Made by a program: the position numbers and the translations under genes | Shown here: in pieces, positions 1 to 64,000 of the stretch | Position numbering within the stretch: the first letter of the stretch is position 1 | Layout of the letters: every line of letters starts with the position of its first letter | The notes under the pieces: model-generated | Told to the model about the DNA's origin: nothing | Databases searched by the model: none | The model's input: the letters and a program-made list of their open reading frames with translations, nothing else | From: Clostridium sp. DSM 17811 | GTDB taxonomy: Bacteria; Bacillota; Clostridia; Clostridiales; Clostridiaceae | Length of the DNA stretch: 64,000 nucleotides | Direction: 5' to 3' | Assembly (NCBI RefSeq): GCF_018861905.1 | Contig: NZ_JAHLDU010000018.1 | Span: 1 to 64,000, forward strand

Positions 1-16
1 ATCAAACTCTCAATTT
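1..16 (-). rRNA. 16S ribosomal RNA, 5' end only
   Basis: Read on the minus strand, the window edge is AAATTGAGAGTTTGAT, which is the conserved start of bacterial 16S rRNA (the 27F primer site). Only the first bases lie inside the window and the gene runs leftwards out of it. The exact mature 5' end is estimated by analogy with other 16S genes. The upstream promoter and boxA-like leader support the call. Confidence 0.9.
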
Positions 17-178
17 AAAAGTTTACACTTTTTTAGTTGAAATAATTAATCTGCGCCAACTGTTAAGTTGGTTAGCAAGCTCATTACATACTTTTTAGTC
101 TTACGACTAAATATTACTTTTACTAAAGTAATTGACTGGTTAAAATAAAATATTATTTCATTTCTTTACCTATTTCTC

Positions 179-195
179 TGTTTAATTTTCAAAGA
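179..195 (-). promoter_or_regulatory. rrn leader boxA-like antitermination element
   Basis: The minus strand reads TCTTTGAAAATTAAACA here, between the rrn promoter and the 16S start. This TCTTTGAAAA-type sequence is the boxA-like motif commonly found in rRNA leaders and spacers of Firmicutes, where it recruits antitermination factors. The identification rests on similarity and position only. Confidence 0.6.
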
Positions 196-230
196 CCAAT
201 TTGCTTTGTCATCATGTGACGACTTCTACT

Positions 231-259
231 ATAATACTAGGTTTTTCTTATTTTGTCAA
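231..259 (-). promoter_or_regulatory. rRNA operon promoter
   Basis: On the minus strand a perfect TTGACA (254-259) is followed after 17 bases by TATTAT (231-236), pointing at the 16S gene. A start near 224 would give a leader of roughly 210 bases. The ten bases GTCGTCACAT just downstream recur at about 333-342, suggesting that promoter-proximal sequence is duplicated upstream. From 260 to 509 I see no gene. Confidence 0.85.
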
Positions 260-509
260 CTACTTCTTTAAAATAAATTTTTATTTAAAATCTATTAAAT
301 TGTAATTAACAGTTAGTTTAGTGTGCCACTTCTATGTGACGACAAGGAGTATTCTATCATATACATATAAGGTCACTTTTAACTTAAGTATATTCTAGTA
401 AGATTAACTCTATTTTCCTACATATAGGTCTAAATAATTCAATATACCGCATTCGGATACGCATGGTAAAATGATTTAAATATTTGTAATATTGCTAACA
501 TTAAAAAAT

Positions 510-541
510 ATCATCATTCAAGTATATACTTAAATGATGAT
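510..541 (-). terminator. Terminator ending the leftward purine operon
   Basis: Arms 510-524 and 527-541 are complementary with one mismatch. On the minus strand the hairpin is followed by six U residues (503-508). It lies just beyond the stop of the XdhC-like remnant and so would end leftward transcription before the rRNA operon. Confidence 0.75.
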
Positions 542-546
542 AACCA

Positions 547-672
547 CTAAAATGATTCTATAAGAACTTCCATAACTCCGTCGCATACCATACCCTCCTC
601 TATAACAGTAACAGATAAATTCACTTTTGATACAAATTCAGATAAAGGCATGGCTATGTGCCCACCACAATA
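547..672 (-). pseudogene. Probable remnant of an XdhC/CoxI accessory gene
   Basis: A frame between stops encodes about 41 residues, with an ATG at 649-651 giving a 34-residue peptide. It contains GGHIAMPLSEF and LSVTVI, resembling the Rossmann motif of the XdhC C-terminal domain, then MVCDGVMEVLIESF, resembling the MVCGG.MEVLIEP motif of the XdhC/CoxI N-terminal domain. In intact XdhC proteins these come in the opposite order about 100 residues or more apart, so this looks like deletion or rearrangement debris. XdhC normally protects and sulfurates the Mo cofactor for xanthine dehydrogenase. The location after the molybdopterin-binding gene fits. A genuine small protein cannot be excluded. 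Confidence 0.4.
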
Positions 673-701
673 TTATTTAAATATATTTTATATGTTAACT
701 A

Positions 702-1724
702 CTAAAATGCTTTTCCAAAACCACAATTTGGATAAGTACATGTTTCACAATTTCTACATAGACCTCCATGAGCTAACTTCTTAATATCACTTCTAGTAGG
801 CTTATCTCCTGCCATAATTCTTGGTATAATCAAATCAAAAATACTTATCTTATGATACATTACGCATCCTGGCAAACCAACAACAGGAATATCACCAATA
901 TATGCAAGCAAAAACATCGCGCCTGGAAGAACAGATGCGCCATAAGTTACAACTTTTCCTCCTGCTTTGCGAATGCCAGAAGGTGTTCTGTCATCTCGGT
1001 CTACAGACATACCACCTGTAACTGCTACCATGTCTACTTTTTCGAATAGTAACTGCTTAATAGAATCTGCAATCATATCATCATTATCATCAGATATTAT
1101 TTGATGAACAACTGTGCTTCCCAATAAACCAAACTTTTTATCTAAAATAGGACCGAAAGCGTCTTTTATTCTTCCATGATAAATTTCGCTTCCTGTAGTT
1201 ACGAGACCTACCTTAAGTGATTTTAATGGTGTTACTTTAATAATCGCATTATCCAAACATACAGTTTCCGCTGTGCTTACGATTTTTTCACGTATAAACA
1301 GTGGTATAACCCTTGTGCCTGCCACTACCTGTCCTTGTTTTACTACTTGATTTTTGTGAAGTGTAGCAAACACAACCTCCTCTTGATCAATAAGTTCCAT
1401 AAGCTTGTCCACATCAATTTGAAGCAGACCATCATACAATGCTACTAGCTCAATTTTGCCCTCACCTTTAACTTTAAGTTCAATGCCTATGCCTGCCGCT
1501 GCTTTTGCTATTCTAATTGCTGCTTCATCCTCATGTACCCCATCATCTTCCAAGTTAATAACGAACAAATTTTCTTTTCCCATCTCAAGAAGTACTGGGA
1601 TATCTTGCTCCTTAACCACATACCCCTTTTTAAATCGGCTTCCCTTATATTTCCCGGGAATAATTTGTGTCATATCATGTACTAAAACCATACCTACAGA
1701 ATCATAAACGGAAACTGTCTTCAT
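702..1724 (-). CDS. Molybdopterin-binding protein (MoeA/MogA-like domain)
   Basis: This 340-residue protein contains a MoCF-biosynthesis (MogA/MoeA-type) fold: GLVTTGSEIYHGRIKD is the nucleotide/molybdopterin-binding start, followed by DMVAVTGGMSVDRDDRTP and VVGLPGCVMYHK. The tail has four cysteines in CRNCETCTYPNCGFGK, a possible metal or Fe-S site not found in housekeeping MoeA. Stand-alone versions are common next to selenium-dependent Mo hydroxylase genes in Clostridia. A role in handling or inserting the Mo cofactor of the nearby dehydrogenases is inferred. The ATG follows TAGGAGGATAACAAAT. It lies downstream of dpaL beyond a weak hairpin and may have partly separate transcription. Confidence 0.8.
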   Translation of the reverse strand: MKTVSVYDSVGMVLVHDMTQIIPGKYKGSRFKKGYVVKEQDIPVLLEMGKENLFVINLEDDGVHEDEAAIRIAKAAAGIGIELKVKGEGKIELVALYDGLLQIDVDKLMELIDQEEVVFATLHKNQVVKQGQVVAGTRVIPLFIREKIVSTAETVCLDNAIIKVTPLKSLKVGLVTTGSEIYHGRIKDAFGPILDKKFGLLGSTVVHQIISDDNDDMIADSIKQLLFEKVDMVAVTGGMSVDRDDRTPSGIRKAGGKVVTYGASVLPGAMFLLAYIGDIPVVGLPGCVMYHKISIFDLIIPRIMAGDKPTRSDIKKLAHGGLCRNCETCTYPNCGFGKAF

Positions 1725-1798
1725 ATTTGTTATCCTCCTATATTTTCTATGGCATACTTTTTCAAAGCCACATTTTTTTTGTTATTCAAAGTTAAAAT

Positions 1799-1818
1799 CC
1801 ATCAGATTTCTCTGATGG
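1799..1818 (-). terminator. Weak hairpin between dpaL and the molybdopterin-binding gene
   Basis: CCATCAGA (1799-1806) and TCTGATGG (1811-1818) form a perfect 8-bp stem with a four-base loop. The minus-strand tail is only ATTTT, so this may be a leaky terminator that lowers expression of the distal gene. Confidence 0.45.
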
Positions 1819-1897
1819 TAAAAATATTCTAACATACTAGACAATACCATATTTTTTCTAAAAATAAGTGTTTGAATTTTTTACATATGTTTTATAG

Positions 1898-3121
1898 TTA
1901 TATACTTGCATATGCTCCATCCCAAACTATTTTCTTATAATTAATTGGATCAGTATCTCCCTCTGTACTTATTACAAGTATTTTTGAATCTTTATTTATA
2001 TTTAATTTCTTAGCTATTTCTTTTAAATTACTATCTCCTAAAATCAAGCTCACCATTCCCAAACAAACTGCGCCAGATTCTCCAGATGTAACTTTAGGAT
2101 CTCCCTTTAATGGATTCCCAAGTATTCTCATACCCCTCGCTGTTACATAATCAGGACAAGAGATATACATATCAGCATAATCTCTTAAGATTCCCCAGCT
2201 AACAATATTAGGTTCTCCACATGCAAGTCCAGCCATTATTGTTGGCATATATCCTGTCACTGCATGAGCTTTTCCATCTCTTTCTTTAACAGAGTTAAAT
2301 ATACATGCTGCTTCGTTTGGTTCAACTATAGTAGTTATTGGTCTATCTGCGCCAAATTCAGCTGCTAAATATCCTTGTATACTTCCAGCAAAAGAACCTA
2401 CACCTGCTTGCAGAAATACATGAGTAGGAATATCTCCTTGCTCTTTTATCTGCTGCAACGCTTCATCTATAAGTGTTGCATATCCTTGCATAATCCAAGT
2501 TGGAATATCTGTATAACCTTCCCATGCACTGTCTTGTACCATTACTCCATTATGCTGATGCGCATATTTATTTGCGAGTCTTACTGCATCATCATAATTT
2601 AAATCTGTTATAGAAGCTTCTGCTCCTTCTTTTCTTATATTATTTAGTCTTACCTCTGATGACCCTTTTGGCATAAATACTACTGATTTTTGTCCTAACA
2701 TCTTTGCTGCCCAGGCAATTCCTCTACCATGATTACCATCAGTTGCTGTAACAAAGGTAATATCTCCCAGTTTTTCTTTGATTTCTTTAGACCTAAGTTT
2801 TTCAAAAGAAAGCTCAGAAATATCCATATTTAATTTGTCTGCTAGGTATTTACCAACAGCATATGAACCACCCAGTACTTTAAAAGCATTTAGTCCAAAT
2901 CTATAAGATTCATCTTTCACCCATATATTACCGACTCCTAACTCTTTAGATAATTCCTTTAAACTATGAAGTGGCGTTACTTTATATTCTAAAAAGCTTT
3001 TATGGAAACTTCTAACCTTTTTAACTTCTTTCTTATCAATAAATTCTACAGATGCTTTCTTATTATCTACTTTTCTCGAATCTTCATTAGTAATGTATTT
3101 TATTGATTCTACATCTCTCAT
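1898..3121 (-). CDS. dpaL: Diaminopropionate ammonia-lyase (YgeX)
   Basis: This PLP enzyme splits 2,3-diaminopropionate into pyruvate and two ammonia molecules in the cytoplasm. At 407 residues it is close to the E. coli enzyme (398). The PLP lysine is K81 in NAFKVLGGSYA, and TATDGNHGRG and QAGVGSFAGS match the substrate and phosphate-binding loops of fold-type II enzymes. The start follows AGGAGAGGTTGTT. It sits 36 bases after the TetR gene and probably shares its promoter. In purine clusters of gut anaerobes this is the last step that yields pyruvate. Confidence 0.95.
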   Translation of the reverse strand: MRDVESIKYITNEDSRKVDNKKASVEFIDKKEVKKVRSFHKSFLEYKVTPLHSLKELSKELGVGNIWVKDESYRFGLNAFKVLGGSYAVGKYLADKLNMDISELSFEKLRSKEIKEKLGDITFVTATDGNHGRGIAWAAKMLGQKSVVFMPKGSSEVRLNNIRKEGAEASITDLNYDDAVRLANKYAHQHNGVMVQDSAWEGYTDIPTWIMQGYATLIDEALQQIKEQGDIPTHVFLQAGVGSFAGSIQGYLAAEFGADRPITTIVEPNEAACIFNSVKERDGKAHAVTGYMPTIMAGLACGEPNIVSWGILRDYADMYISCPDYVTARGMRILGNPLKGDPKVTSGESGAVCLGMVSLILGDSNLKEIAKKLNINKDSKILVISTEGDTDPINYKKIVWDGAYASI

Positions 3122-3157
3122 AACAACCTCTCCTATACAATGTATTTTATTATAAAA

Positions 3158-3742
3158 TCATTTTCTTATAATTTTACCAAATATCATTTTTTCTGCTAAA
3201 TTAAAATATTCATCTAGATCAAATTTGCCCTCATCAATAAGATATTGCAAAGAAGCTCCTAACATTAAGGACACAGTTAAATATGGCAACATGTCCAAAT
3301 ACTTTTGATCTGTGTCTTCTATTTGATCACCTTTACTTAAAACCTCTCGAATACTCTCACGCCAAATTTCAAACGTATTTTGAAACTTTAATCTTATTTC
3401 TTCATTCACTGTTCCTTGAACCCAATAATCAATTTGTGTATAATCAAATTTTTTCTTGTTGAGAATATCATTTTTTTTCTGATCAAAAAAGCCTCTAATA
3501 TTTTGGTTTACAGTTTTATTTTCCAAACTAATATAATTTTTACGATCATTAGAAAATTCTTCTTGCATCTTATCTAAAAGAGAAATCAATATATCATTTT
3601 TTGATGTGAAATGATAATGTAAATTCGATTGACTCATATTAGCCTCCTGCGCAATCATACGCATACGAGTACCACTAATCTTCTCTTTCGACACGATTTC
3701 CATTGCAGCATCAAGTATCTTTTGTTTAACATCATTAGACAT
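3158..3742 (-). CDS. TetR-family transcriptional regulator
   Basis: This 194-residue protein has a classic TetR N-terminus: QKILDAAMEIVSKEKISGTR, then a helix-turn-helix MRMIAQEANMSQSNLHYHF, then a variable helical ligand domain. I place the start at ATG 3742, after GAGAGAGG; an in-frame extension up to 3895 would run through the gene's own promoter and into the permease gene. It lies between the purine permease and dpaL, so it probably controls the purine operon or its own unit. The ligand is unknown; a purine or breakdown product is an inference. Confidence 0.85.
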   Translation of the reverse strand: MSNDVKQKILDAAMEIVSKEKISGTRMRMIAQEANMSQSNLHYHFTSKNDILISLLDKMQEEFSNDRKNYISLENKTVNQNIRGFFDQKKNDILNKKKFDYTQIDYWVQGTVNEEIRLKFQNTFEIWRESIREVLSKGDQIEDTDQKYLDMLPYLTVSLMLGASLQYLIDEGKFDLDEYFNLAEKMIFGKIIRK

Positions 3743-3823
3743 AAAATAATATCCTCTCTCTCTTGTAATATTTAAAATCGTAAACAAATTTATAATTTTT
3801 CTTGCTTTAAATGTTTCAATATT

Positions 3824-3852
3824 ATTATATAATTTTCCAATTTTAATTACAA
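3824..3852 (-). promoter_or_regulatory. Promoter for tetR-dpaL
   Basis: TTGTAA (3847-3852) and TATAAT (3824-3829) are separated by 17 bases on the minus strand, inside the 145-base gap after the permease gene. This would give the regulator and dpaL transcription independent of the long upstream operon. The same TTGTAA -35 sequence occurs in the promoter of the rightward permease gene at 24123. Confidence 0.65.
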
Positions 3853-3887
3853 CTTTATTTCCACCACTAAGGCACGATTTTATAATT

Positions 3888-5312
3888 TTACACAAAAGGA
3901 AGTAAAATATATCTTAGAAGGAACAATACGGCAAGTATATATACAATTGGACTCAGTTCCTTTTGCCTACCTGTGGCTATTTTCATTATTGGGTAGAAAA
4001 TCATAGCAGCTGCAATTCCATTAGCTATACTATAAGTAAAAGGCATTAGTGCTATAGTAAAAAACGCTGGAAGTGCTTCTGTAAAGTCATCGAAATTTAT
4101 ATTTTTAATGGTAGACATCATTAAAACGCCTACTATCACAAGTGCTGGTGCTGTTGCCTGCCCAGGAACCAATCCAACAAGGCCTGAGAAAAATAGTGAT
4201 AGAATAAACAATACTCCTACTGTTACTGAAGTAAGTCCAGTTCTTCCTCCTTCTGAAACGCCAGCTGTAGATTCAACATATGTTGAAACTGTACTTGTTC
4301 CTAAGAAAGCACCTGCAGTTGTTGCTACTGCATCACACAAAAGGGCTTTTTTCATTCTTAGCACCTTACCATTCTCGTCAAGCATCCCTGCTTTTGTAGC
4401 AGTTCCAACAAGTGTTCCAATAGTATCAAAAAGATCAACTAAACAAATTGTTATAACAACCATAAAAACGCTAAGAATAGCACCACCTACCGAAGTACCT
4501 CCTTTTGATAAGAGACCACTAAAATCAAATGCTGCAAATGTAGGAGCAAGTGATGGAGGTGCACTGAAAACATGTATATTTGCAAGGGATGTAATTCCAA
4601 GTGGAATACCTATTATTGTGGTTGAAATTATTCCAATAAGAATTGAACCCTTAACCCCTCTAGCCATCAATATACCCGTTATTGTAATTCCTATTATAGT
4701 AAGAAGCGTCCCTGCCTTTGTAAAGTTTCCAAACCCAACTAATGTTGCTTGATTTGCAACTATTACGCCACCAGATTTAAGTCCAATAAGAGCTATATAT
4801 AATCCAATACCTCCAGATATTGCATACTTTAGATTTTGAGGTATCGCATCAACTATCTTCTCTCGTATCGAAGTTACTGTAATAATTATGAATAATATTC
4901 CTGACATTAATACGCATGATAACGCCTGATGCCAAGTAAATCCTAGTGTTAAACATACTGTATAAGTGAAAAACGCATTAAGACCCATCCCTGGAGCCTG
5001 AGCAAAAGGCAAATTAGCATAAAATCCCATTATAAATGTACCAATAGCAGCTGCAAGGCAAGTAGCTACAAAAACAGCTGATACTATTGGGTCAGTACCT
5101 ACAGTAAACTTTGTAGCTGCATCACCTATTGCGTTTGCTGAGTTCATACCAGCTAGTTTTAGAATATTAGGATTAACAAATATAATGTACGCCATTGTAA
5201 CAAAAGTAGTGATTCCAGCAAGTATTTCTGTCTTTACATTCGATTTATTTTCCTTCAAATGAAAATAAGATTCCAAAAATGAAGATTTCTCTTTAACTAT
5301 ATCGATTTTCAT
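3888..5312 (-). CDS. NCS2 purine permease, AzgA/PbuG type
   Basis: This 474-residue membrane protein has about 12-14 hydrophobic segments. It carries family features of the AzgA/PbuG branch of NCS2: the N-terminal TEILAGITTFVTMAYIIFVNP, FAQAPGMGLNAFF, and the ESTAGVSEGGRTGLTSV stretch. These proteins import adenine, guanine or hypoxanthine with protons. Next to guanine deaminase, guanine or hypoxanthine uptake is the likely job. The ATG follows GGGGGTTATTTT, 36 bases after guaD. Confidence 0.92.
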   Translation of the reverse strand: MKIDIVKEKSSFLESYFHLKENKSNVKTEILAGITTFVTMAYIIFVNPNILKLAGMNSANAIGDAATKFTVGTDPIVSAVFVATCLAAAIGTFIMGFYANLPFAQAPGMGLNAFFTYTVCLTLGFTWHQALSCVLMSGILFIIITVTSIREKIVDAIPQNLKYAISGGIGLYIALIGLKSGGVIVANQATLVGFGNFTKAGTLLTIIGITITGILMARGVKGSILIGIISTTIIGIPLGITSLANIHVFSAPPSLAPTFAAFDFSGLLSKGGTSVGGAILSVFMVVITICLVDLFDTIGTLVGTATKAGMLDENGKVLRMKKALLCDAVATTAGAFLGTSTVSTYVESTAGVSEGGRTGLTSVTVGVLFILSLFFSGLVGLVPGQATAPALVIVGVLMMSTIKNINFDDFTEALPAFFTIALMPFTYSIANGIAAAMIFYPIMKIATGRQKELSPIVYILAVLFLLRYILLPFV

Positions 5313-5348
5313 AAAATAACCCCCAAAATTATAATTTATTATCGATTT

Positions 5349-6635
5349 TTAAAAAAAACATTCCGGTTCTTCTATTTCTCTGCCAGCTACATATCTTACT
5401 TTAATGTTTCTATCGTCCCCAGCATAAATAAACCTTTGTAACCTTTCTTCTATTGAAAATGCTTTAAAAGTTGGCATACTACTGTCATCAATAACTAGAG
5501 CATCAAATGCGTATCCCTCTTCAAAACTACCCACTTTCCCAAAAAATTCTCCTCCACCTTTTGTTGCAAGATAAAATAATTCTGCTATGTTCAAAGGCTT
5601 ATCTACTCTACCACTTTCAATCCATTTTATATTTGACACCTGCGCAGCACTTACTATTATATCCATCATTGATAATGAATTTCCTGCTGATATATCACTT
5701 GCAAGGCCTACTTTAACTCCTTTTTCAAGCAATTTTCTAATAGGCGCATTGCCACTTGCTAAATTACAATTTGAACTAGGACAATGTGCTATAAATACCT
5801 TTTTTCTTGCCAAAAGTTCTATTTCATCTGCATCAACCAAAACACAATGAGCCATTATAGTAGGTACATCTCCAAGTAATCCAACTTCATTATAGACACT
5901 CGTATAGTTTTTACAATTTGGGTGAAGTTCTTTAACAAAACTTATTTCACCATAATTCTCACTCAAATGTGACTGTATAGGAGCATTATATTTTTTCGCA
6001 AGAATTCCAAGATTTTTTAAAAGATCAAAACTACAGCTTGGAACAAATCTCGGTGTTACTATAGGTTTTACTAACTCATATTTGTTTGTGTATTCTTTAA
6101 GTATTTCCTCTGTATCACGAATTGACTCCACTGCTGTTTCTGTTAAATCTTGTGGAGAATTTCTGTCCATATTAACTTTCCCTACATATGCTGATAGGCC
6201 AGCTCGCGCAAACATATCCATTAGTAACTTTGTTGACTTTTTATGGATTGTAGCAAAAACACATGACCTTGTTGTTCCAAATTTCCACAATTCTCTTATT
6301 AAAGATGAGTATACTTTTTTAGCATAACTAATATCTACATATTTAGCTTCCTCAGGAAAAGTATACTCTTCAAGCCATGGCATAAGTTCCTTATCGAGTC
6401 CAAGTCCTAAGTTTGCAAACTGTGATGCATGCAAATGTATATCTACAAATCCAGGTATTATCATTGCATTCCCATAATCTATTACTTTTAAATCACTAAA
6501 TTCTTCATTAAGTTTTTTATAAACACCTTTTACAAGATTGCCTTGCACTACTATATATCCATTCCTAATTACCTCATATTCACCAAATACTTTAGTAAAT
6601 ATGATATTTCCTTTAACTGCATAATCAATGCGCAT
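5349..6635 (-). CDS. guaD: Guanine deaminase
   Basis: This 428-residue amidohydrolase converts guanine to xanthine plus ammonia. The zinc-binding HxH is H67 and H69 in GFVDIHLHASQF, a signature of GuaD. Further metal or catalytic residues are in PIQSHLSEN, IMAHCVLVD and GLASDISAGNS. FVPSCS and CPSSNCNLASG are also typical of the family. The start codon follows a GGGGGG run. Its product feeds the xanthine dehydrogenases on the other arm of the locus. Confidence 0.93.
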   Translation of the reverse strand: MRIDYAVKGNIIFTKVFGEYEVIRNGYIVVQGNLVKGVYKKLNEEFSDLKVIDYGNAMIIPGFVDIHLHASQFANLGLGLDKELMPWLEEYTFPEEAKYVDISYAKKVYSSLIRELWKFGTTRSCVFATIHKKSTKLLMDMFARAGLSAYVGKVNMDRNSPQDLTETAVESIRDTEEILKEYTNKYELVKPIVTPRFVPSCSFDLLKNLGILAKKYNAPIQSHLSENYGEISFVKELHPNCKNYTSVYNEVGLLGDVPTIMAHCVLVDADEIELLARKKVFIAHCPSSNCNLASGNAPIRKLLEKGVKVGLASDISAGNSLSMMDIIVSAAQVSNIKWIESGRVDKPLNIAELFYLATKGGGEFFGKVGSFEEGYAFDALVIDDSSMPTFKAFSIEERLQRFIYAGDDRNIKVRYVAGREIEEPECFF

Positions 6636-6677
6636 TAAAAGCCCCCCACTTTAACTACTACTTAAATAGTGTATTCC

Positions 6678-8063
6678 CTACTTATTTATCTTTCTAAAAA
6701 TATATTTACCAAGAGGTTCTTTTTCAACCAGTTCCCCATTAGAAATTACTTTATTTCCTCTTAAAAACTCATGTAGTACTCTACCCTGTTGCTCAAATCC
6801 TTCAAAAAGATTGTAATCTACCTTTTGAGTTTGATTAACAGCTGTAATATATGATTTAAAATTAGGATCCCAAACTACTATATCTGCATCACTTCCAATA
6901 GAGATTGTTCCTTTTTGTGGAAACATTCCAAATGTTTTTGCTGCATTAGTTGAAGTTATTGCAACCATTTCATTTATACTTATCTTGCCACTTACTACTC
7001 CATAAGTATAAATTAGCCCCATTCTATTCTCCACACCTGGCGCTCCATTTGGAATTTTTGTGAAGTCGTTAATTCCAATATCCTTTTGCCCTTTGTAATT
7101 AAAAGAACAATGATCTGATCCAATAGTTTTTATTTCTCCCTGGCTTATGCCTTTCCACAATGCTTCCTGATCATAATCTTTTCTAAGTGGAGGTGAGATC
7201 ACAGATTTTGCTCCCTCAAAACTATCACTCTTTTCTTCTCCATAACATGAATCATTTAAAAGTAAATACTGAGGGCAAGTTTCAACAAAAACTTTTACTC
7301 CTCTTTTTTTAGCATCAAGAATACTTAGTAAACCTTCTCTTGAACTTAAATGCACAATATATACTGGTGTATCCATAATCTCTGAAAAATTTAAAAGTCT
7401 TGTTATAGCTTCTCTTTCAGCTTCAACAGGTCTAGTCTTAGCATGGTAGTAGGGAGTAGTATGATTCTTAATTTTTGCTTCACTTATAAGTTCATCAATT
7501 ACATCTCCATTTTCACAGTGAAAGCATATCAATGTTTTGGTTTTTCTGCTTTTATTAAGTGCTTTTAATATTACTCCATCATCCACTTGAAGATTACCCT
7601 TGTAAGCCATATATAGCTTAAATGAAGTTACTCCTTCATTGATCATTTCTTCCATTTCAAGTGCTACTTCATCATTCCAATCGGTGATACCCATATGGAA
7701 ACCATAATCACAGTAACAAACTCCAGCAGATTTTTCATGTTGTGCATGAAGAGCCTCTTTTAAAGACCCTCCCTTATTTTGAGTTGCATAATCGATTATT
7801 GTAGTAGTTCCACCAACAATTGCAGCTTTTGTTCCACTTTTGAAATCATCTGCTGTTGTCATAGTGCCCACATTTAAAGCAAAATGTGTATGAGTATCTA
7901 TTCCACCAGGAATAATATAACAACCATGAGCATCTATTATTTCGTCATCTGTTTTTCCTAAATCACTACCAATTGATCCAATTTTATCGTTTTCTATTCG
8001 CACATCTGCATAATAAGCATCCACTGCAGTTACGACTTTACCGCCAATGAGCAAAATACCCAA
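6678..8063 (-). CDS. hydA: Dihydropyrimidinase / D-hydantoinase (YgeZ-like)
   Basis: This 461-residue cyclic-amide hydrolase has the two-zinc site of the family: H58 and H60 in GGIDTHTH, the lysine that is carboxylated at K149 in SFKLYMAYKG, then YIVHLSS and IGSDHCSF. In purine clusters it is proposed to open an oxidised purine or a hydantoin-like ring. The start is TTG at 8063, eight bases after AGGGAG; no better ATG lies nearby. It is in operon with carbamate kinase upstream and guaD downstream, with 42-base gaps. Confidence 0.92.
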   Translation of the reverse strand: MGILLIGGKVVTAVDAYYADVRIENDKIGSIGSDLGKTDDEIIDAHGCYIIPGGIDTHTHFALNVGTMTTADDFKSGTKAAIVGGTTTIIDYATQNKGGSLKEALHAQHEKSAGVCYCDYGFHMGITDWNDEVALEMEEMINEGVTSFKLYMAYKGNLQVDDGVILKALNKSRKTKTLICFHCENGDVIDELISEAKIKNHTTPYYHAKTRPVEAEREAITRLLNFSEIMDTPVYIVHLSSREGLLSILDAKKRGVKVFVETCPQYLLLNDSCYGEEKSDSFEGAKSVISPPLRKDYDQEALWKGISQGEIKTIGSDHCSFNYKGQKDIGINDFTKIPNGAPGVENRMGLIYTYGVVSGKISINEMVAITSTNAAKTFGMFPQKGTISIGSDADIVVWDPNFKSYITAVNQTQKVDYNLFEGFEQQGRVLHEFLRGNKVISNGELVEKEPLGKYIFRKINK

Positions 8064-8105
8064 AAATAAGACTCCCTTCTTAATATACTGTTGTAACTTC
8101 TTTTA

Positions 8106-9056
8106 CTATTTATTTAATGTTATAACTGTTCCTGTCTTTCCATCCAAGGCATCAAGTGCACTATAAAGTGAAGTAATTATTGCCTTATGTGATGGGCTTG
8201 ATTTTGCAAACGCAATAGCTGCCATCATTTTTGGAAGCATTGAGCCTGGTGCAAAGTGACCCTCCTGCATATACTTCTGTGCCTCGAGTACTGTAATGCA
8301 GTTAAGGTCTTTTTGACTTGGCTTATTATAGTTAATTGATACCTTTTCAACTTCTGTAAGTATTAATAAAATATCTGCATTTATATCCTCTGCAAGCTTT
8401 TCAGCTGCTAAATCTTTGTCTATAACCGCCTCAACGCCCTTAAGTGAACCATCTTTTTCCAGTGTTACAGGTATACCACCCCCCCCAGCAGTTACACAAA
8501 TAGTTGTATCAAGTAACGTTTCTATAGTTGAGAATTCTACTATTTTTTGAGGAATAGGAGACGCTACCACTCTTCTAAATCCCCTACCTGAGTCTTCCTT
8601 CATTATATAACCTTTTTCACTCTCAAGATTCTCAGCTTCTTCTTTTGTGTAAAAAGCTCCTATTGGCTTTGTTGGATTTTTAAATGCTATGTCATCTTTA
8701 TCAACAATTACCTGGGTTACAATAGTTACCACAGGTACATGCTTATTAACTTTAAGCAATGCATTTCTTAATGATTGCTGTATATGGTATCCTATATAAC
8801 TCTGGCTCATTGCACCACAAACATCAAGAGGCATCGGTGGAGTAACACTTGCAGAAGACTCAAGTGCCATTACTATTCTTCCAACTTGAGGTCCATTTCC
8901 ATGAACTATTACAAGTTTATACCCTCTGCATTTTAACTGAGCTATATACTGCGTGGTTTTATCAATTACTTTTAACTGCGCCGCGGATGTTGCAGGCGTT
9001 CCTACTTTTTGGAGTGCATTTCCACCTAAAGCAACAACTAATAAGGTTGGTTTCAT
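8106..9056 (-). CDS. arcC: Carbamate kinase
   Basis: This 316-residue enzyme makes ATP and carbamate from carbamoyl phosphate and ADP. The family signatures are visible: VVALGGNAL at the N-terminus, VIVHGNGPQVG, and CVTAGGGGIPV followed by AVIDKDLAAEKLA. I chose the ATG at 9056, seven bases after GGAGGA; an upstream TTG would overlap that ribosome binding site. With ygeW in the same operon it gives a route to ATP from the carbamoyl group released during purine breakdown. Confidence 0.94.
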   Translation of the reverse strand: MKPTLLVVALGGNALQKVGTPATSAAQLKVIDKTTQYIAQLKCRGYKLVIVHGNGPQVGRIVMALESSASVTPPMPLDVCGAMSQSYIGYHIQQSLRNALLKVNKHVPVVTIVTQVIVDKDDIAFKNPTKPIGAFYTKEEAENLESEKGYIMKEDSGRGFRRVVASPIPQKIVEFSTIETLLDTTICVTAGGGGIPVTLEKDGSLKGVEAVIDKDLAAEKLAEDINADILLILTEVEKVSINYNKPSQKDLNCITVLEAQKYMQEGHFAPGSMLPKMMAAIAFAKSSPSHKAIITSLYSALDALDGKTGTVITLNK

Positions 9057-9074
9057 TTTATATTCCTCCAAAAA

Positions 9075-10295
9075 TTATTTTTTAATTATTTTGTTCATAT
9101 AAGTTTTAGGTATTAATGCATACATTGCTGCACACTTAACTAATTCATCTTTCCATGTTTTTTCATTTGGTGCATGTGCTTGATCTTCATGTCCTGGTCC
9201 AAATCCAATACAAGGTATATTGTATCTACCCATTATTGAAACTGCATTTGTGGAAAATGTCCATTTATCGACTAATGGCTCCTTATTAAAAAGGCCAATA
9301 TATGATTCTACAAGTGTTTGGCAAGCAACATGCTGCTCTGGCAAAACCCAAGTTGGGAAATAGCACTCCGTTGGATAAATAAGCCCGGTGTATGATGGTC
9401 TTTCATAATTGTACATTTCCACTTCAGCTTTTGCTTCTTTTACAGAAGGTAGATCTTTTATCTGCGCAATGGCATATTCCCATGTTTCTTTATCAGTAAG
9501 TCTTCTGTCTATTGAAACTGAACATCCATCTGCCACAGCGCATCTTGAAGGTGATGAAAAGAAGATTTCAGATACTGTTAACGTTCCTTTTCCAAGGAAA
9601 GCATTATCAATTAATCTCTCATTTAACTCCTTTAATTCATTAAGTATAGGTGCCATTTTAAATATAGCATTATCTCCTCTTTCTGGTGCGGATCCGTGAC
9701 AGCTAATACCATGTGTTGTAACTTTTATTTCCATGCGTCCTCTATGACCTCTATATATATTACAAGAAGTTGGCTCAGTAATTACTACAAATTCAGGTAT
9801 TATTTTGCTCTCATTTATTATATACTGCCATGCTAATCCATCACAATCTTCCTCTTGAACTGTACCTGTAACTATTAATGTATAATCATCTTCAAGATGA
9901 AGATCCTTAATAATTTTTCCTGCATAAACCATAGAAGCCATTCCGCCTTCTTGATCAGATCCACCTCTACCACCTATCACTTCATCGTCCTCACACCCTT
10001 TATATGGATCATTTTTCCATAAATTTATATCACCTATTGAAACCGTATCGATATGTGCATCCATAGCAATAATATGTTTTCCATGTCCTATATAGCCTAA
10101 TACATTTCCCATAGGATCTATGTCTACCTTATCAAATCCAACCTTTAACATTTCTTCTTTAATTCTCTCAATTACCTTTTTTTCATTAGAGCTTTCACTT
10201 GGAATTGCTATCATATCTCTTAAAAACTTAAACATATCCGATTTATTTCTTTCTGCTACCTTTAAAATCTCAGCCTCATTTATAATTGCTCCCAT
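9075..10295 (-). CDS. ygeY: YgeY-family M20 metallohydrolase
   Basis: This 406-residue M20 peptidase/deacylase-like enzyme shows the two-metal site: MDAHIDTV, the [13 protein letters not shown] aspartate, then TVQEEDCDG with the catalytic and metal acids, and [13 protein letters not shown] near the end. The family tracks with selenium-dependent Mo hydroxylases. In purine degradation it is thought to hydrolyse an amide or ureido intermediate; the precise substrate cannot be read from sequence. The ATG follows GGAGGTTATCA, 18 bases before carbamate kinase. Confidence 0.92.
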
Positions 10296-10374
10296 TGATA
10301 ACCTCCAATATTTTTTTATATTTTAACTATTTATTCAAACTATTTTAATCAATAATTATATTGCTTTCCATACC

Positions 10375-11703
10375 TTAAAAGCGCTTCCAGACATCACTTG
10401 CAAGTTCTCTACTTCTTGCCATAATTTTTTCTTCATCAATGTTAACTAATTTTCTATTTTCCATAACAACCCTGCCGTTAATTATTGTTGTATCAACAGA
10501 TCGTCCATTAATACCAAAGAGCAAATGACTATTAATATTATTTTCATTAATTGGTGTTGGAGAATTGTAATCTACTACTATGACATCTGCCAATGCCCCT
10601 TCTTTTAAAATACCAACTTTTCCATTAATAAATCTCTCGGTAATTATTCTATTGTTATTAAATAGAATATCCGGAATTTCATTCCATGCAACTGTAGAGT
10701 CGCCTTTTACGTGTTTATGAATAATATTGGCTACTTTATAAGATTCCATCATATCTGATGTATATCCATCTGTACCAAGCCCTAATAATATACCCTTCTT
10801 GTACATTTCAAGAATAGGAGCAACGCCTACTGCATTTCCCATATTAGATTCAGGGTTATGAACAACTATTGTATTTTTTTCTTTTAACAAATCCATTTCT
10901 TTTTCTTTAATGTGAATACAATGTACTGCTATTGTCTTATCACATAAAACACCAGCATCATACCATCTCTCTACAATGCCTTTGCCATACTTTTGCATGC
11001 AGTCCTTTGCATCTTCAATACCTTCTCCAGTATGAACATGGAATCCAGAATTTAAATTTGCTATTGAATCTAAGCATTTATATAAAGTTTTGTCCGATAT
11101 AGTCATTGATGCATGAAGTCCAAACATTCCTTTGATCATATCATCATTTTTATTATTACAATACTTAATAAAGGCTACATTTTCTGCAATACCTTCATCG
11201 CATTTTTTTTCTCCATCCCTATCCGAAGTTTCATAACATAAATTACTTCGAATTCCTATTTCATACGCCGCATCTGCAATTTTAAATAAGCTTCCAGTAA
11301 CAGCATTCGGGCTTGCGTGATGATCAAAAACAGTTGTAACTCCATTTCTAACTTGATCAATCATAGGTACAAGCGCACTATAATAAACATCTTCTAAAGT
11401 CAATGTCTTATCAAGTCTCCACCACAAGCCTTTAAGTATTTCAGATAATCTTGTTGCTTTCGGACTGTCACTCGCCATTCCTCTAGCAAAAGTACTGTAA
11501 TAATGCATATGAGTATTTATAAAACCTGGCATAATAAGTTTGCCCTTGGCATCAATAAACCTTGCCTCACTATACTTATTTCTAAGATCCTTAGATATTC
11601 CAATTTCAACAATCTTATTTTCTTCAATAGCAATACAACCATCCTCAATAATTGATTTAGCATTATCCCTTGTTATAACTTTTCCTTTCCCAATTAATAG
11701 CAT
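10375..11703 (-). CDS. ssnA: SsnA-family aminohydrolase
   Basis: This 442-residue amidohydrolase resembles chlorohydrolase/cytosine-deaminase enzymes. GFINTHMHYYSTFARGM holds the HxH zinc ligands, GFHVHTGEGIED and IAVHCIHIKE supply further ligands, and GLGTDGYTSDMMES has the metal-binding aspartate. The protein matches SsnA, a regular member of selenium-linked purine clusters where it probably deaminates or opens an intermediate. A GGGGTGG ribosome site precedes the ATG, and the gene follows ygfK by 32 bases. Confidence 0.92.
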   Translation of the reverse strand: MLLIGKGKVITRDNAKSIIEDGCIAIEENKIVEIGISKDLRNKYSEARFIDAKGKLIMPGFINTHMHYYSTFARGMASDSPKATRLSEILKGLWWRLDKTLTLEDVYYSALVPMIDQVRNGVTTVFDHHASPNAVTGSLFKIADAAYEIGIRSNLCYETSDRDGEKKCDEGIAENVAFIKYCNNKNDDMIKGMFGLHASMTISDKTLYKCLDSIANLNSGFHVHTGEGIEDAKDCMQKYGKGIVERWYDAGVLCDKTIAVHCIHIKEKEMDLLKEKNTIVVHNPESNMGNAVGVAPILEMYKKGILLGLGTDGYTSDMMESYKVANIIHKHVKGDSTVAWNEIPDILFNNNRIITERFINGKVGILKEGALADVIVVDYNSPTPINENNINSHLLFGINGRSVDTTIINGRVVMENRKLVNIDEEKIMARSRELASDVWKRF

Positions 11704-11735
11704 ACCTTTCCACCCCCACTATATAAAATTTAATA

Positions 11736-14700
11736 CTAAAGTATATACTCATAGTTATTTATACAAGTTTTAATCATACTAGACATTTCTTTAGAAATAG
11801 ATGTTTTCTGCCCAATAGTATGGCTTATAATATTGTCGTCTTCAGTTCTAACTAGGCAAACACCTTTCCTTAAGTCTTCAATAAAGAATCCTTTGTTTTC
11901 ACTATTCTCAAAGTCTTCTTTGCTCCAGAAAACCGTTATTTTATCCTTGTATGGGTTTCCCTTGTGAGGACAAAATATACCACAGTTACCACACTCATTA
12001 CACATACCATCTAAATGTATAATTTGGTGAGTCGAAGCAAAATCTCCCTCTACCTTAACGACTATATTTGCTCTATTAGGGCAAACATCCACGCACAACT
12101 CACATATACTGTTACAAGATAAACATCTTTTTGACTCTTTTTCATCTAATTTTGGATCTTTTAATATACCCTTTCTGTTATATATAACTTTTTTATCAAC
12201 ACAAGAATCTTCCAACTTAAAATCTGAACTTAGCCCCTCTTTTATAAGAATATCTTTTGCAACTGTTTTTGCATCTGCTATTGACTTAACAATTGTAGCT
12301 GGACCTTTTTTTAGATCACCAATAACATATACATCTGAAATATTTGTACCTAATGTTTCGTTAACAATTGGGAAATTCTTAGCATCCAAGTTTATGCCAT
12401 TTTCTCTTAACAAATCACTATCAATTTTTTCACCTGTTGCAATAATAACTGTATCTGCATCTATCATTATCATTTCTCCAGTACCAACAGGGGCTCTTCT
12501 TCCCGAATTATCCATATTACCTAACTTCATTTTTTCACAAGAAAGTAGACCATCCTTGATAGAAATTGGTGAAAGCAGTTCTTTAAGTAAAATGCCTTCT
12601 GAAATAGCAAGTTCTATTTCCACCTTATCAGCTGGCATATATTCTTTAGTCCTTCTATAAATAATTGAAACTTTTTCTACACCAGTCACTCTTTTAGCCA
12701 CTCTAACTGCATCCATTGCGACATCTCCGCCACCAATGACACAAACATTTTTTCCTATTGATACATTTCCGTTTTCCTTCTTACATTTTTCTAAAAATGA
12801 AATAGCATTAATTGCTTTATTGCCCTTATCATCTAGTGAATTTTTTCCAGGTTTCCATGCCCCTATAGCAAGCACTACATAATCATAATCTTTTTTAAGT
12901 TTCTCTAATTCAAAGTTTTCATCAATGTTAAATTCAAATTTAACACCTTGACTTTTAATCATTTCAAAGTCTTTTTTTATCATTTCATAAGAAATTCTAA
13001 ACTCAGGTATAACATAAGTAACTGCTCCTAATGCGCTTTCCCTTTTATCCCTTACGGTCACGTCCACGCCATTTCTTCTAAGAAAAAGTGCTGTAGAAAG
13101 TCCTGCTGGACCGGCTCCAATGATCACAACTTTTTTGTTAGTTTTTATATCTGCTGGCTTAATAGCTGCTGTGAATTTATCCTGAGCATTTAAAACAGCA
13201 ACCTTTTTCAAATCTCTAATTGAAACAGATTCGTCATAATCAAGTCTAGTACATTTATTCTGACACTTATGATTACAAATAGTCGCTGTAATTGCTGGCA
13301 GGGCATTATCTATGGCAATTACTGAAAAAGCCTCATCATATTTCTTTTCTCCCACCAATGCTACATATTGTGGAATTTGTTGGTTAATTGGACACCCTAT
13401 ACTGCATGGTGCTATAACACAATCATAAATTGGAAGCTTCGTATCAAGTTTCCTACTCTTTACAAGACGTAGTTCTTTGCGATAGTGCTTATCAGTAAGT
13501 GCTTGCTTAGCTAAATTCTCCAGCACTTTTATATTGATTCCTGAGAATTCACCATCAATGTATTTTTCTACTTTCTTAGCCATTTGTGTTATTCGATAGT
13601 AGCCACCTGGCTTCAAAATGGAAGTTGCAAATGTTATTGGTCTAATCCCTGTAGACAAAATTTTATCTACATTAAAAAAGTCTGCTCCACCTGAATAAGA
13701 AATTTGTAAATCGCCATCAAATTCTATAGCTAATTTACTTGCTAAAGAAATAGATAATGGAAATAGCGCACGCCCTGACATATACATTTCCTCTCCTGGC
13801 AATTCGTTATTATTAATGTTAGCCGGAAGTGTATTGGTTAGTTTAACCCCTATTTCTAAATTTAGTTCTTTTGCAAGCGTTTTTAAACGCCTTAACATTG
13901 AGACGCCATCTAAGTACTGCAGGTCATTTGTAAAATGTTCTCCATTTAGAGATATATAATCATAACCCATAGTATTTAAGGTTTCACGAACAAACTTTTC
14001 GCCAAGAAGTGTTGGATTCATTTTTATATAAGTATAGAGCCCCTTGTCTTTAAGAAAATAAGTAGCAATCCCCTCTATATCGCTCGCAGGGCATCCATGC
14101 ATAGTAGATATTGTAATAGATTTACAAATAGTATGTGAAATTCTGTCCAAATCTTCCTTTTTAAATTCTGAAAACATGTCCATATGAGAAAGAAGGGTTT
14201 GTACGCATTCCTTCCAAATCTTTGTAGAAGATGCATCACGCATCCCTTCAATATAAGCATCTATTTTAGCTGATTTTATTCCACTTAAATTATATCCTAC
14301 ACTCATATTAAACATGAAATCTCTTTCGCCTGAAAATTTAAGTTCTTTCATCAAAACATGAAGTAAAAACCATGCTTTCACATATTCGTCAAATGCTTCT
14401 GATACCTTTAGTTCCGTAGACCACTCTACATTGTATCCCTCATCTTGTGCGTTGATACATGGTTTAGCTACTGTTATATCTTCACCATCAATAACCTGTA
14501 CCGTTTTTAATTCAATAAACCGACTTCCAGTTAAATATGCACAAACAATATTTTGTGCTAATTGAGAGTTTGGACCTGCTGCAGGGCCAATTGGTGAGGT
14601 AAGCTTTTCATTAAACAACGTAATTGTCTTTCCCGTTTCATTATAATAAAATTTATCTTTACGCACGCCGAAAATAGATTCCTTTGTCTCTAATTCTTTT

Positions 14701-14753
14701 GGAATCCAAGTAAGCATTTTTTCAAAAGGAACTAATCTCATCTTATCACTCAT
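11736..14753 (-). CDS. ygfK: YgfK-type flavin/Fe-S oxidoreductase (annotated elsewhere as putative selenate reductase subunit)
   Basis: This 1005-residue multidomain protein has in order: an N-terminal TIM-barrel-like region with SPIGPAAGPNSQLAQN (dihydropyrimidine dehydrogenase-like); a cysteine domain around residues 440-520 with CVIAPCSIGCPINQQ and CNHKCQNKC; an FAD domain opening VVIIGAGPAGLS; an NAD(P) motif VIGGGDVAMDAVR; and C-terminal ferredoxin-type cysteines CLSCNSICELCVDVCP and CNECGNCGIFCP. It resembles GltD-type electron-transfer proteins. Because the fused dehydrogenase at 17367 lacks an FAD domain, YgfK is a plausible electron partner linking it to NAD(P). That pairing is inference. 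Confidence 0.92.
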   Translation of the reverse strand: MSDKMRLVPFEKMLTWIPKELETKESIFGVRKDKFYYNETGKTITLFNEKLTSPIGPAAGPNSQLAQNIVCAYLTGSRFIELKTVQVIDGEDITVAKPCINAQDEGYNVEWSTELKVSEAFDEYVKAWFLLHVLMKELKFSGERDFMFNMSVGYNLSGIKSAKIDAYIEGMRDASSTKIWKECVQTLLSHMDMFSEFKKEDLDRISHTICKSITISTMHGCPASDIEGIATYFLKDKGLYTYIKMNPTLLGEKFVRETLNTMGYDYISLNGEHFTNDLQYLDGVSMLRRLKTLAKELNLEIGVKLTNTLPANINNNELPGEEMYMSGRALFPLSISLASKLAIEFDGDLQISYSGGADFFNVDKILSTGIRPITFATSILKPGGYYRITQMAKKVEKYIDGEFSGINIKVLENLAKQALTDKHYRKELRLVKSRKLDTKLPIYDCVIAPCSIGCPINQQIPQYVALVGEKKYDEAFSVIAIDNALPAITATICNHKCQNKCTRLDYDESVSIRDLKKVAVLNAQDKFTAAIKPADIKTNKKVVIIGAGPAGLSTALFLRRNGVDVTVRDKRESALGAVTYVIPEFRISYEMIKKDFEMIKSQGVKFEFNIDENFELEKLKKDYDYVVLAIGAWKPGKNSLDDKGNKAINAISFLEKCKKENGNVSIGKNVCVIGGGDVAMDAVRVAKRVTGVEKVSIIYRRTKEYMPADKVEIELAISEGILLKELLSPISIKDGLLSCEKMKLGNMDNSGRRAPVGTGEMIMIDADTVIIATGEKIDSDLLRENGINLDAKNFPIVNETLGTNISDVYVIGDLKKGPATIVKSIADAKTVAKDILIKEGLSSDFKLEDSCVDKKVIYNRKGILKDPKLDEKESKRCLSCNSICELCVDVCPNRANIVVKVEGDFASTHQIIHLDGMCNECGNCGIFCPHKGNPYKDKITVFWSKEDFENSENKGFFIEDLRKGVCLVRTEDDNIISHTIGQKTSISKEMSSMIKTCINNYEYIL

Positions 14754-14789
14754 AAAAACACTCCCCTAATACATTTTTATTATGTTACC

Positions 14790-15983
14790 TTACCCCAAAA
14801 ATCTTCCGTTCTTAGAATTTAAAAGTGTATCTAGTGTTTTCTGTGGGCTTTTAACCTTACTTAAGAATATCATAGCAGCTATTATATAAGGTTTATAGCT
14901 AGCCTCTTTATAAAGTGGTGTGCGGTAACGATCAAATACGGAAGCTTCAACTTCTCCAACTTCGCAACTAACTCCAGAGATATCAGCTGGTAGACAGTGA
15001 AGATAAAGTGCTTCTCCATCCTTTGTTGTGCTCATAAGTTCCTCAGTGCATTGCCAATCACTATGTTTAGCATTTTGTGCAAGTAATTCTTTTTCAAGTA
15101 AATCTATACCAGCCTGGTCACCCTTTGCATATAAATCTGTACGTTTTTCCATAGCAACAAAAGAAGCCCAACTTTTAGGATATACTATGTCCGCGTCTTT
15201 AAATGCTTCTTCCATAGAATTTGTTTTTGTAAATGAACCACCAGATTTTATTGCATTTTTCATTGCAATTTCTTCGACTTCACTCATAACTTCATAGCCT
15301 TCTGGGTGTGCAAGAACTACATCCATTCCAAAACGAGTTAATAATCCAATTACACCTTGAGGAACTGAAAGTGGCTTACCATAGGATGGAGAATATGCCC
15401 AAGACATAGCTATTTTTTTGCCTTTTAAATTTTCAATACCTCCAAATTTATTTATAATATGAAGAGCATCAGCCATACATTGAGTAGGGTGATCTATATC
15501 ACATTGTAAACTAACAAGCGTTGGGCGTTGCTCTAAAATCCCGTCTTTATAACCATCTTGTACAGCACTCGACACTTCACGCATATAAGCATTGCCTTTC
15601 CCAATATACATATCATCACGGATACCAATAACGTCAGCCATAAAAGAAATCATATTAGCAGTCTCTCTTACCGTTTCACCATGAGCAACTTGAGATTTTC
15701 CTTCATCAAGATCTTGAACTTCAAGTCCTAAAAGATTACAAGCAGAGGCAAAACTAAATCTTGTACGAGTAGAATTATCACGAAATAACGAAATTCCAAG
15801 TCCACTATCAAAAATCCGTGTTGAAATATTTTCTTCTCTCATTTCACGAAGTATATCAGCCACTGTAAATACTGCCTTAATCTCATCGTCTGTTTTTTCC
15901 CAAGTCAATAAGAAATCATTATTGTACATGTTTTGATAATCTAATTTTTCTAAACTTTCCATTAACACTTTGATGTCTACCAT
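14790..15983 (-). CDS. ygeW: Knotted carbamoyltransferase YgeW
   Basis: This 397-residue enzyme belongs to the aspartate/ornithine carbamoyltransferase superfamily. The carbamoyl-phosphate motif is FRDNSTRTRFSFASA, with SLQCDIDHPTQCMADAL and YLHCLPADISG in the second half; the length matches E. coli YgeW (396). It probably works in the phosphorolytic direction, producing carbamoyl phosphate for the carbamate kinase downstream. I chose ATG 15983 after AGGGAGTGATATTT; a GTG nine bases earlier overlaps the ribosome site. It is the first gene of the leftward operon. Confidence 0.94.
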   Translation of the reverse strand: MVDIKVLMESLEKLDYQNMYNNDFLLTWEKTDDEIKAVFTVADILREMREENISTRIFDSGLGISLFRDNSTRTRFSFASACNLLGLEVQDLDEGKSQVAHGETVRETANMISFMADVIGIRDDMYIGKGNAYMREVSSAVQDGYKDGILEQRPTLVSLQCDIDHPTQCMADALHIINKFGGIENLKGKKIAMSWAYSPSYGKPLSVPQGVIGLLTRFGMDVVLAHPEGYEVMSEVEEIAMKNAIKSGGSFTKTNSMEEAFKDADIVYPKSWASFVAMEKRTDLYAKGDQAGIDLLEKELLAQNAKHSDWQCTEELMSTTKDGEALYLHCLPADISGVSCEVGEVEASVFDRYRTPLYKEASYKPYIIAAMIFLSKVKSPQKTLDTLLNSKNGRFLG

Positions 15984-16033
15984 AAATATCACTCCCTATT
16001 ATAAATAAATAAACCAAAAATGTAATTTAAAAC

Positions 16034-16047
16034 CAACTGACTAGTTG
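16034..16047. promoter_or_regulatory. Candidate operator dyad near the ygeW transcription start
   Basis: CAACT (16034-16038) and AGTTG (16043-16047) form a short dyad immediately downstream of the ygeW -10 element. The position, overlapping the expected start of transcription, suits a repressor site. The TetR protein encoded in the operon or the ModE-like regulator encoded opposite are candidate binders. Binding is an inference only. Confidence 0.4.
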
Positions 16048-16052
16048 ATCTA

Positions 16053-16081
16053 ATTTTATTATAAAGCCCCCCTCTTGTCAA
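16053..16081 (-). promoter_or_regulatory. Main promoter of the leftward purine operon
   Basis: TTGACA (16076-16081) and TAAAAT (16053-16058) are exactly 17 bases apart on the minus strand, about 70 bases upstream of ygeW. No promoter of comparable quality was noticed before the tetR promoter, so this one probably drives the first eight genes. Confidence 0.75.
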
Positions 16082-16238
16082 CGATCAATTGGCTACATAT
16101 TATGGATCTTTGTGCTAATCAAATCTAATCACTTCTATTACGATTATTAATCCTTTAATTGACTTTTAATTACTTTTATAATTTTTTATGCCCCAAACAA
16201 CTAAGATACTATCCTCAGCATAATCCCTAAAATTTTCC

Positions 16239-16267
16239 TTGAAATCTTTGGCAATTTATATTACAAT
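16239..16267 (+). promoter_or_regulatory. Promoter of the rightward regulator gene
   Basis: TTGAAA (16239-16244) and TACAAT (16262-16267) are separated by 17 bases, 28 bases before the TTG start of the MobA/ModE-like gene. The roughly 155 bases between this and the divergent ygeW promoter are AT-rich with no gene. Confidence 0.7.
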
Positions 16268-16295
16268 TTATAAATAAAATAAGGGGGTGTCAATC

Positions 16296-17249
16296 TTGAC
16301 AATACCTACACAGAGTGATAATTCTGAAAAAAGACAAAAGACAACAGGTGGCATAATTGTTGCAACAGGTTGGACATCAGGAGAAAATGAACCACATCCA
16401 TTACTAAAAATGGGTTCAATCACTGCAGTAAAAAGGATTGTTCTAACCTTTCAACAAGTTGGAATATCCCCAATTGTGATTGTTATTGGATACGAGGCTG
16501 AAAAAATTGAACATGACCTGGCTGATTATGGCGTTATATTTTTGCTTGATGAGAAGTATGAAACTTCACAAATGTTTGATTCTGCAAAAATCGGACTATC
16601 TTATTTACTAAATAAATGTGATCAGGTAATATTTAATCCTGTAAGCATTCTTATGTTTACACCTGAGACCATAAAAAAAATGATGGAGTGTGGAAAAAAA
16701 TTGCTTTCACCATCTTATCATGGAAAAACTGGCCATCCCCTTTTAATATCTTCAGAATTAATTCCAAAAATATTAAAATACAATGGAAATACTGGAATGC
16801 GTGGTGCAATTAAAAATATTGGGGTTGAAAGGCAATGGATTGATATAGACGATGAAGGTATTCTTCATGATGCGGATGATATTGATCGCTCAAATCAACT
16901 TTTAAAAAAACATAATCAACTTATTTTGCATCCTTTTGTTAGAATAAGCATTGAAAAAGAATTTATGTTTTTTAATTCTAAAACAAAATTACTTTTGATT
17001 TTAATAGAGGATACACAATCTGTACGGAGTGCATGCAAACATATTGCATTGTCTTATAGTAAAGCATGGAATATGTTAAACGAGCTAGAACATGAATTAG
17101 GTTATACAGTAGTTGAAAGAAAACATGGTGGCAAAAATGGTGGCAAAACCTATTTGACAACGGAAGGCAGTGCATTTTTAAAAAAATATCAGCAATTTGA
17201 ACAGAATGTACGCAAGTACGCAAAAGATGAATTTATAAGATTATTCTAG
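16296..17249 (+). CDS. Degenerate MobA-like NTP-transferase domain fused to ModE-like winged helix (probable regulator)
   Basis: Residues about 15-205 align by eye with the MocA protein encoded at 19987 (GIIVATGW versus GIILVAGL; VIVIGYEAEKIE versus IVVLGYRGEEIE). The nucleotide signature SSRMG is replaced by TSGENE, so catalysis is unlikely, though PLLK is kept. The last ~90 residues resemble the ModE/LysR-type winged helix: SVRSACKHIALSYSKAWNMLNELE, then a GGKNGGKTYLTTEG wing. I infer a DNA-binding sensor of the Mo cofactor or its cytidine derivative that controls the purine locus. The start is TTG 16296, eight bases after AAGGGGG; a GTG at 16287 overlaps that site. Confidence 0.8.
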   Translation: MTIPTQSDNSEKRQKTTGGIIVATGWTSGENEPHPLLKMGSITAVKRIVLTFQQVGISPIVIVIGYEAEKIEHDLADYGVIFLLDEKYETSQMFDSAKIGLSYLLNKCDQVIFNPVSILMFTPETIKKMMECGKKLLSPSYHGKTGHPLLISSELIPKILKYNGNTGMRGAIKNIGVERQWIDIDDEGILHDADDIDRSNQLLKKHNQLILHPFVRISIEKEFMFFNSKTKLLLILIEDTQSVRSACKHIALSYSKAWNMLNELEHELGYTVVERKHGGKNGGKTYLTTEGSAFLKKYQQFEQNVRKYAKDEFIRLF

Positions 17250-17366
17250 ATTTCAGAATTTTATAAAAACCAAGTTCTTTTCACAAACAATTTGATAAAA
17301 AATCACCTCTGCTTTATAATGAATCTTATAACAAATAAGTATTTTTTTGTAAATGGGAGGTTGTTT

Positions 17367-19934
17367 ATGTTTACCTTAAATGTCAATGGCAAAGATTCAG
17401 TTTCTAATACGGACAAACCTTTATTGTCTTATTTAAGAGATGATTTAAGAATTACTTCTGCAAAAGATGGTTGCAGTGAAGGTGCCTGCGGAACGTGTAC
17501 CGTTTTAATAGATGGAAAAGCGGTAAAAGCATGTGTACAGAAAGTTTCTAAATTTGTAGGAAAACATATTCTAACAGTTGAAGGCTTAAGCCCTCACGAA
17601 AAAGAAGTTTATGAACATTGTTTTGCAGAGGCTGGTGCAGTTCAATGTGGTTTTTGCATTCCTGGAATGATAATTTGTGCAAAAGCATTACTTGATACCA
17701 ATTTAAATCCAACAAGAATAGATGTGAAAAAAGCAATTAATGGCAACATTTGTCGTTGTACTGGTTATAAAAAAATTGAAGAAGCTATTTTAATGGCGGC
17801 AAAATATATAAGAGATAATCTTCAAATACCGGTCTCTCCAAGTGAATTGAAAATGGCACAAAGATTTAAACGTGTTGATGCAGCTGAAAAAATAAATGGA
17901 ACAGGCATTTTTGTAGATGACATTGAATTACCTGGTATGATTTATGCAAAAGCCATTCATTCTAAATATCCAAGAGCTATTATAAACAAAATTGATATTA
18001 GCAAAGCCGCGGCTCACCCAGACTGTGTGAAAATTTTACTAGCTAAGGATGTTCCGAGTAATGTTATTGGGCATATAAAACAAGACTGGGATGTACTTAT
18101 GGCTGAAGGTGAAACTACCAGGTATGTAGGAGATGCACTAGCACTTGTAGCAACATACCATAAAGATAAACTAGATGAAGTATGCCAATTAGTTGAAGTT
18201 GATTACACCGAGTTGAAACCGATTACGTCACCAACAGATGCTTTAAAGGCGGATTCACCTTTAATTCATGTCGATGGAAACATCATGAGCCGTGCTATTC
18301 TTCAACGTGGAAATGCAGCAGAGGCAATTAAAAATTCTAAATATGTAGTAACAAAAAAATATCGAACGCCACCTCAAGAACATGGATTTATGGAGCCTGA
18401 GTGTGCAATCGCTATGCCTGAAGGAAAGGATGGAATCTTGCTATACTCAGGTTCACAGTCTGTGTATGATGAACAACGTGAAATATCAAATATGCTTCAA
18501 ATTCCTCAAGATAAAGTACATTGTCATTCCCAGCTTGTTGGAGGTGGATTTGGTGGCAAGGAAGACATGAGTGTTCAACACCATGCAGCATTAATGGCAT
18601 GGCATACTAAAAAACCAGTTAAAGTCAAATTCACAAGACAAGAAAGTTTAGATTATCATACTAAGCGTCATCCAATGGACATGGAGTTTACTCTAGCATG
18701 TGATGAAAAAGGTTATTTAACAGCAATGAAAGGTTTTATTATAGCGGATACAGGTGCATATGCATCTCTCGGTGGACCTGTATTAGAGAGAGCATGCACA
18801 CATGCAGCTGGACCATACAATTACCAAAATATTGATATTTTGGGTATGTCAGTCTATACTAATAACGTTGTTAGTGGAGCTTTCAGAGGATTTGGTGTAA
18901 CACAAAGTTGCTTCGCTACTGAAAATAATATTAACCTACTCGCAGAGATGGTAGGTATTACGCCTTGGGAAATCCGTTATCGTAATGCAATACGTCCTGG
19001 TCAAGTATTACCAAATGGTCAAGTAGCAGATGAAAGTGTCGCTATGGCTGAATGTTTGGAGGCTATTAAAGATGTATACGAATCAAGTCCATATGCAGGT
19101 CTTGCTATAGCATTAAAAAATAGTGGAACAGGTGTAGGCAACAAGGACATTGGGCGTTGCATTTTATCCATCGAAGACGGTAAAGTTCATATTCGAACCT
19201 CTGCTGCATGTATGGGGCAAGGTATTGCAATAATGTGTACTACTGTGCTTTGTGAAACAACTGGCTTAGATCCTGCTCTTATTATCCATGAAAGAGCGGA
19301 TACTGTTCGTACCCCTAATGCAGGAACTAGTACTGCTTCTAGGCAGACCGTAATGACTGGAGAAGCTATAAGGCGAGGGTCTGAAAAATTGAAGATAGAA
19401 TTAGATAAGGGATTAACGCTTAGTGATTTGGAGGGACAAGAATTTTATGGAGAATATTCTGCAAAGACAGATCGTATGGGTGCTATAAAAGAGAATCCAA
19501 TTAGCCATGTAAGTTATAGTTATGGAGCTCAAGTTGTTATCCTAAATAAGGACGGAAAAGTTGAAAAAGTGGTTGCGGCATTTGATGTTGGAACACCAGT
19601 TAATATCCAATCTGTTGAAGGACAAATTGAAGGCGGCATAGTCATGGGCCTTGGATATGCAATGACTGAGGAATTTAAAGTTGAAGAAGGTTATCCTAAA
19701 ACAAAACTAGGTACACTAGGGCTTATGAGAGCAAAGGATGCTCCAAAGCTTGAGGTTATTCTTGTACATGCTAAAGGAAAAATCCCTGAAACTTATGGAG
19801 CCAAAGGTTGTGGCGAATTATGTTTGATTCCAACAGCTCCGGCATGTTCCCATGCTTATTACAGATTAGATGGCAAATTACGTACACAACTACCATTAAA
19901 AGATACATTTTATAAAAAGTCGAAGAATAAATAA
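17367..19934 (+). CDS. Selenium-dependent xanthine dehydrogenase type: fused [2Fe-2S]/molybdenum subunit
   Basis: This 855-residue protein fuses two parts of a Mo hydroxylase. Residues 1-160 hold two [2Fe-2S] domains: C36, C41, C44 and C56 form the plant-type cluster, and QCGFC with CRCTG the second. From about residue 165 follows the Mo-binding subunit with VGGGFGGKED, SGAFRGFGVTQ and the catalytic glutamate in KGCGELCLIP. No FAD domain is present. The architecture and neighbours match the selenium-dependent XDH family; the labile Se ligand cannot be seen in sequence. It would hydroxylate xanthine or a related purine. Start ATG 17367 follows GGGAGGTTGTTT; a longer frame upstream lacks a ribosome site. 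Confidence 0.88.
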   Translation: MFTLNVNGKDSVSNTDKPLLSYLRDDLRITSAKDGCSEGACGTCTVLIDGKAVKACVQKVSKFVGKHILTVEGLSPHEKEVYEHCFAEAGAVQCGFCIPGMIICAKALLDTNLNPTRIDVKKAINGNICRCTGYKKIEEAILMAAKYIRDNLQIPVSPSELKMAQRFKRVDAAEKINGTGIFVDDIELPGMIYAKAIHSKYPRAIINKIDISKAAAHPDCVKILLAKDVPSNVIGHIKQDWDVLMAEGETTRYVGDALALVATYHKDKLDEVCQLVEVDYTELKPITSPTDALKADSPLIHVDGNIMSRAILQRGNAAEAIKNSKYVVTKKYRTPPQEHGFMEPECAIAMPEGKDGILLYSGSQSVYDEQREISNMLQIPQDKVHCHSQLVGGGFGGKEDMSVQHHAALMAWHTKKPVKVKFTRQESLDYHTKRHPMDMEFTLACDEKGYLTAMKGFIIADTGAYASLGGPVLERACTHAAGPYNYQNIDILGMSVYTNNVVSGAFRGFGVTQSCFATENNINLLAEMVGITPWEIRYRNAIRPGQVLPNGQVADESVAMAECLEAIKDVYESSPYAGLAIALKNSGTGVGNKDIGRCILSIEDGKVHIRTSAACMGQGIAIMCTTVLCETTGLDPALIIHERADTVRTPNAGTSTASRQTVMTGEAIRRGSEKLKIELDKGLTLSDLEGQEFYGEYSAKTDRMGAIKENPISHVSYSYGAQVVILNKDGKVEKVVAAFDVGTPVNIQSVEGQIEGGIVMGLGYAMTEEFKVEEGYPKTKLGTLGLMRAKDAPKLEVILVHAKGKIPETYGAKGCGELCLIPTAPACSHAYYRLDGKLRTQLPLKDTFYKKSKNK

Positions 19935-19986
19935 TATAGAATAAAGAATATAAATAAGCATAGCATTTAGAAAGTGAGGCATGCAA

Positions 19987-20610
19987 TTGGAAACTAATGG
20001 TATCATACTGGTTGCTGGTTTATCAAGTCGTATGGGAGAATTTAAACCACTTTTAAAGATAGATGGTAAAACTATGATTGAACACAGCGTTGATAGCATG
20101 CTCTATTCTGGTGTAAATCAAGTCATTGTTGTCTTAGGATATCGAGGTGAAGAAATTGAAGTTCTACTGAAAAGTAAATATGATACCTCTAGGTTAGTAT
20201 TTACACATAACCTAAAATATGCAGAAACAGACATGTTAGCCTCTGTAAAAATTGGAATCGCGGCACTTAATAACTGTGATGCATTTTATCTCCTTCCAGG
20301 AGATATGCCAGCAATTGATACTAAAACCTTTCTTGAGGTTAAGGAAACCATGGTAAAGAGTAATGCTATGATAGTATTTCCTACTATTGATGGGCACCGT
20401 AAACATCCACCCTTGGTTTCACAAAGTTGTATAAATTATATACTTCAGTTTCAAAATGATGGTGGTCTTCGTGAGGTATGGAAATTTTTCGAAAATGAAA
20501 TAAAAACAGCTCCTGTTGATGACTACGGTTGCACAATTGATGCTGACACAAAAGCAGATTATCATAGGATTGTTAACTACATGGAGAGTAAGAGTAATTA
20601 TAAAGTTTGA
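19987..20610 (+). CDS. mocA: Molybdenum cofactor cytidylyltransferase (MocA-type)
   Basis: This protein of about 207 residues is an intact MobA/MocA-fold nucleotidyltransferase: LVAGLSSRMGEFKPLL is the CTP/GTP loop, and LLPGDMPAID holds the metal-binding aspartate. It would add CMP to molybdopterin to make the dinucleotide cofactor used by xanthine dehydrogenases. It lies between the two dehydrogenase operon parts. The TTG at 19987 is seven bases from GAGG, while the ATG at 19981 is only one base away, so TTG is preferred; both are in frame. Confidence 0.88.
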   Translation: METNGIILVAGLSSRMGEFKPLLKIDGKTMIEHSVDSMLYSGVNQVIVVLGYRGEEIEVLLKSKYDTSRLVFTHNLKYAETDMLASVKIGIAALNNCDAFYLLPGDMPAIDTKTFLEVKETMVKSNAMIVFPTIDGHRKHPPLVSQSCINYILQFQNDGGLREVWKFFENEIKTAPVDDYGCTIDADTKADYHRIVNYMESKSNYKV

Positions 20611-20656
20611 GGTGTTTATACAAATACCTATTAATTAAATGTATAGGAGGAACTAA

Positions 20657-22771
20657 ATGGAATCTATTAGTAATTCTGTAAAGAAAAAAGACCATGATAC
20701 AAAAATAAACGGTCGTGCACTTTATGTAGATGATCAAGTTATGGAGGGTATGAATTATGGTAGACTATTACACTCCGCAAAGGCAAAGGCACGTATAACA
20801 AATATTATTCTTCCTGAATTACCAAAGGGTTATTTTATTGTTGACAAAAATGACGTACCAGGTATAAACCTCGTTCACATTGTTCTTGATGATACTCCTG
20901 TTTTTGCCAATGATACAGTAGAATATGTTGGTGATCCGATTTTGATGGTTGTCGGTCCAGATTTAAAAAAAGTAAATAAAATATTAAATGAAATTGTTGT
21001 TGTATATGAAGAACTAGTACCAATTCTTGACATGCTTAAATCTGATACTGTTTTTTTTAACTATAACTTTGAAAAAGGAGATATAGATAAGGCCTTAAAA
21101 GAAGCTGATCATGTTTTCATAGAGACTTTTCAAACTGGTTACCAGGAACAAGCATATCTTGAAACACAAGGTATGATTGCTTATCCTCATGATGGACGAA
21201 TTACCGTACGTGGTTCTATGCAGTGCCCCTACTATATAAAAGGTGCAGTTTCCAAAGCAATGGGTTATGAAGACAAGGATGTCCAAATTATTCAAGATGT
21301 TACTGGTGGTGGATTTGGTGGCAAAGAAGCGTTCCCATCAATTCTAGCTTGTCAAATTGCTGTAGCCGCAAAAAAAGCAAACAAACCAGTTAAAATAATT
21401 TTTGATAGACGAGAAGATATGGAATACACTTCAAAACGGCATCCATCTATTAGCACATATAAAGTAGCTATTAAGGACAATAGAATTACTGGTATGGATG
21501 TTGATGTTATGTTTAATGGTGGAGCATATACCACACTTTCGGCTGTTGTTTTGCAGCGAGGTTTAATTTGTTCAAATGGTGTATATCGCATAGATAATCT
21601 TCGCGTTGCTGGGCGTGCTATGAAGACAAATACTGTACCTTGTGGCGCATATCGTGGCTTTGGTGCACCTCAAACTTTTTTTGCAGTAGAAATGATCATG
21701 GATCATATCTCAAAAAAAATGGAGATTGATTCCCTTGAACTTAAAGAAAAGTATATGGTTAAACAATATGATTCTACTTCTACAAGTGGCAAATATCATT
21801 TCCATGTGCCCCTACCTGAAATGATAGAGCGAATTGATGTTCTTACTGATTACCGTGCAAAACGAGAATTATATAAGAATCAAACTGGCAGATATCACAA
21901 AGGGATTGGTCTGTCTATGTATTACCATGGATGTGGTTTTACTGGTAGTGGAGAGAGAGATTTAATTAAGGCCGTTGCTAAAATCAGGAAAAACAAGGAT
22001 GATACAGTAGACATTCTCGCAAGCAACGCAGATATTGGTCAAGGCTTAAAAACTACCTTCTGTAAAATTGTTGCGGATACCCTAGGAATTTCTTACGATA
22101 GGGTATTAAATATTAATCCAGATACAGATCTTGTTCCAGATTCAGGTCCAACTGTTGCAAGCCGCTCGCTAATGACCGTTGGAGAATTACTTAAGCGTGC
22201 AGCGAAGCGACTTAAGACGGAATGGAAATCCGGAGAAGAACAAATTATAGAAGAACATTTTGTTGAACCTGATTTTGTAATCCCTTTTAGTATAGAGAAA
22301 TTCAGAGGAGATGCATATCCAACCTATTCATGGTCTGTTAATGTTATTGAAGTAGAAGTAGACACACTTACAGCCACTACAGAAATTCTTGGAGCATGGG
22401 GTATTTTTGATGTCGGTGTTCCGATTGATATGAATATAATACTCGGACAGATGCAAGGTGGATTCCTTCAGGGTATTGGTTATGCCTCCATGGAACAAAT
22501 GGATTACAATGATAAAGGCATGATTCGTAATAATAATTTAAGTGATTATACAATACCAACATCCGTTGATGTACCAAATCTTGTGACTGAAATAATGAAT
22601 AATCCATATACCCACGGCCCATATGGAGCAAAAGGTGCAGGAGAACTTCCTCTCGTTGGAGCGGCTCCAGCTTATGTTGAAGCAATGGAAAATGCGCTTT
22701 GCGAAAACCTATATAAAGCTCCATTTACAACAGAAGATACCATGAAAGTACTACAAAGGGGGCTTAAATAA
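20657..22771 (+). CDS. xdhA: Xanthine dehydrogenase-family molybdenum-binding subunit
   Basis: This 704-residue protein has the Mo hydroxylase large-subunit layout: an a/b hammerhead domain first, then TGGGFGGKEAFPS, CGAYRGFGAPQTFF, DIGQGLKT and the catalytic glutamate in YGAKGAGELPLVG. It forms an operon with separate Fe-S and FAD subunits, overlapping the next gene by one base, so the enzyme is a three-subunit type as in E. coli XdhABC. Substrate specificity (xanthine, hypoxanthine or another N-heterocycle) is not decidable here. The start follows TAGGAGGAACTAA. Confidence 0.9.
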   Translation: MESISNSVKKKDHDTKINGRALYVDDQVMEGMNYGRLLHSAKAKARITNIILPELPKGYFIVDKNDVPGINLVHIVLDDTPVFANDTVEYVGDPILMVVGPDLKKVNKILNEIVVVYEELVPILDMLKSDTVFFNYNFEKGDIDKALKEADHVFIETFQTGYQEQAYLETQGMIAYPHDGRITVRGSMQCPYYIKGAVSKAMGYEDKDVQIIQDVTGGGFGGKEAFPSILACQIAVAAKKANKPVKIIFDRREDMEYTSKRHPSISTYKVAIKDNRITGMDVDVMFNGGAYTTLSAVVLQRGLICSNGVYRIDNLRVAGRAMKTNTVPCGAYRGFGAPQTFFAVEMIMDHISKKMEIDSLELKEKYMVKQYDSTSTSGKYHFHVPLPEMIERIDVLTDYRAKRELYKNQTGRYHKGIGLSMYYHGCGFTGSGERDLIKAVAKIRKNKDDTVDILASNADIGQGLKTTFCKIVADTLGISYDRVLNINPDTDLVPDSGPTVASRSLMTVGELLKRAAKRLKTEWKSGEEQIIEEHFVEPDFVIPFSIEKFRGDAYPTYSWSVNVIEVEVDTLTATTEILGAWGIFDVGVPIDMNIILGQMQGGFLQGIGYASMEQMDYNDKGMIRNNNLSDYTIPTSVDVPNLVTEIMNNPYTHGPYGAKGAGELPLVGAAPAYVEAMENALCENLYKAPFTTEDTMKVLQRGLK

Positions 22772-23238
22772 TGATAAAGTTTATACTTAATGGAAAAGAT
22801 ATTACATCCATTGCCAATGCAAATCAGAGATTGCTGGATGTACTTCGAAATGAGTTTCACATAACTGGAGTAAAATGTGGCTGCAAAGAGGGAGAATGCG
22901 GTGCTTGCTCTGTCATTCTTGATGGGAAATTGGTTAACTCTTGCATGGTAGCTATGGGCAGCATAGAAGGAAGTACTGTTATTACCATTGAAGGTTATCG
23001 CGAAACAAAACGTTTTGATGTTCTTAGTAGCGCATATTCATCTGTTAGTGCTGTCCAATGTGGATTTTGTATTCCTGGGATGATACTAGCGTCTGAATGT
23101 ATACTTGTCAAAAATCCAAATCCCACTGAAGCAGATATTCGTGATGGGATTTCTGGAAATCTTTGTAGATGCACCGGATATAATTCAATAGTTAATGCAA
23201 TTGGTATTGCAGCAAAGGAGGGGAAAGGATTATGGTAA
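22771..23238 (+). CDS. xdhC: Xanthine dehydrogenase-family [2Fe-2S] subunit
   Basis: This 155-residue protein carries two [2Fe-2S] centres. The N-terminal plant-type cluster has CGCKEGECGACSV plus the later C of VNSCMV, and the C-terminal helical cluster has VQCGFCIPG and LCRCTG. It passes electrons from the Mo centre to the FAD subunit. Its ATG overlaps the stop of the large-subunit gene, and its last codons overlap the FAD gene by seven bases, so the three are translationally coupled. The symbol follows E. coli usage and is not the XdhC accessory factor. Confidence 0.92.
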   Translation: MIKFILNGKDITSIANANQRLLDVLRNEFHITGVKCGCKEGECGACSVILDGKLVNSCMVAMGSIEGSTVITIEGYRETKRFDVLSSAYSSVSAVQCGFCIPGMILASECILVKNPNPTEADIRDGISGNLCRCTGYNSIVNAIGIAAKEGKGLW

Positions 23239-24050
23239 ATAAATATCTACCAACATCGCTTAAAGTAGCATTAGACATCCTTGCAACTGAAGTCGTCACT
23301 CCTTACGCTGGAGGTACGGATTTAATGATTAAACCAGATGAAAATGTAAACTATTTGTTTCTTAATAAAGTAACTGAGATGAAAAACATTGTAGAAGATG
23401 ATAAGTATATCCGTATTGGTGCTGCCTGCAGCTTTACTGATATTATTGAAAATAAACTTATACCTAGCATTCTAAAGGAAGCATCAGCAGAGATTGCAGC
23501 GCCAGCAATCCGTAACTTAGGTACTGTAGGTGGTAATATTTGCAATGGATCTGCTAAGGCTGACAGTGCATTAATCTTTTTCTTGGCGAACTCTAAATTA
23601 CGTCTTGTAAGTAACAAAAGTGAGCGTGTAATTCCAATTACTGAATTCTATCTAGGTAAAAAAAAGACTTGCATTCATTCTGATGAACTACTAGTTGAAA
23701 TTCTTATGAGTAAAACAGGTCTTAATAATTATTATTATAAAAAGGTCGGTGCAAGAAATGCTTTGGCTATCGCGAGAGTATCTTTTGCTGGAGTTCTTAA
23801 TGTACAAAATGGTAAAATTTCTAGCTGCTCTACTGCATTTGGTGCAGTAAGTGATGTTATCGTAAGACGGGCTGATATCGATGTTATGCTTGTTGGCAAA
23901 ACTATTGAAGAAGCTAAAATTGTAAAAGAAGATTATCTTAAAAAATACGATCAGGAGATTGTTCCTATCAAAGGTAGAATTTCTGCTGAATATAGGAAAA
24001 CTGTATGTATGAATTTACTTCGTGACTTTCTTGAAAGCAATGGAATTTAA
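23232..24050 (+). CDS. xdhB: Xanthine dehydrogenase-family FAD-binding subunit
   Basis: This 272-residue protein has the CoxM/XdhB FAD fold: the pyrophosphate loop YAGGTDLMIK near residue 30 and the AAPAIRNLGTVGGNICNGS loop near residue 95, the two most conserved FAD-binding segments. It would pass electrons to NAD or a similar acceptor. It is slightly short for the family but no domain is missing. It is the last gene of the rightward dehydrogenase operon; the next gene has its own promoter. Confidence 0.9.
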   Translation: MVNKYLPTSLKVALDILATEVVTPYAGGTDLMIKPDENVNYLFLNKVTEMKNIVEDDKYIRIGAACSFTDIIENKLIPSILKEASAEIAAPAIRNLGTVGGNICNGSAKADSALIFFLANSKLRLVSNKSERVIPITEFYLGKKKTCIHSDELLVEILMSKTGLNNYYYKKVGARNALAIARVSFAGVLNVQNGKISSCSTAFGAVSDVIVRRADIDVMLVGKTIEEAKIVKEDYLKKYDQEIVPIKGRISAEYRKTVCMNLLRDFLESNGI

Positions 24051-24087
24051 TTCGTAATATTAATAACCTTAGCACATTTAAACACAA

Positions 24088-24135
24088 ATTCAGTTTACAA
24101 ATATATTTATTTTATTGATTAATTGTAAACTGAAT
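24088..24135. repeat. 13-bp inverted repeat at the permease promoter
   Basis: ATTCAGTTTACAA (24088-24100) and its exact complement TTGTAAACTGAAT (24123-24135) are separated by 22 bases. The right arm contains the -35 element of the permease promoter. It could be an operator or, as RNA, a terminator hairpin of the xdh operon, but only a short T run (24141-24143) follows, which favours the operator reading. Confidence 0.6.
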
Positions 24136-24151
24136 GTTGCTTTACTATAAT
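24123..24151 (+). promoter_or_regulatory. Promoter of the xanthine/uracil-type permease
   Basis: TTGTAA (24123-24128) and a perfect TATAAT (24146-24151) are 17 bases apart. The start would be near 24158, giving a leader of about 120 bases. I looked for a purine riboswitch in that leader and saw none. Confidence 0.7.
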
Positions 24152-24278
24152 AAAATCAGCCTAATTAATTAGAATGAAGGTGGAGAGATTAACGTTTTTG
24201 TTATTGCCATGTAGTTAATGTGTAAACAATACACTCTTTTAACATTAAAAATTCATATCTTATTAGGGGGTTATATCC

Positions 24279-25649
24279 ATGTCAAAAGTAAAAAACGTAG
24301 ACATTGTAAAGATAGACAAAGTAAATGAAATGCTTCCAATTGCTCAACTTGCTACGCTAGGCCTTCAACATGTCCTAGCGATGTATGCAGGTGCAGTTGC
24401 TGTGCCTCTAATTATTGGTGTTGCTGTTGGTTTAACACCAGCCCAACTTTCATTTCTAGTGGCTGCTGACTTATTCACTTGTGGTATTGCGACACTATTA
24501 CAAGCAATTGGAATAGGATCCTATGTAGGAATTAGGCTACCCGCAATTTTAGGTTGTACCTTTGCAGCTGTTGGCCCACTAATCATTATAGGAAAAAGTT
24601 TAGGAATGCAAACTGCCTATGGCTCAATAATGGTCGCCGCAATCATAGTTATACTTATTGCACCATTATATGGTAAGATACTAAAGTTTTTTCCGACTAT
24701 AGTTACGGGCACTGTTGTTACAATGATTGGTCTTTCCTTAATTAATGTTGGTGTGACTAGTATTGGTGGTGGTTCTCAACTTCTAGGATCAAAAAATTTC
24801 GCAAGTCCAAGAAATCTTCTACTTGCTGGCTTTGTAATGATCGTAGTTCTTCTTTCAAATAAATATTTCAAAGGATTTTTTCAGGCGATTTCTATTCTAA
24901 ATGGAATAGTTTTAGGAACTATAGCCGCATCATTTATGGGAACGGTCGATTTTTCACAGGTTGCAAATGCAAAGTGGATAAGTTTAGTACATCCTTTTAA
25001 CTTTGGTTTGCCTAAATTTGATTTAGGTTCGACAATTATGATGACTTTTGTAATGCTTGTAGTAATGATTGAATCAACAGGAACATACCTTGGTATAGGT
25101 AAAGTCTGTGGTAAGGATATAACACAGAAAGATATTGTACGTGGACTTCGCGCAGAAGGAATTGCAACATTTTTAGGTGGCATATTTAATTCCTTTCCTT
25201 ATACCACATTCAATCAAAATTTAGGACTTTTGGCACTTAGCAAAGTAGTAAGCCGTTTTGTTGTTATCGCTTCTGGTATCATTCTTATTGCGCTTGGCTT
25301 GATTCCCAAATTTGCAGCCTTAGCTACAATTGTTCCTCAACCAGTTATTGGAGGAGCTACGACTATAATGTTTGCAATGGTTGCAGTAGCCGGAATACAA
25401 ATGCTTGCAAAAGTAGATTTTAGTAGAAATTCAAATATGTTAGTTGTTGCCTGTTCTATTGGGATAGGCCTTGGAATTACTGCTGTACCTACCTTATTTG
25501 AACAAACACCTACAATTTTTAAGTCTATATTTAGTAGTGGCATAGTTTCTGCTTCAGTAGTTGCGGTGTTACTTAATGCTTTCATGAATCACGATGATAA
25601 AAATGCTCACACCGATATAAAACTCTCTGAAACAAATTTGGATGCATGA
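24279..25649 (+). CDS. NCS2 xanthine/uric acid/uracil permease (PbuX/XanQ type)
   Basis: This 456-residue membrane transporter has about 14 hydrophobic segments and NCS2 hallmarks: LGLQHVLAMYAGAVAVPLIIG at the N-terminus, a conserved ESTGTYLGIGKVCGK loop, and FPYTTFNQNLGLL after it. The branch includes bacterial xanthine and urate permeases, and the location beside two xanthine dehydrogenases supports xanthine or urate import. The start follows TTAGGGGGTTATATCC. It differs in branch from the AzgA-type permease of the opposite operon, so the locus encodes two complementary purine importers. Confidence 0.92.
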   Translation: MSKVKNVDIVKIDKVNEMLPIAQLATLGLQHVLAMYAGAVAVPLIIGVAVGLTPAQLSFLVAADLFTCGIATLLQAIGIGSYVGIRLPAILGCTFAAVGPLIIIGKSLGMQTAYGSIMVAAIIVILIAPLYGKILKFFPTIVTGTVVTMIGLSLINVGVTSIGGGSQLLGSKNFASPRNLLLAGFVMIVVLLSNKYFKGFFQAISILNGIVLGTIAASFMGTVDFSQVANAKWISLVHPFNFGLPKFDLGSTIMMTFVMLVVMIESTGTYLGIGKVCGKDITQKDIVRGLRAEGIATFLGGIFNSFPYTTFNQNLGLLALSKVVSRFVVIASGIILIALGLIPKFAALATIVPQPVIGGATTIMFAMVAVAGIQMLAKVDFSRNSNMLVVACSIGIGLGITAVPTLFEQTPTIFKSIFSSGIVSASVVAVLLNAFMNHDDKNAHTDIKLSETNLDA

Positions 25650-25683
25650 TTCTAAAATTTCAATGCTAGTAACTGAAAGATAT

Positions 25684-25709
25684 GGATAACTTATATTAAT
25701 AAGTTATCC
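25684..25709. terminator. Hairpin between convergent genes
   Basis: GGATAACTTAT (25684-25694) and ATAAGTTATCC (25699-25709) form a perfect 11-bp stem with a four-base loop between two convergent genes. Neither side has a clear U tract, so efficiency as an intrinsic terminator is uncertain. Confidence 0.45.
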
Positions 25710-25744
25710 TCTAAAATGAAGTTCAAAATATTAACTAGCAAGCA

Positions 25745-26623
25745 TCATTCTATTATAGATATCTTATAACTATATTTAAATTCTTGTCCACTAGTTAATA
25801 AAACAGACCCCTCCTTCTCCTTAAATTCACCAGTAAAATCTTCATAATCAGCATGTCCAAACCAGGGTTCAATACATAAAAATGGTGCCCCCCCTTTTGG
25901 TGCCCATATTCCCATATAAGGAAATCCTTTAAATTCTACTGATACAGACTTCTCATGATTTTTAGATTTTATAGTTATTTTATCAGATTTTAAACCATCA
26001 AATACTAAAGCATCATCTTTGAATAATTCTTTTGAAAGTAACATAATATCAGTATCCTTTAAACCTTCTTTCCTATTATGTGAATAATAACCATCTTTAG
26101 TTATTTCCATTATGTCACTTGTTTCTTTCTCATTAAATTCAAGATAATAGTCTTCTATTTTTTCATTTTTTTCAATAGGACACATAAAAGCGGGATGTGC
26201 ACCTATTGAAAATGTTATATCCTTATTATCTAAATTTTTAACATTGTATGTTACCTTAACAACATTTTCTTCAATTGTATAATTAATAAACAAAGAAAAT
26301 TTATATGGATATATTTTCATAATATCCTCAGAATATTTTAATTCAAAGGTAATTGAATTTTTAGTTTGTGATACAAATTTAAAATCTGATATCCTACCAA
26401 ATCCATGAGATGGCAGATCATATATATTCTCATCAATCCTATATTTTGAACCTACTAAGTTTCCGACTATTGGAAACAAAATTGGTGAATGATACTTCCA
26501 ATATCTCGGGTCTCCATTCCAAAGGTACTGCGTTCCTTCTTTTTTCCCAGTAATTGAATGTAGTTCTGCTCCATGGCTACTCGCTGTTATTTTAATTATT
26601 GAGTTTTCTAAAGAATAAATCAT
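25745..26623 (-). CDS. Aldose 1-epimerase family protein (LacX/YeaD-like)
   Basis: This 292-residue protein resembles the galactose mutarotase-like family. It starts with ASSHGAELHSITGKKEGTQYLW and contains SPILFPIVGN, the likely catalytic histidines in LPSHGFGR and SIGAHPAFMCP, and the glutamate region CIEPWFGHAD. These enzymes interconvert sugar anomers; the actual sugar is unknown. The ATG at 26623 is six bases from AAGGAAG; an adjacent upstream TTG is less well placed. It follows the RpiR regulator by 28 bases and is probably co-transcribed with it. Confidence 0.85.
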   Translation of the reverse strand: MIYSLENSIIKITASSHGAELHSITGKKEGTQYLWNGDPRYWKYHSPILFPIVGNLVGSKYRIDENIYDLPSHGFGRISDFKFVSQTKNSITFELKYSEDIMKIYPYKFSLFINYTIEENVVKVTYNVKNLDNKDITFSIGAHPAFMCPIEKNEKIEDYYLEFNEKETSDIMEITKDGYYSHNRKEGLKDTDIMLLSKELFKDDALVFDGLKSDKITIKSKNHEKSVSVEFKGFPYMGIWAPKGGAPFLCIEPWFGHADYEDFTGEFKEKEGSVLLTSGQEFKYSYKISIIE

Positions 26624-26651
26624 CAAATACTTCCTTTCTTATTTTATTCCT

Positions 26652-27509
26652 TTATTTATAAACTTTATATTCTTCCCATATGTTCTCTAAAGTAGAAAAC
26701 GTACTTGAAATTTTTTCTTTTTCTCTTAATCCAACAGCTATGATTAACGCATTTATCACACTGAATGGCGCTACTAAGGAATCAACAAAGGAAGTCATAT
26801 TACTTTGTGCTATTAGAGTATAGTTAGCCTTCTCCGCTAATGGAGATAATAAACTATCTGTAATTACTATAATATTGGCATTTTTGCTTTTAGCAAAGTC
26901 TAAAGCCTCAATTGTCCTCATTGTATATCTAGGAAACCCTATACCAATCACTATGTCTTGTTCATCAACATTAAGCAACTGCTCAAATATGTCACTAACG
27001 CCATATGCAACTACCTTAACATTATCTAAAATAAAATTTAAATAAAAGCCTAGGAATTCAGCTAATGAAGATGAGTCCCTTAGCCCAATTATATATATTT
27101 TTTTAGCTTTAAATAGTGAATTAACTATCTCATCAAAAGTTTCATAATTTATATTTTCTAAAGTAGTTTTAATGTTTTCCATATCAGCCTTTAATACACT
27201 CTTTAGTGCATTTTCTTGGGTCATGTAATCATTAGATAATTCAATTCTTTGCACAGTTGTTAATTTATTTCTAATTAATTGTTGAAGAGATTTTTGTAGT
27301 TTAGGATAACCACCAAATCCTAACTCGCTTGCAAATCTTACAACAGTTGATTCACTAACTCCTATACTTTCACCTAATTTATCAGCTGTCATAAACGCTG
27401 CTTTATCATAATGTTTTAGAATATATTCGGCTATCAGTTTTTGACCTTTACTTAAACGCGGGAGTTTAATTTGAATAGTTCTCATCAAATCTTGTTTACT
27501 ATTTTCCAT
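26652..27509 (-). CDS. RpiR/MurR-family transcriptional regulator
   Basis: This 285-residue regulator has an N-terminal RpiR helix-turn-helix (SKGQKLIAEYIL, then ADKLGESIGVSESTVVRFASELGFGGYPKL) and a C-terminal sugar-isomerase (SIS) domain from about residue 125 (KKIYIIGLRDSSSLAEFLG, IGIGFPRYTMRT, VITDS). Such proteins sense phosphosugars. It precedes an epimerase-like gene, so it may control sugar use. A 19-bp inverted repeat lies in its upstream region and may serve autoregulation. Confidence 0.88.
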   Translation of the reverse strand: MENSKQDLMRTIQIKLPRLSKGQKLIAEYILKHYDKAAFMTADKLGESIGVSESTVVRFASELGFGGYPKLQKSLQQLIRNKLTTVQRIELSNDYMTQENALKSVLKADMENIKTTLENINYETFDEIVNSLFKAKKIYIIGLRDSSSLAEFLGFYLNFILDNVKVVAYGVSDIFEQLLNVDEQDIVIGIGFPRYTMRTIEALDFAKSKNANIIVITDSLLSPLAEKANYTLIAQSNMTSFVDSLVAPFSVINALIIAVGLREKEKISSTFSTLENIWEEYKVYK

Positions 27510-27560
27510 AATCAGTTCAACCCTTTCTATATCAATTCCAACTAACTAAAATAAAAAATA

Positions 27561-27610
27561 TTCAATAGATAATAAAATGGAATTTTTATTTCATTTTATC
27601 ATCTATTGAA
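27561..27610. repeat. 19-bp inverted repeat upstream of the RpiR gene
   Basis: TTCAATAGATAATAAAATG (27561-27579) pairs with 27592-27610 with one mismatch. Read on the minus strand it is followed by a U-rich stretch (27545-27560), so it resembles an intrinsic terminator placed in the probable 5' leader of the RpiR gene. It could instead be a regulator-binding palindrome. Confidence 0.55.
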
Positions 27611-27708
27611 CTCTGTTTCAATAAACTATTCATTTTATGTAATCTTTATGTATTTATTATTATAACTAGCTAAAGCCATTAAAACTATTGCTACTTCATC
27701 CTCTTGTA

Positions 27709-27737
27709 TTGTTAAAATAATTTTACTATGCTAAAAT
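27709..27737 (+). promoter_or_regulatory. Promoter of the zinc-ribbon peptide gene
   Basis: TTGTTA (27709-27714) and TAAAAT (27732-27737) are separated by 17 bases, about 40 bases upstream of the small gene at 27779. Confidence 0.55.
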
Positions 27738-27778
27738 TACATTGGCAATAATTCAATAAAAAAAGAGGTGAATTACAT

Positions 27779-27919
27779 ATGTTATACTCAACTGGTGAAA
27801 AACCTGGTAATGGAAAATATGTTTGTAAAATTTGTGGTCAAAAGGTAATATTAGATGATACTACTGATACTTTACCTCCCTGCCCTAAATGTAAAAAAAC
27901 AAACTATAGAAAACTTTAA
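27779..27919 (+). CDS. Small zinc-ribbon protein
   Basis: An ATG eight bases after AGAGGTG opens a 46-residue protein, MLYSTGEKPGNGKYV... It has two CxxC pairs, CKIC and CPKC, spaced as in rubredoxin-like zinc ribbons, with TLPPCPKC typical of the second knuckle. Similar small proteins are common in Clostridia; their role is not established, though metal binding is very likely. It is monocistronic, with its own promoter and a strong terminator. Confidence 0.85.
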   Translation: MLYSTGEKPGNGKYVCKICGQKVILDDTTDTLPPCPKCKKTNYRKL

Positions 27920-27994
27920 TACAAATAATTTATCTTACATATATATACGCACAATGAATATTCGAAGACAATAAACAATGAACATTAAAATGGC

Positions 27995-28044
27995 GGTATC
28001 TCTTTAAATGATTAAAAAATCATTTAAAGAGATACCTTTTTTTT
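27995..28044 (+). terminator. Strong intrinsic terminator
   Basis: A perfect 19-bp stem (27995-28013 with 28018-28036), an AAAA loop and eight T residues (28037-28044) form a textbook terminator for the zinc-ribbon gene. Confidence 0.9.
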
Positions 28045-28125
28045 ATTTACTATAAATTAAAGTTTAGCAAAAAAATCTGATAATAAATTAAGGCTGCTAA
28101 ACAAATATTCAAAATGGCTATTTTT

Positions 28126-28176
28126 AAAACTTACTAAAATAAGTATTGTTGCCATTTTATTATTTTAGTAAGTTTT
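28126..28176. repeat. 17-bp perfect inverted repeat
   Basis: AAAACTTACTAAAATAA (28126-28142) is exactly complementary to 28160-28176, with a 17-base spacer. The pairing extends by one T:A pair. It lies directly upstream of the promoter of the EVE-like gene and overlaps the first of four TTTAGT boxes. Confidence 0.7.
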
Positions 28177-28200
28177 AGTAGACTTTAGTTGATTTTTAGT
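28164..28200 (+). promoter_or_regulatory. Four helically phased TTTAGT boxes
   Basis: TTTAGT begins at 28164, 28174, 28184 and 28195, that is with steps of 10, 10 and 11 bases, so all copies face the same side of the helix. The last two flank or overlap the -35 element at 28189. This looks like an array of sites for a regulator; none is known to me with this motif. Confidence 0.5.
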
Positions 28201-28217
28201 TGGTTTTGTTGTATACT
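28189..28217 (+). promoter_or_regulatory. Promoter of the EVE/PUA-like gene
   Basis: TTGATT (28189-28194) and TATACT (28212-28217) are spaced by 17 bases, 33 bases before the TTG start of the gene at 28251. Confidence 0.65.
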
Positions 28218-28250
28218 ACAATTATCAAATAAATTATAGGAGGGTTTGTA

Positions 28251-28880
28251 TTGTTAAATTTTGATGACTTATGGTTGGTAAGAACCAATCCTGAAAACAT
28301 TAATAGATTAAAAGAGTTTTTAGAAAATGACATAATTGCAATAGGTTGGAGTAACTTAATTGACTTAACGGATATGCCTAAAAACACTCTTCTTAAAGAG
28401 CTTGCTAGGAATAACTATTCCTGTTCAAATGTGAAGCTCGGCGTTATCAATCAGTTTGTAAACAATATTCAGGTTGGTGATCTATGTATTATCCCTTATG
28501 GAGATAAGATATATCTTGCAAAAGTTACAAGTCCATATTATTATGATTCAACTAAAGTAGCTGAGGGTTATCCTCATCAAAGAAAAGTTGAATTTATTAA
28601 CAAGGATAATCCTATTAGTAGATCTAGTTTACCGGAAGCTGTTCGAAAATCATTAGGCGCACAAAATTATGTTGCACATTTAAAACATCGTATAGATGAA
28701 TTTAAGGCGTTTTTAACTGATATGGAAACTACTACCGACAATATTGATTTACATGAAAGCTTGATAAAGTTGCTACCATTAGCTCTAGAAACTATAAAAA
28801 ACGCTATGGAAAGTGATGATGTTCAGAGAAGATTTGATGCATCCATTGAAGTGCTTAAATTAATACAGAAGTATGAATAA
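28251..28880 (+). CDS. Unrecognised protein with EVE/PUA-like N-terminal domain
   Basis: This 209-residue cytoplasmic protein is not one I can name. Its first ~145 residues (WLVRTNPENI, DIIAIGWSNL, VGDLCIIPYG, IYLAKVTSPY, YPHQRKVEF) resemble the sensor-like domain found at the N-terminus of some Mrr-type restriction endonucleases and related to PUA/EVE folds, which can bind modified bases. Here no nuclease domain follows; the remainder is a helical tail. The start is TTG six bases after AGGAGGG. A role in recognising modified nucleic acid is only a suggestion. Confidence 0.6.
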   Translation: MLNFDDLWLVRTNPENINRLKEFLENDIIAIGWSNLIDLTDMPKNTLLKELARNNYSCSNVKLGVINQFVNNIQVGDLCIIPYGDKIYLAKVTSPYYYDSTKVAEGYPHQRKVEFINKDNPISRSSLPEAVRKSLGAQNYVAHLKHRIDEFKAFLTDMETTTDNIDLHESLIKLLPLALETIKNAMESDDVQRRFDASIEVLKLIQKYE

Positions 28881-28934
28881 ACCTTTTAAAATCACTAACA
28901 AAAGAAAAATAATATACGCGAGGAGACAAATATT

Positions 28935-30353
28935 TTGAAACTTATTTGGAGGAGAATGTGGAAAAAAAAGTCCCTAAAAATGGAACTTAAAGCTGCCAAA
29001 AAAACTGATTTAAAAAAGAATCTTACATCAACTGACCTTGCAGCACTTGGAATAGGTGCAGTTCTTGGTACGGGAATATTTGTTTCAACAGGTGTTGGTG
29101 CTCATATGGCAGGCCCGGCAGTTGTTTTATCATTTATTGTAGCTGCAATAACAAGCGGACTTTGTGCCCTTACTTATGCAGAACTTGCTACAATGTTTCC
29201 AGTAGCAGGTAGTACTTATACATATTCATATATTGCTTTTGGTGAAATTATAGCCTGGATTATAGGATGGGATCTAATGCTTGAATATTTAGTCTCCTCC
29301 GCTGCAGTTGCATCCGGTTGGTCAGGAACCTTTGTAGGGCTGTTAAACTCTGCTGGACTTGATTTACCTAAAGCAATATCTGTTGGACCATCGGCCGGTG
29401 GGATTATTGATTTACCAGCCGTTCTAATAGTTGGCCTTGTAACATGGATATTATTTATTGGCATAAAAGAAAGTGCTAAGCTAAATAACGTCATAGTCTT
29501 AATTAAAATTGGTGTAATTATTTTATTTATAGTACTTGGTGTATTTCATATTAGTGTAGCTAACTATAAGCCATTTTCTCCTTTTGGATGGAAGGGTGTA
29601 ATGGCAGGGGCTTCTATAATGTTCTTTGCATATATTGGTTTTGATGCGGTATCGACAGCGGCTGAAGAAACTATAAATCCAAAGAGAGATGTACCTCGTG
29701 GACTTGCTATTTGCCTAGGAGTTGTAATTGTGCTTTACGTTGCAGTTGCAATTGTTATAACAGGCATGGTTCCATTTAAAGAAATTAGTCAAAATAATGC
29801 TATTCCAGATGCATTAAAACAGTTTGGTATCAACTGGGGAGCTGCTCTAGTTGGAACAGGTGCGGTTATAGGAATGATTTCCACATTACTTGTAATGCTT
29901 TATGGACAGATTAGAGTATTTATGGTTATGTCAAGAGATGGGCTACTTCCAAAGGTATTTTCAAAGGTTCACCCAGTTCACAAAACACCTACACTTTGCA
30001 CAATAATTACAGGTAGTATAGCTGCTATTATGACAGGACTTTTGCCTCTAGAGGAAATAATAAAACTATGTAATATAGGTACATTATTTGCCTTCATTCT
30101 TGTATCTATCGGTGTTATAGTACTAAGGAAAACTATGCCAGATGCTGAAAGAAAGTTTAGATGTCCTTGGGTACCTTTTATCCCTATCCTAACTATACTT
30201 GCTTGCGTTTATTTAATGACAGCATTACCTCTAGAAACATGGATTAGATTTATAATTTGGTTATCACTTGGGCTAGCAATTTACTTTTTATATGGTAGGC
30301 ATCATAGTATACTCCAACATAGTAAACCAAGACAATATAGTGATACAAATTAA
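28935..30353 (+). CDS. APC-family amino acid permease
   Basis: This 472-residue protein has 12 predicted membrane segments. Family features are GIGAVLGTGIFVSTG in the first helix, AGPAVVLSFI, the YAELATMFPVAGSTYTY loop, and FFAYIGFDAVSTAAEE in the sixth. It resembles the YfnA/CAT-like branch of amino-acid/proton symporters; the substrate is unknown. The TTG at 28935 has AGGAGA eight bases upstream; an ATG at 28956 is also possible but is only three bases from its ribosome site. It stands alone between two unrelated genes. Confidence 0.88.
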   Translation: MKLIWRRMWKKKSLKMELKAAKKTDLKKNLTSTDLAALGIGAVLGTGIFVSTGVGAHMAGPAVVLSFIVAAITSGLCALTYAELATMFPVAGSTYTYSYIAFGEIIAWIIGWDLMLEYLVSSAAVASGWSGTFVGLLNSAGLDLPKAISVGPSAGGIIDLPAVLIVGLVTWILFIGIKESAKLNNVIVLIKIGVIILFIVLGVFHISVANYKPFSPFGWKGVMAGASIMFFAYIGFDAVSTAAEETINPKRDVPRGLAICLGVVIVLYVAVAIVITGMVPFKEISQNNAIPDALKQFGINWGAALVGTGAVIGMISTLLVMLYGQIRVFMVMSRDGLLPKVFSKVHPVHKTPTLCTIITGSIAAIMTGLLPLEEIIKLCNIGTLFAFILVSIGVIVLRKTMPDAERKFRCPWVPFIPILTILACVYLMTALPLETWIRFIIWLSLGLAIYFLYGRHHSILQHSKPRQYSDTN

Positions 30354-30417
30354 TAATATTAAAATCTACATTTATTAAAAAATAATAAGTATTTAAAATT
30401 TGAAGGAGGAAATAATT

Positions 30418-30774
30418 ATGGTATTTTCAAGTTGGTTTAAAAACAGAAAAATAGAAATACAAAAACAAGCAAAAATTAGGACTGCTAAAAAAGTAGCTAT
30501 TGGAGCAGTAGCAGGAAGTCTTAGCGGATTGTTAGGTGGTTTACTTTTTTCACCAAAATCCGGTAAGGAAAATAGAGAGGATATTGTTAAGTCATCAAAA
30601 GATATTACAAACAATATAAAAGAGAAAACTACAGAACTTAAAGACACCATCGACAGTAAAGTTACAGATGTTAAAAGTAGTGTAACAGAATCTAAAACAA
30701 AAATTTCTGAATACTTAAATGGGAAAAAAAGCTCAAAAGATAATGCTACTGATGACGAAATTTCATCTAAATAA
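30418..30774 (+). CDS. YtxH-domain protein
   Basis: This 118-residue protein has a glycine-rich segment, AIGAVAGSLSGLLGGLLFSPKSGKENRE, typical of the YtxH family, followed by a charged helical tail rich in Lys, Thr and Ser. Such proteins are often stress-related and membrane-associated; their molecular role is unclear. The start at 30418 follows GAAGGAGG; an upstream in-frame TTG falls inside that ribosome site. Confidence 0.82.
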   Translation: MVFSSWFKNRKIEIQKQAKIRTAKKVAIGAVAGSLSGLLGGLLFSPKSGKENREDIVKSSKDITNNIKEKTTELKDTIDSKVTDVKSSVTESKTKISEYLNGKKSSKDNATDDEISSK

Positions 30775-30814
30775 TATTATAAAATAAGTATTTAATTAAG
30801 AGATTATAAACATT

Positions 30815-30848
30815 AAAACACCACATTCTTATATGAGTGTGGTGTTTT
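30815..30848. terminator. Bidirectional terminator
   Basis: Arms 30815-30828 and 30835-30848 pair over 14 bp with one G:U, flanked by A and T runs on both sides. It separates the convergent ytxH-like and methionine aminopeptidase genes. Confidence 0.8.
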
Positions 30849-30856
30849 TATATTAT

Positions 30857-31726
30857 CTATTTTGATATTATCTCTATACCATCCTCAGTTACAAGAATTG
30901 TATTCTCCCATTGTGCTGAAAGAGCTCCATCAGCTGTATATGCAGTCCATCCATTATCTTCATCAATGAATATTTTACTACTTCCAACATTTATCATTGG
31001 TTCAATTGTAAATACCATTCCTGGTGCTAAAATCATATCTGTTCCTTTAGTTCCACAATGAGAAACAAATGGGTCCTCATGAATCTGTAATCCAACTCCG
31101 TGTCCTCCAAAATCCCTAACTACTGAGTATCCATTACTCTGTGCATATTCTTGTATCGCTGCTCCTATATCTCCTAAAAAACCCCAAGGTTTCACTGCTT
31201 CTAGTCCCTTATTTAGACACTCCTTAGTAATTTCTACTAACTTCCTAGCTTCATCACTTACTTCTCCAATCATAAACATTCTTGATGCATCTGAATAATA
31301 CCCATTAAGTATAGTAGTTACATCAACATTTATAATATCACCATTTTTAAGTATTACATCTTTACTTGGTATTCCATGACACACTTCATCATTTATTGAT
31401 GTACAAAGACTTTTGGGAAATCCCTCATAATTAAGAGTAGCTGGAATTCCACCTCGAGATATTGTATATTCATGAGCTAGTGTATTAATATCTTCTGTAG
31501 TCATTCCTGCTTTAATAGTCTCACTAACTAAATCTAAAATACCATTATTTATTTCAGCACTCCTTCTTATTCCCTCAATTTGCTCTTTATTCTTAATAAG
31601 CTTTCTTTTGGGAACTGTGCAACATTGTTTCTTCAAAACCTGTAGTTTTTTATCAAAATCTAAATGACACTCATTATATTTTAGTCCACTTTTACACCAA
31701 CATTTATCATCATTACTTAAAATCAT
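30857..31726 (-). CDS. map: Methionine aminopeptidase, type I, with SEC-C zinc motif
   Basis: This 289-residue enzyme removes N-terminal methionine. An N-terminal SEC-C motif, CWCKSGLKYNECH, precedes the catalytic domain. Metal ligands are visible in NVDVTTILNGYYSDAS, the histidine of DFGGHGVGLQIHE, FTIEPMI and AQWENTILV. The extended form with SEC-C occurs as an additional Map in several Clostridia and may associate with ribosomes. The start follows AGGAGAGTGTATA. The 159 bases upstream of the gene show no other gene. Confidence 0.92.
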   Translation of the reverse strand: MILSNDDKCWCKSGLKYNECHLDFDKKLQVLKKQCCTVPKRKLIKNKEQIEGIRRSAEINNGILDLVSETIKAGMTTEDINTLAHEYTISRGGIPATLNYEGFPKSLCTSINDEVCHGIPSKDVILKNGDIINVDVTTILNGYYSDASRMFMIGEVSDEARKLVEITKECLNKGLEAVKPWGFLGDIGAAIQEYAQSNGYSVVRDFGGHGVGLQIHEDPFVSHCGTKGTDMILAPGMVFTIEPMINVGSSKIFIDEDNGWTAYTADGALSAQWENTILVTEDGIEIISK

Positions 31727-31885
31727 TATACACTCTCCTATATTAATATTTTAACTATGGATATGATTATCTATAAATCACTCCAATTAATCTATCATCT
31801 AATAATTCTACCATGAAAAAGCAATCATATACCGTCCTATCCTCAAAAAAACTTCTTAGTTAGCGTGTACCATTCTCTTAACTTA

Positions 31886-33730
31886 CTACTCATCACTATT
31901 ATTATATTGATTAAAATACATGTTATAATATTTGCCTTTTTTATTTATAAGCTCTGCGTGATTTCCCATCTCTATAATTTGTCCATCATCTATAACCATT
32001 ATTTTGTTTGCATCTCTTATAGTACTTAGCCTGTGAGCTATAATAAAACTCGTTTTACCCTTCATTAGCTTGAGCATAGCTTCCTGTATTCTAAGTTCAG
32101 TTCTAGTATCAACACTACTAGTGGCTTCATCCAATATTAATATAGATGGATTTGTAAGTATTGCTCTTGCAATAGCTAAAAGTTGTCTTTGTCCTTGGCT
32201 AAGATTACTTCCACTCTCAGAAAGTAATGTCTCATACCCCCTTGGAAGCCTCCTTATAAATTCATGTGCATTTGCCATTTTAGCTGCATTTTCAATTTCT
32301 ATATCCGAGGAATTTAGATTGCCATATTTTATATTTTCTTTGATAGTTCCTGTAAAAAGATAGGTATCTTGAAGCACTATACCAAAACATCTTCTAAGGC
32401 TATCTCTTGTATATTCCCTTATATCAACGCCATCTATATATACTACTCCACCTGTAACATCATAAAATCTTGTAAGCAAATTTACAATTGTAGTCTTACC
32501 TGCCCCTGTTGGACCCACAAGTGCTATACTCTCACCAGGACGTGCTTCAAAACTAATTTCTTTAAGAATGTTCACATCTTTTCTATACCCGAAATACACA
32601 TTACTAAATTTAACATGTCCCTTTGATTCATTAAGCTCCTTTGGCTCTTTTACATCTTCTGTTTCTTCACCCGTATCTAGTATTTCAAATACTCTTTCAG
32701 CTCCAGCAACAGCAGATTGCAGTGTATTAAATATGTTTGCCAAATTATTAAGTGGCCGTACAAATTGCCTTGAATAACTTAAAAAGCTGGCAATTACACC
32801 TACTGTAATTATGCCATCTACTGCTAGAACTCCACCTACTCCAGCTACTGCAGCAAATCCGATATTATTTATAACATTCATAATTGGCATTAGGAATCCA
32901 GAATATATTTGAGCTTTTAATCCAACCTTGCACAATCTTTGATTTATTTCATCAAATTCTTTCACTGTTTTATCTTCATGATTAAAAGCTTTTACTATAT
33001 AAACTCCAGATATAGTCTCTTCAATTTGTCCATTTAGTTTTCCAAGTTCCATTTGTTGAGATTTAAAAAGCTTTCCTGTCTTTTTAGTAATGGAGCGAGT
33101 TAACAGAAATACTAAAGGTACTGTAATTAAACTTGCTAAGGTTAATATAGGGCTTAAAATTATCATCATAATAAATGACCCGAGTATAGCTATAATCCCT
33201 GACATTAATACAATCGCAGATTGAGAAATAGTAGAACTAACATTATCAATATCATTTGACAATCTACTCATAATATCTCCATGACTATTTGAATCAAAGA
33301 AAGCCATTGGGAGCTTTTGGAGTTTTAAAAATAAGTTATTTCTCATAGTTTTAACTATTCTTTGACTAGAACTTGCCATGGCAAATCCCTGAAATAAACT
33401 TATAGCCGCATCTGCCAAATAGGATACTAATAAAACAATTACTATTATGCTTAGTAGATTGAAATCTACTTTTCCATTATTAGATGACATAGCATTTACG
33501 GCTTGCCCTATAAGATATGGACCTATTAGTACAATAGCCGAATCTATTATTATAAATATAAATATTATTATTAATGTTTTTCTTTCGCTTCCAAAATAAC
33601 TCCACAATCTTCTTAAAGTTTTCCTGAAATTTTTAGGTTTTACTACAGGTGCCCTATTTCTTCCGCCTCTAACACCATTAAATGGCATAGAAACACTTTT
33701 ATTATCATCCTTATATTTATTATCTGGCAT
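31886..33730 (-). CDS. ABC exporter half-transporter (canonical Walker B)
   Basis: This 614-residue half-transporter has a six-helix membrane domain (residues ~45-340) and a nucleotide-binding domain with VGPTGAGKTT (Walker A), LSQGQRQLL (signature), LILDEATSSVD (Walker B with catalytic glutamate) and the H-loop IAHRLS. It forms a heterodimer with the gene just upstream: the two are separated by zero bases and the stop and start are adjacent. The substrate is unknown; drugs, peptides or lipids are typical. Confidence 0.92.
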   Translation of the reverse strand: MPDNKYKDDNKSVSMPFNGVRGGRNRAPVVKPKNFRKTLRRLWSYFGSERKTLIIIFIFIIIDSAIVLIGPYLIGQAVNAMSSNNGKVDFNLLSIIVIVLLVSYLADAAISLFQGFAMASSSQRIVKTMRNNLFLKLQKLPMAFFDSNSHGDIMSRLSNDIDNVSSTISQSAIVLMSGIIAILGSFIMMIILSPILTLASLITVPLVFLLTRSITKKTGKLFKSQQMELGKLNGQIEETISGVYIVKAFNHEDKTVKEFDEINQRLCKVGLKAQIYSGFLMPIMNVINNIGFAAVAGVGGVLAVDGIITVGVIASFLSYSRQFVRPLNNLANIFNTLQSAVAGAERVFEILDTGEETEDVKEPKELNESKGHVKFSNVYFGYRKDVNILKEISFEARPGESIALVGPTGAGKTTIVNLLTRFYDVTGGVVYIDGVDIREYTRDSLRRCFGIVLQDTYLFTGTIKENIKYGNLNSSDIEIENAAKMANAHEFIRRLPRGYETLLSESGSNLSQGQRQLLAIARAILTNPSILILDEATSSVDTRTELRIQEAMLKLMKGKTSFIIAHRLSTIRDANKIMVIDDGQIIEMGNHAELINKKGKYYNMYFNQYNNSDE

Positions 33731-35455
33731 CTACATCATCTCCTTTCCAATTTGAGAAAGGAAGATATCATTGTATATTTCACAATTCTTTAAAAGCTCT
33801 GAGTGACTTCCAATCGCTTTTATTTCCCCATTGTCTATTACTATTATTTTATCAGCGCTCATTACAGAAGTTATTCTGTGAGCTATTAAAATGCAAGTTA
33901 AATCCTTAGAATATTTTTTTAAGCTATTTCTTATCTTCACTTCTGTATCTGTATCAACCGCACTAGTTGCATCATCAAGTATTAGAATTTCAGCTTTTTT
34001 CACTAGCGCTCTCGCTATAGATATCCGTTGCTTTTGTCCCCCAGAAAAATTAACACCACCTTGGCCAATCTTTTCATTATAGCCTTCTGGAAGTTTATCA
34101 ATAAAGTCACTAGCCTGGGCCACTTCTAGGGCTTCCTTAATTTCATCGATACTTGCATTCTCACTTCCCCATTTCATATTATCTAATATGCTTCCTGAAA
34201 ACAGAAGTGCCTTTTGCGGTACTACAGCAATCTTCTCTCTTAATGACTTTATATCTAACTCCTTAATATTTATACCATTAACTTTTATCTCTCCACTTAT
34301 TACATCATAAAACCTAGGTATTAAATTCACAAGAGTACTTTTGCCTGAACCAGTTGACCCTATTATTCCAACAGTTTCTCCCGGGCTACAACTAAATGAT
34401 ATGTCCTTTAATATGGGTTCTTTGTCTTTATTATATGAAAAATATACGTGCTTAAAATCAACTTTTCCTCTATTTTTAAAATCATCTATAATTTTCTTTC
34501 CATTAACCATACTATTTTTTTCGCAAAATACTTCGCTAATACGCTCTGAAGATGCTCTAGCGCGCACAAACATTGTAAAAACATTAGTTACCATCATAAG
34601 TGAGAATAATATTTGTGTCATATAATTTGTAAATGCTATTATTTCTCCTACATGCATACTCCCTTTGTTTACGTATATGCCGCCTATCCAAATCACCAAT
34701 ATAATACCAACATTTACTATAAGTCCAATTATAGGACTGAAAACCGATGTTATTTTCATAGCTTTAGTAGAAGACTTCGTAAGCAAGGCATTTTTGTCCT
34801 TAAATCTTTCTATTTCATATTCAAATCGATTAAAAGCTTTAACTACTCTTACTCCTGATAAATACTCCCTCATAACTCCATTAACGCTATCAAGAGATTT
34901 CTGCACTTTAATGAAATATGGAAATCCTATTTTCATATTAAAATATATAAGAATAGCTGCAATTGGTACAATAGCAAATAAAATCATAGATAGCTTTAAG
35001 TTTAGTCTTGCAGCCATTATAATACTTCCTATGCCCACAATTGGTGCTTTAACAAATATCCTCATAAGTCCATTAATAAAATTTTGAACCTGAGTTACAT
35101 CATTTGTAAGCCTTGTAACTAGAGTACCTCCTTCAAATCTATCAACATTTTCAAAAGAGAATCCTTGAATTTTTTTAAATAAATCAGATCTAAGTTCTGC
35201 TCCAAGTTTTTGTGATACATTACTTGCCATAACATTACGAATACTTGCAAATATTGCTCCAAATCCAGCAATTATAAGCATAATAACTCCCATTTCAATT
35301 ACATAATTCAGATCTTTATTTGCAACTCCTGTATCCACGATTTTTGACATAATCATTGGTTGCATCAAATCACAGAATGCCTCGAGTATTACAAAAAATA
35401 CTGCTATGCAAAATCCTATACCATACTTATGAGCATATACCTTTAAATACCCCAA
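33731..35455 (-). CDS. ABC exporter half-transporter (degenerate catalytic glutamate)
   Basis: This protein of about 574 residues has a six-helix membrane domain and a nucleotide-binding domain with IGSTGSGKST, FSGGQKQRIS and LILDDATSAVD. Aspartate replaces the catalytic glutamate after Walker B, as in one half of heterodimeric exporters such as BmrCD or TM287/288. The partner gene follows directly. I place the start at TTG 35455, eight bases after AGGAGGGGG; a further in-frame extension upstream has no ribosome site. Confidence 0.9.
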   Translation of the reverse strand: MGYLKVYAHKYGIGFCIAVFFVILEAFCDLMQPMIMSKIVDTGVANKDLNYVIEMGVIMLIIAGFGAIFASIRNVMASNVSQKLGAELRSDLFKKIQGFSFENVDRFEGGTLVTRLTNDVTQVQNFINGLMRIFVKAPIVGIGSIIMAARLNLKLSMILFAIVPIAAILIYFNMKIGFPYFIKVQKSLDSVNGVMREYLSGVRVVKAFNRFEYEIERFKDKNALLTKSSTKAMKITSVFSPIIGLIVNVGIILVIWIGGIYVNKGSMHVGEIIAFTNYMTQILFSLMMVTNVFTMFVRARASSERISEVFCEKNSMVNGKKIIDDFKNRGKVDFKHVYFSYNKDKEPILKDISFSCSPGETVGIIGSTGSGKSTLVNLIPRFYDVISGEIKVNGINIKELDIKSLREKIAVVPQKALLFSGSILDNMKWGSENASIDEIKEALEVAQASDFIDKLPEGYNEKIGQGGVNFSGGQKQRISIARALVKKAEILILDDATSAVDTDTEVKIRNSLKKYSKDLTCILIAHRITSVMSADKIIVIDNGEIKAIGSHSELLKNCEIYNDIFLSQIGKEMM

Positions 35456-35587
35456 AGTAAATTCCCCCTCCTTTCGACATAAATTAATTATTCCACTCAA
35501 CAATTTGAGACCTGTATAAATTATACAGCATATTATTATAGATTCCCACTGTATTATAAATCATGAATGCATTATTAACACATTAAT

Positions 35588-35633
35588 CAGCTCCGCAGGA
35601 GATGATTTAACAGCTCTGCAGGAGATGATTTAA
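35588..35633 (+). repeat. Tandem pair of a 23-bp palindromic repeat
   Basis: Two 23-base units (35588-35610 and 35611-35633) abut directly and differ at a single base. Each begins CAGCTC and ends GATGATTTAA, with the small palindrome CTCCGCAGGAG inside the first unit. A third copy lies inverted at 44282-44304. The units lie between the ABC exporter and the ugpB terminator. Confidence 0.8.
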
Positions 35634-35670
35634 CTAAAGCTTAATTAATTGCATTTAGTATAGAGACGTA

Positions 35671-35708
35671 AAAACCCGCAATATCCATTTCTGAATTTTA
35701 CGGGTTTT
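35671..35708 (-). terminator. Terminator of the ugp operon
   Basis: AAAACCCG (35671-35678) pairs with CGGGTTTT (35701-35708). On the minus strand the stem is followed by UUUU. It lies 36 bases beyond the ugpB stop. The 22-base loop is long but can fold further. Confidence 0.6.
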
Positions 35709-35743
35709 AGAATTACTTCTAATTCACTTTGTTATAAATAAAT

Positions 35744-37108
35744 TTATTTATTAGTTTTATTGTATTTCTCAATGGCACTATTCGCTGTCTTTGCTGCATT
35801 ATCTAAGGCTTCTTGTGGCGTTTGTTTTCCTCCAAGCATAGATTCGATGTTTGTTTCAGTTGCAGCTCTTGCTTCTGGGAATACACCGAGTAATGCTCCT
35901 TTTGAATCAGGAGTAGATGCATGTAATTGGTCTATAGCTGTTTGAAATTGTGGGTATTTAACTAAATTATCCTTAACCTCTTTAAGATTATAAGCCTGTT
36001 TGTTAACAGGAAAATATCCAGTATTTGCATTCCAATACGCTTGCTCTTTAGCTGATACCATGAACTTTAGAAATTCCCACGATGCTTGCTGTTTTGCTTC
36101 ATCTTTTTTATCCATTATCCAAAGAGACGCTCCTCCTATAGAAACTCCACCTTTATCAGTACTATTAACTTTAGGTAAAAATCCTGTTCCTACCTCAAAC
36201 TTCTTATTTACGCCAGTTAAAACTGAACTTAGAGATGCCGTTGAATCTAAGTACATTGCTGTATTACCAGCCATAAATGCATTCTGAGTATCCTGGGTTT
36301 TACGTCCGAAGTTTCCTACATCACCCGAATCAACTAACTTTTTCCATTCATTTAACACAGTTAGTCCACCACCATTTTTGTTGTATTCAACTGTTGTTGC
36401 AGCTCCGGTTCTTCCGTTACCATTGTTTGCATAATTTTTGCCTTGCTTAATCATAAATTGTTCAAAAAACCAAGCATATATAGGCATTGCATATCCATAT
36501 TGAGTTACTTTACCTGACGCATCCTTTTTTAAAAGTTTCTTTGCCATAGTTTCAACTTCTGTTAAAGTTTTAGGTGGAGTATTTGGGTCAAGTCCCGCAG
36601 CTTTAAATGCAGTTTTATTATAGTAAAGTATTGGTGTTGAAGAATTAAAAGGCATAGAATTCAATTTTTTATTTACTGTATAATATGCGAGAAGATTTGG
36701 CTCAAGGGTAGAGGTATTATATTTTTCCTTATCAATAAAATCCTGAACTGGAACTATAGCCTTACTATCAATCATATATCTTGTTCCTATATCATAACAC
36801 TGCATAACATCTGGGCCCGAATTACTTAACTGAGAACTTTTCAATTTGTTAAGTGCTGCATCATAATCACCTTGGAATTGAGCAGTAACCGTGATGTTTT
36901 TTTGAGAATCATTAAAATCTTTTACCAATTTATTAAGTGAAACTCCTAGGTTTCCCCCCATCCCATGCCAAAATGTAATGTTAACATGTTCTGCTTTAGC
37001 ACCCGTTACGGTTTTAGAACTTGATTGCTTAGCCTCGCTACCACACCCACTTAACATTGAAGCTGAAATCATAACTGCAAGCATTGTTGAAACCAGTCTT
37101 TTTTTCAT
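35744..37108 (-). CDS. ugpB: Glycerol-3-phosphate/glycerophosphodiester-type ABC substrate-binding lipoprotein
   Basis: This 454-residue extracellular lipoprotein has a signal with lipobox LSGC near residue 22. Its mature part resembles UgpB: ITFWHGMGG, GDYDAALNKL, GPDVMQCYDIGTRYMID and SMPFNSSTPILYYNK. UgpB captures glycerol-3-phosphate or its diesters as a phosphate source. It is the last gene of a leftward operon with two permease genes, and a phosphate-type regulatory box precedes the operon. The permease order and the flanking phosphodiesterase agree with this assignment rather than a plain sugar transporter. Confidence 0.85.
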   Translation of the reverse strand: MKKRLVSTMLAVMISASMLSGCGSEAKQSSSKTVTGAKAEHVNITFWHGMGGNLGVSLNKLVKDFNDSQKNITVTAQFQGDYDAALNKLKSSQLSNSGPDVMQCYDIGTRYMIDSKAIVPVQDFIDKEKYNTSTLEPNLLAYYTVNKKLNSMPFNSSTPILYYNKTAFKAAGLDPNTPPKTLTEVETMAKKLLKKDASGKVTQYGYAMPIYAWFFEQFMIKQGKNYANNGNGRTGAATTVEYNKNGGGLTVLNEWKKLVDSGDVGNFGRKTQDTQNAFMAGNTAMYLDSTASLSSVLTGVNKKFEVGTGFLPKVNSTDKGGVSIGGASLWIMDKKDEAKQQASWEFLKFMVSAKEQAYWNANTGYFPVNKQAYNLKEVKDNLVKYPQFQTAIDQLHASTPDSKGALLGVFPEARAATETNIESMLGGKQTPQEALDNAAKTANSAIEKYNKTNK

Positions 37109-37145
37109 TAATAAATCCCCCTTGAAATATAGATATTTTTTATTA

Positions 37146-37967
37146 TTAACCTTTAACTGCCCCTGACGTCATTCCATCAATTAGTTGTTTTTGACCAATT
37201 ATAAATATAAATATAGATGGAATTATGATTATTATAATTCCTGCAAGCATCATACCAAATGATTGTACTTCTGAAGATTGAAGCATAGTCATTCCAATTT
37301 GAACTGTCCTCATCTCTGGTTTACTTGTTATAAGTAAAGGCCACATATATTGATTCCAAGTTAATAGGAACATATAAATTCCTAGCGACCCAATTATAGG
37401 TTTTGAAATAGGCATAAGAATTTTAGTTAAAAACTGAAGCCCAGTGCACCCATCTATGATTGAAGCTTCTTTAAGTTCTATAGGAACTGTTAAAAAATAT
37501 TGTCTCATCATGAAAATTCCCATAGCTGATGTTAAATATGGTAATATGAGCCCTGTATATGTATCTAGTAAATTTAATGAACTTATTGTCAAATAGTTAG
37601 ATATAATAATTGCCTCTCCGGGAACCATTACTGTAGCAATTATTATTATGAATAAAATTTTTTTACCTTTAAATTCATAAAATGCAAAAGCATAAGCGCT
37701 AAGACAAGAAGTTATTATTTGCCCAACAGTTACAGCTGTCGCTACTACCAAACTGTTAAATATAAACCTAAATATAGGAATCGCCGCAATTACCTCCTTA
37801 TAGTTACCAAGAAAAAAGCTCTTAGGTAAGAATTTTGGTGGCATAGTATGAATTTGATCTGTCGTCATAAATGTTACAGACAGTGCATATAAAATCGGAG
37901 AAATAATAAGTAATCCGACAGCAAGATTTGTTAAAAGTAAAATTATATTGCTTTTTTTATTTTCCAT
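37146..37967 (-). CDS. ugpE: ABC transporter permease, UgpE-like
   Basis: This 273-residue inner permease has six membrane segments and the conserved cytoplasmic EAA loop ELKEASIIDGCTGLQFLTKILMP that docks on the ATPase. It belongs to the carbohydrate-uptake (CUT1) class. The start overlaps the stop of the partner permease gene by one base, indicating translational coupling. Specificity is inferred from the neighbouring ugpB-like gene. Confidence 0.85.
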   Translation of the reverse strand: MENKKSNIILLLTNLAVGLLIISPILYALSVTFMTTDQIHTMPPKFLPKSFFLGNYKEVIAAIPIFRFIFNSLVVATAVTVGQIITSCLSAYAFAFYEFKGKKILFIIIIATVMVPGEAIIISNYLTISSLNLLDTYTGLILPYLTSAMGIFMMRQYFLTVPIELKEASIIDGCTGLQFLTKILMPISKPIIGSLGIYMFLLTWNQYMWPLLITSKPEMRTVQIGMTMLQSSEVQSFGMMLAGIIIIIIPSIFIFIIGQKQLIDGMTSGAVKG

Positions 37968-38887
37968 TAAGAGTAATGCACTCCCTTCTTTTCATAACTA
38001 AATTGAAACATTGCTATAACAAACATAAGAATAAATAATATAATTGACTGCGCAGATGCGGTATCAAACCTACCATTAAAAAACGCTTCTCTATAAATAG
38101 AAAATACCAATACATTTGTTGAATTTCCAGGTCCACCATTCGTTAATATATTTACTTGTCCAAATGATTGAAATGCATTCATAATATCCATAAATACCAT
38201 AAAAAATAATGTAGGTGATATCATTGGAATAATAATTTTAAATAATTTTCTAAAATATCTTGCCCCATCAATAGATGAACTTTCAAGTATTTCCTTTGGA
38301 ACATTCTTTAGACCCGCTAAAATAAATATAAAGTTTACTCCTATATTCATCCAAATGGTTACAAACGCAACAGATAAGAGAGCCCAATGTGGGTCTATTA
38401 ACCACCCAATGCTTGTTTTTAAAATATTATTAAGCATTCCTATACTTGGGTGGAAAATTATCCCCCAAATAATTGATGCAGATGCTGATGATACTGCTAT
38501 TGGAACAGCAAACATTACCTTTGATATTCCAATTCCTTTTACTTTATTGTTTGCAAGTAGTGCTAAAAAAAGACCAATAATTACGGATGGAATAGTTGTA
38601 ATAAAAACAAATTTCATTGTCACAACTAGGCTATTTATAAAATCTGCTGAAGTAAATATCTCTACATAGTTTTGAATACCAATAAATTCTTGAAATCCTC
38701 CATGAGCATTTGTTAAACTAAAACTCATATATAAAGTTTTAAAAAACGGATAATAAACAAACAGTCCAAACAATAATAAACTAGGAAATAAAAATGCATA
38801 TGGTTCTAATTTTCTTTTTAAACCTATCCTAGTTTCTTTTGATTCCAGTTTGATTACTTCTTTTTTCGTTGAAATAATTTCACTCAC
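37967..38887 (-). CDS. ugpA: ABC transporter permease, UgpA-like
   Basis: This 306-residue permease has six membrane segments plus an N-terminal cytoplasmic extension. The EAA loop is EILESSSIDGARYFRKLFKIIIP. The NGGPGNSTNVLVF motif is typical of the first CUT1 permease. It is the first gene of the operon and starts with GTG, five bases after AAGGGAGA. No ATPase gene is present in the operon, so a shared MsmX/UgpC-like ATPase encoded elsewhere is presumed. Confidence 0.85.
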   Translation of the reverse strand: MSEIISTKKEVIKLESKETRIGLKRKLEPYAFLFPSLLLFGLFVYYPFFKTLYMSFSLTNAHGGFQEFIGIQNYVEIFTSADFINSLVVTMKFVFITTIPSVIIGLFLALLANNKVKGIGISKVMFAVPIAVSSASASIIWGIIFHPSIGMLNNILKTSIGWLIDPHWALLSVAFVTIWMNIGVNFIFILAGLKNVPKEILESSSIDGARYFRKLFKIIIPMISPTLFFMVFMDIMNAFQSFGQVNILTNGGPGNSTNVLVFSIYREAFFNGRFDTASAQSIILFILMFVIAMFQFSYEKKGVHYS

Positions 38888-38946
38888 TATATTCTCCCTT
38901 CTAGTTCATATATTAATTTATTACAATTACTATTGTAGATGCTTTA

Positions 38947-38985
38947 TGTTAAGGAAAAAGGTAATTATTGTTAAGGTTAAGTTAA
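38947..38985 (-). promoter_or_regulatory. Candidate Pho box upstream of ugpA
   Basis: On the minus strand TTAAC-type hexamers start at 38985 (TTAACT), 38974 (TTAACA) and 38952 (TTAACA), with a weaker TTACCT between them, giving an 11-bp period as in PhoP-binding sites of Firmicutes. The site lies about 60 bases upstream of the GTG start. Confidence 0.6.
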
Positions 38986-39012
38986 GTGAATTTTTACAAG
39001 TTTTAAAATATA

Positions 39013-39048
39013 AAGAACCCCATTGTTTTATTAAACAACAGAGTTCTT
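39013..39048 (-). terminator. Terminator of the phosphodiesterase gene
   Basis: Arms AAGAACCC (39013-39020) and GAGTTCTT (39041-39048) pair, followed internally by a second stem. On the minus strand a U-rich tail follows. It separates the phosphodiesterase gene from the ugp operon, so these are two transcription units. Confidence 0.65.
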
Positions 39049-39068
39049 GTATATGACTAGCATAGTAT

Positions 39069-39800
39069 TTACTTTTTAATATTTGTTAAAACTTTCTTTA
39101 ATTTATCCGGATAATTAGTAATTATCCCGTTAACTCCAGCTTCAATTAACTTTTTCATAGATTCTTCACTATTCACTGTAAATGGATTTACTAAAAGGCC
39201 CTCTTTTTTTGCGTCATCAATAATTTTCTTATTAATTGAAATATAATATGGATGTAACGCATCTGCCCCAGTATATTTACAATACGCTTCTGGATGATAA
39301 AGTCCAGCCATGTATAAAAGCCCTGTTTTTATTTCTTTAGAAATCTCTTTGCAATGTACCATAGAGTAATGGTTAAAACTAGATAATATTACGTTGTCTT
39401 GATAATTATATTTATAAATCATCTCTATAAGTTTTTCTTCAATGCCTGGATATATAACTTCACCATTTTTTATCTCTATATTTAATAATATGTTATTTTC
39501 TTTAGCTAAAATAATTAACTGCTCAGCAGTAGGTATCGTTTCATTATTATAATTATCATTAAACCAAGAACCAGCATCTAATTCATTTAAATCAACAAAT
39601 CTAAAATCTTTTACAAGTCCCGTTCCATTTGTGGTTCGGTCTACATTCTCATCATGAATAATCACAAGTACTCCATCCGAAGTCATCTGAATATCAGTTT
39701 CAATACCAGTAGCCCCAAGTTCAATTGCTTTTCTAAAAGAAAGCATTGTGTTTTCCGGAAAATAGCCACTAGCACCCCTATGTGCATAATTGATCACCAT
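39069..39800 (-). CDS. ugpQ: Glycerophosphodiester phosphodiesterase
   Basis: This 243-residue protein releases glycerol-3-phosphate from glycerophosphodiesters. The family motifs are NYAHRGASGYFPENTMLSF, ATGIETDIQMTSDGVLVIIHDENVDRTTNG and LLNIEIKNG, containing the histidine and acidic metal ligands. No signal peptide is present, so it acts in the cytoplasm like UgpQ, which fits an adjacent glycerophosphodiester importer. The ATG at 39800 is seven bases after GGGAGG; a further ATG at 39815 has no comparable ribosome site. Confidence 0.92.
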   Translation of the reverse strand: MVINYAHRGASGYFPENTMLSFRKAIELGATGIETDIQMTSDGVLVIIHDENVDRTTNGTGLVKDFRFVDLNELDAGSWFNDNYNNETIPTAEQLIILAKENNILLNIEIKNGEVIYPGIEEKLIEMIYKYNYQDNVILSSFNHYSMVHCKEISKEIKTGLLYMAGLYHPEAYCKYTGADALHPYYISINKKIIDDAKKEGLLVNPFTVNSEESMKKLIEAGVNGIITNYPDKLKKVLTNIKK

Positions 39801-39901
39801 ACAAATACCTCCCATTATATTCTCACTCTTTTAGTATAAGAAATTACTAGAATAAATATTACTATTTTAAATTCACTTATAATTACATTATAAATTAACA
39901 T

Positions 39902-39929
39902 TGTTACAAACATATTAAAACAATGTTAA
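39902..39929 (-). promoter_or_regulatory. Candidate Pho box / inverted repeat upstream of the phosphodiesterase gene
   Basis: On the minus strand TTAACA, TTAATA and GTAACA start at 39929, 39918 and 39907, an exact 11-bp spacing as in PhoP boxes. The same stretch is also a perfect 13-bp inverted repeat (39893-39905 with 39919-39931), so a terminator role for the upstream cls gene is a competing reading, but no U tract follows. Confidence 0.55.
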
Positions 39930-39952
39930 TTAAAAATATACTTTATTAAATT

Positions 39953-41434
39953 TCAAGCAATAGGAGTAATAAAACGCCAAACAGATTCATAGATTTTTTT
40001 CCACAAACCACGCTTAGAATAAGTTTCAATATCAAATATTGTACAATCTTTGATATCATTTAAAAATGTATCACGACATTTAATTGCAAATTCATTATTA
40101 TAAATAAATGCATTAATTTCATAATTAAGACTAAAACTTCTAATATCAATATTTGCAGTTCCTATTGTTGAAACGTGATCATCAATAACAAGTGTTTTGG
40201 AATGAAGAAACCCTGAATGCAGATATACCTTTACTCCATACTTTAAGAGTTTTGCCACATTTAATAATGAAACAGCATAAATAGGTTTTTTATCTGGTAT
40301 ACCAGGAAGCATTATTCTAACATCAACACCACCAGCAGCTGCCATCCTTAGCGCATCTAATATAGTTTTATCTGGAATAAAATACGGCGACTGAATATAT
40401 AAATATTTTTTGGCAGTTGTAATCATCTTAACGTAACTATCTTTTATAGAGTCATTTCTACTACTAGGCCCACTTGAAAGTATTTGGACTCCTATATTTC
40501 CTTCTTCAATAGGATCATAAAAACTTTTTAATAACCTTTCATCAAACTTTAATTTAGCCCTATTTATCTTTCTAAAACTTTGATTTTGCAAAAAAACCAA
40601 ATCAGACCAAAACCTTGTTTGAAATGAAAGTACACTGTAACCAGTCAAACGTATGGTTGTATCCCTCCAAGGTTTATTTATTTTTTTCAAACCGAAATAT
40701 TCGTCACCCACATTAATTCCACCAGTATGAGCAATTTTACCATCTAAAATAACTATTTTTCTATGTAATCTATAATTTACAAGCAATAAACTTTTTATAA
40801 TAGATGGCAAAAATCTGTACACATGCCCACCAGCTTCTTTTAACTCCTTAAAATCACTCATATGAGTATGTAAAGACCCAATCCCATCATATATTAAAGT
40901 TACTTTCACTCCCTGGCTTGCCTTTTCTTCTAAAAGAGATATAAATTCTTTACCTATCTTATCTTTTGCTTTAAAAATATAATACATTACTTCAATACTT
41001 TTTGTAGCATTTCTAATATCTTCAAAAAGCATAGAAAATGTTTCCTTAGCATTTAATAAAAGTTCTACTTCATTATTTTGAGTAAAATAACACATTATAT
41101 TTTTTGAGTTCATAGTAATCAAATCTCTGTATTTTTCAGTTTCTACTTCTCTAAATTGTATTTTATCCGTATCAATATTATGAATATGTTGCTCTAGCAC
41201 TTTATTGTACTTTTCTTCTATTTCGCCCATACCATACTTTTTTGACATGATACGCATTTTATATTTACTACCAACCAAGAAATAAAAAATAAAACCAACA
41301 TAAGGTAAAAAAAAGAATACTAAAAGCCATGCAAATATAACTCTCGTATCACTTTGTTTTATAAAAATTAGTTTCAAAACAGACATTATATTAAACACAT
41401 ATATAAATATTAAAAAAATAGTTGATAAATCCAT
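39953..41434 (-). CDS. cls: Cardiolipin synthase
   Basis: This 493-residue membrane enzyme joins two phosphatidylglycerols. Two N-terminal membrane helices (about residues 5-50, LPYVGFIFYFLVG) are followed by two phospholipase-D HKD motifs: HRKIVILDGKIAHTGG and HSKTLVIDDHVSTIGTANID. Length and layout match bacterial Cls. The start at 41434 is five bases from GGGGG; an ATG 12 bases upstream overlaps that site. It lies just upstream of the phosphodiesterase but is probably transcribed separately. Confidence 0.93.
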   Translation of the reverse strand: MDLSTIFLIFIYVFNIMSVLKLIFIKQSDTRVIFAWLLVFFFLPYVGFIFYFLVGSKYKMRIMSKKYGMGEIEEKYNKVLEQHIHNIDTDKIQFREVETEKYRDLITMNSKNIMCYFTQNNEVELLLNAKETFSMLFEDIRNATKSIEVMYYIFKAKDKIGKEFISLLEEKASQGVKVTLIYDGIGSLHTHMSDFKELKEAGGHVYRFLPSIIKSLLLVNYRLHRKIVILDGKIAHTGGINVGDEYFGLKKINKPWRDTTIRLTGYSVLSFQTRFWSDLVFLQNQSFRKINRAKLKFDERLLKSFYDPIEEGNIGVQILSSGPSSRNDSIKDSYVKMITTAKKYLYIQSPYFIPDKTILDALRMAAAGGVDVRIMLPGIPDKKPIYAVSLLNVAKLLKYGVKVYLHSGFLHSKTLVIDDHVSTIGTANIDIRSFSLNYEINAFIYNNEFAIKCRDTFLNDIKDCTIFDIETYSKRGLWKKIYESVWRFITPIA

Positions 41435-41551
41435 GTTGTCCCCCATAAGTATTATATTTTAGGTGATTAAGTTCAACCTATTTAATAACTATTATACTTC
41501 AACTAACATGATAAATATTATAAAATCTTATGTATATTAAATAATATTTTA

Positions 41552-41585
41552 AAATAAGCCACTTCTGAGATGAAGTGACTTATTT
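41552..41585 (-). terminator. Terminator of the Gly/His/Tyr-rich protein gene
   Basis: AAATAAG/CTTATTT and CACTTC/GAAGTG stack into one stem with a single mismatch and a six-base loop. The minus-strand tail is U-rich. It begins eight bases beyond the stop of the gene. Confidence 0.65.
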
Positions 41586-41592
41586 ATTACTC

Positions 41593-41973
41593 TTAATAGG
41601 TATTATAATAATAATCAAAGTAAGGATCATAAGGATAATAATTATAATAATATGAATTAAGATAATAAAAGTAGTTAATATCTGGATAATATTTTTGTCC
41701 GTAATATCCTCCATGTGCTTGCCACACCTTAGGTCCATGCCAACCTCCAGGTCCATGTCCACCTCCAGGTCCATGTCCACCTCCAGATCCAGGTCCTCCT
41801 CCAGGTCCAGGACGATATCCTCCTTCGTCTTCAAAATCTTCACTAGTATAGTCTGGCATCATTTGATCCTGTAACATATAAGTATCATCACATATTTGTG
41901 GGCAACATTTGCAATAATTATATGTTTGTACTGGTTGTAATGGACTTAACACTTGATGATTTATTTTGTTCAT
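41593..41973 (-). CDS. Gly/His/Pro-rich protein with tyrosine-rich tail (possible spore coat or surface protein)
   Basis: This 126-residue protein is not one I recognise. It has a cysteine cluster YCKCCPQIC near residue 22, a low-complexity centre of repeated PGGGHG units, and a C-terminal third in which almost every second residue is tyrosine (YYYNYYPYDPYFDYYYNTY). Such composition is typical of clostridial spore coat or cross-linked surface proteins; histidines could bind metal. The ATG follows GGAGAG. A second open frame over the same DNA (41580-41843) is an artefact of the repeats. Confidence 0.6.
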   Translation of the reverse strand: MNKINHQVLSPLQPVQTYNYCKCCPQICDDTYMLQDQMMPDYTSEDFEDEGGYRPGPGGGPGSGGGHGPGGGHGPGGWHGPKVWQAHGGYYGQKYYPDINYFYYLNSYYYNYYPYDPYFDYYYNTY

Positions 41974-42040
41974 ATAAACTCTCCATAAAATTAATTACAA
42001 TATTATAGTATTCAAACATACCCGAAATGTAACCATCGTT

Positions 42041-43705
42041 TTACTCTAATACTAATTCCTGAATAGATTTCCCTGGCGGTACTATTGGATATACCCCCTC
42101 TTCTTTATCTATTACACAATCTATAAGCATAGGCCTTTTTTCCTTTGTTACTATTTCTAGTACATTATTTAATTCATCTGTACTTGTAACTCTATATGCT
42201 TCAATACCATAAGCCTGTGCAAGCTTTACATAATTTACTTCATCACCAATATCTGTTTCACTATATCTTCCATTGCTAAACATTCTCTGCCACTGTCTTA
42301 CCATTCCTAGGGTATGATTATTCATAATCACAGTAATTATAGGAAGCTTATACTTCGATATAGTTTGAAGTTCATTGCAGCTCATTCGAAAACTTCCATC
42401 CCCGGTTACTAGTAGTACCCTTTTGTCTAAATTACCCATCTGACTTCCAATTGCAGCCCCTGATCCAAACCCCATTGTTCCAAGGCCTCCTGACGTTATA
42501 AATGTTCTAGGATACTTGAATTTCCACATTTGAGCAGTCCACATTTGATGTTGTCCTACATCAGTTGTGACAATTGTATCTTCCTCAAGAGCTCCATTTA
42601 AACATTTGAGCACATCAACATGCGTAAAATTGTTTTCTTTTATATTTACATTATTTGTTACCTTAAAATTCTCTATCTCCTCCTGCCATGACTTCCTATT
42701 CTTTTGCTCCATATGAGAAATTAAATTTTCTAGTATTGTATTCATATCTCCCACCAAAGACAAGTCTACTATCTTGTTTTTATCTATTTCTGTTTCATCT
42801 ATATCAATCTGAATTATTTTTGCAGATGGTGCAAATTCGTCTCCTTTCCCAATTACCCGATCACTAAATCTTGCACCAATTGCTATAATTAAATCACTCC
42901 TTGTCACTGCTAAATTTGTCTCACGAAAGCCATGCATTCCCACCATTCCAAGAGATAATTTATGATCTCTTGGAATGGTGCCAAGTCCCATTAATGTATT
43001 TGCCACAGGAATATCGCAAAGTTTCGCAAACTCACAAAATTTCTTTGAGGCATTAGCTGTTTTAATTCCACCACCAGCATAAATTATAGGTTTCTTTGAA
43101 TCCTGAATCATAAGAACTGCCTCTTGTATTTTTTTCATCTCTATATTAATAGTTGGTGTTTGTATTTTATTTTCTTTTTCTAACATTTTATATTCCGTTT
43201 CACTTAAGAATATATCCTTTGGGATATCAATAAGTACTGGCCCCGGCCTTCCACTTTTGGCTATTTCAAATGCTTCTCTTATAATACCTGCTAATTCTTT
43301 TTCATCTTTTACAATGCAACTGTGCTTTGTAATAGATAAAGTTATTCCCATTATGTCTATTTCCTGAAAAGAATCACGTCCAAGCAAACTCCGTGCAACC
43401 TGTCCTGTAATTACAACCATTGGAATCGAATCCATATATGCCGTTGCTATTCCAGTTATAGTATTCGTTGCACCTGGACCTGAAGTTACAAAACAAACTC
43501 CAACTTTTCCTGTGGACCTTGCATACCCATCTGCTGCATGAACTGCCGCTTGTTCATGGGCCGTTCTAATGTGAGTGAAATAATCAAGTTCATCGTATAG
43601 CGCATCATAGAGTGGAATCACAGCTCCACCTGGATATCCAAATACAATATTTGCCTCTTGCTCTTTTAAACACTTAAGTACTATTTGAGCTCCATTAAGT
43701 AACAT
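42041..43705 (-). CDS. ilvB: Acetolactate synthase, large (catalytic) subunit
   Basis: This 554-residue thiamine-diphosphate enzyme makes 2-acetolactate or 2-aceto-2-hydroxybutyrate for valine, leucine and isoleucine synthesis. Visible motifs are VFGYPGGAVIPLYDALYD with the family's catalytic glutamate in HEQAAVHAADGYAR, and the ThDP site GDGSFRMSCNELQT...NNHTLGMVRQW. It is preceded by the regulatory subunit gene, 27 bases apart, and both lie under tandem T-boxes. The start follows GAAGGTGATAAC. Confidence 0.95.
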   Translation of the reverse strand: MLLNGAQIVLKCLKEQEANIVFGYPGGAVIPLYDALYDELDYFTHIRTAHEQAAVHAADGYARSTGKVGVCFVTSGPGATNTITGIATAYMDSIPMVVITGQVARSLLGRDSFQEIDIMGITLSITKHSCIVKDEKELAGIIREAFEIAKSGRPGPVLIDIPKDIFLSETEYKMLEKENKIQTPTINIEMKKIQEAVLMIQDSKKPIIYAGGGIKTANASKKFCEFAKLCDIPVANTLMGLGTIPRDHKLSLGMVGMHGFRETNLAVTRSDLIIAIGARFSDRVIGKGDEFAPSAKIIQIDIDETEIDKNKIVDLSLVGDMNTILENLISHMEQKNRKSWQEEIENFKVTNNVNIKENNFTHVDVLKCLNGALEEDTIVTTDVGQHQMWTAQMWKFKYPRTFITSGGLGTMGFGSGAAIGSQMGNLDKRVLLVTGDGSFRMSCNELQTISKYKLPIITVIMNNHTLGMVRQWQRMFSNGRYSETDIGDEVNYVKLAQAYGIEAYRVTSTDELNNVLEIVTKEKRPMLIDCVIDKEEGVYPIVPPGKSIQELVLE

Positions 43706-43732
43706 GTTATCACCTTCTTTTTAGTTTTTTAA

Positions 43733-43999
43733 TTAAATCATCACCTTCGGTGCTGCAAACTCACCTTTAACCTCTTCAATTTCATATACATTTATAATTT
43801 TTCTAAGCTGCATCATCGCTTGTTCTATCCCTAAATTAGAGTATTCCTCTATTGTTATCCTTAAATCTGAATATCCATCAATTTCAACTTCTGTCATTAC
43901 TAATCCTTTTATTTTAAATTCTTTTCTCCTTAAAGTGTTTGTAACTCTTACTAATGCGTCTATACCATGTTCCACCTTTGCACTTATAGTTTTATACAT
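43733..43999 (-). CDS. ilvN: Acetolactate synthase, small regulatory subunit
   Basis: This 88-residue protein consists of a single ACT domain (ISAKVEHGIDALVRVTNTLRRKEFKIKGL, then DLRITIEEY), which binds branched-chain amino acids for feedback inhibition. It is short, lacking the C-terminal half of IlvH-type subunits, as in the IlvN-like class. The ATG at 43999 follows GGGGGAGTTGTA; the frame runs eight codons further upstream without a better site. The T-box terminator ends 24 bases before the start. Confidence 0.9.
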   Translation of the reverse strand: MYKTISAKVEHGIDALVRVTNTLRRKEFKIKGLVMTEVEIDGYSDLRITIEEYSNLGIEQAMMQLRKIINVYEIEEVKGEFAAPKVMI

Positions 44000-44022
44000 T
44001 ACAACTCCCCCTTTTACTCGCA

Positions 44023-44241
44023 AATAAAAAATCTTCCATACCTATAAACATAATTGGTTATGTTTATAGGGACGAAAGATTCGTGGTACCACCCTAATTC
44101 ATAATTCAAATCAATGAATTACCTCATTATTTTTACAGCTCAGGAGTGATTATTACATATCTTTAAAACATCAACTCTCAGCAAACGTTGACTCTCTGTG
44201 GTTTTAAATATGATATTTTTATCTCCTTCATAGCTTTATCC
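44023..44241 (-). ncRNA. T-box leader A (proximal to ilvN)
   Basis: Read on the minus strand this is a full T-box: stem I with the distal CAGAGAG element, a specifier bulge, the T-box motif AGGGTGGTACCACG (44085-44098), and a terminator stem (CCTATAAACATAA with its complement) followed by a U run ending near 44023. The best specifier reading is AUC followed by A, an isoleucine codon. It would read uncharged tRNA and allow ilvNB transcription when charging is low. Confidence 0.88.
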
Positions 44242-44281
44242 ATTATTTTATTTTATTTTTTATACCTATAGAATTTAATTA

Positions 44282-44304
44282 TTAAATCATCTCCTGCGGA
44301 GCTG
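44282..44304 (-). repeat. Third copy of the 23-bp palindromic repeat
   Basis: This is an exact inverted copy of the unit at 35588-35610, including the CTCCTGCGGAG core. It sits in the linker between the two T-boxes, so it would be transcribed in the ilv leader. Confidence 0.8.
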
Positions 44305-44360
44305 CAATATTAACGACTTCTTCTATTTACATTTATACTTACCTAAGAAAACTTTTTTTA

Positions 44361-44662
44361 AAATAAAAAGTTTTCATCCCTATAAACACATATATATATG
44401 TTTATAGGGACGAAAACTTTCGTGGTACCACCCTAGTTCATAATTCAAATCAATGAATTACCTTATTATCAGCTCAAAGAAATCAAATTCAAAATCACAA
44501 AATCTCTTTAAAACCTAGCCTTATAACGGTGGCATCCGTCCATGTTTACTTTATTTCAACTAAGAAGCTCTAGAGTGATATATTTGTTCCCACATAACAC
44601 CAATTCTCAAAAATTATTGGTTCTCTGTAGTTATGCTTTGGAATTTTTTTCTCCATCATCGC
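44361..44662 (-). ncRNA. T-box leader B (distal, upstream copy)
   Basis: A second complete T-box lies upstream of the first. It has stem I (start near 44662), a stem with GGACGGATGCCACCG typical of stem II, the same T-box motif AGGGTGGTACCACG at about 44420-44433, and a terminator ending in UUUUUAUUUU near 44361. The specifier region again reads AUC followed by A (Ile). The antiterminator segment is almost identical to that of T-box A, indicating tandem duplication. Confidence 0.88.
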
Positions 44663-44698
44663 TTTATAAATTTTATTTTAAAACTAATCTTAATACAT

Positions 44699-44727
44699 AT
44701 AATATTCTAAATTCACACAATTGTCAA
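44699..44727 (-). promoter_or_regulatory. Promoter of the ilvNB T-box leader
   Basis: A perfect TTGACA (44722-44727) and TATTAT (44699-44704) are 17 bases apart on the minus strand, just upstream of T-box B. Transcription from here passes both T-boxes before reaching ilvN. Confidence 0.8.
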
Positions 44728-44784
44728 ACAATTTCGTATGTTTCTATAAAATTCTTTTATTCTTATTACCTTTAAAACAAACAG

Positions 44785-44817
44785 CCAGTTAATATGATTT
44801 AATATCATTTCAACTGG
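44785..44817 (-). terminator. Terminator of the deacetylase gene
   Basis: CCAGTT (44785-44790) and AACTGG (44812-44817) close a stem that contains a second inner stem (ATGAT/ATCAT). The minus-strand tail is CUGUUUGUUUU. It lies 18 bases beyond the deacetylase stop. Confidence 0.6.
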
Positions 44818-44834
44818 TTATTTTGGCGTGTTTA

Positions 44835-45554
44835 TTATTTATTATTTTTAATTGGAAAATAAACTTCAGGTGTTTTATCGTTAATAATTTTAAATTCATA
44901 TCCATTATCTTTATAAAACTTTATTACTCTAGGTAATGCCTTACACGTGTTTTTATGCATATAGTCACAATGCATAAGCAGCATTATAGGATGGTCCCTA
45001 ACTGTGGTTTTAGTTGCTTCTCTATATAACTTGTCAGGAGGAGTATTACAATTGACTCCATCGGACATAACAGCATTCCAATCATATACTTTAAAATTAT
45101 ACCCATGAAGTTCTTCTAAAAAACCTTTAGTTAAATGTTTGCTACTACCCGAAGGAAATCTTATTATTGTTGGTTTAACTCCTATAATAGAATTAATTTC
45201 ATCCTGAGATTTAAGCATCTCAGATATAAATCCTTTTCTACTCGAGTATATTTTCTTATATGTGTGGGTATAAGTATGCAGACCTATACTATTACCCTGC
45301 GTATATATTCTTTTTACCATATCCTCATAGCCTTTTATTTGATTTCCTATAAGAAAAAAAGTAGCATTTACACCATTTACTTTAAGTATATCCAGAACCT
45401 TATCTGTCATAACACTTGGTCCATCATCAAACGTTAAATAAATTACTTTTTCATCATTTTTACTTAGTGTAGAATAAGCCATTGCTGTTTGGCTCCCTAA
45501 AAAACAAGCTAAAAATAAAAAAATTGTGAACATAGTTAAACTTTTCCTCTTCAT
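44835..45554 (-). CDS. Secreted polysaccharide (peptidoglycan/chitin-type) deacetylase
   Basis: This 239-residue protein has an N-terminal signal peptide (TMFTIFLFLACFLGSQTAMA) and a NodB domain. The metal and catalytic motifs are TFDDGPS, HTYTH, RFPSGSS, DWN and LLMHCD. It would remove acetyl groups from cell-wall or other N-acetylated glycans outside the membrane. It resembles the PdaA-like class. The ATG follows TATGGAGGTATAAT. It is monocistronic. Confidence 0.9.
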   Translation of the reverse strand: MKRKSLTMFTIFLFLACFLGSQTAMAYSTLSKNDEKVIYLTFDDGPSVMTDKVLDILKVNGVNATFFLIGNQIKGYEDMVKRIYTQGNSIGLHTYTHTYKKIYSSRKGFISEMLKSQDEINSIIGVKPTIIRFPSGSSKHLTKGFLEELHGYNFKVYDWNAVMSDGVNCNTPPDKLYREATKTTVRDHPIMLLMHCDYMHKNTCKALPRVIKFYKDNGYEFKIINDKTPEVYFPIKNNK

Positions 45555-45673
45555 ATTATACCTCCATAAATATAGTTAATCTTAAAAATATATATACATT
45601 CTTAAATTATTGTTACCTAATCTAGGCTAGATTAATCTATATCTAAACATTAAAATTAATTTTTTAAAATAAA

Positions 45674-45700
45674 AAAAGAACAGTTCAACACTGTCCTTTT
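45674..45700 (-). terminator. Terminator of the secreted Ig-like protein gene
   Basis: AAAAGAACAGT (45674-45684) and ACTGTCCTTTT (45690-45700) pair with one mismatch. The minus-strand stem is followed by a U run. It lies 15 bases beyond the stop. Confidence 0.7.
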
Positions 45701-45715
45701 CTCATTTTATTATTT

Positions 45716-46534
45716 CTAATGTGAAGTATCTATTGCAACTTTAAATCCGGCTGCAGTAACTGGTACAGCTGTATCATAAGATACTGTGCTAACTACTTTT
45801 TGCTCAGTTGATATTTTTTTGACTTGTGGTACAGTTAAAGTAATAATCTTTCCAGTTGAGTCTAAATCAACTGCTGTAGGTACTACTTTTATTGCAGATC
45901 CAGTTCCAATTGTCTGATTTACGGCAAAATCGGAAACTTCTGGTTTTACAACTAAAGGATTATTAAATGTTAATGTTATTGTGCCATTAACAGCCTTTAT
46001 TTCACCAATTTGAAGATATACCACCCGTGCTGCTATTTTAGCATTTTCATTATTTATACGAGATTGTAAATCGTCCTTTGTTAAGGTATCTGTTACCACC
46101 CCAACTGCAACCTGGGCTATTACGCCCAATGCATTGGCACGAGTTATCTGAGGTTGCGAGTCTATTGGTGCTAATTCATATGCTCGTACCATTTCATTTA
46201 CATTTGAAATAATTGCATTTTCATCTCCAGCAGCAAAGTTAATTTCTTTAGTAGCATTCTTATAAACTACAGCTGGTATGCAGCTAACATCCACCGCTAG
46301 TCCAGTTATATTATTAATCCAGTTTCCACCAAATTCTTTAACATAAACTACACTACCTACCTGTATTTCCTTAGTGATTTCTGCAAAATTTACTGGACTA
46401 TTAGCATAATTCAAGTCAAAAGCTTTACTTCCTATAACAACAGTACCATCTGCCATTGCTGCATAAGCTGACAAGGATGTCGCTCCAGCTATTATTAACG
46501 CAGCAAATAATGAATTTATAATTTTTTTGTTCAT
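45716..46534 (-). CDS. Secreted protein with bacterial Ig-like domain
   Basis: This 272-residue exported protein has a signal peptide (INSLFAALIIAGATSLSAYA). The first half contains VVIGSKAFDLNYANSP and VGSVVYVKEFGGNWIN, seen in S-layer-associated clostridial proteins. The second half, after GEIKAVNGTITLTFNNP, resembles Ig-like domains of surface proteins (SDFAVNQTI, STGKIITLTVP). No anchoring motif is visible. The start at 46534 is six bases from GGAGG. Function is not known; a cell-surface structural role is likely. Confidence 0.7.
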   Translation of the reverse strand: MNKKIINSLFAALIIAGATSLSAYAAMADGTVVIGSKAFDLNYANSPVNFAEITKEIQVGSVVYVKEFGGNWINNITGLAVDVSCIPAVVYKNATKEINFAAGDENAIISNVNEMVRAYELAPIDSQPQITRANALGVIAQVAVGVVTDTLTKDDLQSRINNENAKIAARVVYLQIGEIKAVNGTITLTFNNPLVVKPEVSDFAVNQTIGTGSAIKVVPTAVDLDSTGKIITLTVPQVKKISTEQKVVSTVSYDTAVPVTAAGFKVAIDTSH

Positions 46535-46616
46535 ATATTCAACCTCCATTTACTTTATTTAATTTTGATATTATTAAACTTTCCTAAAATACGCCATCAT
46601 CGATAGCGCTTTAGTT

Positions 46617-48137
46617 CTATTTCTCTATACCAAACATATCGATAATATATGGAGCTTTACTGTTTCTATTTTGATCTATTTCATAAGAAATAACAGACAA
46701 TTTATTTGCATCTACAGTTATACTTTCAAAATTTTGTATATTACTGCGTTCTGGTCTGCTTAGATCACCTGTGGCTGCCCCATAAATAGCTGCATGATTT
46801 TCATCTGCTTTATCAAATAGACCATAAAATTTAGGATCATAACCATTTGCATTAGGGTCTGAAACTATTGACTTATTTTTGTAATAAACTTTTGGACCTG
46901 CTGTTCCTGGAATTAAATAAACAGGTGCACCAGGATTTTGTACATAATTAACATTATGGCCTTGAAAACTTTCTGTTTTTAAAGTTTCTGTTACTGCTGT
47001 ACTATCTGCTTTTATTGGCTTACTTCTAGCATAAATATGGTCGTGACCCTGAAGAACTAAATCAACTCCTAATTTTGCAAATATAGGTGCGAGTGTTTTT
47101 CTTGCTCCGCCAGAACCTGCTAAATCAATATCAGTAGCATGATTTGATGTGCTATAAGGTCCTTTATGCATATTCACAATAACCCATTTTGAACCAGCTG
47201 CTTTTGCATCAGTAATATCCTTTTTCAACCAAGCAATTTGAGCTGGAGTGAGATTATTGTTTCCTGTTGAAAGCCCATTTTCTGCTGTTTCATTGCAATT
47301 AAGCATTACAAAATGTGCATTTGAGTAATTATAAGAATAGTAAACACCAGTACTTATGTCAGAACCCGCTGCAGGAGTCAGATCAAAATGGTCTGTAAAA
47401 GAACCTTTATATTCATCGTGATTTCCTGCAATAGGAGCTATAGTTGTATTTAGAAATTTTCGCCCTATATTATTAAATAACCAGTCCCATTCATATTCTA
47501 CGTTTCCCTTATCAACAAGATCTCCACTTATTTGTATAAACTTTGAATCTGGAACAGTATCAAGAGCTTTTTTAAATGTACTAGCTGCAAGAAGTCCTTC
47601 ATCATATTCCTTAGCCTGTGGGTCTGCAATATCTATGTACGAAAAAGCTCCACTTGTTGAAGCTGTTTGGAATGTACCTGCACTCCAAAGACCTAGCGAA
47701 GCATCACCAACACGGTAGAAGTAAGTTGTGTTCGCCTTTAACCCAGTGGCCTCTGCTTTATGCAAATACTCTAGTTTTGAAGTTGTTGTTCCAGTTGGTG
47801 TAGGCGCATCTGTTTTATTACTTGGAATTGCACAACTTCCTACAATATTAATAGCCTTAGTAAAATTAGGTAGTGGATTAGTTGAAGTTTGTTCAACTAC
47901 TTGCAAATCGCTAGCAATTGATTTTCTCGAAGTATACCAAGTAAATCCTTTCTCAGTAGTTGAATCTTTTAAAAACGTTACCATCACCTTAGTAATAGCT
48001 CCTATTGGAGCCGCTTGATCAACAGTTGCTACTCCAGTGGTTGCTGCAAAAGCGACCGTATTTACTCCATTACCCAAACCAAAACTAACACCAATTGAAA
48101 GAAATAGACTTAAAACTTTTTTATTAAAAAATTTCAT
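46617..48137 (-). CDS. Secreted metallophosphoesterase, purple acid phosphatase-like
   Basis: This protein of about 506 residues has a signal peptide and a fibronectin-like N-terminal domain (TYFYRVGD) typical of purple acid phosphatases. The calcineurin-like domain follows with metal motifs DIADPQ, GDLVDKGN, GNHDE, NMHKGPYS and GHDHIYARS. It would release phosphate from extracellular esters. A TTAAC-type box upstream and nearby ugp genes suggest phosphate control. Two adjacent ATGs exist; 48137 is better spaced from the GGGGGG ribosome site. Confidence 0.88.
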   Translation of the reverse strand: MKFFNKKVLSLFLSIGVSFGLGNGVNTVAFAATTGVATVDQAAPIGAITKVMVTFLKDSTTEKGFTWYTSRKSIASDLQVVEQTSTNPLPNFTKAINIVGSCAIPSNKTDAPTPTGTTTSKLEYLHKAEATGLKANTTYFYRVGDASLGLWSAGTFQTASTSGAFSYIDIADPQAKEYDEGLLAASTFKKALDTVPDSKFIQISGDLVDKGNVEYEWDWLFNNIGRKFLNTTIAPIAGNHDEYKGSFTDHFDLTPAAGSDISTGVYYSYNYSNAHFVMLNCNETAENGLSTGNNNLTPAQIAWLKKDITDAKAAGSKWVIVNMHKGPYSTSNHATDIDLAGSGGARKTLAPIFAKLGVDLVLQGHDHIYARSKPIKADSTAVTETLKTESFQGHNVNYVQNPGAPVYLIPGTAGPKVYYKNKSIVSDPNANGYDPKFYGLFDKADENHAAIYGAATGDLSRPERSNIQNFESITVDANKLSVISYEIDQNRNSKAPYIIDMFGIEK

Positions 48138-48193
48138 CATTACCCCCCTAAATTTTTTCTTTTTTATCTACAATTATAAGAATAACTGTTTAA

Positions 48194-48221
48194 AGTTAAT
48201 AACTCATAAAGGTTAGGTTAA
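48194..48221 (-). promoter_or_regulatory. Candidate Pho box upstream of the metallophosphatase
   Basis: On the minus strand TTAACC (48216-48221) and TTAACT (48194-48199) are 22 bases apart, two turns at the 11-bp Pho period, with a degenerate TTTATG exactly between them. It lies about 60 bases upstream of the start. It is weaker than the two boxes near 39 kb. Confidence 0.45.
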
Positions 48222-48355
48222 GTTTATGTAATTATTGGAAGACAACTTAAAATAAAATACTTGTTTTTTTAGAAATAAGATAACAAGTTAGTGTATAATA
48301 TCTTATAAGGTTCAAAATAATATGTACTTTAAATAAAAATAGGTGGTGTTAATAA

Positions 48356-48616
48356 ATGAAACCTGTATTAATGTTTATAACCGACTGGTGTCCTTACTGT
48401 AAACAAGCACATTCTATTATAGAAGACTTAAAGAATACTAATCCAGAATATGCAAACATTGAAGTTAAAATAATTGATGAAGAACGTCAACCAGAAATAG
48501 CTAAACAATACGATTACTATTATGTTCCTACCTTTTATGTAGATGGGGTTAAGATACATGAAGGCGTGCCATCTAAAGATATTATTCGTAAGGTATTCGA
48601 CGAAGCTTGCAAGTAA
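48356..48616 (+). CDS. Glutaredoxin/thioredoxin-like protein
   Basis: This 86-residue protein has a thioredoxin fold with a CPYC active site at residues 12-15 (TDWCPYCKQAH) and the cis-proline motif VPTFYVDG near residue 58. It would reduce disulfides or mixed disulfides in the cytoplasm. The ATG follows AGGTGGTGTTAATAA. A TATAAT at 48294-48299 may be its -10 element. It is monocistronic. Confidence 0.87.
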   Translation: MKPVLMFITDWCPYCKQAHSIIEDLKNTNPEYANIEVKIIDEERQPEIAKQYDYYYVPTFYVDGVKIHEGVPSKDIIRKVFDEACK

Positions 48617-48658
48617 CCCTACTTGCAAATTAGTAGATAATTATATGTTATTAGTAGC

Positions 48659-48689
48659 CAGAAGTCGGTTACTTAGTTACCGATTTCTG
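48659..48689 (+). terminator. Possible terminator of the glutaredoxin gene overlapping the cutC end
   Basis: CAGAAGTCGGTTAC and GTTACCGATTTCTG pair with one G:U and one mismatch around a TTA loop, followed by TTTACT. The right half lies within the last codons of the convergent cutC gene. Confidence 0.4.
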
Positions 48690-49364
48690 TTTACTAATAG
48701 TATTAGTAAGTATTTTTAAACTATCAATATTTATTTCTCCAAATACTGATTTATCATTTCTTACTGCAGTTCCAAAATGATATGCAGGTGCCTTTGTTTT
48801 TTCCATAATATCTTTAATATTTTTAATATTTAAACCACCCCCAACTATCACGTTAATATGTTTCGATTTCTCTACCATATTTTTGATAACTGGAATGTTT
48901 GTAAGTATATCACCTTTTCCACCTGATGTAAGAACGTTTTTAATTTGGCCATAATTTGCTAAAACATCTATACCTTTAACCGGTTCTAACAGCTCATCAA
49001 TAGCCCTATGAAAGGTTACATCAATGCCATCACATGCTTTTAAAAGCTTCTCTAAAGAAGGCACACATATCTCATTCTTCCTATTTAAAACCCCAAATAC
49101 CACACCATTTACATTTAGCTCTTTTGCAATTATAATATCTTCTACCATAATCTCAATTTCCTCATCTGTATATATAAACGATTTCCCGTGTGGTCTTATC
49201 ATAACATTTACTGGTATCTTAACACTTTGCACTGCTCTTTTTATGAGAGCATAGCTGGGCGTCAAACCTCCTTCGGATAATGCACTAATAAGCTCTATTC
49301 TATCAGCCCCACTTTCTTCAATTCTTTTTACATCCTCTATTGTCGCTGCAATAATTTCAATCAT
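48669..49364 (-). CDS. cutC: CutC family protein (copper homeostasis name; TIM barrel)
   Basis: This 231-residue TIM-barrel protein matches CutC: IEIIAATIEDVKRIEESGADRIELISALSEGGLTPS at the start, PVNVMIRPHGKSFIY, VTFHRAIDEL, VLTSGGKGD and VGGGLNIKNI. The copper link comes from E. coli and is disputed; the biochemical role is uncertain. The start follows GAAGGAGACTAAAAA. The roughly 90 bases beyond its start lead into the TnpB element. Confidence 0.9.
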   Translation of the reverse strand: MIEIIAATIEDVKRIEESGADRIELISALSEGGLTPSYALIKRAVQSVKIPVNVMIRPHGKSFIYTDEEIEIMVEDIIIAKELNVNGVVFGVLNRKNEICVPSLEKLLKACDGIDVTFHRAIDELLEPVKGIDVLANYGQIKNVLTSGGKGDILTNIPVIKNMVEKSKHINVIVGGGLNIKNIKDIMEKTKAPAYHFGTAVRNDKSVFGEINIDSLKILTNTISKQKSVTK

Positions 49365-49634
49365 TTTTTAGTCTCCTTCGTGAAAATATACTCTATATTA
49401 TATCTATTTGTTATTTTACCATATATAATATATTATTGAGTTAATATTTCTATCCTGTTGCGAAAGAGTACACCTATCCTCTATAGGTGGGTGGTGAATT
49501 CCGTCTAGCTTAGGGCAGTTTATAAAGCTAAATTCATTACTTATAAGTATAATATTAATACAGAATATAGTCATGATTTTAGCTATATACGGACATAATA
49601 TCATTATAATATACTTGTGAAAGGAGGAGTCTCA

Positions 49635-50912
49635 ATGCCTCAAAATTCAAAAAAAGAAGAAAAGGAAATCTTGTACGGAGTTCAAAAGCAACAACTTAAA
49701 GATTTGTCAGCTAAGGAATATAAAGCACTTAAAGAACTATGTTTTTTATCCAAAAACATGTACAATGTAGCATTGTACAATATACGTCAACATTATTTTA
49801 CACAAAATAAGTTCCTAAATTACATTAAAAACTATCATGTTTGCAAAACTAATGAAAACTACGTAATACTTAATAGTAATTCAGCCCAGCAAATAATGAA
49901 AATTGTAGATGCAAATTTTAAGTCGTTTTTTGGATTACTTAAATTAGCAAAAGCAGGTAAGTACAAATATAGCGATGTTAGAATGCCAAGTTATTTACCT
50001 AAAGATAGCTTATTTGAAATTGTATTTTGTGAATTCAATGTTACTACAGATAAATTTGCAGTACCAATGTCTGCTGCTTTCAAAAGTCTTTATGGCAAAA
50101 TTGAGATTGCGATGCCAAAAAATCTAAAGAGTAAATTAATTAAAAAAATTATAATACTACCCAGAAACGATGCAAGGTTCTTTGAAATCCAATGGATATA
50201 TGTAATTGAGGAATTCAAAGGTAGTTTAAATAAAAAAAATACACTTGCAATTGATTTAGGAGTAGACAACTTATGCACTTGCACCACAAATTCTGGCAAA
50301 GCTTTTATTATTGATGGTAAAAAGCTTAAATCAATAAACCAAGGTACAAATAAGCGGAGTTGCAAATTGCAATCAATTAAAGATAAACAAAATATCACAC
50401 GCACTACTAAAGCCCAAGGAAACCTTTGGAACAAACGAGGTAATAAGGTTAATGATTATCTCGCTAAAACTGCAAGGCTAATTATTGATTACTGCATAAC
50501 TAATGATATTGGCTCGCTTGTGGTAGGTTCTAACAAAAACATCCAAAAGGTTGTTAATCTAGGCAGAGTTAATAATCAAAACTTTGTTAATATACCAATT
50601 GGTCAGTTAAGGGCAAAGCTTAAATATCTAAGCAAACGATATAAGCTTGTATTCATAGAACAAGAGGAAAGCTATACTTCAAAAGCTGATTTTTTAGCAA
50701 CTGATAATATGCCTGTTTATGACGCCCTAATTAAAAGAACTTATATTTTTAGTGGCAAACGAACCTCTAGAGGACAATATAAATCGTCAATGGGAATTAT
50801 ATTAAATGCTGATATAAATGCTTCTCTTAACATAATGCGAAAAGCAGAAATAAAGAACATTTGCTTAATGTACAACGAGTATATGAATCCCAAGAGGATT
50901 AAGATAGCTTAA
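49635..50912 (+). CDS. tnpB: TnpB, RNA-guided nuclease of IS605-family element
   Basis: This 425-residue protein has an intact RuvC-like triad: D in LAIDLGVDNL, E in LVFIEQEESYTSKADF and D in LNADINASLNI. It belongs to the EESYTSKA/FSGKR.RG branch. The four-cysteine zinc ribbon of ISDra2-type TnpB is not visible between the E and last D motifs. No frameshift is seen, so it may be active. The ATG at 49635 is seven bases after AAAGGAGG; the frame opens earlier at GTG 49617 without a ribosome site. Confidence 0.9.
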   Translation: MPQNSKKEEKEILYGVQKQQLKDLSAKEYKALKELCFLSKNMYNVALYNIRQHYFTQNKFLNYIKNYHVCKTNENYVILNSNSAQQIMKIVDANFKSFFGLLKLAKAGKYKYSDVRMPSYLPKDSLFEIVFCEFNVTTDKFAVPMSAAFKSLYGKIEIAMPKNLKSKLIKKIIILPRNDARFFEIQWIYVIEEFKGSLNKKNTLAIDLGVDNLCTCTTNSGKAFIIDGKKLKSINQGTNKRSCKLQSIKDKQNITRTTKAQGNLWNKRGNKVNDYLAKTARLIIDYCITNDIGSLVVGSNKNIQKVVNLGRVNNQNFVNIPIGQLRAKLKYLSKRYKLVFIEQEESYTSKADFLATDNMPVYDALIKRTYIFSGKRTSRGQYKSSMGIILNADINASLNIMRKAEIKNICLMYNEYMNPKRIKIA

Positions 50913-51060
50913 ATGCAAGCTGGGAGCATAAAGCTTACAGTGTAGGGCGTCCTTGGACACGCCAAAAGGAATAAGGCTTCCTACTTAGATAGGTTTAAAA
51001 GTAATAGCAAACTTCTTTATAAATAAGAATCTCCCACTTCTAAAGTGGTGAGAGGGTTCA
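50913..51060 (+). ncRNA. Candidate omega (right-end) RNA of the TnpB element
   Basis: In IS605-family elements the guide RNA covers the end of tnpB and the right end, with the guide being the sequence just outside the right tip. Here the 148-base tail holds a GGCGT/ACGCC hairpin (about 50947-50964) and the terminal CCACTT hairpin. A guide would begin at about 51061. The existence of the RNA is inferred from the family; no promoter is identified. Confidence 0.5.
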
Positions 51061-51092
51061 AAAACGACACTTCATTAAAGGGAGAGATTTTA

Positions 51093-52043
51093 TTGATTAC
51101 ATATATTAATAATAAAGTACATGAATTTAATGACTTAGAAAAAGCATTTTCTGAAGCTCCAGATACAAAAGAAGTGTTTTGGCTTAATATCAGCAACCCA
51201 ACTGCTAATGATTTTAAATTTTTGAAAAACAAATTTAATTTCCACCATTTAACTATTGAAGATTGTATGCATAAAGCTAAAAGGTCTAAAATAAACGATT
51301 ATAATGATTATCACTTTTTAATCATTTCCACAACAGATAATAATGTTAGCAATGCCTTTTCTTATAACAATATATATATATATATTAGTTTGAATTATAT
51401 TATAACAATACATTATGGTGAAAACAGATCCATAAAAAAGATTATGAATGACATAAACAATGGGCTCGCTATTGTATCTAATGGAAGTGATTTTGTTTTA
51501 TATAATATACTTGATGATGCAATAGACCAATTGTTTGTTGTAACCGATAAAGTAGAAGAGAAAATCAATATTTTAGAAGAAGAATCCATGAACAATCCTA
51601 TTCAAGATACACTTAACAATATTATGAAAATTAAAAAAACCGTAATTAAGCTTAGGCGAGTCGTTTCTCCACTACGAGAGGTTTTAAACACTCTCCTTCG
51701 CCATGATGATATTATAACTGAAAAATATAGAGTATATTTCACTGATATATATGACCATGCACTTAGAATATATGATTTAATTGAATCTGACCATGAAATG
51801 GTTACATCTTGCCTTGAGCTTTATTCTTCCCAACTATCAAATTCCATGAATAAAGTTATGAAAGTCTTAACAATAATTACTACTATTATGATGCCACTTA
51901 CAATAATCACAGGGATTTATGGAATGAATTTTCAAGATATGCCCGAGTTACATTACAAATACGGCTATTTTATTACTATATTTATAATGTTTTTCATTTC
52001 TTTTTGTGAAATTATATATTTCAATAAGAAGAAATGGTTATAA
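51093..52043 (+). CDS. corA: CorA-family magnesium/divalent cation transporter
   Basis: This protein of about 316 residues has a large cytoplasmic N-terminal domain rich in helices and two C-terminal membrane segments. The first ends with the family signature YGMNF (IITGIYGMNFQDMPE), and the second is near the end. It forms pentameric channels for Mg2+ or Co2+. I chose TTG 51093 after AAAGGGAGAG; the frame extends to 51045, but those codons lie in the TnpB element. Insertion just upstream may have changed its promoter. Confidence 0.9.
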   Translation: MITYINNKVHEFNDLEKAFSEAPDTKEVFWLNISNPTANDFKFLKNKFNFHHLTIEDCMHKAKRSKINDYNDYHFLIISTTDNNVSNAFSYNNIYIYISLNYIITIHYGENRSIKKIMNDINNGLAIVSNGSDFVLYNILDDAIDQLFVVTDKVEEKINILEEESMNNPIQDTLNNIMKIKKTVIKLRRVVSPLREVLNTLLRHDDIITEKYRVYFTDIYDHALRIYDLIESDHEMVTSCLELYSSQLSNSMNKVMKVLTIITTIMMPLTIITGIYGMNFQDMPELHYKYGYFITIFIMFFISFCEIIYFNKKKWL

Positions 52044-52059
52044 TAAATAATAAAAAATT

Positions 52060-52096
52060 GGTACAAGCAATAAAAAATAAATTTATTGTTTGTACC
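52060..52096. terminator. Terminator between corA and metS
   Basis: GGTACAAGCAATAAA (52060-52074) pairs with 52082-52096 with one G:U, followed by a T-rich stretch. It can serve corA and the convergent metS unit. Confidence 0.75.
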
Positions 52097-52100
52097 GATT

Positions 52101-52229
52101 TTACCACTTAACTTCTTTATTAAGATTTTTCTTCTTTTCCACCGCTAATGCAATAACAATTGAAACTACCGTTCCGCCCCAAACTGTTCCACATCCGATT
52201 ATCATCATTACTATAGCACTTGTTGACAT
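52101..52229 (-). CDS. metS: MetS-like small subunit of an NSS transporter
   Basis: A 42-residue protein, MSTSAIVMMIIGCGTVWGGT..., starts after GGAGGGAACTTT. It has one membrane segment and a lysine-rich tail (EKKKNLNKEVKW). It matches the MetS/AlaS-type small subunits needed by sodium-dependent methionine/alanine transporters of the NSS family, and lies 14 bases downstream of the transporter gene. Its size makes it easy to miss in automated annotation. Confidence 0.85.
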   Translation of the reverse strand: MSTSAIVMMIIGCGTVWGGTVVSIVIALAVEKKKNLNKEVKW

Positions 52230-52243
52230 AAAGTTCCCTCCAA

Positions 52244-53803
52244 TTATCTATTTATAGAGTCTTCTTCATTTACATCATTATTTGTTAATGAACTTTTCAC
52301 TTCTTGTGATTTTGAAGTCCATTTTTTTCTATACAATACAATTGATGCCCCTATCATTAGGACTACCGTTCCCCAACCAAAAACAATACTTGAAACTATT
52401 TCAACTTTGCCTTTACTAAATAATTCAGTAATTAAATTGAACATATTTGTTACCACAACCGCTCCGAGTAATAATGGCGTAAAATATTTCAATAAATAGT
52501 CCCACCATATTCCGACTTTGAAGTCTGAATGCGCATTTGCTTCCTGCCTAAGTTTACTAGTTCCATAAAAATAACTAATTAAAATAACTTCTACGAGTCC
52601 AAGTCCTGCTATTACAATATTTCCTACATAAGCATCAACTATATCTAATATATAGTTGAATCCTGCATAACTTGCAAAACATGCACTGCCACAAAACCCA
52701 ACTATAGAAATAATTGAAACAAGCTTTTCGCGAGAAATATCAAATTTATCTAAAGCTGCAGTTGTAAATGATTCTAGCATTGAAATACTAGATGATAAAC
52801 CTGCAATAAATAGACAAAAGAAAAATAAGAAACCTAATAACCCTTGGACCACTACATTTGTTGACATTGTTGAAATAGCAATTGGAAATGCCATGAATGC
52901 GACACCTGCACCTGTACCAAATGATGTGAATTTTACACCCATACTATTTACTAAATGACCTAATGTTGAGAATACTAACACACCTGCAATAAGATCAAAA
53001 CTTGCATTAGCTAAAACTGTTATAACCGCACTGTTTACGATATCTGCTTTCTCATTTAAGTATGAACCATATGCAATCATAACACCTACAGCTAAAGTTG
53101 TAGAGAAAAACACTTGTGCATAAGCTGAAACCCAGATACTAGGATTTAATATTTTTGAGAAATCTGGTTTGAAGAGTGCTTCGAGTCCTATTGCAGCACC
53201 GTCTAAATTTATTGCATTAATCATAAATATAATCATTAAGACCATTAACATAGGTGTAAAAAACATCGACATTTTTTCTATTCCGCCAGAAATCCCCTTT
53301 TTAACAATCAGCCAGTTGCAAATCCAGACTACAATAACCGCTATTAAAATATAAATACTAATACCAGCACCCAAATCTAATGCATTTTTCGCACTTCCTG
53401 TAACCATGCCCATTATAGGTCCTGGGTTTGATAGCCAGTTAATAATACCAAATGCATGTCCTAATGAAAAAACCATAAAGACAACAGCCACAGCAATAAT
53501 AGTAGAGTAATACGTCATAACAATAATTGGTACCATTACTTGAATCCACCCAATGATTTCTAATTTCTTTTTTAATTTTGCAAATGCCTTTACTGATCCT
53601 CCACGGATTTTTCTACCATAAGCGTACTCCATAATCATTAATGGTATAGCGCAAGTTATAAGTGCTACAAAATATGGCAAAAGGAATGCTCCTCCGCCAT
53701 TTTTATAAGCTTGAAATGGGAATCTCCATAAATTTCCTAAACCAATTGCAGCTCCAGCTGCTGCAAAAATAAATCCTTTCCTGCTTTTCCAATTTTCTCT
53801 CAC
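52244..53803 (-). CDS. Sodium-dependent amino acid transporter, NSS (MetP-like)
   Basis: This protein of about 519 residues has about 11-12 membrane segments. The first helix shows FIFAAAGAAIGLGNLWRFPF, the NSS substrate and sodium site, and AFMAFPIAIS and FFCLFIAGLSSSISMLE follow in helices 7-8. Family members use sodium to import methionine, alanine or other amino acids. I chose GTG 53803, six bases after GAGGAGG; an ATG at 53818 overlaps that site. It forms an operon with metS. The 190 bases upstream show no gene. Confidence 0.88.
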   Translation of the reverse strand: MRENWKSRKGFIFAAAGAAIGLGNLWRFPFQAYKNGGGAFLLPYFVALITCAIPLMIMEYAYGRKIRGGSVKAFAKLKKKLEIIGWIQVMVPIIVMTYYSTIIAVAVVFMVFSLGHAFGIINWLSNPGPIMGMVTGSAKNALDLGAGISIYILIAVIVVWICNWLIVKKGISGGIEKMSMFFTPMLMVLMIIFMINAINLDGAAIGLEALFKPDFSKILNPSIWVSAYAQVFFSTTLAVGVMIAYGSYLNEKADIVNSAVITVLANASFDLIAGVLVFSTLGHLVNSMGVKFTSFGTGAGVAFMAFPIAISTMSTNVVVQGLLGFLFFFCLFIAGLSSSISMLESFTTAALDKFDISREKLVSIISIVGFCGSACFASYAGFNYILDIVDAYVGNIVIAGLGLVEVILISYFYGTSKLRQEANAHSDFKVGIWWDYLLKYFTPLLLGAVVVTNMFNLITELFSKGKVEIVSSIVFGWGTVVLMIGASIVLYRKKWTSKSQEVKSSLTNNDVNEEDSINR

Positions 53804-53995
53804 TGAGCACCTCCTCATTCGTAATATACTAATCTTCCTTTATAAGTATCAATACTTTCCTGTGTAATTACAATTCCATAAATCTTATAATTCACTAATA
53901 TACATTATACATCCTTAAACTATATTTTACATACTTAATATAATGTTCTACAGAAATCTAAAAATATACCTACAGCTTTTATTATCAACAAAAAT

Positions 53996-54015
53996 AGAGC
54001 CCATTTCTGAGCTCC
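53996..54015 (-). terminator. Weak terminator of the GGDEF/EAL gene
   Basis: A short stem, GGAGC with GCTCT on the minus strand, is followed by AUUUUUGUU just beyond the stop codon. The stem is only five pairs, so confidence is limited. Confidence 0.4.
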
Positions 54016-54017
54016 TT

Positions 54018-56342
54018 TCAAATAATATTTCCTAAGCAATACTTCTTGTGAAAATCAGAGGCAATCATCGGTTTCCCTATTAGATACCCTTGAATAGACT
54101 GACATCCAAGTTCTTTTAATGTAAGGAATTCCGTTTCTGTTTCAATTCCTTCTGCAATAACTTTAATATCCAAACTATCTGCAACCGCTAATATAGCTTT
54201 AATTATAGCTATATTTTTAGAGTTGTTATCTAAATTTATTATAAGTGATCTATCTATTTTTATAGTATCAATAGGAAGTTTGCTTAACCAACTAAGGGAT
54301 GAATAACCTGTACCGAAATCATCCATTGAAATTTTTATCCCTTTGGATTTTAACTCTAAAAGGACTTTTATTATTAAATTAATGTCCTCCATAGCCTCAT
54401 CCTCAGTAATTTCAAGGTTTAAATACTTAGGATCTAATGATTGATTACAACATATATTCATTACTAATTGAACAAAATTTGCTTGTATTAATTGTTTATA
54501 TGAGGTATTTACGGATACACTAAAATTCTTTGAACCCGAATTTTGCCATTTTTTACACTGAACGCAAGCATTATGCAGCATCCAATTATCGATTTCTACC
54601 ATTTTACCTATTTTCTTTGCTATTGGAATAAATTCTATAGGTTGAATAACCTTATCTCCACATTTCCACCTTATAAGAGATTCAGCACTTAATACTTTCA
54701 TTAATTTCAAATCTATAATAGGCTGATAATACGTTATAAATTCGTTTTTCTCCATAGCGCTTTTTAAGTTCTTTTCCATTTCTAACATGTGTCTATTGTT
54801 AGAACTCATGATGTTATTATATAGACGATACCCATGGCCACCACTATTTTTAACTTCATACATAGCTAAGTCCGCATTTCTTATTAAAGTGTCTACATCA
54901 TTTCCGTGCTGTGGAAATAAACTAATACCAACACTTGCACCAATATATAGTGACTCTTCATTGTATATATAAGCGCTACTTAATATTTCCACAATTTTTT
55001 CTGCAATTTTTGTTGCACCTGCTGCTGAAATTAAATCTCTTATAATTACAATAAATTCATCCCCACCAATTCTACTTACTATATCCTTTGATTTTGCAAT
55101 ATTATTCTCCAATCTCTCTGCCACCTTTGCAAGAACCATATCTCCTACCTGATGACCAAAACTTTCATTTATAGCCTTGAATTTATCTAGAGTTATAAAG
55201 AAAACCGCTAAATTTTCATTTTTATTTTTGAGCAAATCTCTAATGTTCTCTAGCAATTTTTTTCTATTTGTAAGCCCTGTAAGAGCGTCATAATTTGCAA
55301 GTGATACAATAGTTTCATCCGATTTTTTTAGTCTTTGGAACATATCGTTAAATTTAGATCCAAGTTCAGAGATTTCATCGTTTCCTTTTAAAATTATGCT
55401 TGGAAATACATCATAAGAATTGTGTACATTCTCAACTACTGAGTTTATAATTTTAATTTTTCTCACAACAAATACGTGTATTAATATAAAAATACTTAAA
55501 GAAAATATTATTAAAGCAACAAGCACAATTAAAAAATAGAAATCCAATGTATTTTGCGCCTTTTTAGAAACATTTCTTTCTGATGTAATCTTCACGAAAA
55601 AAGAAGGTTTTGAAAATATATCGTTAATTAAGCCATAACTACTAATAATTTTTTCATTACTTACTTTAACAAATTCATTTTTTCTTATAAAGTCGTTGTT
55701 TAAAATTAATTCTTTATCATAATACGCTATTTCCGTTTTAATTCCCGTATTTTGGTTAAGCTTATCCATTTCCTCTTTATCATAATATTTCGCGAAAATC
55801 AAAAAACCAGGACTATGACCTAAACCGGATTTTTTTGTAATTCTTTGAGCAGATATTAAAATTGGGTATTTACCATATAAAGAAATTCCCTTGACATTTT
55901 TTGTATTATTATCACTTAATAGTTTATCAATACTTGAGGTTATATTTTTAGCAAAAGCCAACGTAAACATTTCCTTTGTGTCTTCTTTCGTATTTTTTTT
56001 ATAAATTATGTTCCCCTGATTATCAGTAATGAAAATAAAGTTTATTTTTGCCTCAGCCATAGAGGTTGTATCTTCAAAATTATCTTCTATATACTTATTA
56101 TTTCTGTTATTCACATAATTATAAGTTTCATCCCATCTTGCATAATCTAAATTTACATCATTTATATTATCCAGATCATTTTGAATATAATTAATGACAA
56201 CCTTAGTATCCTTAAAAGCTTTATCAATTTCCATATCAGTGAAACTCTTTAGTAAAAATAGTTTTGAAATTATATAAAGAAAACAAATTAAAATTAAGCT
56301 TACTAATAATACTATTCTAAATAATTTCGCTGAAAGTTTCAT
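54018..56342 (-). CDS. Membrane-bound diguanylate cyclase/phosphodiesterase with CHASE4-like sensor
   Basis: This 774-residue protein has a membrane helix at about residues 7-30, a CHASE4-like extracellular sensor to about 270 (LDYARWDETY is typical), a second helix at ~275-300, a HAMP-like linker, a GGDEF domain and an EAL domain. The cyclase site RIGGDEF is intact. The EAL signature reads AESLIRWK, keeping the metal-binding glutamate, and DDFGTGYSSL and IKIDRSLI are present, so both activities are possible. It would adjust c-di-GMP. Start 56342 follows GGGTGATAAAT. The 260 bases upstream to the next gene show nothing else. Confidence 0.9.
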   Translation of the reverse strand: MKLSAKLFRIVLLVSLILICFLYIISKLFLLKSFTDMEIDKAFKDTKVVINYIQNDLDNINDVNLDYARWDETYNYVNNRNNKYIEDNFEDTTSMAEAKINFIFITDNQGNIIYKKNTKEDTKEMFTLAFAKNITSSIDKLLSDNNTKNVKGISLYGKYPILISAQRITKKSGLGHSPGFLIFAKYYDKEEMDKLNQNTGIKTEIAYYDKELILNNDFIRKNEFVKVSNEKIISSYGLINDIFSKPSFFVKITSERNVSKKAQNTLDFYFLIVLVALIIFSLSIFILIHVFVVRKIKIINSVVENVHNSYDVFPSIILKGNDEISELGSKFNDMFQRLKKSDETIVSLANYDALTGLTNRKKLLENIRDLLKNKNENLAVFFITLDKFKAINESFGHQVGDMVLAKVAERLENNIAKSKDIVSRIGGDEFIVIIRDLISAAGATKIAEKIVEILSSAYIYNEESLYIGASVGISLFPQHGNDVDTLIRNADLAMYEVKNSGGHGYRLYNNIMSSNNRHMLEMEKNLKSAMEKNEFITYYQPIIDLKLMKVLSAESLIRWKCGDKVIQPIEFIPIAKKIGKMVEIDNWMLHNACVQCKKWQNSGSKNFSVSVNTSYKQLIQANFVQLVMNICCNQSLDPKYLNLEITEDEAMEDINLIIKVLLELKSKGIKISMDDFGTGYSSLSWLSKLPIDTIKIDRSLIINLDNNSKNIAIIKAILAVADSLDIKVIAEGIETETEFLTLKELGCQSIQGYLIGKPMIASDFHKKYCLGNII

Positions 56343-56605
56343 ATTTATCACCCATTCCATAGTTATTGCCTATTAACATAGTTTTAATCTTTTCCCCGCG
56401 AGTCATTACATATTACATGCAATCACTTCAAACCTCTTATAATTCTTATATCGGTTATATAAGACAAAACTTTATGTATTACCCCCACATGTGACTTTAA
56501 TAACCCTAATATTATTTATTATGCAGTTCTAATGCTCAAAATAATTTAAATTACTTGTGGTAATAATAATAAATATATATTATATTTTACTAGGAGATGA
56601 TAAAA

Positions 56606-56977
56606 TTGAAAGCAAATGAACTTTTAAATTATAAAAACTGGGTTGTAGTTGGTGATGTATTAAATCAATCAAAATATGCTTATAAAATATTACTTTCTTT
56701 AAAAATAAGTGAATTTAATGTGGTAGGTGTAAATCCATCTGTTGAAAATAAAAGCGTTTATAACAGGCTAAGCGATATACCCTACAATGTAGAAGTTTTA
56801 GATTTATGCATTAACCCCTATAAAGGCATCAAAATCCTTAAAGAAGCTCACTCGTTAAAAATAAATAAAGTACTCATTCAACCAGGGGCTGGAAGTCCTG
56901 AAATACTTGAGTTTTGCAAGATAAATGGAATACACGCAATAGAGGGATGTGCACTAATAGAATTATCAAAAAAATGA
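56606..56977 (+). CDS. CoA-binding domain protein (YccU-like)
   Basis: This protein of about 123 residues is a single Rossmann-type CoA_binding domain: NWVVVGDVLNQSKYAYKIL, then NVVGVNPS, VEVLDLCINP and the conserved end IQPGAGSPEILEFC...IEGCALIEL. Such proteins bind acyl-CoA or nucleotides; their role is not settled. The TTG at 56606 is nine bases after AGGAG, whereas the ATG at 56597 touches the ribosome site. It is followed by the mini-ORF and hydrolase gene. Confidence 0.82.
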   Translation: MKANELLNYKNWVVVGDVLNQSKYAYKILLSLKISEFNVVGVNPSVENKSVYNRLSDIPYNVEVLDLCINPYKGIKILKEAHSLKINKVLIQPGAGSPEILEFCKINGIHAIEGCALIELSKK

Positions 56978-57010
56978 AATAAAGTATACAATAAAGGAAG
57001 TGAGTATTTA

Positions 57011-57076
57011 GTGGAAGTGTCTATTTACAATAAGCACACTTTCACTAAAATAATACATGGAGATAAAAAAAATTAA
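57011..57076 (+). CDS. Possible 21-codon upstream ORF overlapping the MBL gene start
   Basis: GTG 57011 lies six bases after AAAGGAAGTGAG and opens a 21-residue frame ending at TAA 57074-57076, past the ATG of the next gene at 57057 in another frame. The main gene has no ribosome site of its own, so ribosomes from this mini-ORF could reinitiate on it. The peptide itself has no recognisable features. This is a translational-coupling hypothesis. Confidence 0.4.
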   Translation: MEVSIYNKHTFTKIIHGDKKN

Positions 57077-57950
57077 GGGAAATACATTCTGTATTACTAC
57101 TGGTATGACATATATACCATTTTATAAAATTAATGAAAAAGAAATAATTATGTTGGATTCTGGATGGGCAAAAGGGCAAAGACAAGGAATTGATGAACTA
57201 CTAGAAAAAAATAACTTTAAGGTAGTTGCCATAATATGCAGTCATGCTCATGTTGACCATATAGGTAACAATGCCTTTTTTAAAAATAAATTCAATTGTA
57301 TAATCGCAATGCCAGCCTACGAAGCTCTTGTTTGCAGTTCAGTAATAAATCTCAAACTTTATTACAGTAACCAAAAATTATCTGATGTTGCGTTGCATTT
57401 TGGTCATATGGTTTGTCAAACAGATATTATGATTTTTGATAATCAAAACTCGATATGTGTATGTGGCACTACATTCAAAATTCTTCATACGCCAGGGCAT
57501 AGTCCTGCACATATATGCATAACTACTCCAGATGATGTTGCCTATATTGGAGACGCACTTATAAGTCATGAAGTCATGAATGGCTCTAAAATGCCCTATG
57601 CCTATATACTCACAGAGGATTTGTTAAGCAAAGCAAAACTTTATGACTTAAAATGCAGCAAATACATAGTGGCACATAAAGGTATATACAACGAAATTAC
57701 TGGACTTATAACTGATAATATAAATTTCTATAAAAACAGAGCAAAAGCAATATATACTCTCATAGTAGGGGCTATGACAATGCAAGATATTCTAAAGACT
57801 GTTATTGAAAATTTTAATATTAATATAATCAATATATATAAATATACCCTTATCGAGCGAATGTTAAGGTCCTACGTTGAATATTTAAATGAAACAGGAC
57901 TTATAGTTTTAAATATGGCTAATGGATTTCTTAAATACTCAAAAGCCTGA
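57057..57950 (+). CDS. MBL-fold metallo-hydrolase
   Basis: This 297-residue metallo-beta-lactamase-fold protein has the metal motif SHAHVDHIG (HxHxDH) near residue 64, HTPGHSPAHI near residue 147, YIGDALIS with the bridging aspartate and VAHKG. The C-terminal ~80 residues form a helical tail (MTMQDILKTVIENF...) often seen in MBL proteins of unknown substrate. No in-frame start with a ribosome site exists upstream: a stop at 57051 precedes the ATG. Possible substrates include thioesters or lactones. Confidence 0.85.
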   Translation: MEIKKIKGNTFCITTGMTYIPFYKINEKEIIMLDSGWAKGQRQGIDELLEKNNFKVVAIICSHAHVDHIGNNAFFKNKFNCIIAMPAYEALVCSSVINLKLYYSNQKLSDVALHFGHMVCQTDIMIFDNQNSICVCGTTFKILHTPGHSPAHICITTPDDVAYIGDALISHEVMNGSKMPYAYILTEDLLSKAKLYDLKCSKYIVAHKGIYNEITGLITDNINFYKNRAKAIYTLIVGAMTMQDILKTVIENFNINIINIYKYTLIERMLRSYVEYLNETGLIVLNMANGFLKYSKA

Positions 57951-57974
57951 GAGATAATTTATTGTTTCTCAGGC
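57945..57974 (+). terminator. Terminator overlapping the MBL stop codon
   Basis: GCCTGAGA (57945-57952) and TCTCAGGC (57967-57974) form a perfect 8-bp stem. The left arm contains the TGA stop. The tail CTATTCTATTT is moderately T-rich. Confidence 0.65.
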
Positions 57975-58077
57975 CTATTCTATTTATAAAAGTTTAATAT
58001 TAAACAATATTTAGATGCCTATATCTATGATATAATTTACTGTATGATAAATGAGCATAAAAGGTTTGGTGATAAAA

Positions 58078-58764
58078 ATGTATAAGAAGATATTAGTAGT
58101 TGATGATGAATCCCGCATTGCAAATACTATCGCTTATGCCCTTAAACGTGAAGGCTTTAATGTAGCGGTTGCATATGATGGTGAGGCCGCCTTAAAAAAA
58201 ATAAAAGAATTCTGTCCGATTGTTTTAATACTAGATATTATGATGCCAAAATTGAATGGTTATGAAGTTCTTAAAAAAATAGAAGATAGAACAATGATTG
58301 GTATAATCATGCTAACTGCAAAGAGTGACATAGTCGATAAGATTTTGGGACTTGAGCTAGGTGCCGATGACTTTATCGTTAAGCCTTTTGATATGCGTGA
58401 ACTTACAGCAAGGGTCAACTCTCTTGTAAGAAGACTAGAGAAAGTTGCCATTAAAGAGGATTTGATATTAGGGAAGCTAAAAATCACAATACCCGAGAGA
58501 AAAGCAATGGTTGAAGGTACCTCTCTAGATTTAACCCCCAAAGAATTTGATCTTTTAGTTACACTTGTATCCCGAGCTGAGAAGGTATATTCGCGCGATG
58601 AGCTTCTAGACCTTGTTTGGGGAAGTGATTATCTTGGTAGCACTCGAACCGTAGATATTCATATGAGAAGATTAAGACAAAAGCTAGGAGTTCCATACGA
58701 GGAAATGTTACAAACAGTTCACGGAGTTGGGTATAGAGCTTCCGGAGGAATACATGCGAATTAG
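58078..58764 (+). CDS. OmpR-family response regulator
   Basis: This 228-residue protein has a receiver domain (ILVVDDESRI, phospho-acceptor D in VLILDIMMPKLNG, MLTAKSD, VKPFDMREL) and a winged-helix output domain (LTPKEFDLLVTLV, RTVDIHMRRLRQKLG, VHGVGYR). The start at 58078 follows GGTGATAAAA. It overlaps the kinase gene by 11 bases, so the two form a two-component system. The signal and targets are not evident; neighbouring VanW-like and propeller genes suggest envelope functions. Confidence 0.93.
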   Translation: MYKKILVVDDESRIANTIAYALKREGFNVAVAYDGEAALKKIKEFCPIVLILDIMMPKLNGYEVLKKIEDRTMIGIIMLTAKSDIVDKILGLELGADDFIVKPFDMRELTARVNSLVRRLEKVAIKEDLILGKLKITIPERKAMVEGTSLDLTPKEFDLLVTLVSRAEKVYSRDELLDLVWGSDYLGSTRTVDIHMRRLRQKLGVPYEEMLQTVHGVGYRASGGIHAN

Positions 58765-60211
58765 CATAAGAACTAAATCTAATCTGTTCCTTGCAGGACT
58801 TCTGCTTCTTACTGTTGGTATGCTTAGCTTATTAGTTTTAGGTGAGGTTAAAAAGGAACAACAAGTTCATTATGAAAGCCTACTTAGCCAACAATCTAAA
58901 GTGGCAAATATTTATATTAATCAATCTTATGCACTACATAGCGGTATAGAAAGCAACGAATTTCTTAAAAGCAAAGGTCCAGAACTCGCAAAACAAATTG
59001 GAATATTAAGTGATATGCAGGTAATCTTGTACAATATGAAAGGTGCAAAAGTTGGGAATTCATTTCCTATGGATTCATATAACAGTATCAATACTACCAT
59101 CCCCTATGCATCAAAAAACAAAGTTGCATATGAGGTCGATGATGAATTTCTTTATTATTCCACTCCAATAAGGACTACTGATGGCCAAATAGCTGTTGTT
59201 GAGTTCATTTACCCCTTAAAAGAAAATATAAATTTTCTAAAAAAAATAATTATGATTTTCGTATATATAGGTAGCCTAGTATTTGTCCTTAGTTATATCA
59301 TTGGCTATATCTATTTTAACAGCATAGTAAGTGATATCTTAAAACTAAAAAAACATATAGATGAAATAAAGATAGGTGGTTTTAAAAAGATCCAAATATT
59401 AAAACGAAATGATGAGCTTAAAGACCTTGAGCAAGGCATATGTTTCATGGATAGCCGAATTGAGGAAAATATTAAAACTATGGATAAAGAGCAAGAGCAA
59501 CTAAAATATGCAGTAGAAAAACTTAAAATATTAGAGAAGCAACAAAAACGTTTTATCGGAAACATTACTCATGAGTTTAAAACACCTTTGACTATTATCC
59601 GTGCCTATGTGGACTTAATAGAAATGTACACCGACGATCCATTGCTTCTAGAAGATGCTAAGAAAAATATAAGTAAGGAGACAGATAAACTTTTAGACAT
59701 GGTAGAAAAAGCACTTCATCTCTCTTCCCTTGAAAAATACGATTTTGAATTTAATGCAGAACCTATTGAAATCATGGAGCTACTAAGTGGTATTTGTGAT
59801 CGTATTAACGTAAAAGCTAAAAAATTTGAATTAACAATGTTTTGTGATCTTAATAAAGCTTATATTTTGGCTGATCATGAAAGCGTAATGCAAATTTTTA
59901 TTAATATATTGGATAATGCAATTAAATATAACAAACCAAACGGTCAAATATTTATAAATAATTATATAGATAATGGCAATGTTTGTATCGTTATAAGGGA
60001 TACAGGCATTGGTATACCTATTGAGTCAAAAGATAAGATCTTTCAGCCTTTCTATAGAGTAGATAAAGAAAGATCCAGGCAAACTAGTGGAATAGGACTA
60101 GGGCTAGCACTCGTAAAAAAATTAGTTGAGATGCAAAATGGTACCATAGAACTTATTAATATTGAAGAAAAAGGAACAACTATAAAAGTTTCATTTCCAC
60201 ATTTATTATAA
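58754..60211 (+). CDS. Sensor histidine kinase
   Basis: This 485-residue membrane kinase has helices at about residues 8-30 and 165-190 flanking an extracellular sensor domain, then a linker and coiled coil. The H-box is FIGNITHEFKTPLTIIRAY, the N-box FINILDNAIKYN, and DTGIGIP and GIGLGLAL the G-boxes. It would phosphorylate the regulator encoded just upstream. ATG 58754 is five bases after GGAGG and lies inside the last codons of the regulator gene. Confidence 0.93.
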   Translation: MRISIRTKSNLFLAGLLLLTVGMLSLLVLGEVKKEQQVHYESLLSQQSKVANIYINQSYALHSGIESNEFLKSKGPELAKQIGILSDMQVILYNMKGAKVGNSFPMDSYNSINTTIPYASKNKVAYEVDDEFLYYSTPIRTTDGQIAVVEFIYPLKENINFLKKIIMIFVYIGSLVFVLSYIIGYIYFNSIVSDILKLKKHIDEIKIGGFKKIQILKRNDELKDLEQGICFMDSRIEENIKTMDKEQEQLKYAVEKLKILEKQQKRFIGNITHEFKTPLTIIRAYVDLIEMYTDDPLLLEDAKKNISKETDKLLDMVEKALHLSSLEKYDFEFNAEPIEIMELLSGICDRINVKAKKFELTMFCDLNKAYILADHESVMQIFINILDNAIKYNKPNGQIFINNYIDNGNVCIVIRDTGIGIPIESKDKIFQPFYRVDKERSRQTSGIGLGLALVKKLVEMQNGTIELINIEEKGTTIKVSFPHLL

Positions 60212-60315
60212 AATATACAATTTAGAAACAAACGTGTATACTTTTGAAATAATATACTGATATTATATGTTTATACAATAAAAACTTAACAGAATATGGG
60301 GGAATAATAAAACTT

Positions 60316-61674
60316 ATGAGAAAAAGTATAAAAATAATGATAATCTTACTATTAATAGTCGTTTTGGGAACTAGTGGGCTTTATGCATATGTTAATTATA
60401 ATACAAAAAAGTGGACAAGTCTTGTATATCCAGGTGTTAAAATCGGTGAATTAGATATATCTGGGAAAACACTAGCGCAGTCAAAAGATATGGTAACTCA
60501 GAAATATCAATCCACTATGTTAAAGAAAAACGTAAATATTAAAACACCGCAGAAGACATATTCGTTAAATTTTGCAAAAATGAATGCAAAATATAATGTT
60601 GATGAGGTAGTTAATGAGGCTTTTAATTACGGCAAAAATTTATCGCTGTACGAAAAATATAAATTGATTAGAAAACCTCAAGTCAAGGTAATTAATATGA
60701 AATTTACATATGATTCTAAACCTCTAACAGATCTAATTTCTAATATGAAAAAAGAAATTAATAGCACTCCTAAAAATGCAAGCATTTATATGAATGGTGA
60801 TAACTTCGTTGTTACACCTGACACAAAAGGATCTACACTTATGGATGATAAACTAAAAAAAGAAATCTTAAGTAAACTAAATGGAGACGTAAACTCTTCG
60901 AATATTAGTGTAAGCGCAGAGATTAAAACTACTTTAGCAACTGTAACGAAAGAAAAACTTCAAACTGTTAACACAAAACTTTCAAGTTTTTCTTCTGATT
61001 TTAGTACTTCAGCATATGGTAGATCCACTAATATAACCCTTGCAACAAAAAGTATTAACGGAACTATTCTAATGCCTGGAGAAAGTTTTAGTTTCAACGA
61101 CACTGTAGGTAAAAGAACAGCCGACAAAGGTTATCAGCCAGCACCCGTTGATATTGGTACCAAAGTAAGTTCCGATTATGGTGGTGGAATATGTCAAGTA
61201 TCTACATCATTATATAATGCCATACTTAGGTCAAACATTAAATCTACTGAGAGGAACCATCATTCCATACCCTCAACTTATATACCACTAGGTATGGATG
61301 CAACAGTAGATTGGGGTAATTTAGACTACAAATTTACTAACACCTTAGGATATCCTGTTTTTATTGAGAGTATTGTGAACAATAAGATACTAACTTTTAA
61401 TGTTTATTCTAATTCAAGTTTAGCCAATAAGTCTTATACTCTTGTGAATGATATATATGCTGCTGTTCAACCTGGCCCTACTCAGTATATAGATGATGCT
61501 ACTCTTCCTGTTGGTAGTATTGTTCAAGAACAATTTCCTTTGGTTGGATATAAAGTAAGAACATATAAAAATACAATTCAAAATGGTAATGTAATTAATC
61601 ATGAATTAATTTCAAATGATAGCTATCAGTTAAAAGCTGAAGTAATTAGAGTAGGTATAAAAAAAGTTAAGTGA
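60316..61674 (+). CDS. VanW-family exported protein with G5-like tail
   Basis: This 452-residue protein has an N-terminal signal or anchor helix (IMIILLLIVVLGTSGLYAYV), a peptidoglycan-binding-like region repeated twice (KIGELDISGKTLAQSKDMV; NFVVTPDTKGS), the VanW domain (MPGESFSFNDTVGKRTADKGY, GGGICQVSTSLYNA, HSIPSTYIPLGMDATV) and a G5-like C-terminus (VQEQFPLVGYKVRTYK). VanW proteins are linked with cell-wall processes; the chemistry is unknown. It follows a two-component system by about 100 bases. The GGGGG before the ATG is rather distant (about 13 bases). Confidence 0.88.
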   Translation: MRKSIKIMIILLLIVVLGTSGLYAYVNYNTKKWTSLVYPGVKIGELDISGKTLAQSKDMVTQKYQSTMLKKNVNIKTPQKTYSLNFAKMNAKYNVDEVVNEAFNYGKNLSLYEKYKLIRKPQVKVINMKFTYDSKPLTDLISNMKKEINSTPKNASIYMNGDNFVVTPDTKGSTLMDDKLKKEILSKLNGDVNSSNISVSAEIKTTLATVTKEKLQTVNTKLSSFSSDFSTSAYGRSTNITLATKSINGTILMPGESFSFNDTVGKRTADKGYQPAPVDIGTKVSSDYGGGICQVSTSLYNAILRSNIKSTERNHHSIPSTYIPLGMDATVDWGNLDYKFTNTLGYPVFIESIVNNKILTFNVYSNSSLANKSYTLVNDIYAAVQPGPTQYIDDATLPVGSIVQEQFPLVGYKVRTYKNTIQNGNVINHELISNDSYQLKAEVIRVGIKKVK

Positions 61675-61702
61675 TCACTTATTCTAAAAAGGGGAAGTAA
61701 AT

Positions 61703-62794
61703 ATGCTAAGTAAAAAAGTTATCCTAATTACATCTAGCATTATATTCATAATTACTTTTTCGGCTTTTTCTCCAAACGCAGATACAAATCGGCAAGTACT
61801 AGATGATGGAGGAAAGAAAATTACGCTGCTTAAACATGACAATGTTCCAACTTATAATGAACTAGCATTAAAAAAAATTAATCTTATAAACGACGTACGT
61901 GCTTTCGACTGGATAGACGATGACACTATTTTAATTTCCAAGGGAAACAAAAACTATCCTAAACTCTCTACCCCAAGTGGAATTATATATCCCCAGAACT
62001 TGTATTTACATAATCTTAAAACAAATGAGGATAAATTAATTCTTGGCTCAAAATTAAGCATGAGTAATGCTATATTATCACAAGATAAGAAACATATATT
62101 TTATAAAGAAGGTATAGAAAACTTAACAGGCTTTATTCTTGATCTTAAAACAAAGCAAAAAATACAAGTTACAAAGAATGATAGCATTTATCCTACCGAG
62201 GGACAATGGATAAACAATGATAATATTATATTTAGTCTACTTCCCGAAGGTAAAATTTACAGTGCAAGTGTCAAAGGGAAACTTTCTTTATTAACAAATG
62301 CTAAGGGAATAAGTTCAAACACTATAAAAATCAAAAATGATTTATACTATAGTGTAGGAGAAAAACTATATAAACAAGAATTAAACTCAAGTAATAGAAA
62401 ACTTTTGAGGAAAGATTTAACTTGGTTAATCCCTTCCCCAAATCAATCACAATTTGCCTTGGTTAAACATACTTCTAAAACAACGAGAACACTTATATTA
62501 TCCGATTTGATGGGAAATGAGATTAAAACCTTTGCAGAAGGAACACAAATCATGGGCACAAGTTGGTCTAGTGATGGGTCTAAACTTGCCTATACTGTTG
62601 CATCAGAAAACAATTGCGACGCTGGATTATTTGTAGCTGATGCAAAAAATAGTAAGGTAGTCCAGCTTGCTGTAGATATTCAGTATATTTCTGATTCGGT
62701 AAAATGGAGTCCCTCAGGAAAAAGATTACTCGCCTCCAACATTATGTTGAATAATAATAACTCTTTTACAACCTATATCATTGATTTAAAATAG
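61703..62794 (+). CDS. Exported TolB-like beta-propeller protein
   Basis: This 363-residue protein has a signal or anchor helix (VILITSSIIFIITFSAFS). The rest shows repeats of the TolB/WD40-like type: SWSSDGSKLAYTV, VKWSPSGKRLLAS, SQDKKHIFYK, WINNDNIIFS. It is probably a surface beta-propeller. It follows the VanW gene by 28 bases with a GGGGAAG ribosome site and is probably co-transcribed. No catalytic residues are recognised. Confidence 0.75.
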   Translation: MLSKKVILITSSIIFIITFSAFSPNADTNRQVLDDGGKKITLLKHDNVPTYNELALKKINLINDVRAFDWIDDDTILISKGNKNYPKLSTPSGIIYPQNLYLHNLKTNEDKLILGSKLSMSNAILSQDKKHIFYKEGIENLTGFILDLKTKQKIQVTKNDSIYPTEGQWINNDNIIFSLLPEGKIYSASVKGKLSLLTNAKGISSNTIKIKNDLYYSVGEKLYKQELNSSNRKLLRKDLTWLIPSPNQSQFALVKHTSKTTRTLILSDLMGNEIKTFAEGTQIMGTSWSSDGSKLAYTVASENNCDAGLFVADAKNSKVVQLAVDIQYISDSVKWSPSGKRLLASNIMLNNNNSFTTYIIDLK

Positions 62795-62932
62795 TACAAA
62801 TAACACGCAAAATCAGAATATCAGCGCCTTAACAGACAATGATTTAAGTATTTAATTATTTATTTCTTCTAAAAAGAGGAATTTGGAAATATTTGGAGAA
62901 TATTTCTTATATATAATTAGGAGGCGCATACT

Positions 62933-63457
62933 ATGATCTATGATGCATTTAAAATTGCTAAACATTTAAATATAAGTAAAGTAACTGCATATGCTAAAAT
63001 GAAACTACCTGAAGTAAAACCTTTTTTAATAACACACAATGGTAAAACCTGTGTAGATGAGAAAGGACTAGAGGCAATTAAACAATGTCTAAAATATAAT
63101 CAAACCGCCGAATCAGAAGTAGCAGCTACTGTAGTTGCATCTAACGTAGTAAATTTATTAAAGGAAGATATGATTGAGACACTTAAAAATGACATTGAAT
63201 TTATTAAACAACAATTAAATGTAAAAGACGGACAACTCTATGATATTAATAAATTATTAGAAAATACACAGATCCTTTTTAAACAAGAACAAGAAAAAAA
63301 CAAAATTGTATTATCCCTGCCTCAAACCATTAAAGAACACGATATCCAATTAATTGATACACTAAACCAGTCTCTTGAAAGACAAAGGGCTAAAGCATTA
63401 GCTGAAGAAGTTCTCCATAGAAAAAAAGGAATTTTCCAAAGAATATTTGATAAATAA
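62933..63457 (+). CDS. Helix-turn-helix/coiled-coil protein (DUF536-like)
   Basis: This 174-residue protein begins with a MerR-like helix-turn-helix (DAFKIAKHLNISKVTAYAKMK), has a middle linker, and a coiled coil at about residues 75-125 (IEFIKQQLNVKDGQLYDINKLLENTQ) resembling the DUF536 segment of plasmid and phage proteins of Firmicutes. It ends in a basic tail. It may be a DNA-binding protein of mobile origin; function unknown. The ATG follows TAGGAGGCGCATACT. Confidence 0.6.
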   Translation: MIYDAFKIAKHLNISKVTAYAKMKLPEVKPFLITHNGKTCVDEKGLEAIKQCLKYNQTAESEVAATVVASNVVNLLKEDMIETLKNDIEFIKQQLNVKDGQLYDINKLLENTQILFKQEQEKNKIVLSLPQTIKEHDIQLIDTLNQSLERQRAKALAEEVLHRKKGIFQRIFDK

Positions 63458-63562
63458 AATATATATGACCTTCCTCTATGATAAGAGTATAATGTACATA
63501 TACTGTATGCTTTTGCAAAAAAAAATTTGTAATCATACTAAATCATTAGGAGGTAAATACAT

Positions 63563-64000
63563 ATGTTAAAACAAACAATAAAAGACGATATTATTAAATA
63601 TATGAAAAGTAGGGATAAGATAAGACTAACTACTCTAAGAACTTTAATGGCTGACGTTAAAACTAAGGAAATGGATTCAAAGAAAGAAATTGAAGAAATC
63701 GACCTTATAAGTATTATTGAGAAAACAATTAAACAATTACATGAAACTCTCGACTATGCAAAACAAGCTAATAACACAGAAATCATATCTGAATCAGAAA
63801 CATCTATTGAACTACTTTCGGTTTATATGCCAAAGCAATTCACTGAAGATGAAGCAAAAGCAATCATCGCTGAGGTTATTGCTGAAAATAGTTTCAAGGG
63901 TAAAGGTGACATGGGAAAAGTTATGAAGGCTATTATGCCAAAGCTCAAAGGTAAGTATGATAGTAGAAAGGTAAATCCACTTGTAATTCAATTACTTTCA
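63563..64000 (+). CDS. yqeY: GatB/YqeY-domain protein, 3' end cut by the window
   Basis: The open frame from ATG 63563, after TTAGGAGGTAAATACAT, runs off the window after 146 codons without a stop. It starts MLKQTIKDDIIKYMKSRDKI and continues with LRTLMADVKTKEMD, LLSVYMPKQFTEDEAKAII, KGDMGKVMKAIMPKLKGKYD and NPLVIQLLS, which is the YqeY family (about 147-150 residues). Only a few residues are probably missing. Its tRNA-amidotransferase-like tail domain is proposed to act in tRNA handling, but its role is not settled. Confidence 0.9.
   Translation, partial: MLKQTIKDDIIKYMKSRDKIRLTTLRTLMADVKTKEMDSKKEIEEIDLISIIEKTIKQLHETLDYAKQANNTEIISESETSIELLSVYMPKQFTEDEAKAIIAEVIAENSFKGKGDMGKVMKAIMPKLKGKYDSRKVNPLVIQLLS

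Follow-up and report, generated by a model that had tools for sequence, protein, structure and literature searches.

A purine degradation cluster with a branch B molybdenum hydroxylase in a Clostridium genome without selD, yqeB and yqeC

Positions 702 to 25,649 of the window analysed here (64,000 nucleotides of Clostridium sp. DSM 17811) carry candidate enzymes for all steps of the reductive urate pathway as published, as judged by NCBIfam and Pfam profiles. Two molybdenum hydroxylases are encoded there as well, along with two NCS2 permeases that belong to different branches. It is fairly probable (roughly 0.7) that this locus represents the reductive purine pathway run without selenium, in which an enzyme of a separate branch of family TIGR03311 (branch B), carrying ordinary sulfur, replaced the selenium type.

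Gene content and predicted pathway

Families were assigned by NCBIfam models with curated cut-offs, and by Pfam domains where no NCBIfam match exceeded its cut-off (Table 1). The profile scan of the window recovered the genes named in the initial annotation, with the same coordinates and strands. Profiles and comparison with E. coli place ygfK, ssnA, hyuA, ygeW, ygeY and ygeX together in one cluster, the catabolic proteins being about 33–72% identical to their E. coli counterparts. The real start of the TetR regulator is probably downstream of the TTG, and the fused hydroxylase is likely to start at the in-frame ATG at 17367. Orthologues of the TetR regulator adjoin several branch B loci, and homologues of the MoeA-like protein also adjoin some selenium-type loci (L032, L033).

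Table 1. Features of the purine cluster, with the evidence for each assignment
Feature	Position	Strand	Evidence
MoeA-like protein, MoCF_biosynth domain, Cys-rich C-terminus	702..1724	-	Pfam PF00994, 73.9 bits
ygeX/dpaL, diaminopropionate ammonia-lyase (to pyruvate)	1898..3121	-	TIGR03528, 646 bits, cut-off 532; 53% identity to E. coli YgeX
TetR-family regulator	3158..3895	-	PF00440
NCS2 permease, GhxQ branch, guanine/hypoxanthine predicted	3888..5312	-	PF00860; nearest E. coli protein GhxQ
guaD, guanine deaminase	5349..6635	-	TIGR02967, 388.5 bits, cut-off 375.4
hydA/hyuA, hydantoinase, ureidomethyl-hydantoin step	6678..8063	-	TIGR02033, 579 bits, above cut-off; 39% to E. coli HyuA
arcC, carbamate kinase (ATP from carbamoyl phosphate)	8106..9071	-	TIGR00746, above cut-off; 50% to E. 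coli YqeA
ygeY, ureido hydrolase	9075..10295	-	TIGR03526, 698 bits, above cut-off; 72% to E. coli YgeY
ssnA, ring-opening aminohydrolase	10375..11703	-	TIGR03314, 700 bits, above cut-off; 34% to E. coli SsnA
ygfK, predicted 2,8-dioxopurine (yanthine) reductase	11736..14753	-	TIGR03315, 1522 bits, above cut-off; 43% to E. coli YgfK
ygeW, ureido carbamoyltransferase (makes carbamoyl phosphate)	14790..15992	-	TIGR03316, 787 bits, above cut-off; 68% to E. coli YgeW
Palindrome CAACT-GACT-AGTTG, candidate repressor site	16034..16047		sequence comparison and promoter scan
Degenerate MocA domain fused to ModE helix-turn-helix, putative cofactor-sensing regulator	16287..17249	+	NF045665, TIGR03310, TIGR00637, all below cut-off
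Fused Fe-S/Mo hydroxylase, branch B, predicted urate to 2,8-dioxopurine reductase	17292..19934	+	TIGR03311, 1326.7 bits, cut-off 830.45; trees
mocA, Mo-cofactor nucleotidyltransferase, motifs intact	19981..20610	+	TIGR03310 (below cut-off)/PF12804; LVAGLSSRMG and PGDMP present
xdhA, Mo subunit of classical xanthine dehydrogenase	20657..22771	+	PF02738/PF20256
xdhC-type [2Fe-2S] subunit	22771..23238	+	PF01799/PF00111
xdhB, FAD subunit	23232..24050	+	PF00941/PF03450
pbuX, NCS2 xanthine permease, XanQ branch	24279..25649	+	TIGR03173, 510 bits, above cut-off

In agreement with the initial annotation, the two importers belong to two NCS2 branches: the first permease shares 29% identity over 316 aa with a partial sequence of E. 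coli GhxQ (E 2e-30), PbuX shares 30% over 469 aa with XanQ (E 3e-46), and no significant match was obtained when the two were compared directly. The two hydroxylases it described are the fused TIGR03311 enzyme and the XdhA/XdhC/XdhB set; the latter matches by Pfam domains, with xanthine dehydrogenase models matching below their cut-offs, and the alignment of XdhA to bovine xanthine oxidase spans 660 aa. Meanwhile the designation of the locus as complete fits the route from guanine, xanthine and urate to pyruvate, but no adenine deaminase is present among the annotated genes.

The proposed conversion of purines to pyruvate, with ATP gained from carbamoyl phosphate, matches the published reductive pathway as described in the accessible parts of the sources (PMC12507026; PMC12990295). 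The genes given there for E. coli and C. sporogenes (Li et al. 2025, PMC12507026; Liu et al. via PMC12990295), namely xdhABC, ygfK, ssnA, hyuA, ygeW, yqeA/arcC, ygeY, ygeX and guaD, are all found in the window too, whereas selD, yqeB and yqeC are lacking from its genome, and the operon additionally contains a MocA-ModE fusion, a TetR regulator and a GhxQ-branch permease. According to the reactions that we infer for the individual enzymes, guanine and (hypo)xanthine would enter via the two NCS2 permeases, GuaD would convert guanine to xanthine, XdhABC xanthine to urate, and the fused hydroxylase urate to 2,8-dioxopurine, the ring of which would be reduced and then opened by YgfK and SsnA. HydA, YgeW, ArcC and YgeY would then lead to 2,3-diaminopropionate and ATP, and YgeX would release pyruvate and ammonia.

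The fused hydroxylase is of the TIGR03311 type (1326.7 bits), yet it shares no more than 24% identity with E. coli XdhD, the E. coli pathway differing also by YgfM, which is lacking here. The fused enzyme might instead act on another purine or in reverse, oxidizing for instance xanthine or hypoxanthine, with urate being reduced by XdhABC or by no enzyme of the locus. The family bears the name of a xanthine dehydrogenase, and the insertion that holds Glu606 of XdhD is missing from both window enzymes; Glu606 as such proved uninformative as a marker of urate reduction, being located in an insertion unique to XdhD in the alignment. However, a Phe that aligns with Phe1009 of the bovine enzyme is present in XdhA and not in the fused enzyme. 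Although clostridial xanthine dehydrogenases are described as reversible (discussion of PMC11448449), C. sporogenes XdhAC is reported, in the accessible part of PMC12990295, to produce 2,8-dioxopurine from urate; from its name we read XdhAC as a fused protein of the TIGR03311 family, its kinship to the window enzyme being presumed. Another substrate or direction thus seems rather unlikely, and the reduction of urate to 2,8-dioxopurine is retained as the predicted reaction.

Absence of selenium genes and the branch B hydroxylase

Profile searches of the whole genome gave no selD, the best match (L001) reaching 35.8 bits against a cut-off of 125 and being rejected, as it lies directly downstream of a hypC-like frame (the hypC/hypE naming is our own reading), and no match to yqeB (TIGR03309) or yqeC (TIGR03172) at E 0.001. 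The initial annotation had noted that the three genes are missing from the window, which the genome-wide search now extends; its association of the gene set with selenium, on the other hand, is not borne out, as selD, yqeB and yqeC were also not found by profile search in three species of the same genus that have the same cluster (G061, G083 and G120). It had further made purine use dependent on molybdenum cofactor and selenium genes. The selenium genes are indeed lacking, but this does not refute purine use, since the hydroxylase branch occurs in many genomes without selD. A point against the selenium-free reading is that in G061 the profile of XdhC (PF13478), expected to serve the sulfuration of molybdenum, has zero matches.

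Ten members of the genus possess selD, the same ten yqeB, and all seven of those tested yqeC, which indicates that the genus normally retains the set. The rpoB tree unites the seven species that lack selenium genes in a single clade (support 94/94) nested within the selenium-using genus; hence selD, yqeB and yqeC were probably lost once, in the ancestor from which these species descend, and a branch B hydroxylase would then have taken the place of the selenium-type enzyme. The Clostridium of the window is a relative of a cold-adapted species. Its genome consists of 98 contigs with 2.68% contamination, which might suggest that the genes are merely missing from the assembly, but completeness is 100% and six more species of the clade lack all three genes, among them G083 and G127, with assemblies of 2 and 4 contigs, on which ground this cause is rejected as very improbable. 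It is also highly improbable that the genes are decaying, or lie idle, after selenium loss and no longer run. The ygfK frame of C. psychrophilum (G120) does have 580 aa against 1005, and the matches to the GhxQ-branch permease (NCS2b) and tetR are split in G061, yet every frame of the window matches its family over about the full length, the proteins from ArcC to PbuX are 84–98% identical among the window, G061 and G083, and decay would not explain why the selenium-type enzyme is gone and one of a different branch is present.

In the trees the fused hydroxylase falls in a supported branch (B) of TIGR03311, a family named 'selenium-dependent XDH' in NCBIfam. Genomes without selD account for 27 of the 47 tested distinct branch B sequences and for 4 of 87 outside the branch (Fisher p 9e-12, uncorrected for relatedness or incomplete bins), 19 of the 22 selD-less B-like genomes being metagenome bins that may be incomplete; among the survey genomes only, 7/19 for branch B and 4/90 outside it lack selD (p 4e-4). 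In those survey genomes that possess yqeB, this gene is no further than 25 kb from the hydroxylase for 60 of 96 enzymes outside branch B and for none of 10 branch B genes. Counting against a selenium-free reading, 20 of the 47 sequences come from genomes with selD, and for one of them, from Kribbibacterium absianum (L196), yqeB is found no more than 10 kb away. Nor is selenium loss special to branch B, as three enzymes outside it (G143, G408 and the bin G036) belong to genomes that lack both selD and yqeB. The compared active-site residues fail to separate branch B from the others, and of the nine alignment columns that differ in branch B, none could be tied to selenium and serve as a marker. 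Several branch B loci originate, by their record titles, from rumen, reticulum and ileum bins.

The branch B enzyme nevertheless seems able to work without selenium; to judge from these comparisons, the branch probably carries ordinary terminal sulfur on molybdenum, and the window enzyme would be a sulfur-type urate reductase. Alternatively, it could still be selenium-dependent, with selenium brought to molybdenum by a route that needs neither SelD nor YqeB, such as from selenide via a cysteine desulfurase. Johnstone and Self (PMC11448449) may be cited in favour of such a route, and the compared active-site residues are common to the window enzyme and its selenium-type relatives, but according to the same paper C. 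difficile selD and yqeB mutants no longer gain growth from urate. Given also that the genus normally retains the set and that yqeB is not found near the branch B genes of the survey, this possibility is considered improbable.

As with the selenium-dependent molybdenum hydroxylases of Haft and Self (2008, PMC2276186, accessible part), the window has a fused Fe-S/Mo enzyme above the family cut-off next to the same purine genes, but its genome lacks the three selenium genes and its enzyme is placed in a separate branch that is rarely linked to yqeB. The Enterococcus faecalis cluster EF2563-EF2582, as far as it is covered by the accessible parts of Zhang et al. (2008, PMC2432076) and Table 1 of PMC2276186, likewise contains one fused hydroxylase, MobA-like and ModE-like proteins, a permease, arcC and ygeW; unlike the window, it includes selD and homologues of yqeB and yqeC, and its ModE (EF2572) and MobA-like protein (EF2569) are encoded by separate genes instead of one fused protein. 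Searches of an open-access library gave no report of a selenium-free TIGR03311 enzyme.

The MocA-ModE fusion and a candidate operator

The gene that faces ygeW had been annotated as mocA. Its product does contain a MocA-like domain, but this is followed by a ModE-type winged helix-turn-helix and has lost the MocA motifs, the intact MocA being the second one of the window. The motifs LAAGxSxRMGxxK and PGDMP, which we take to be those of MocA cytidylyltransferases, are visible in E. coli MocA and in the second MocA, and are replaced by VATGWTSGENEPH and FNPVSI in the fusion. None of the 30 aligned MocA-ModE fusions keeps the catalytic Asp or Lys in the respective columns, and 29 of them have lost the Arg as well. 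The N-terminal half resembles E. coli MocA (YgfJ), with profile matches to 3d5n and 2we9, and the helix-turn-helix matches TIGR00637 at E 7e-18, below the curated cut-off, as well as the ModE chains 1b9m, 1o7l and 2ijl. ModE regulators have a C-terminal molybdate-binding domain. By profiles and by the structure model (pLDDT 86.1) this domain is absent here; thus, in contrast to ModE and MocA of E. coli, the fusion is a single protein that ends after the helix-turn-helix and lacks the MocA motifs. Assignment to the DVU_1551 family was rejected, as the score is below cut-off and ModE was not matched by L131, the one complete DVU_1551 protein included in the scan. From its domain make-up the fusion is probably a cofactor-sensing regulator, and the cluster would be regulated by it together with the TetR protein. 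Searches of an open-access library gave no description of such a fusion.

The palindrome listed in Table 1 is situated directly downstream of a promoter-like site on the minus strand (16081-16053), one of 5 sites found by a scan in which 3.3 were expected. The four compared members of the genus that lack selenium genes share its 12-base core unchanged. Of 241 loci no further one contains this core, a large number of them not covering the region, and a symmetric variant was present in no locus searched. Since the core is thus absent outside four genus members, other branch B loci included, and the symmetric variant is found nowhere, the evidence that the palindrome might be a repressor site is weak.

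Implications for selenium in purine catabolism

In C. difficile, full growth on xanthine and urate needs selD and yqeB (PMC11448449), and the selenium-cofactor trait is recognised by the joint presence of selD, yqeB and yqeC, as described in PMC9312934. The hydroxylase tree of Zhang et al. (2008, PMC2432076, accessible part, data not shown there) did not separate users of the trait; with more genomes, one branch stands out whose members seldom neighbour yqeB and frequently come from selD-less genomes. We tentatively suggest, at somewhat less than even odds, that selenium-free urate reduction is widespread, a sulfur-using branch having repeatedly allowed the loss of selD, yqeB and yqeC while purine catabolism was kept, with the genes often under a regulator of the dead-MocA-ModE type that would read the pterin cofactor or CTP and not molybdate. 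One must bear in mind that the name 'selenium-dependent XDH' has been passed on to proteins from genomes without selD. Bacterial breakdown of uric acid in the gut is relevant to gout, and matched clusters with and without selenium genes in one genus offer a way to ask what selenium does in the enzyme; a sulfur-type urate reductase would make a natural experiment on the need for selenium in urate reduction.

Gene content and predicted purine route

All genes named in the initial annotation for positions 702 to 25649 were recovered by NCBIfam and Pfam scans. The minus strand carries ygeX, guaD, hydA, arcC, ygeY, ssnA, ygfK and ygeW, each above the curated NCBIfam cut-off, interspersed with genes coding for an NCS2 permease, a TetR regulator and a MoeA-like protein, and the plus strand encodes a MocA-ModE fusion, a fused Fe-S/Mo hydroxylase, an intact MocA, a three-subunit xanthine dehydrogenase (XdhABC) and pbuX. 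The fused hydroxylase scores 1326.7 bits against TIGR03311, the "selenium-dependent XDH" family (cut-off 830). The two importers do belong to different branches, the closest proteins being GhxQ for one and XanQ for the other, with no significant mutual match between these two NCS2 permeases. The catabolic enzymes share 33–72% amino acid identity with those of E. coli MG1655 (YgeY 72%, YgeW 68%, YgeX 53%, ArcC/YqeA 50%, YgfK 43%, HyuA 39%, SsnA 34%, GuaD 33%).

Coordinates of features in the window
Feature	Position	Strand	Remarks
Purine cluster	702-25649		divergent
MocA-ModE fusion	16287-17249	+	two domains
Fused Fe-S/Mo hydroxylase	17292-19934	+	TIGR03311
Intact mocA	19981-20610	+	
XdhABC	20657-24050	+	three subunits
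Acetolactate synthase-type TPP enzyme	42041-43705		downstream of tandem T-box leaders
T-box leader	44065-44240	-	Rfam RF00230, 97.5 bits
T-box leader	44403-44668	-	Rfam RF00230, 103.9 bits
CHASE4-GGDEF-EAL cyclic di-GMP protein	54018-56360	-	

In the relevant passages of Li et al. 2025 (PMC12507026) and of the commentary by Percudani (PMC12990295), urate is converted to 2,8-dioxopurine by E. coli XdhD-YgfM or C. sporogenes XdhAC, YgfK and SsnA lead to ureidomethyl-hydantoin and HyuA to diureidopropionate, YgeW provides carbamoyl phosphate, YgeY forms diaminopropionate, and YgeX yields pyruvate. Because the window holds a candidate enzyme for every step of this urate-to-pyruvate route, plus GuaD and XdhABC, which are predicted to lead guanine and xanthine to urate, the biochemistry proposed initially is correct in outline. 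The fused hydroxylase would reduce urate and XdhABC would oxidize xanthine; the name of C. sporogenes XdhAC, taken alone, suggests a fused Fe-S/Mo protein like that of the window. In the alignment, XdhA retains the Phe corresponding to a bovine residue which we take to be Phe1009.

Selenium genes and the hydroxylase branch

The initial annotation noted that selD, yqeB and yqeC are missing from the window and called for a search of the remaining genome (5.19 Mb, 98 contigs, completeness 100, contamination 2.68), where profile searches found none of the three. The sole selD match (35.8 bits, cut-off 125) was rejected and, since it directly follows a hypC-like frame, is read as hypE. The single PF13478 XdhC of this genome, an XdhC-related maturation factor at C4:261078, lies in a separate aldehyde oxidoreductase-type Mo-hydroxylase locus (C4:243000-262900), which also encodes the aldehyde oxidoreductase (NF045668), a dicluster protein, TrsS and members of the DVU_1551 and DVU_1553 families, next to lactate permease, lactate racemase and acryloyl-CoA reductase-like genes. 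TrsS, of a radical SAM "(seleno)protein" family, has an open frame of 437 aa there, in this selD-less genome.

Among 194 genomes of the same family, TIGR03311 was above cut-off in 67, selD was found in 123 and yqeB in 65, never without selD. Eight of the 67 lack selD, namely the window's genome, three of the same genus (G061, G083 and G120, C. psychrophilum DSM 14207), G152, G176, G143 and G036; the same eight together with G136 and G145 lack yqeB. A phylum-wide draw of 398 genomes contained 43 with TIGR03311, including the window's, and selD and yqeB were each present in 39 of the other 42 (G338 and G408 lack both, G587 only selD, G221 only yqeB).

Trees of the fused hydroxylase (95 sequences, then 175 rows) both placed the window in one branch, B, comprising 55 rows of the larger tree (SH-aLRT 98%; quick search, no bootstrap). 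After merging identical sequences, 27 of the 51 distinct B enzymes come from selD-less genomes, 20 from genomes with selD and 4 from genomes not tested, versus 4, 83 and 26, respectively, of the 113 non-B sequences. Restricted to survey genomes, selD is missing in 7/19 with a B enzyme versus 4/90 without (p 4e-4, kinship ignored), and yqeB in 9/19 versus 4/90 (p 1e-5, kinship ignored). The matches listed include 80 named loci, with selD searched in the genomes of 46; here selD is missing in 22/33 whose enzyme is at least 64% identical to that of the window and in 0/13 of the less similar ones (p 3e-5, kinship ignored). Nineteen of these 22 are metagenome bins; among the isolates listed the counts are 3/7 (C. 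psychrophilum, Propionispira raffinosivorans, Pectinatus haikarae) versus 0/12 (p 0.036, kinship ignored). When untested rows are scored as not selD-less, the larger tree needs 16 changes to account for the selD-less state, and therefore selD was probably lost several times. No residue was proven to mark branch B. Non-B TIGR03311 enzymes adjoin purine genes in G143, G408 and G036, all without selD and yqeB; yqeC is also missing in G143 and G036.

Where a genome has yqeB, 0/10 B genes versus 60/96 other hydroxylase genes have it at a distance of at most 25 kb, 24 of the latter being absent from the trees and each closest to a non-B row. On stretches of at least 12 kb, yqeB stands beside 1/47 B rows (Kribbibacterium absianum) versus 14/43 others, and XdhC beside 11/47 versus 10/43. 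In the selenium-using B carriers G004 and G116, the enzyme adjoining yqeB is XdhD-like.

The cluster within the genus

The divergent ygeX-to-pbuX cluster is also present in G061, G083 and C. psychrophilum, with fused hydroxylases 84–97% identical to that of the window. Of these three, only C. psychrophilum has a MoeA-like gene next to it; the G061 contig stops there, and no such gene was found in the G083 stretch. The ygfK frame of C. psychrophilum (L024, 13635-15374) encodes 580 aa versus 1005 in the window. G061 has no PF13478 XdhC match anywhere in its genome, yet retains both Mo hydroxylases of the cluster. The rpoB of the window's genome is identical to that of G083, and the strain is taken as a member of the cold-adapted Clostridium group around C. 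psychrophilum.

Ten genus members possess selD and yqeB, with yqeC in all seven searched; nine of the ten have TIGR03311 above cut-off, and these fused enzymes, 54–55% identical to the window's, are encoded a few kilobases from yqeB. In the rpoB tree (23 genomes; G112 was left out as full rpoB was not found there), the seven selenium-less species of the genus form one clade nested among selenium-using members, with support of 94/94, just below the program's mark for a sure branch. The simplest account would be a single loss of selD, yqeB and yqeC in the genus, along with the selenium-type enzyme, whose place a B-type enzyme would have taken in four of these species; G127, G132 and G144, which complete the seven, have no TIGR03311 above cut-off. 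Among the matches listed, near kin of the B enzyme of the genus include those of other Clostridium genomes and that of Desulfosporosinus hippei. The locus of D. hippei DSM 8344 encodes a B-type hydroxylase 84% identical to that of the window, plus the MocA-ModE fusion, mocA and xdhABC, and looks like a transfer between distant families.

A putative regulator and significance of the locus

In the fusion protein, a MocA-like domain is followed by a ModE-type helix-turn-helix. Its AlphaFold2 model (17 sequences) has two domains, with pLDDT 86.1 and pTM 0.82, and a profile search of solved structures matched the first half to MocA-like 3d5n and 2we9 and the second to ModE 2ijl, 1b9m and 1o7l. An alignment covers 30 fusions (28 distinct sequences), among them that of the window, and each belongs to a locus or genome with a branch B hydroxylase. 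In all 30, the Asp of PGDMP is replaced by Asn, Ser or Thr and the Lys after the loop is gone; 29 have also lost the Arg of SxRMG. These residues are presumably catalytic in MocA. A more distant fusion, L184, also from a B locus, keeps most MocA motifs. The protein is read as a putative regulator that would sense Mo-pterin or CTP through a dead enzyme domain. Between the divergent genes, a conserved palindrome adjoins a promoter-like site of the minus strand. The palindrome was observed in no genomes other than those of the four selenium-less species of the genus with the cluster; it would suit the TetR protein as a candidate site.

Strictly selenium-dependent urate reduction is one of the hypotheses set out in the pertinent part of Johnstone and Self (PMC11448449). 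The activity, selenium content and regulation of the B enzyme at the present locus are predictions from sequence, and the locus is a good test case for such strict dependence.
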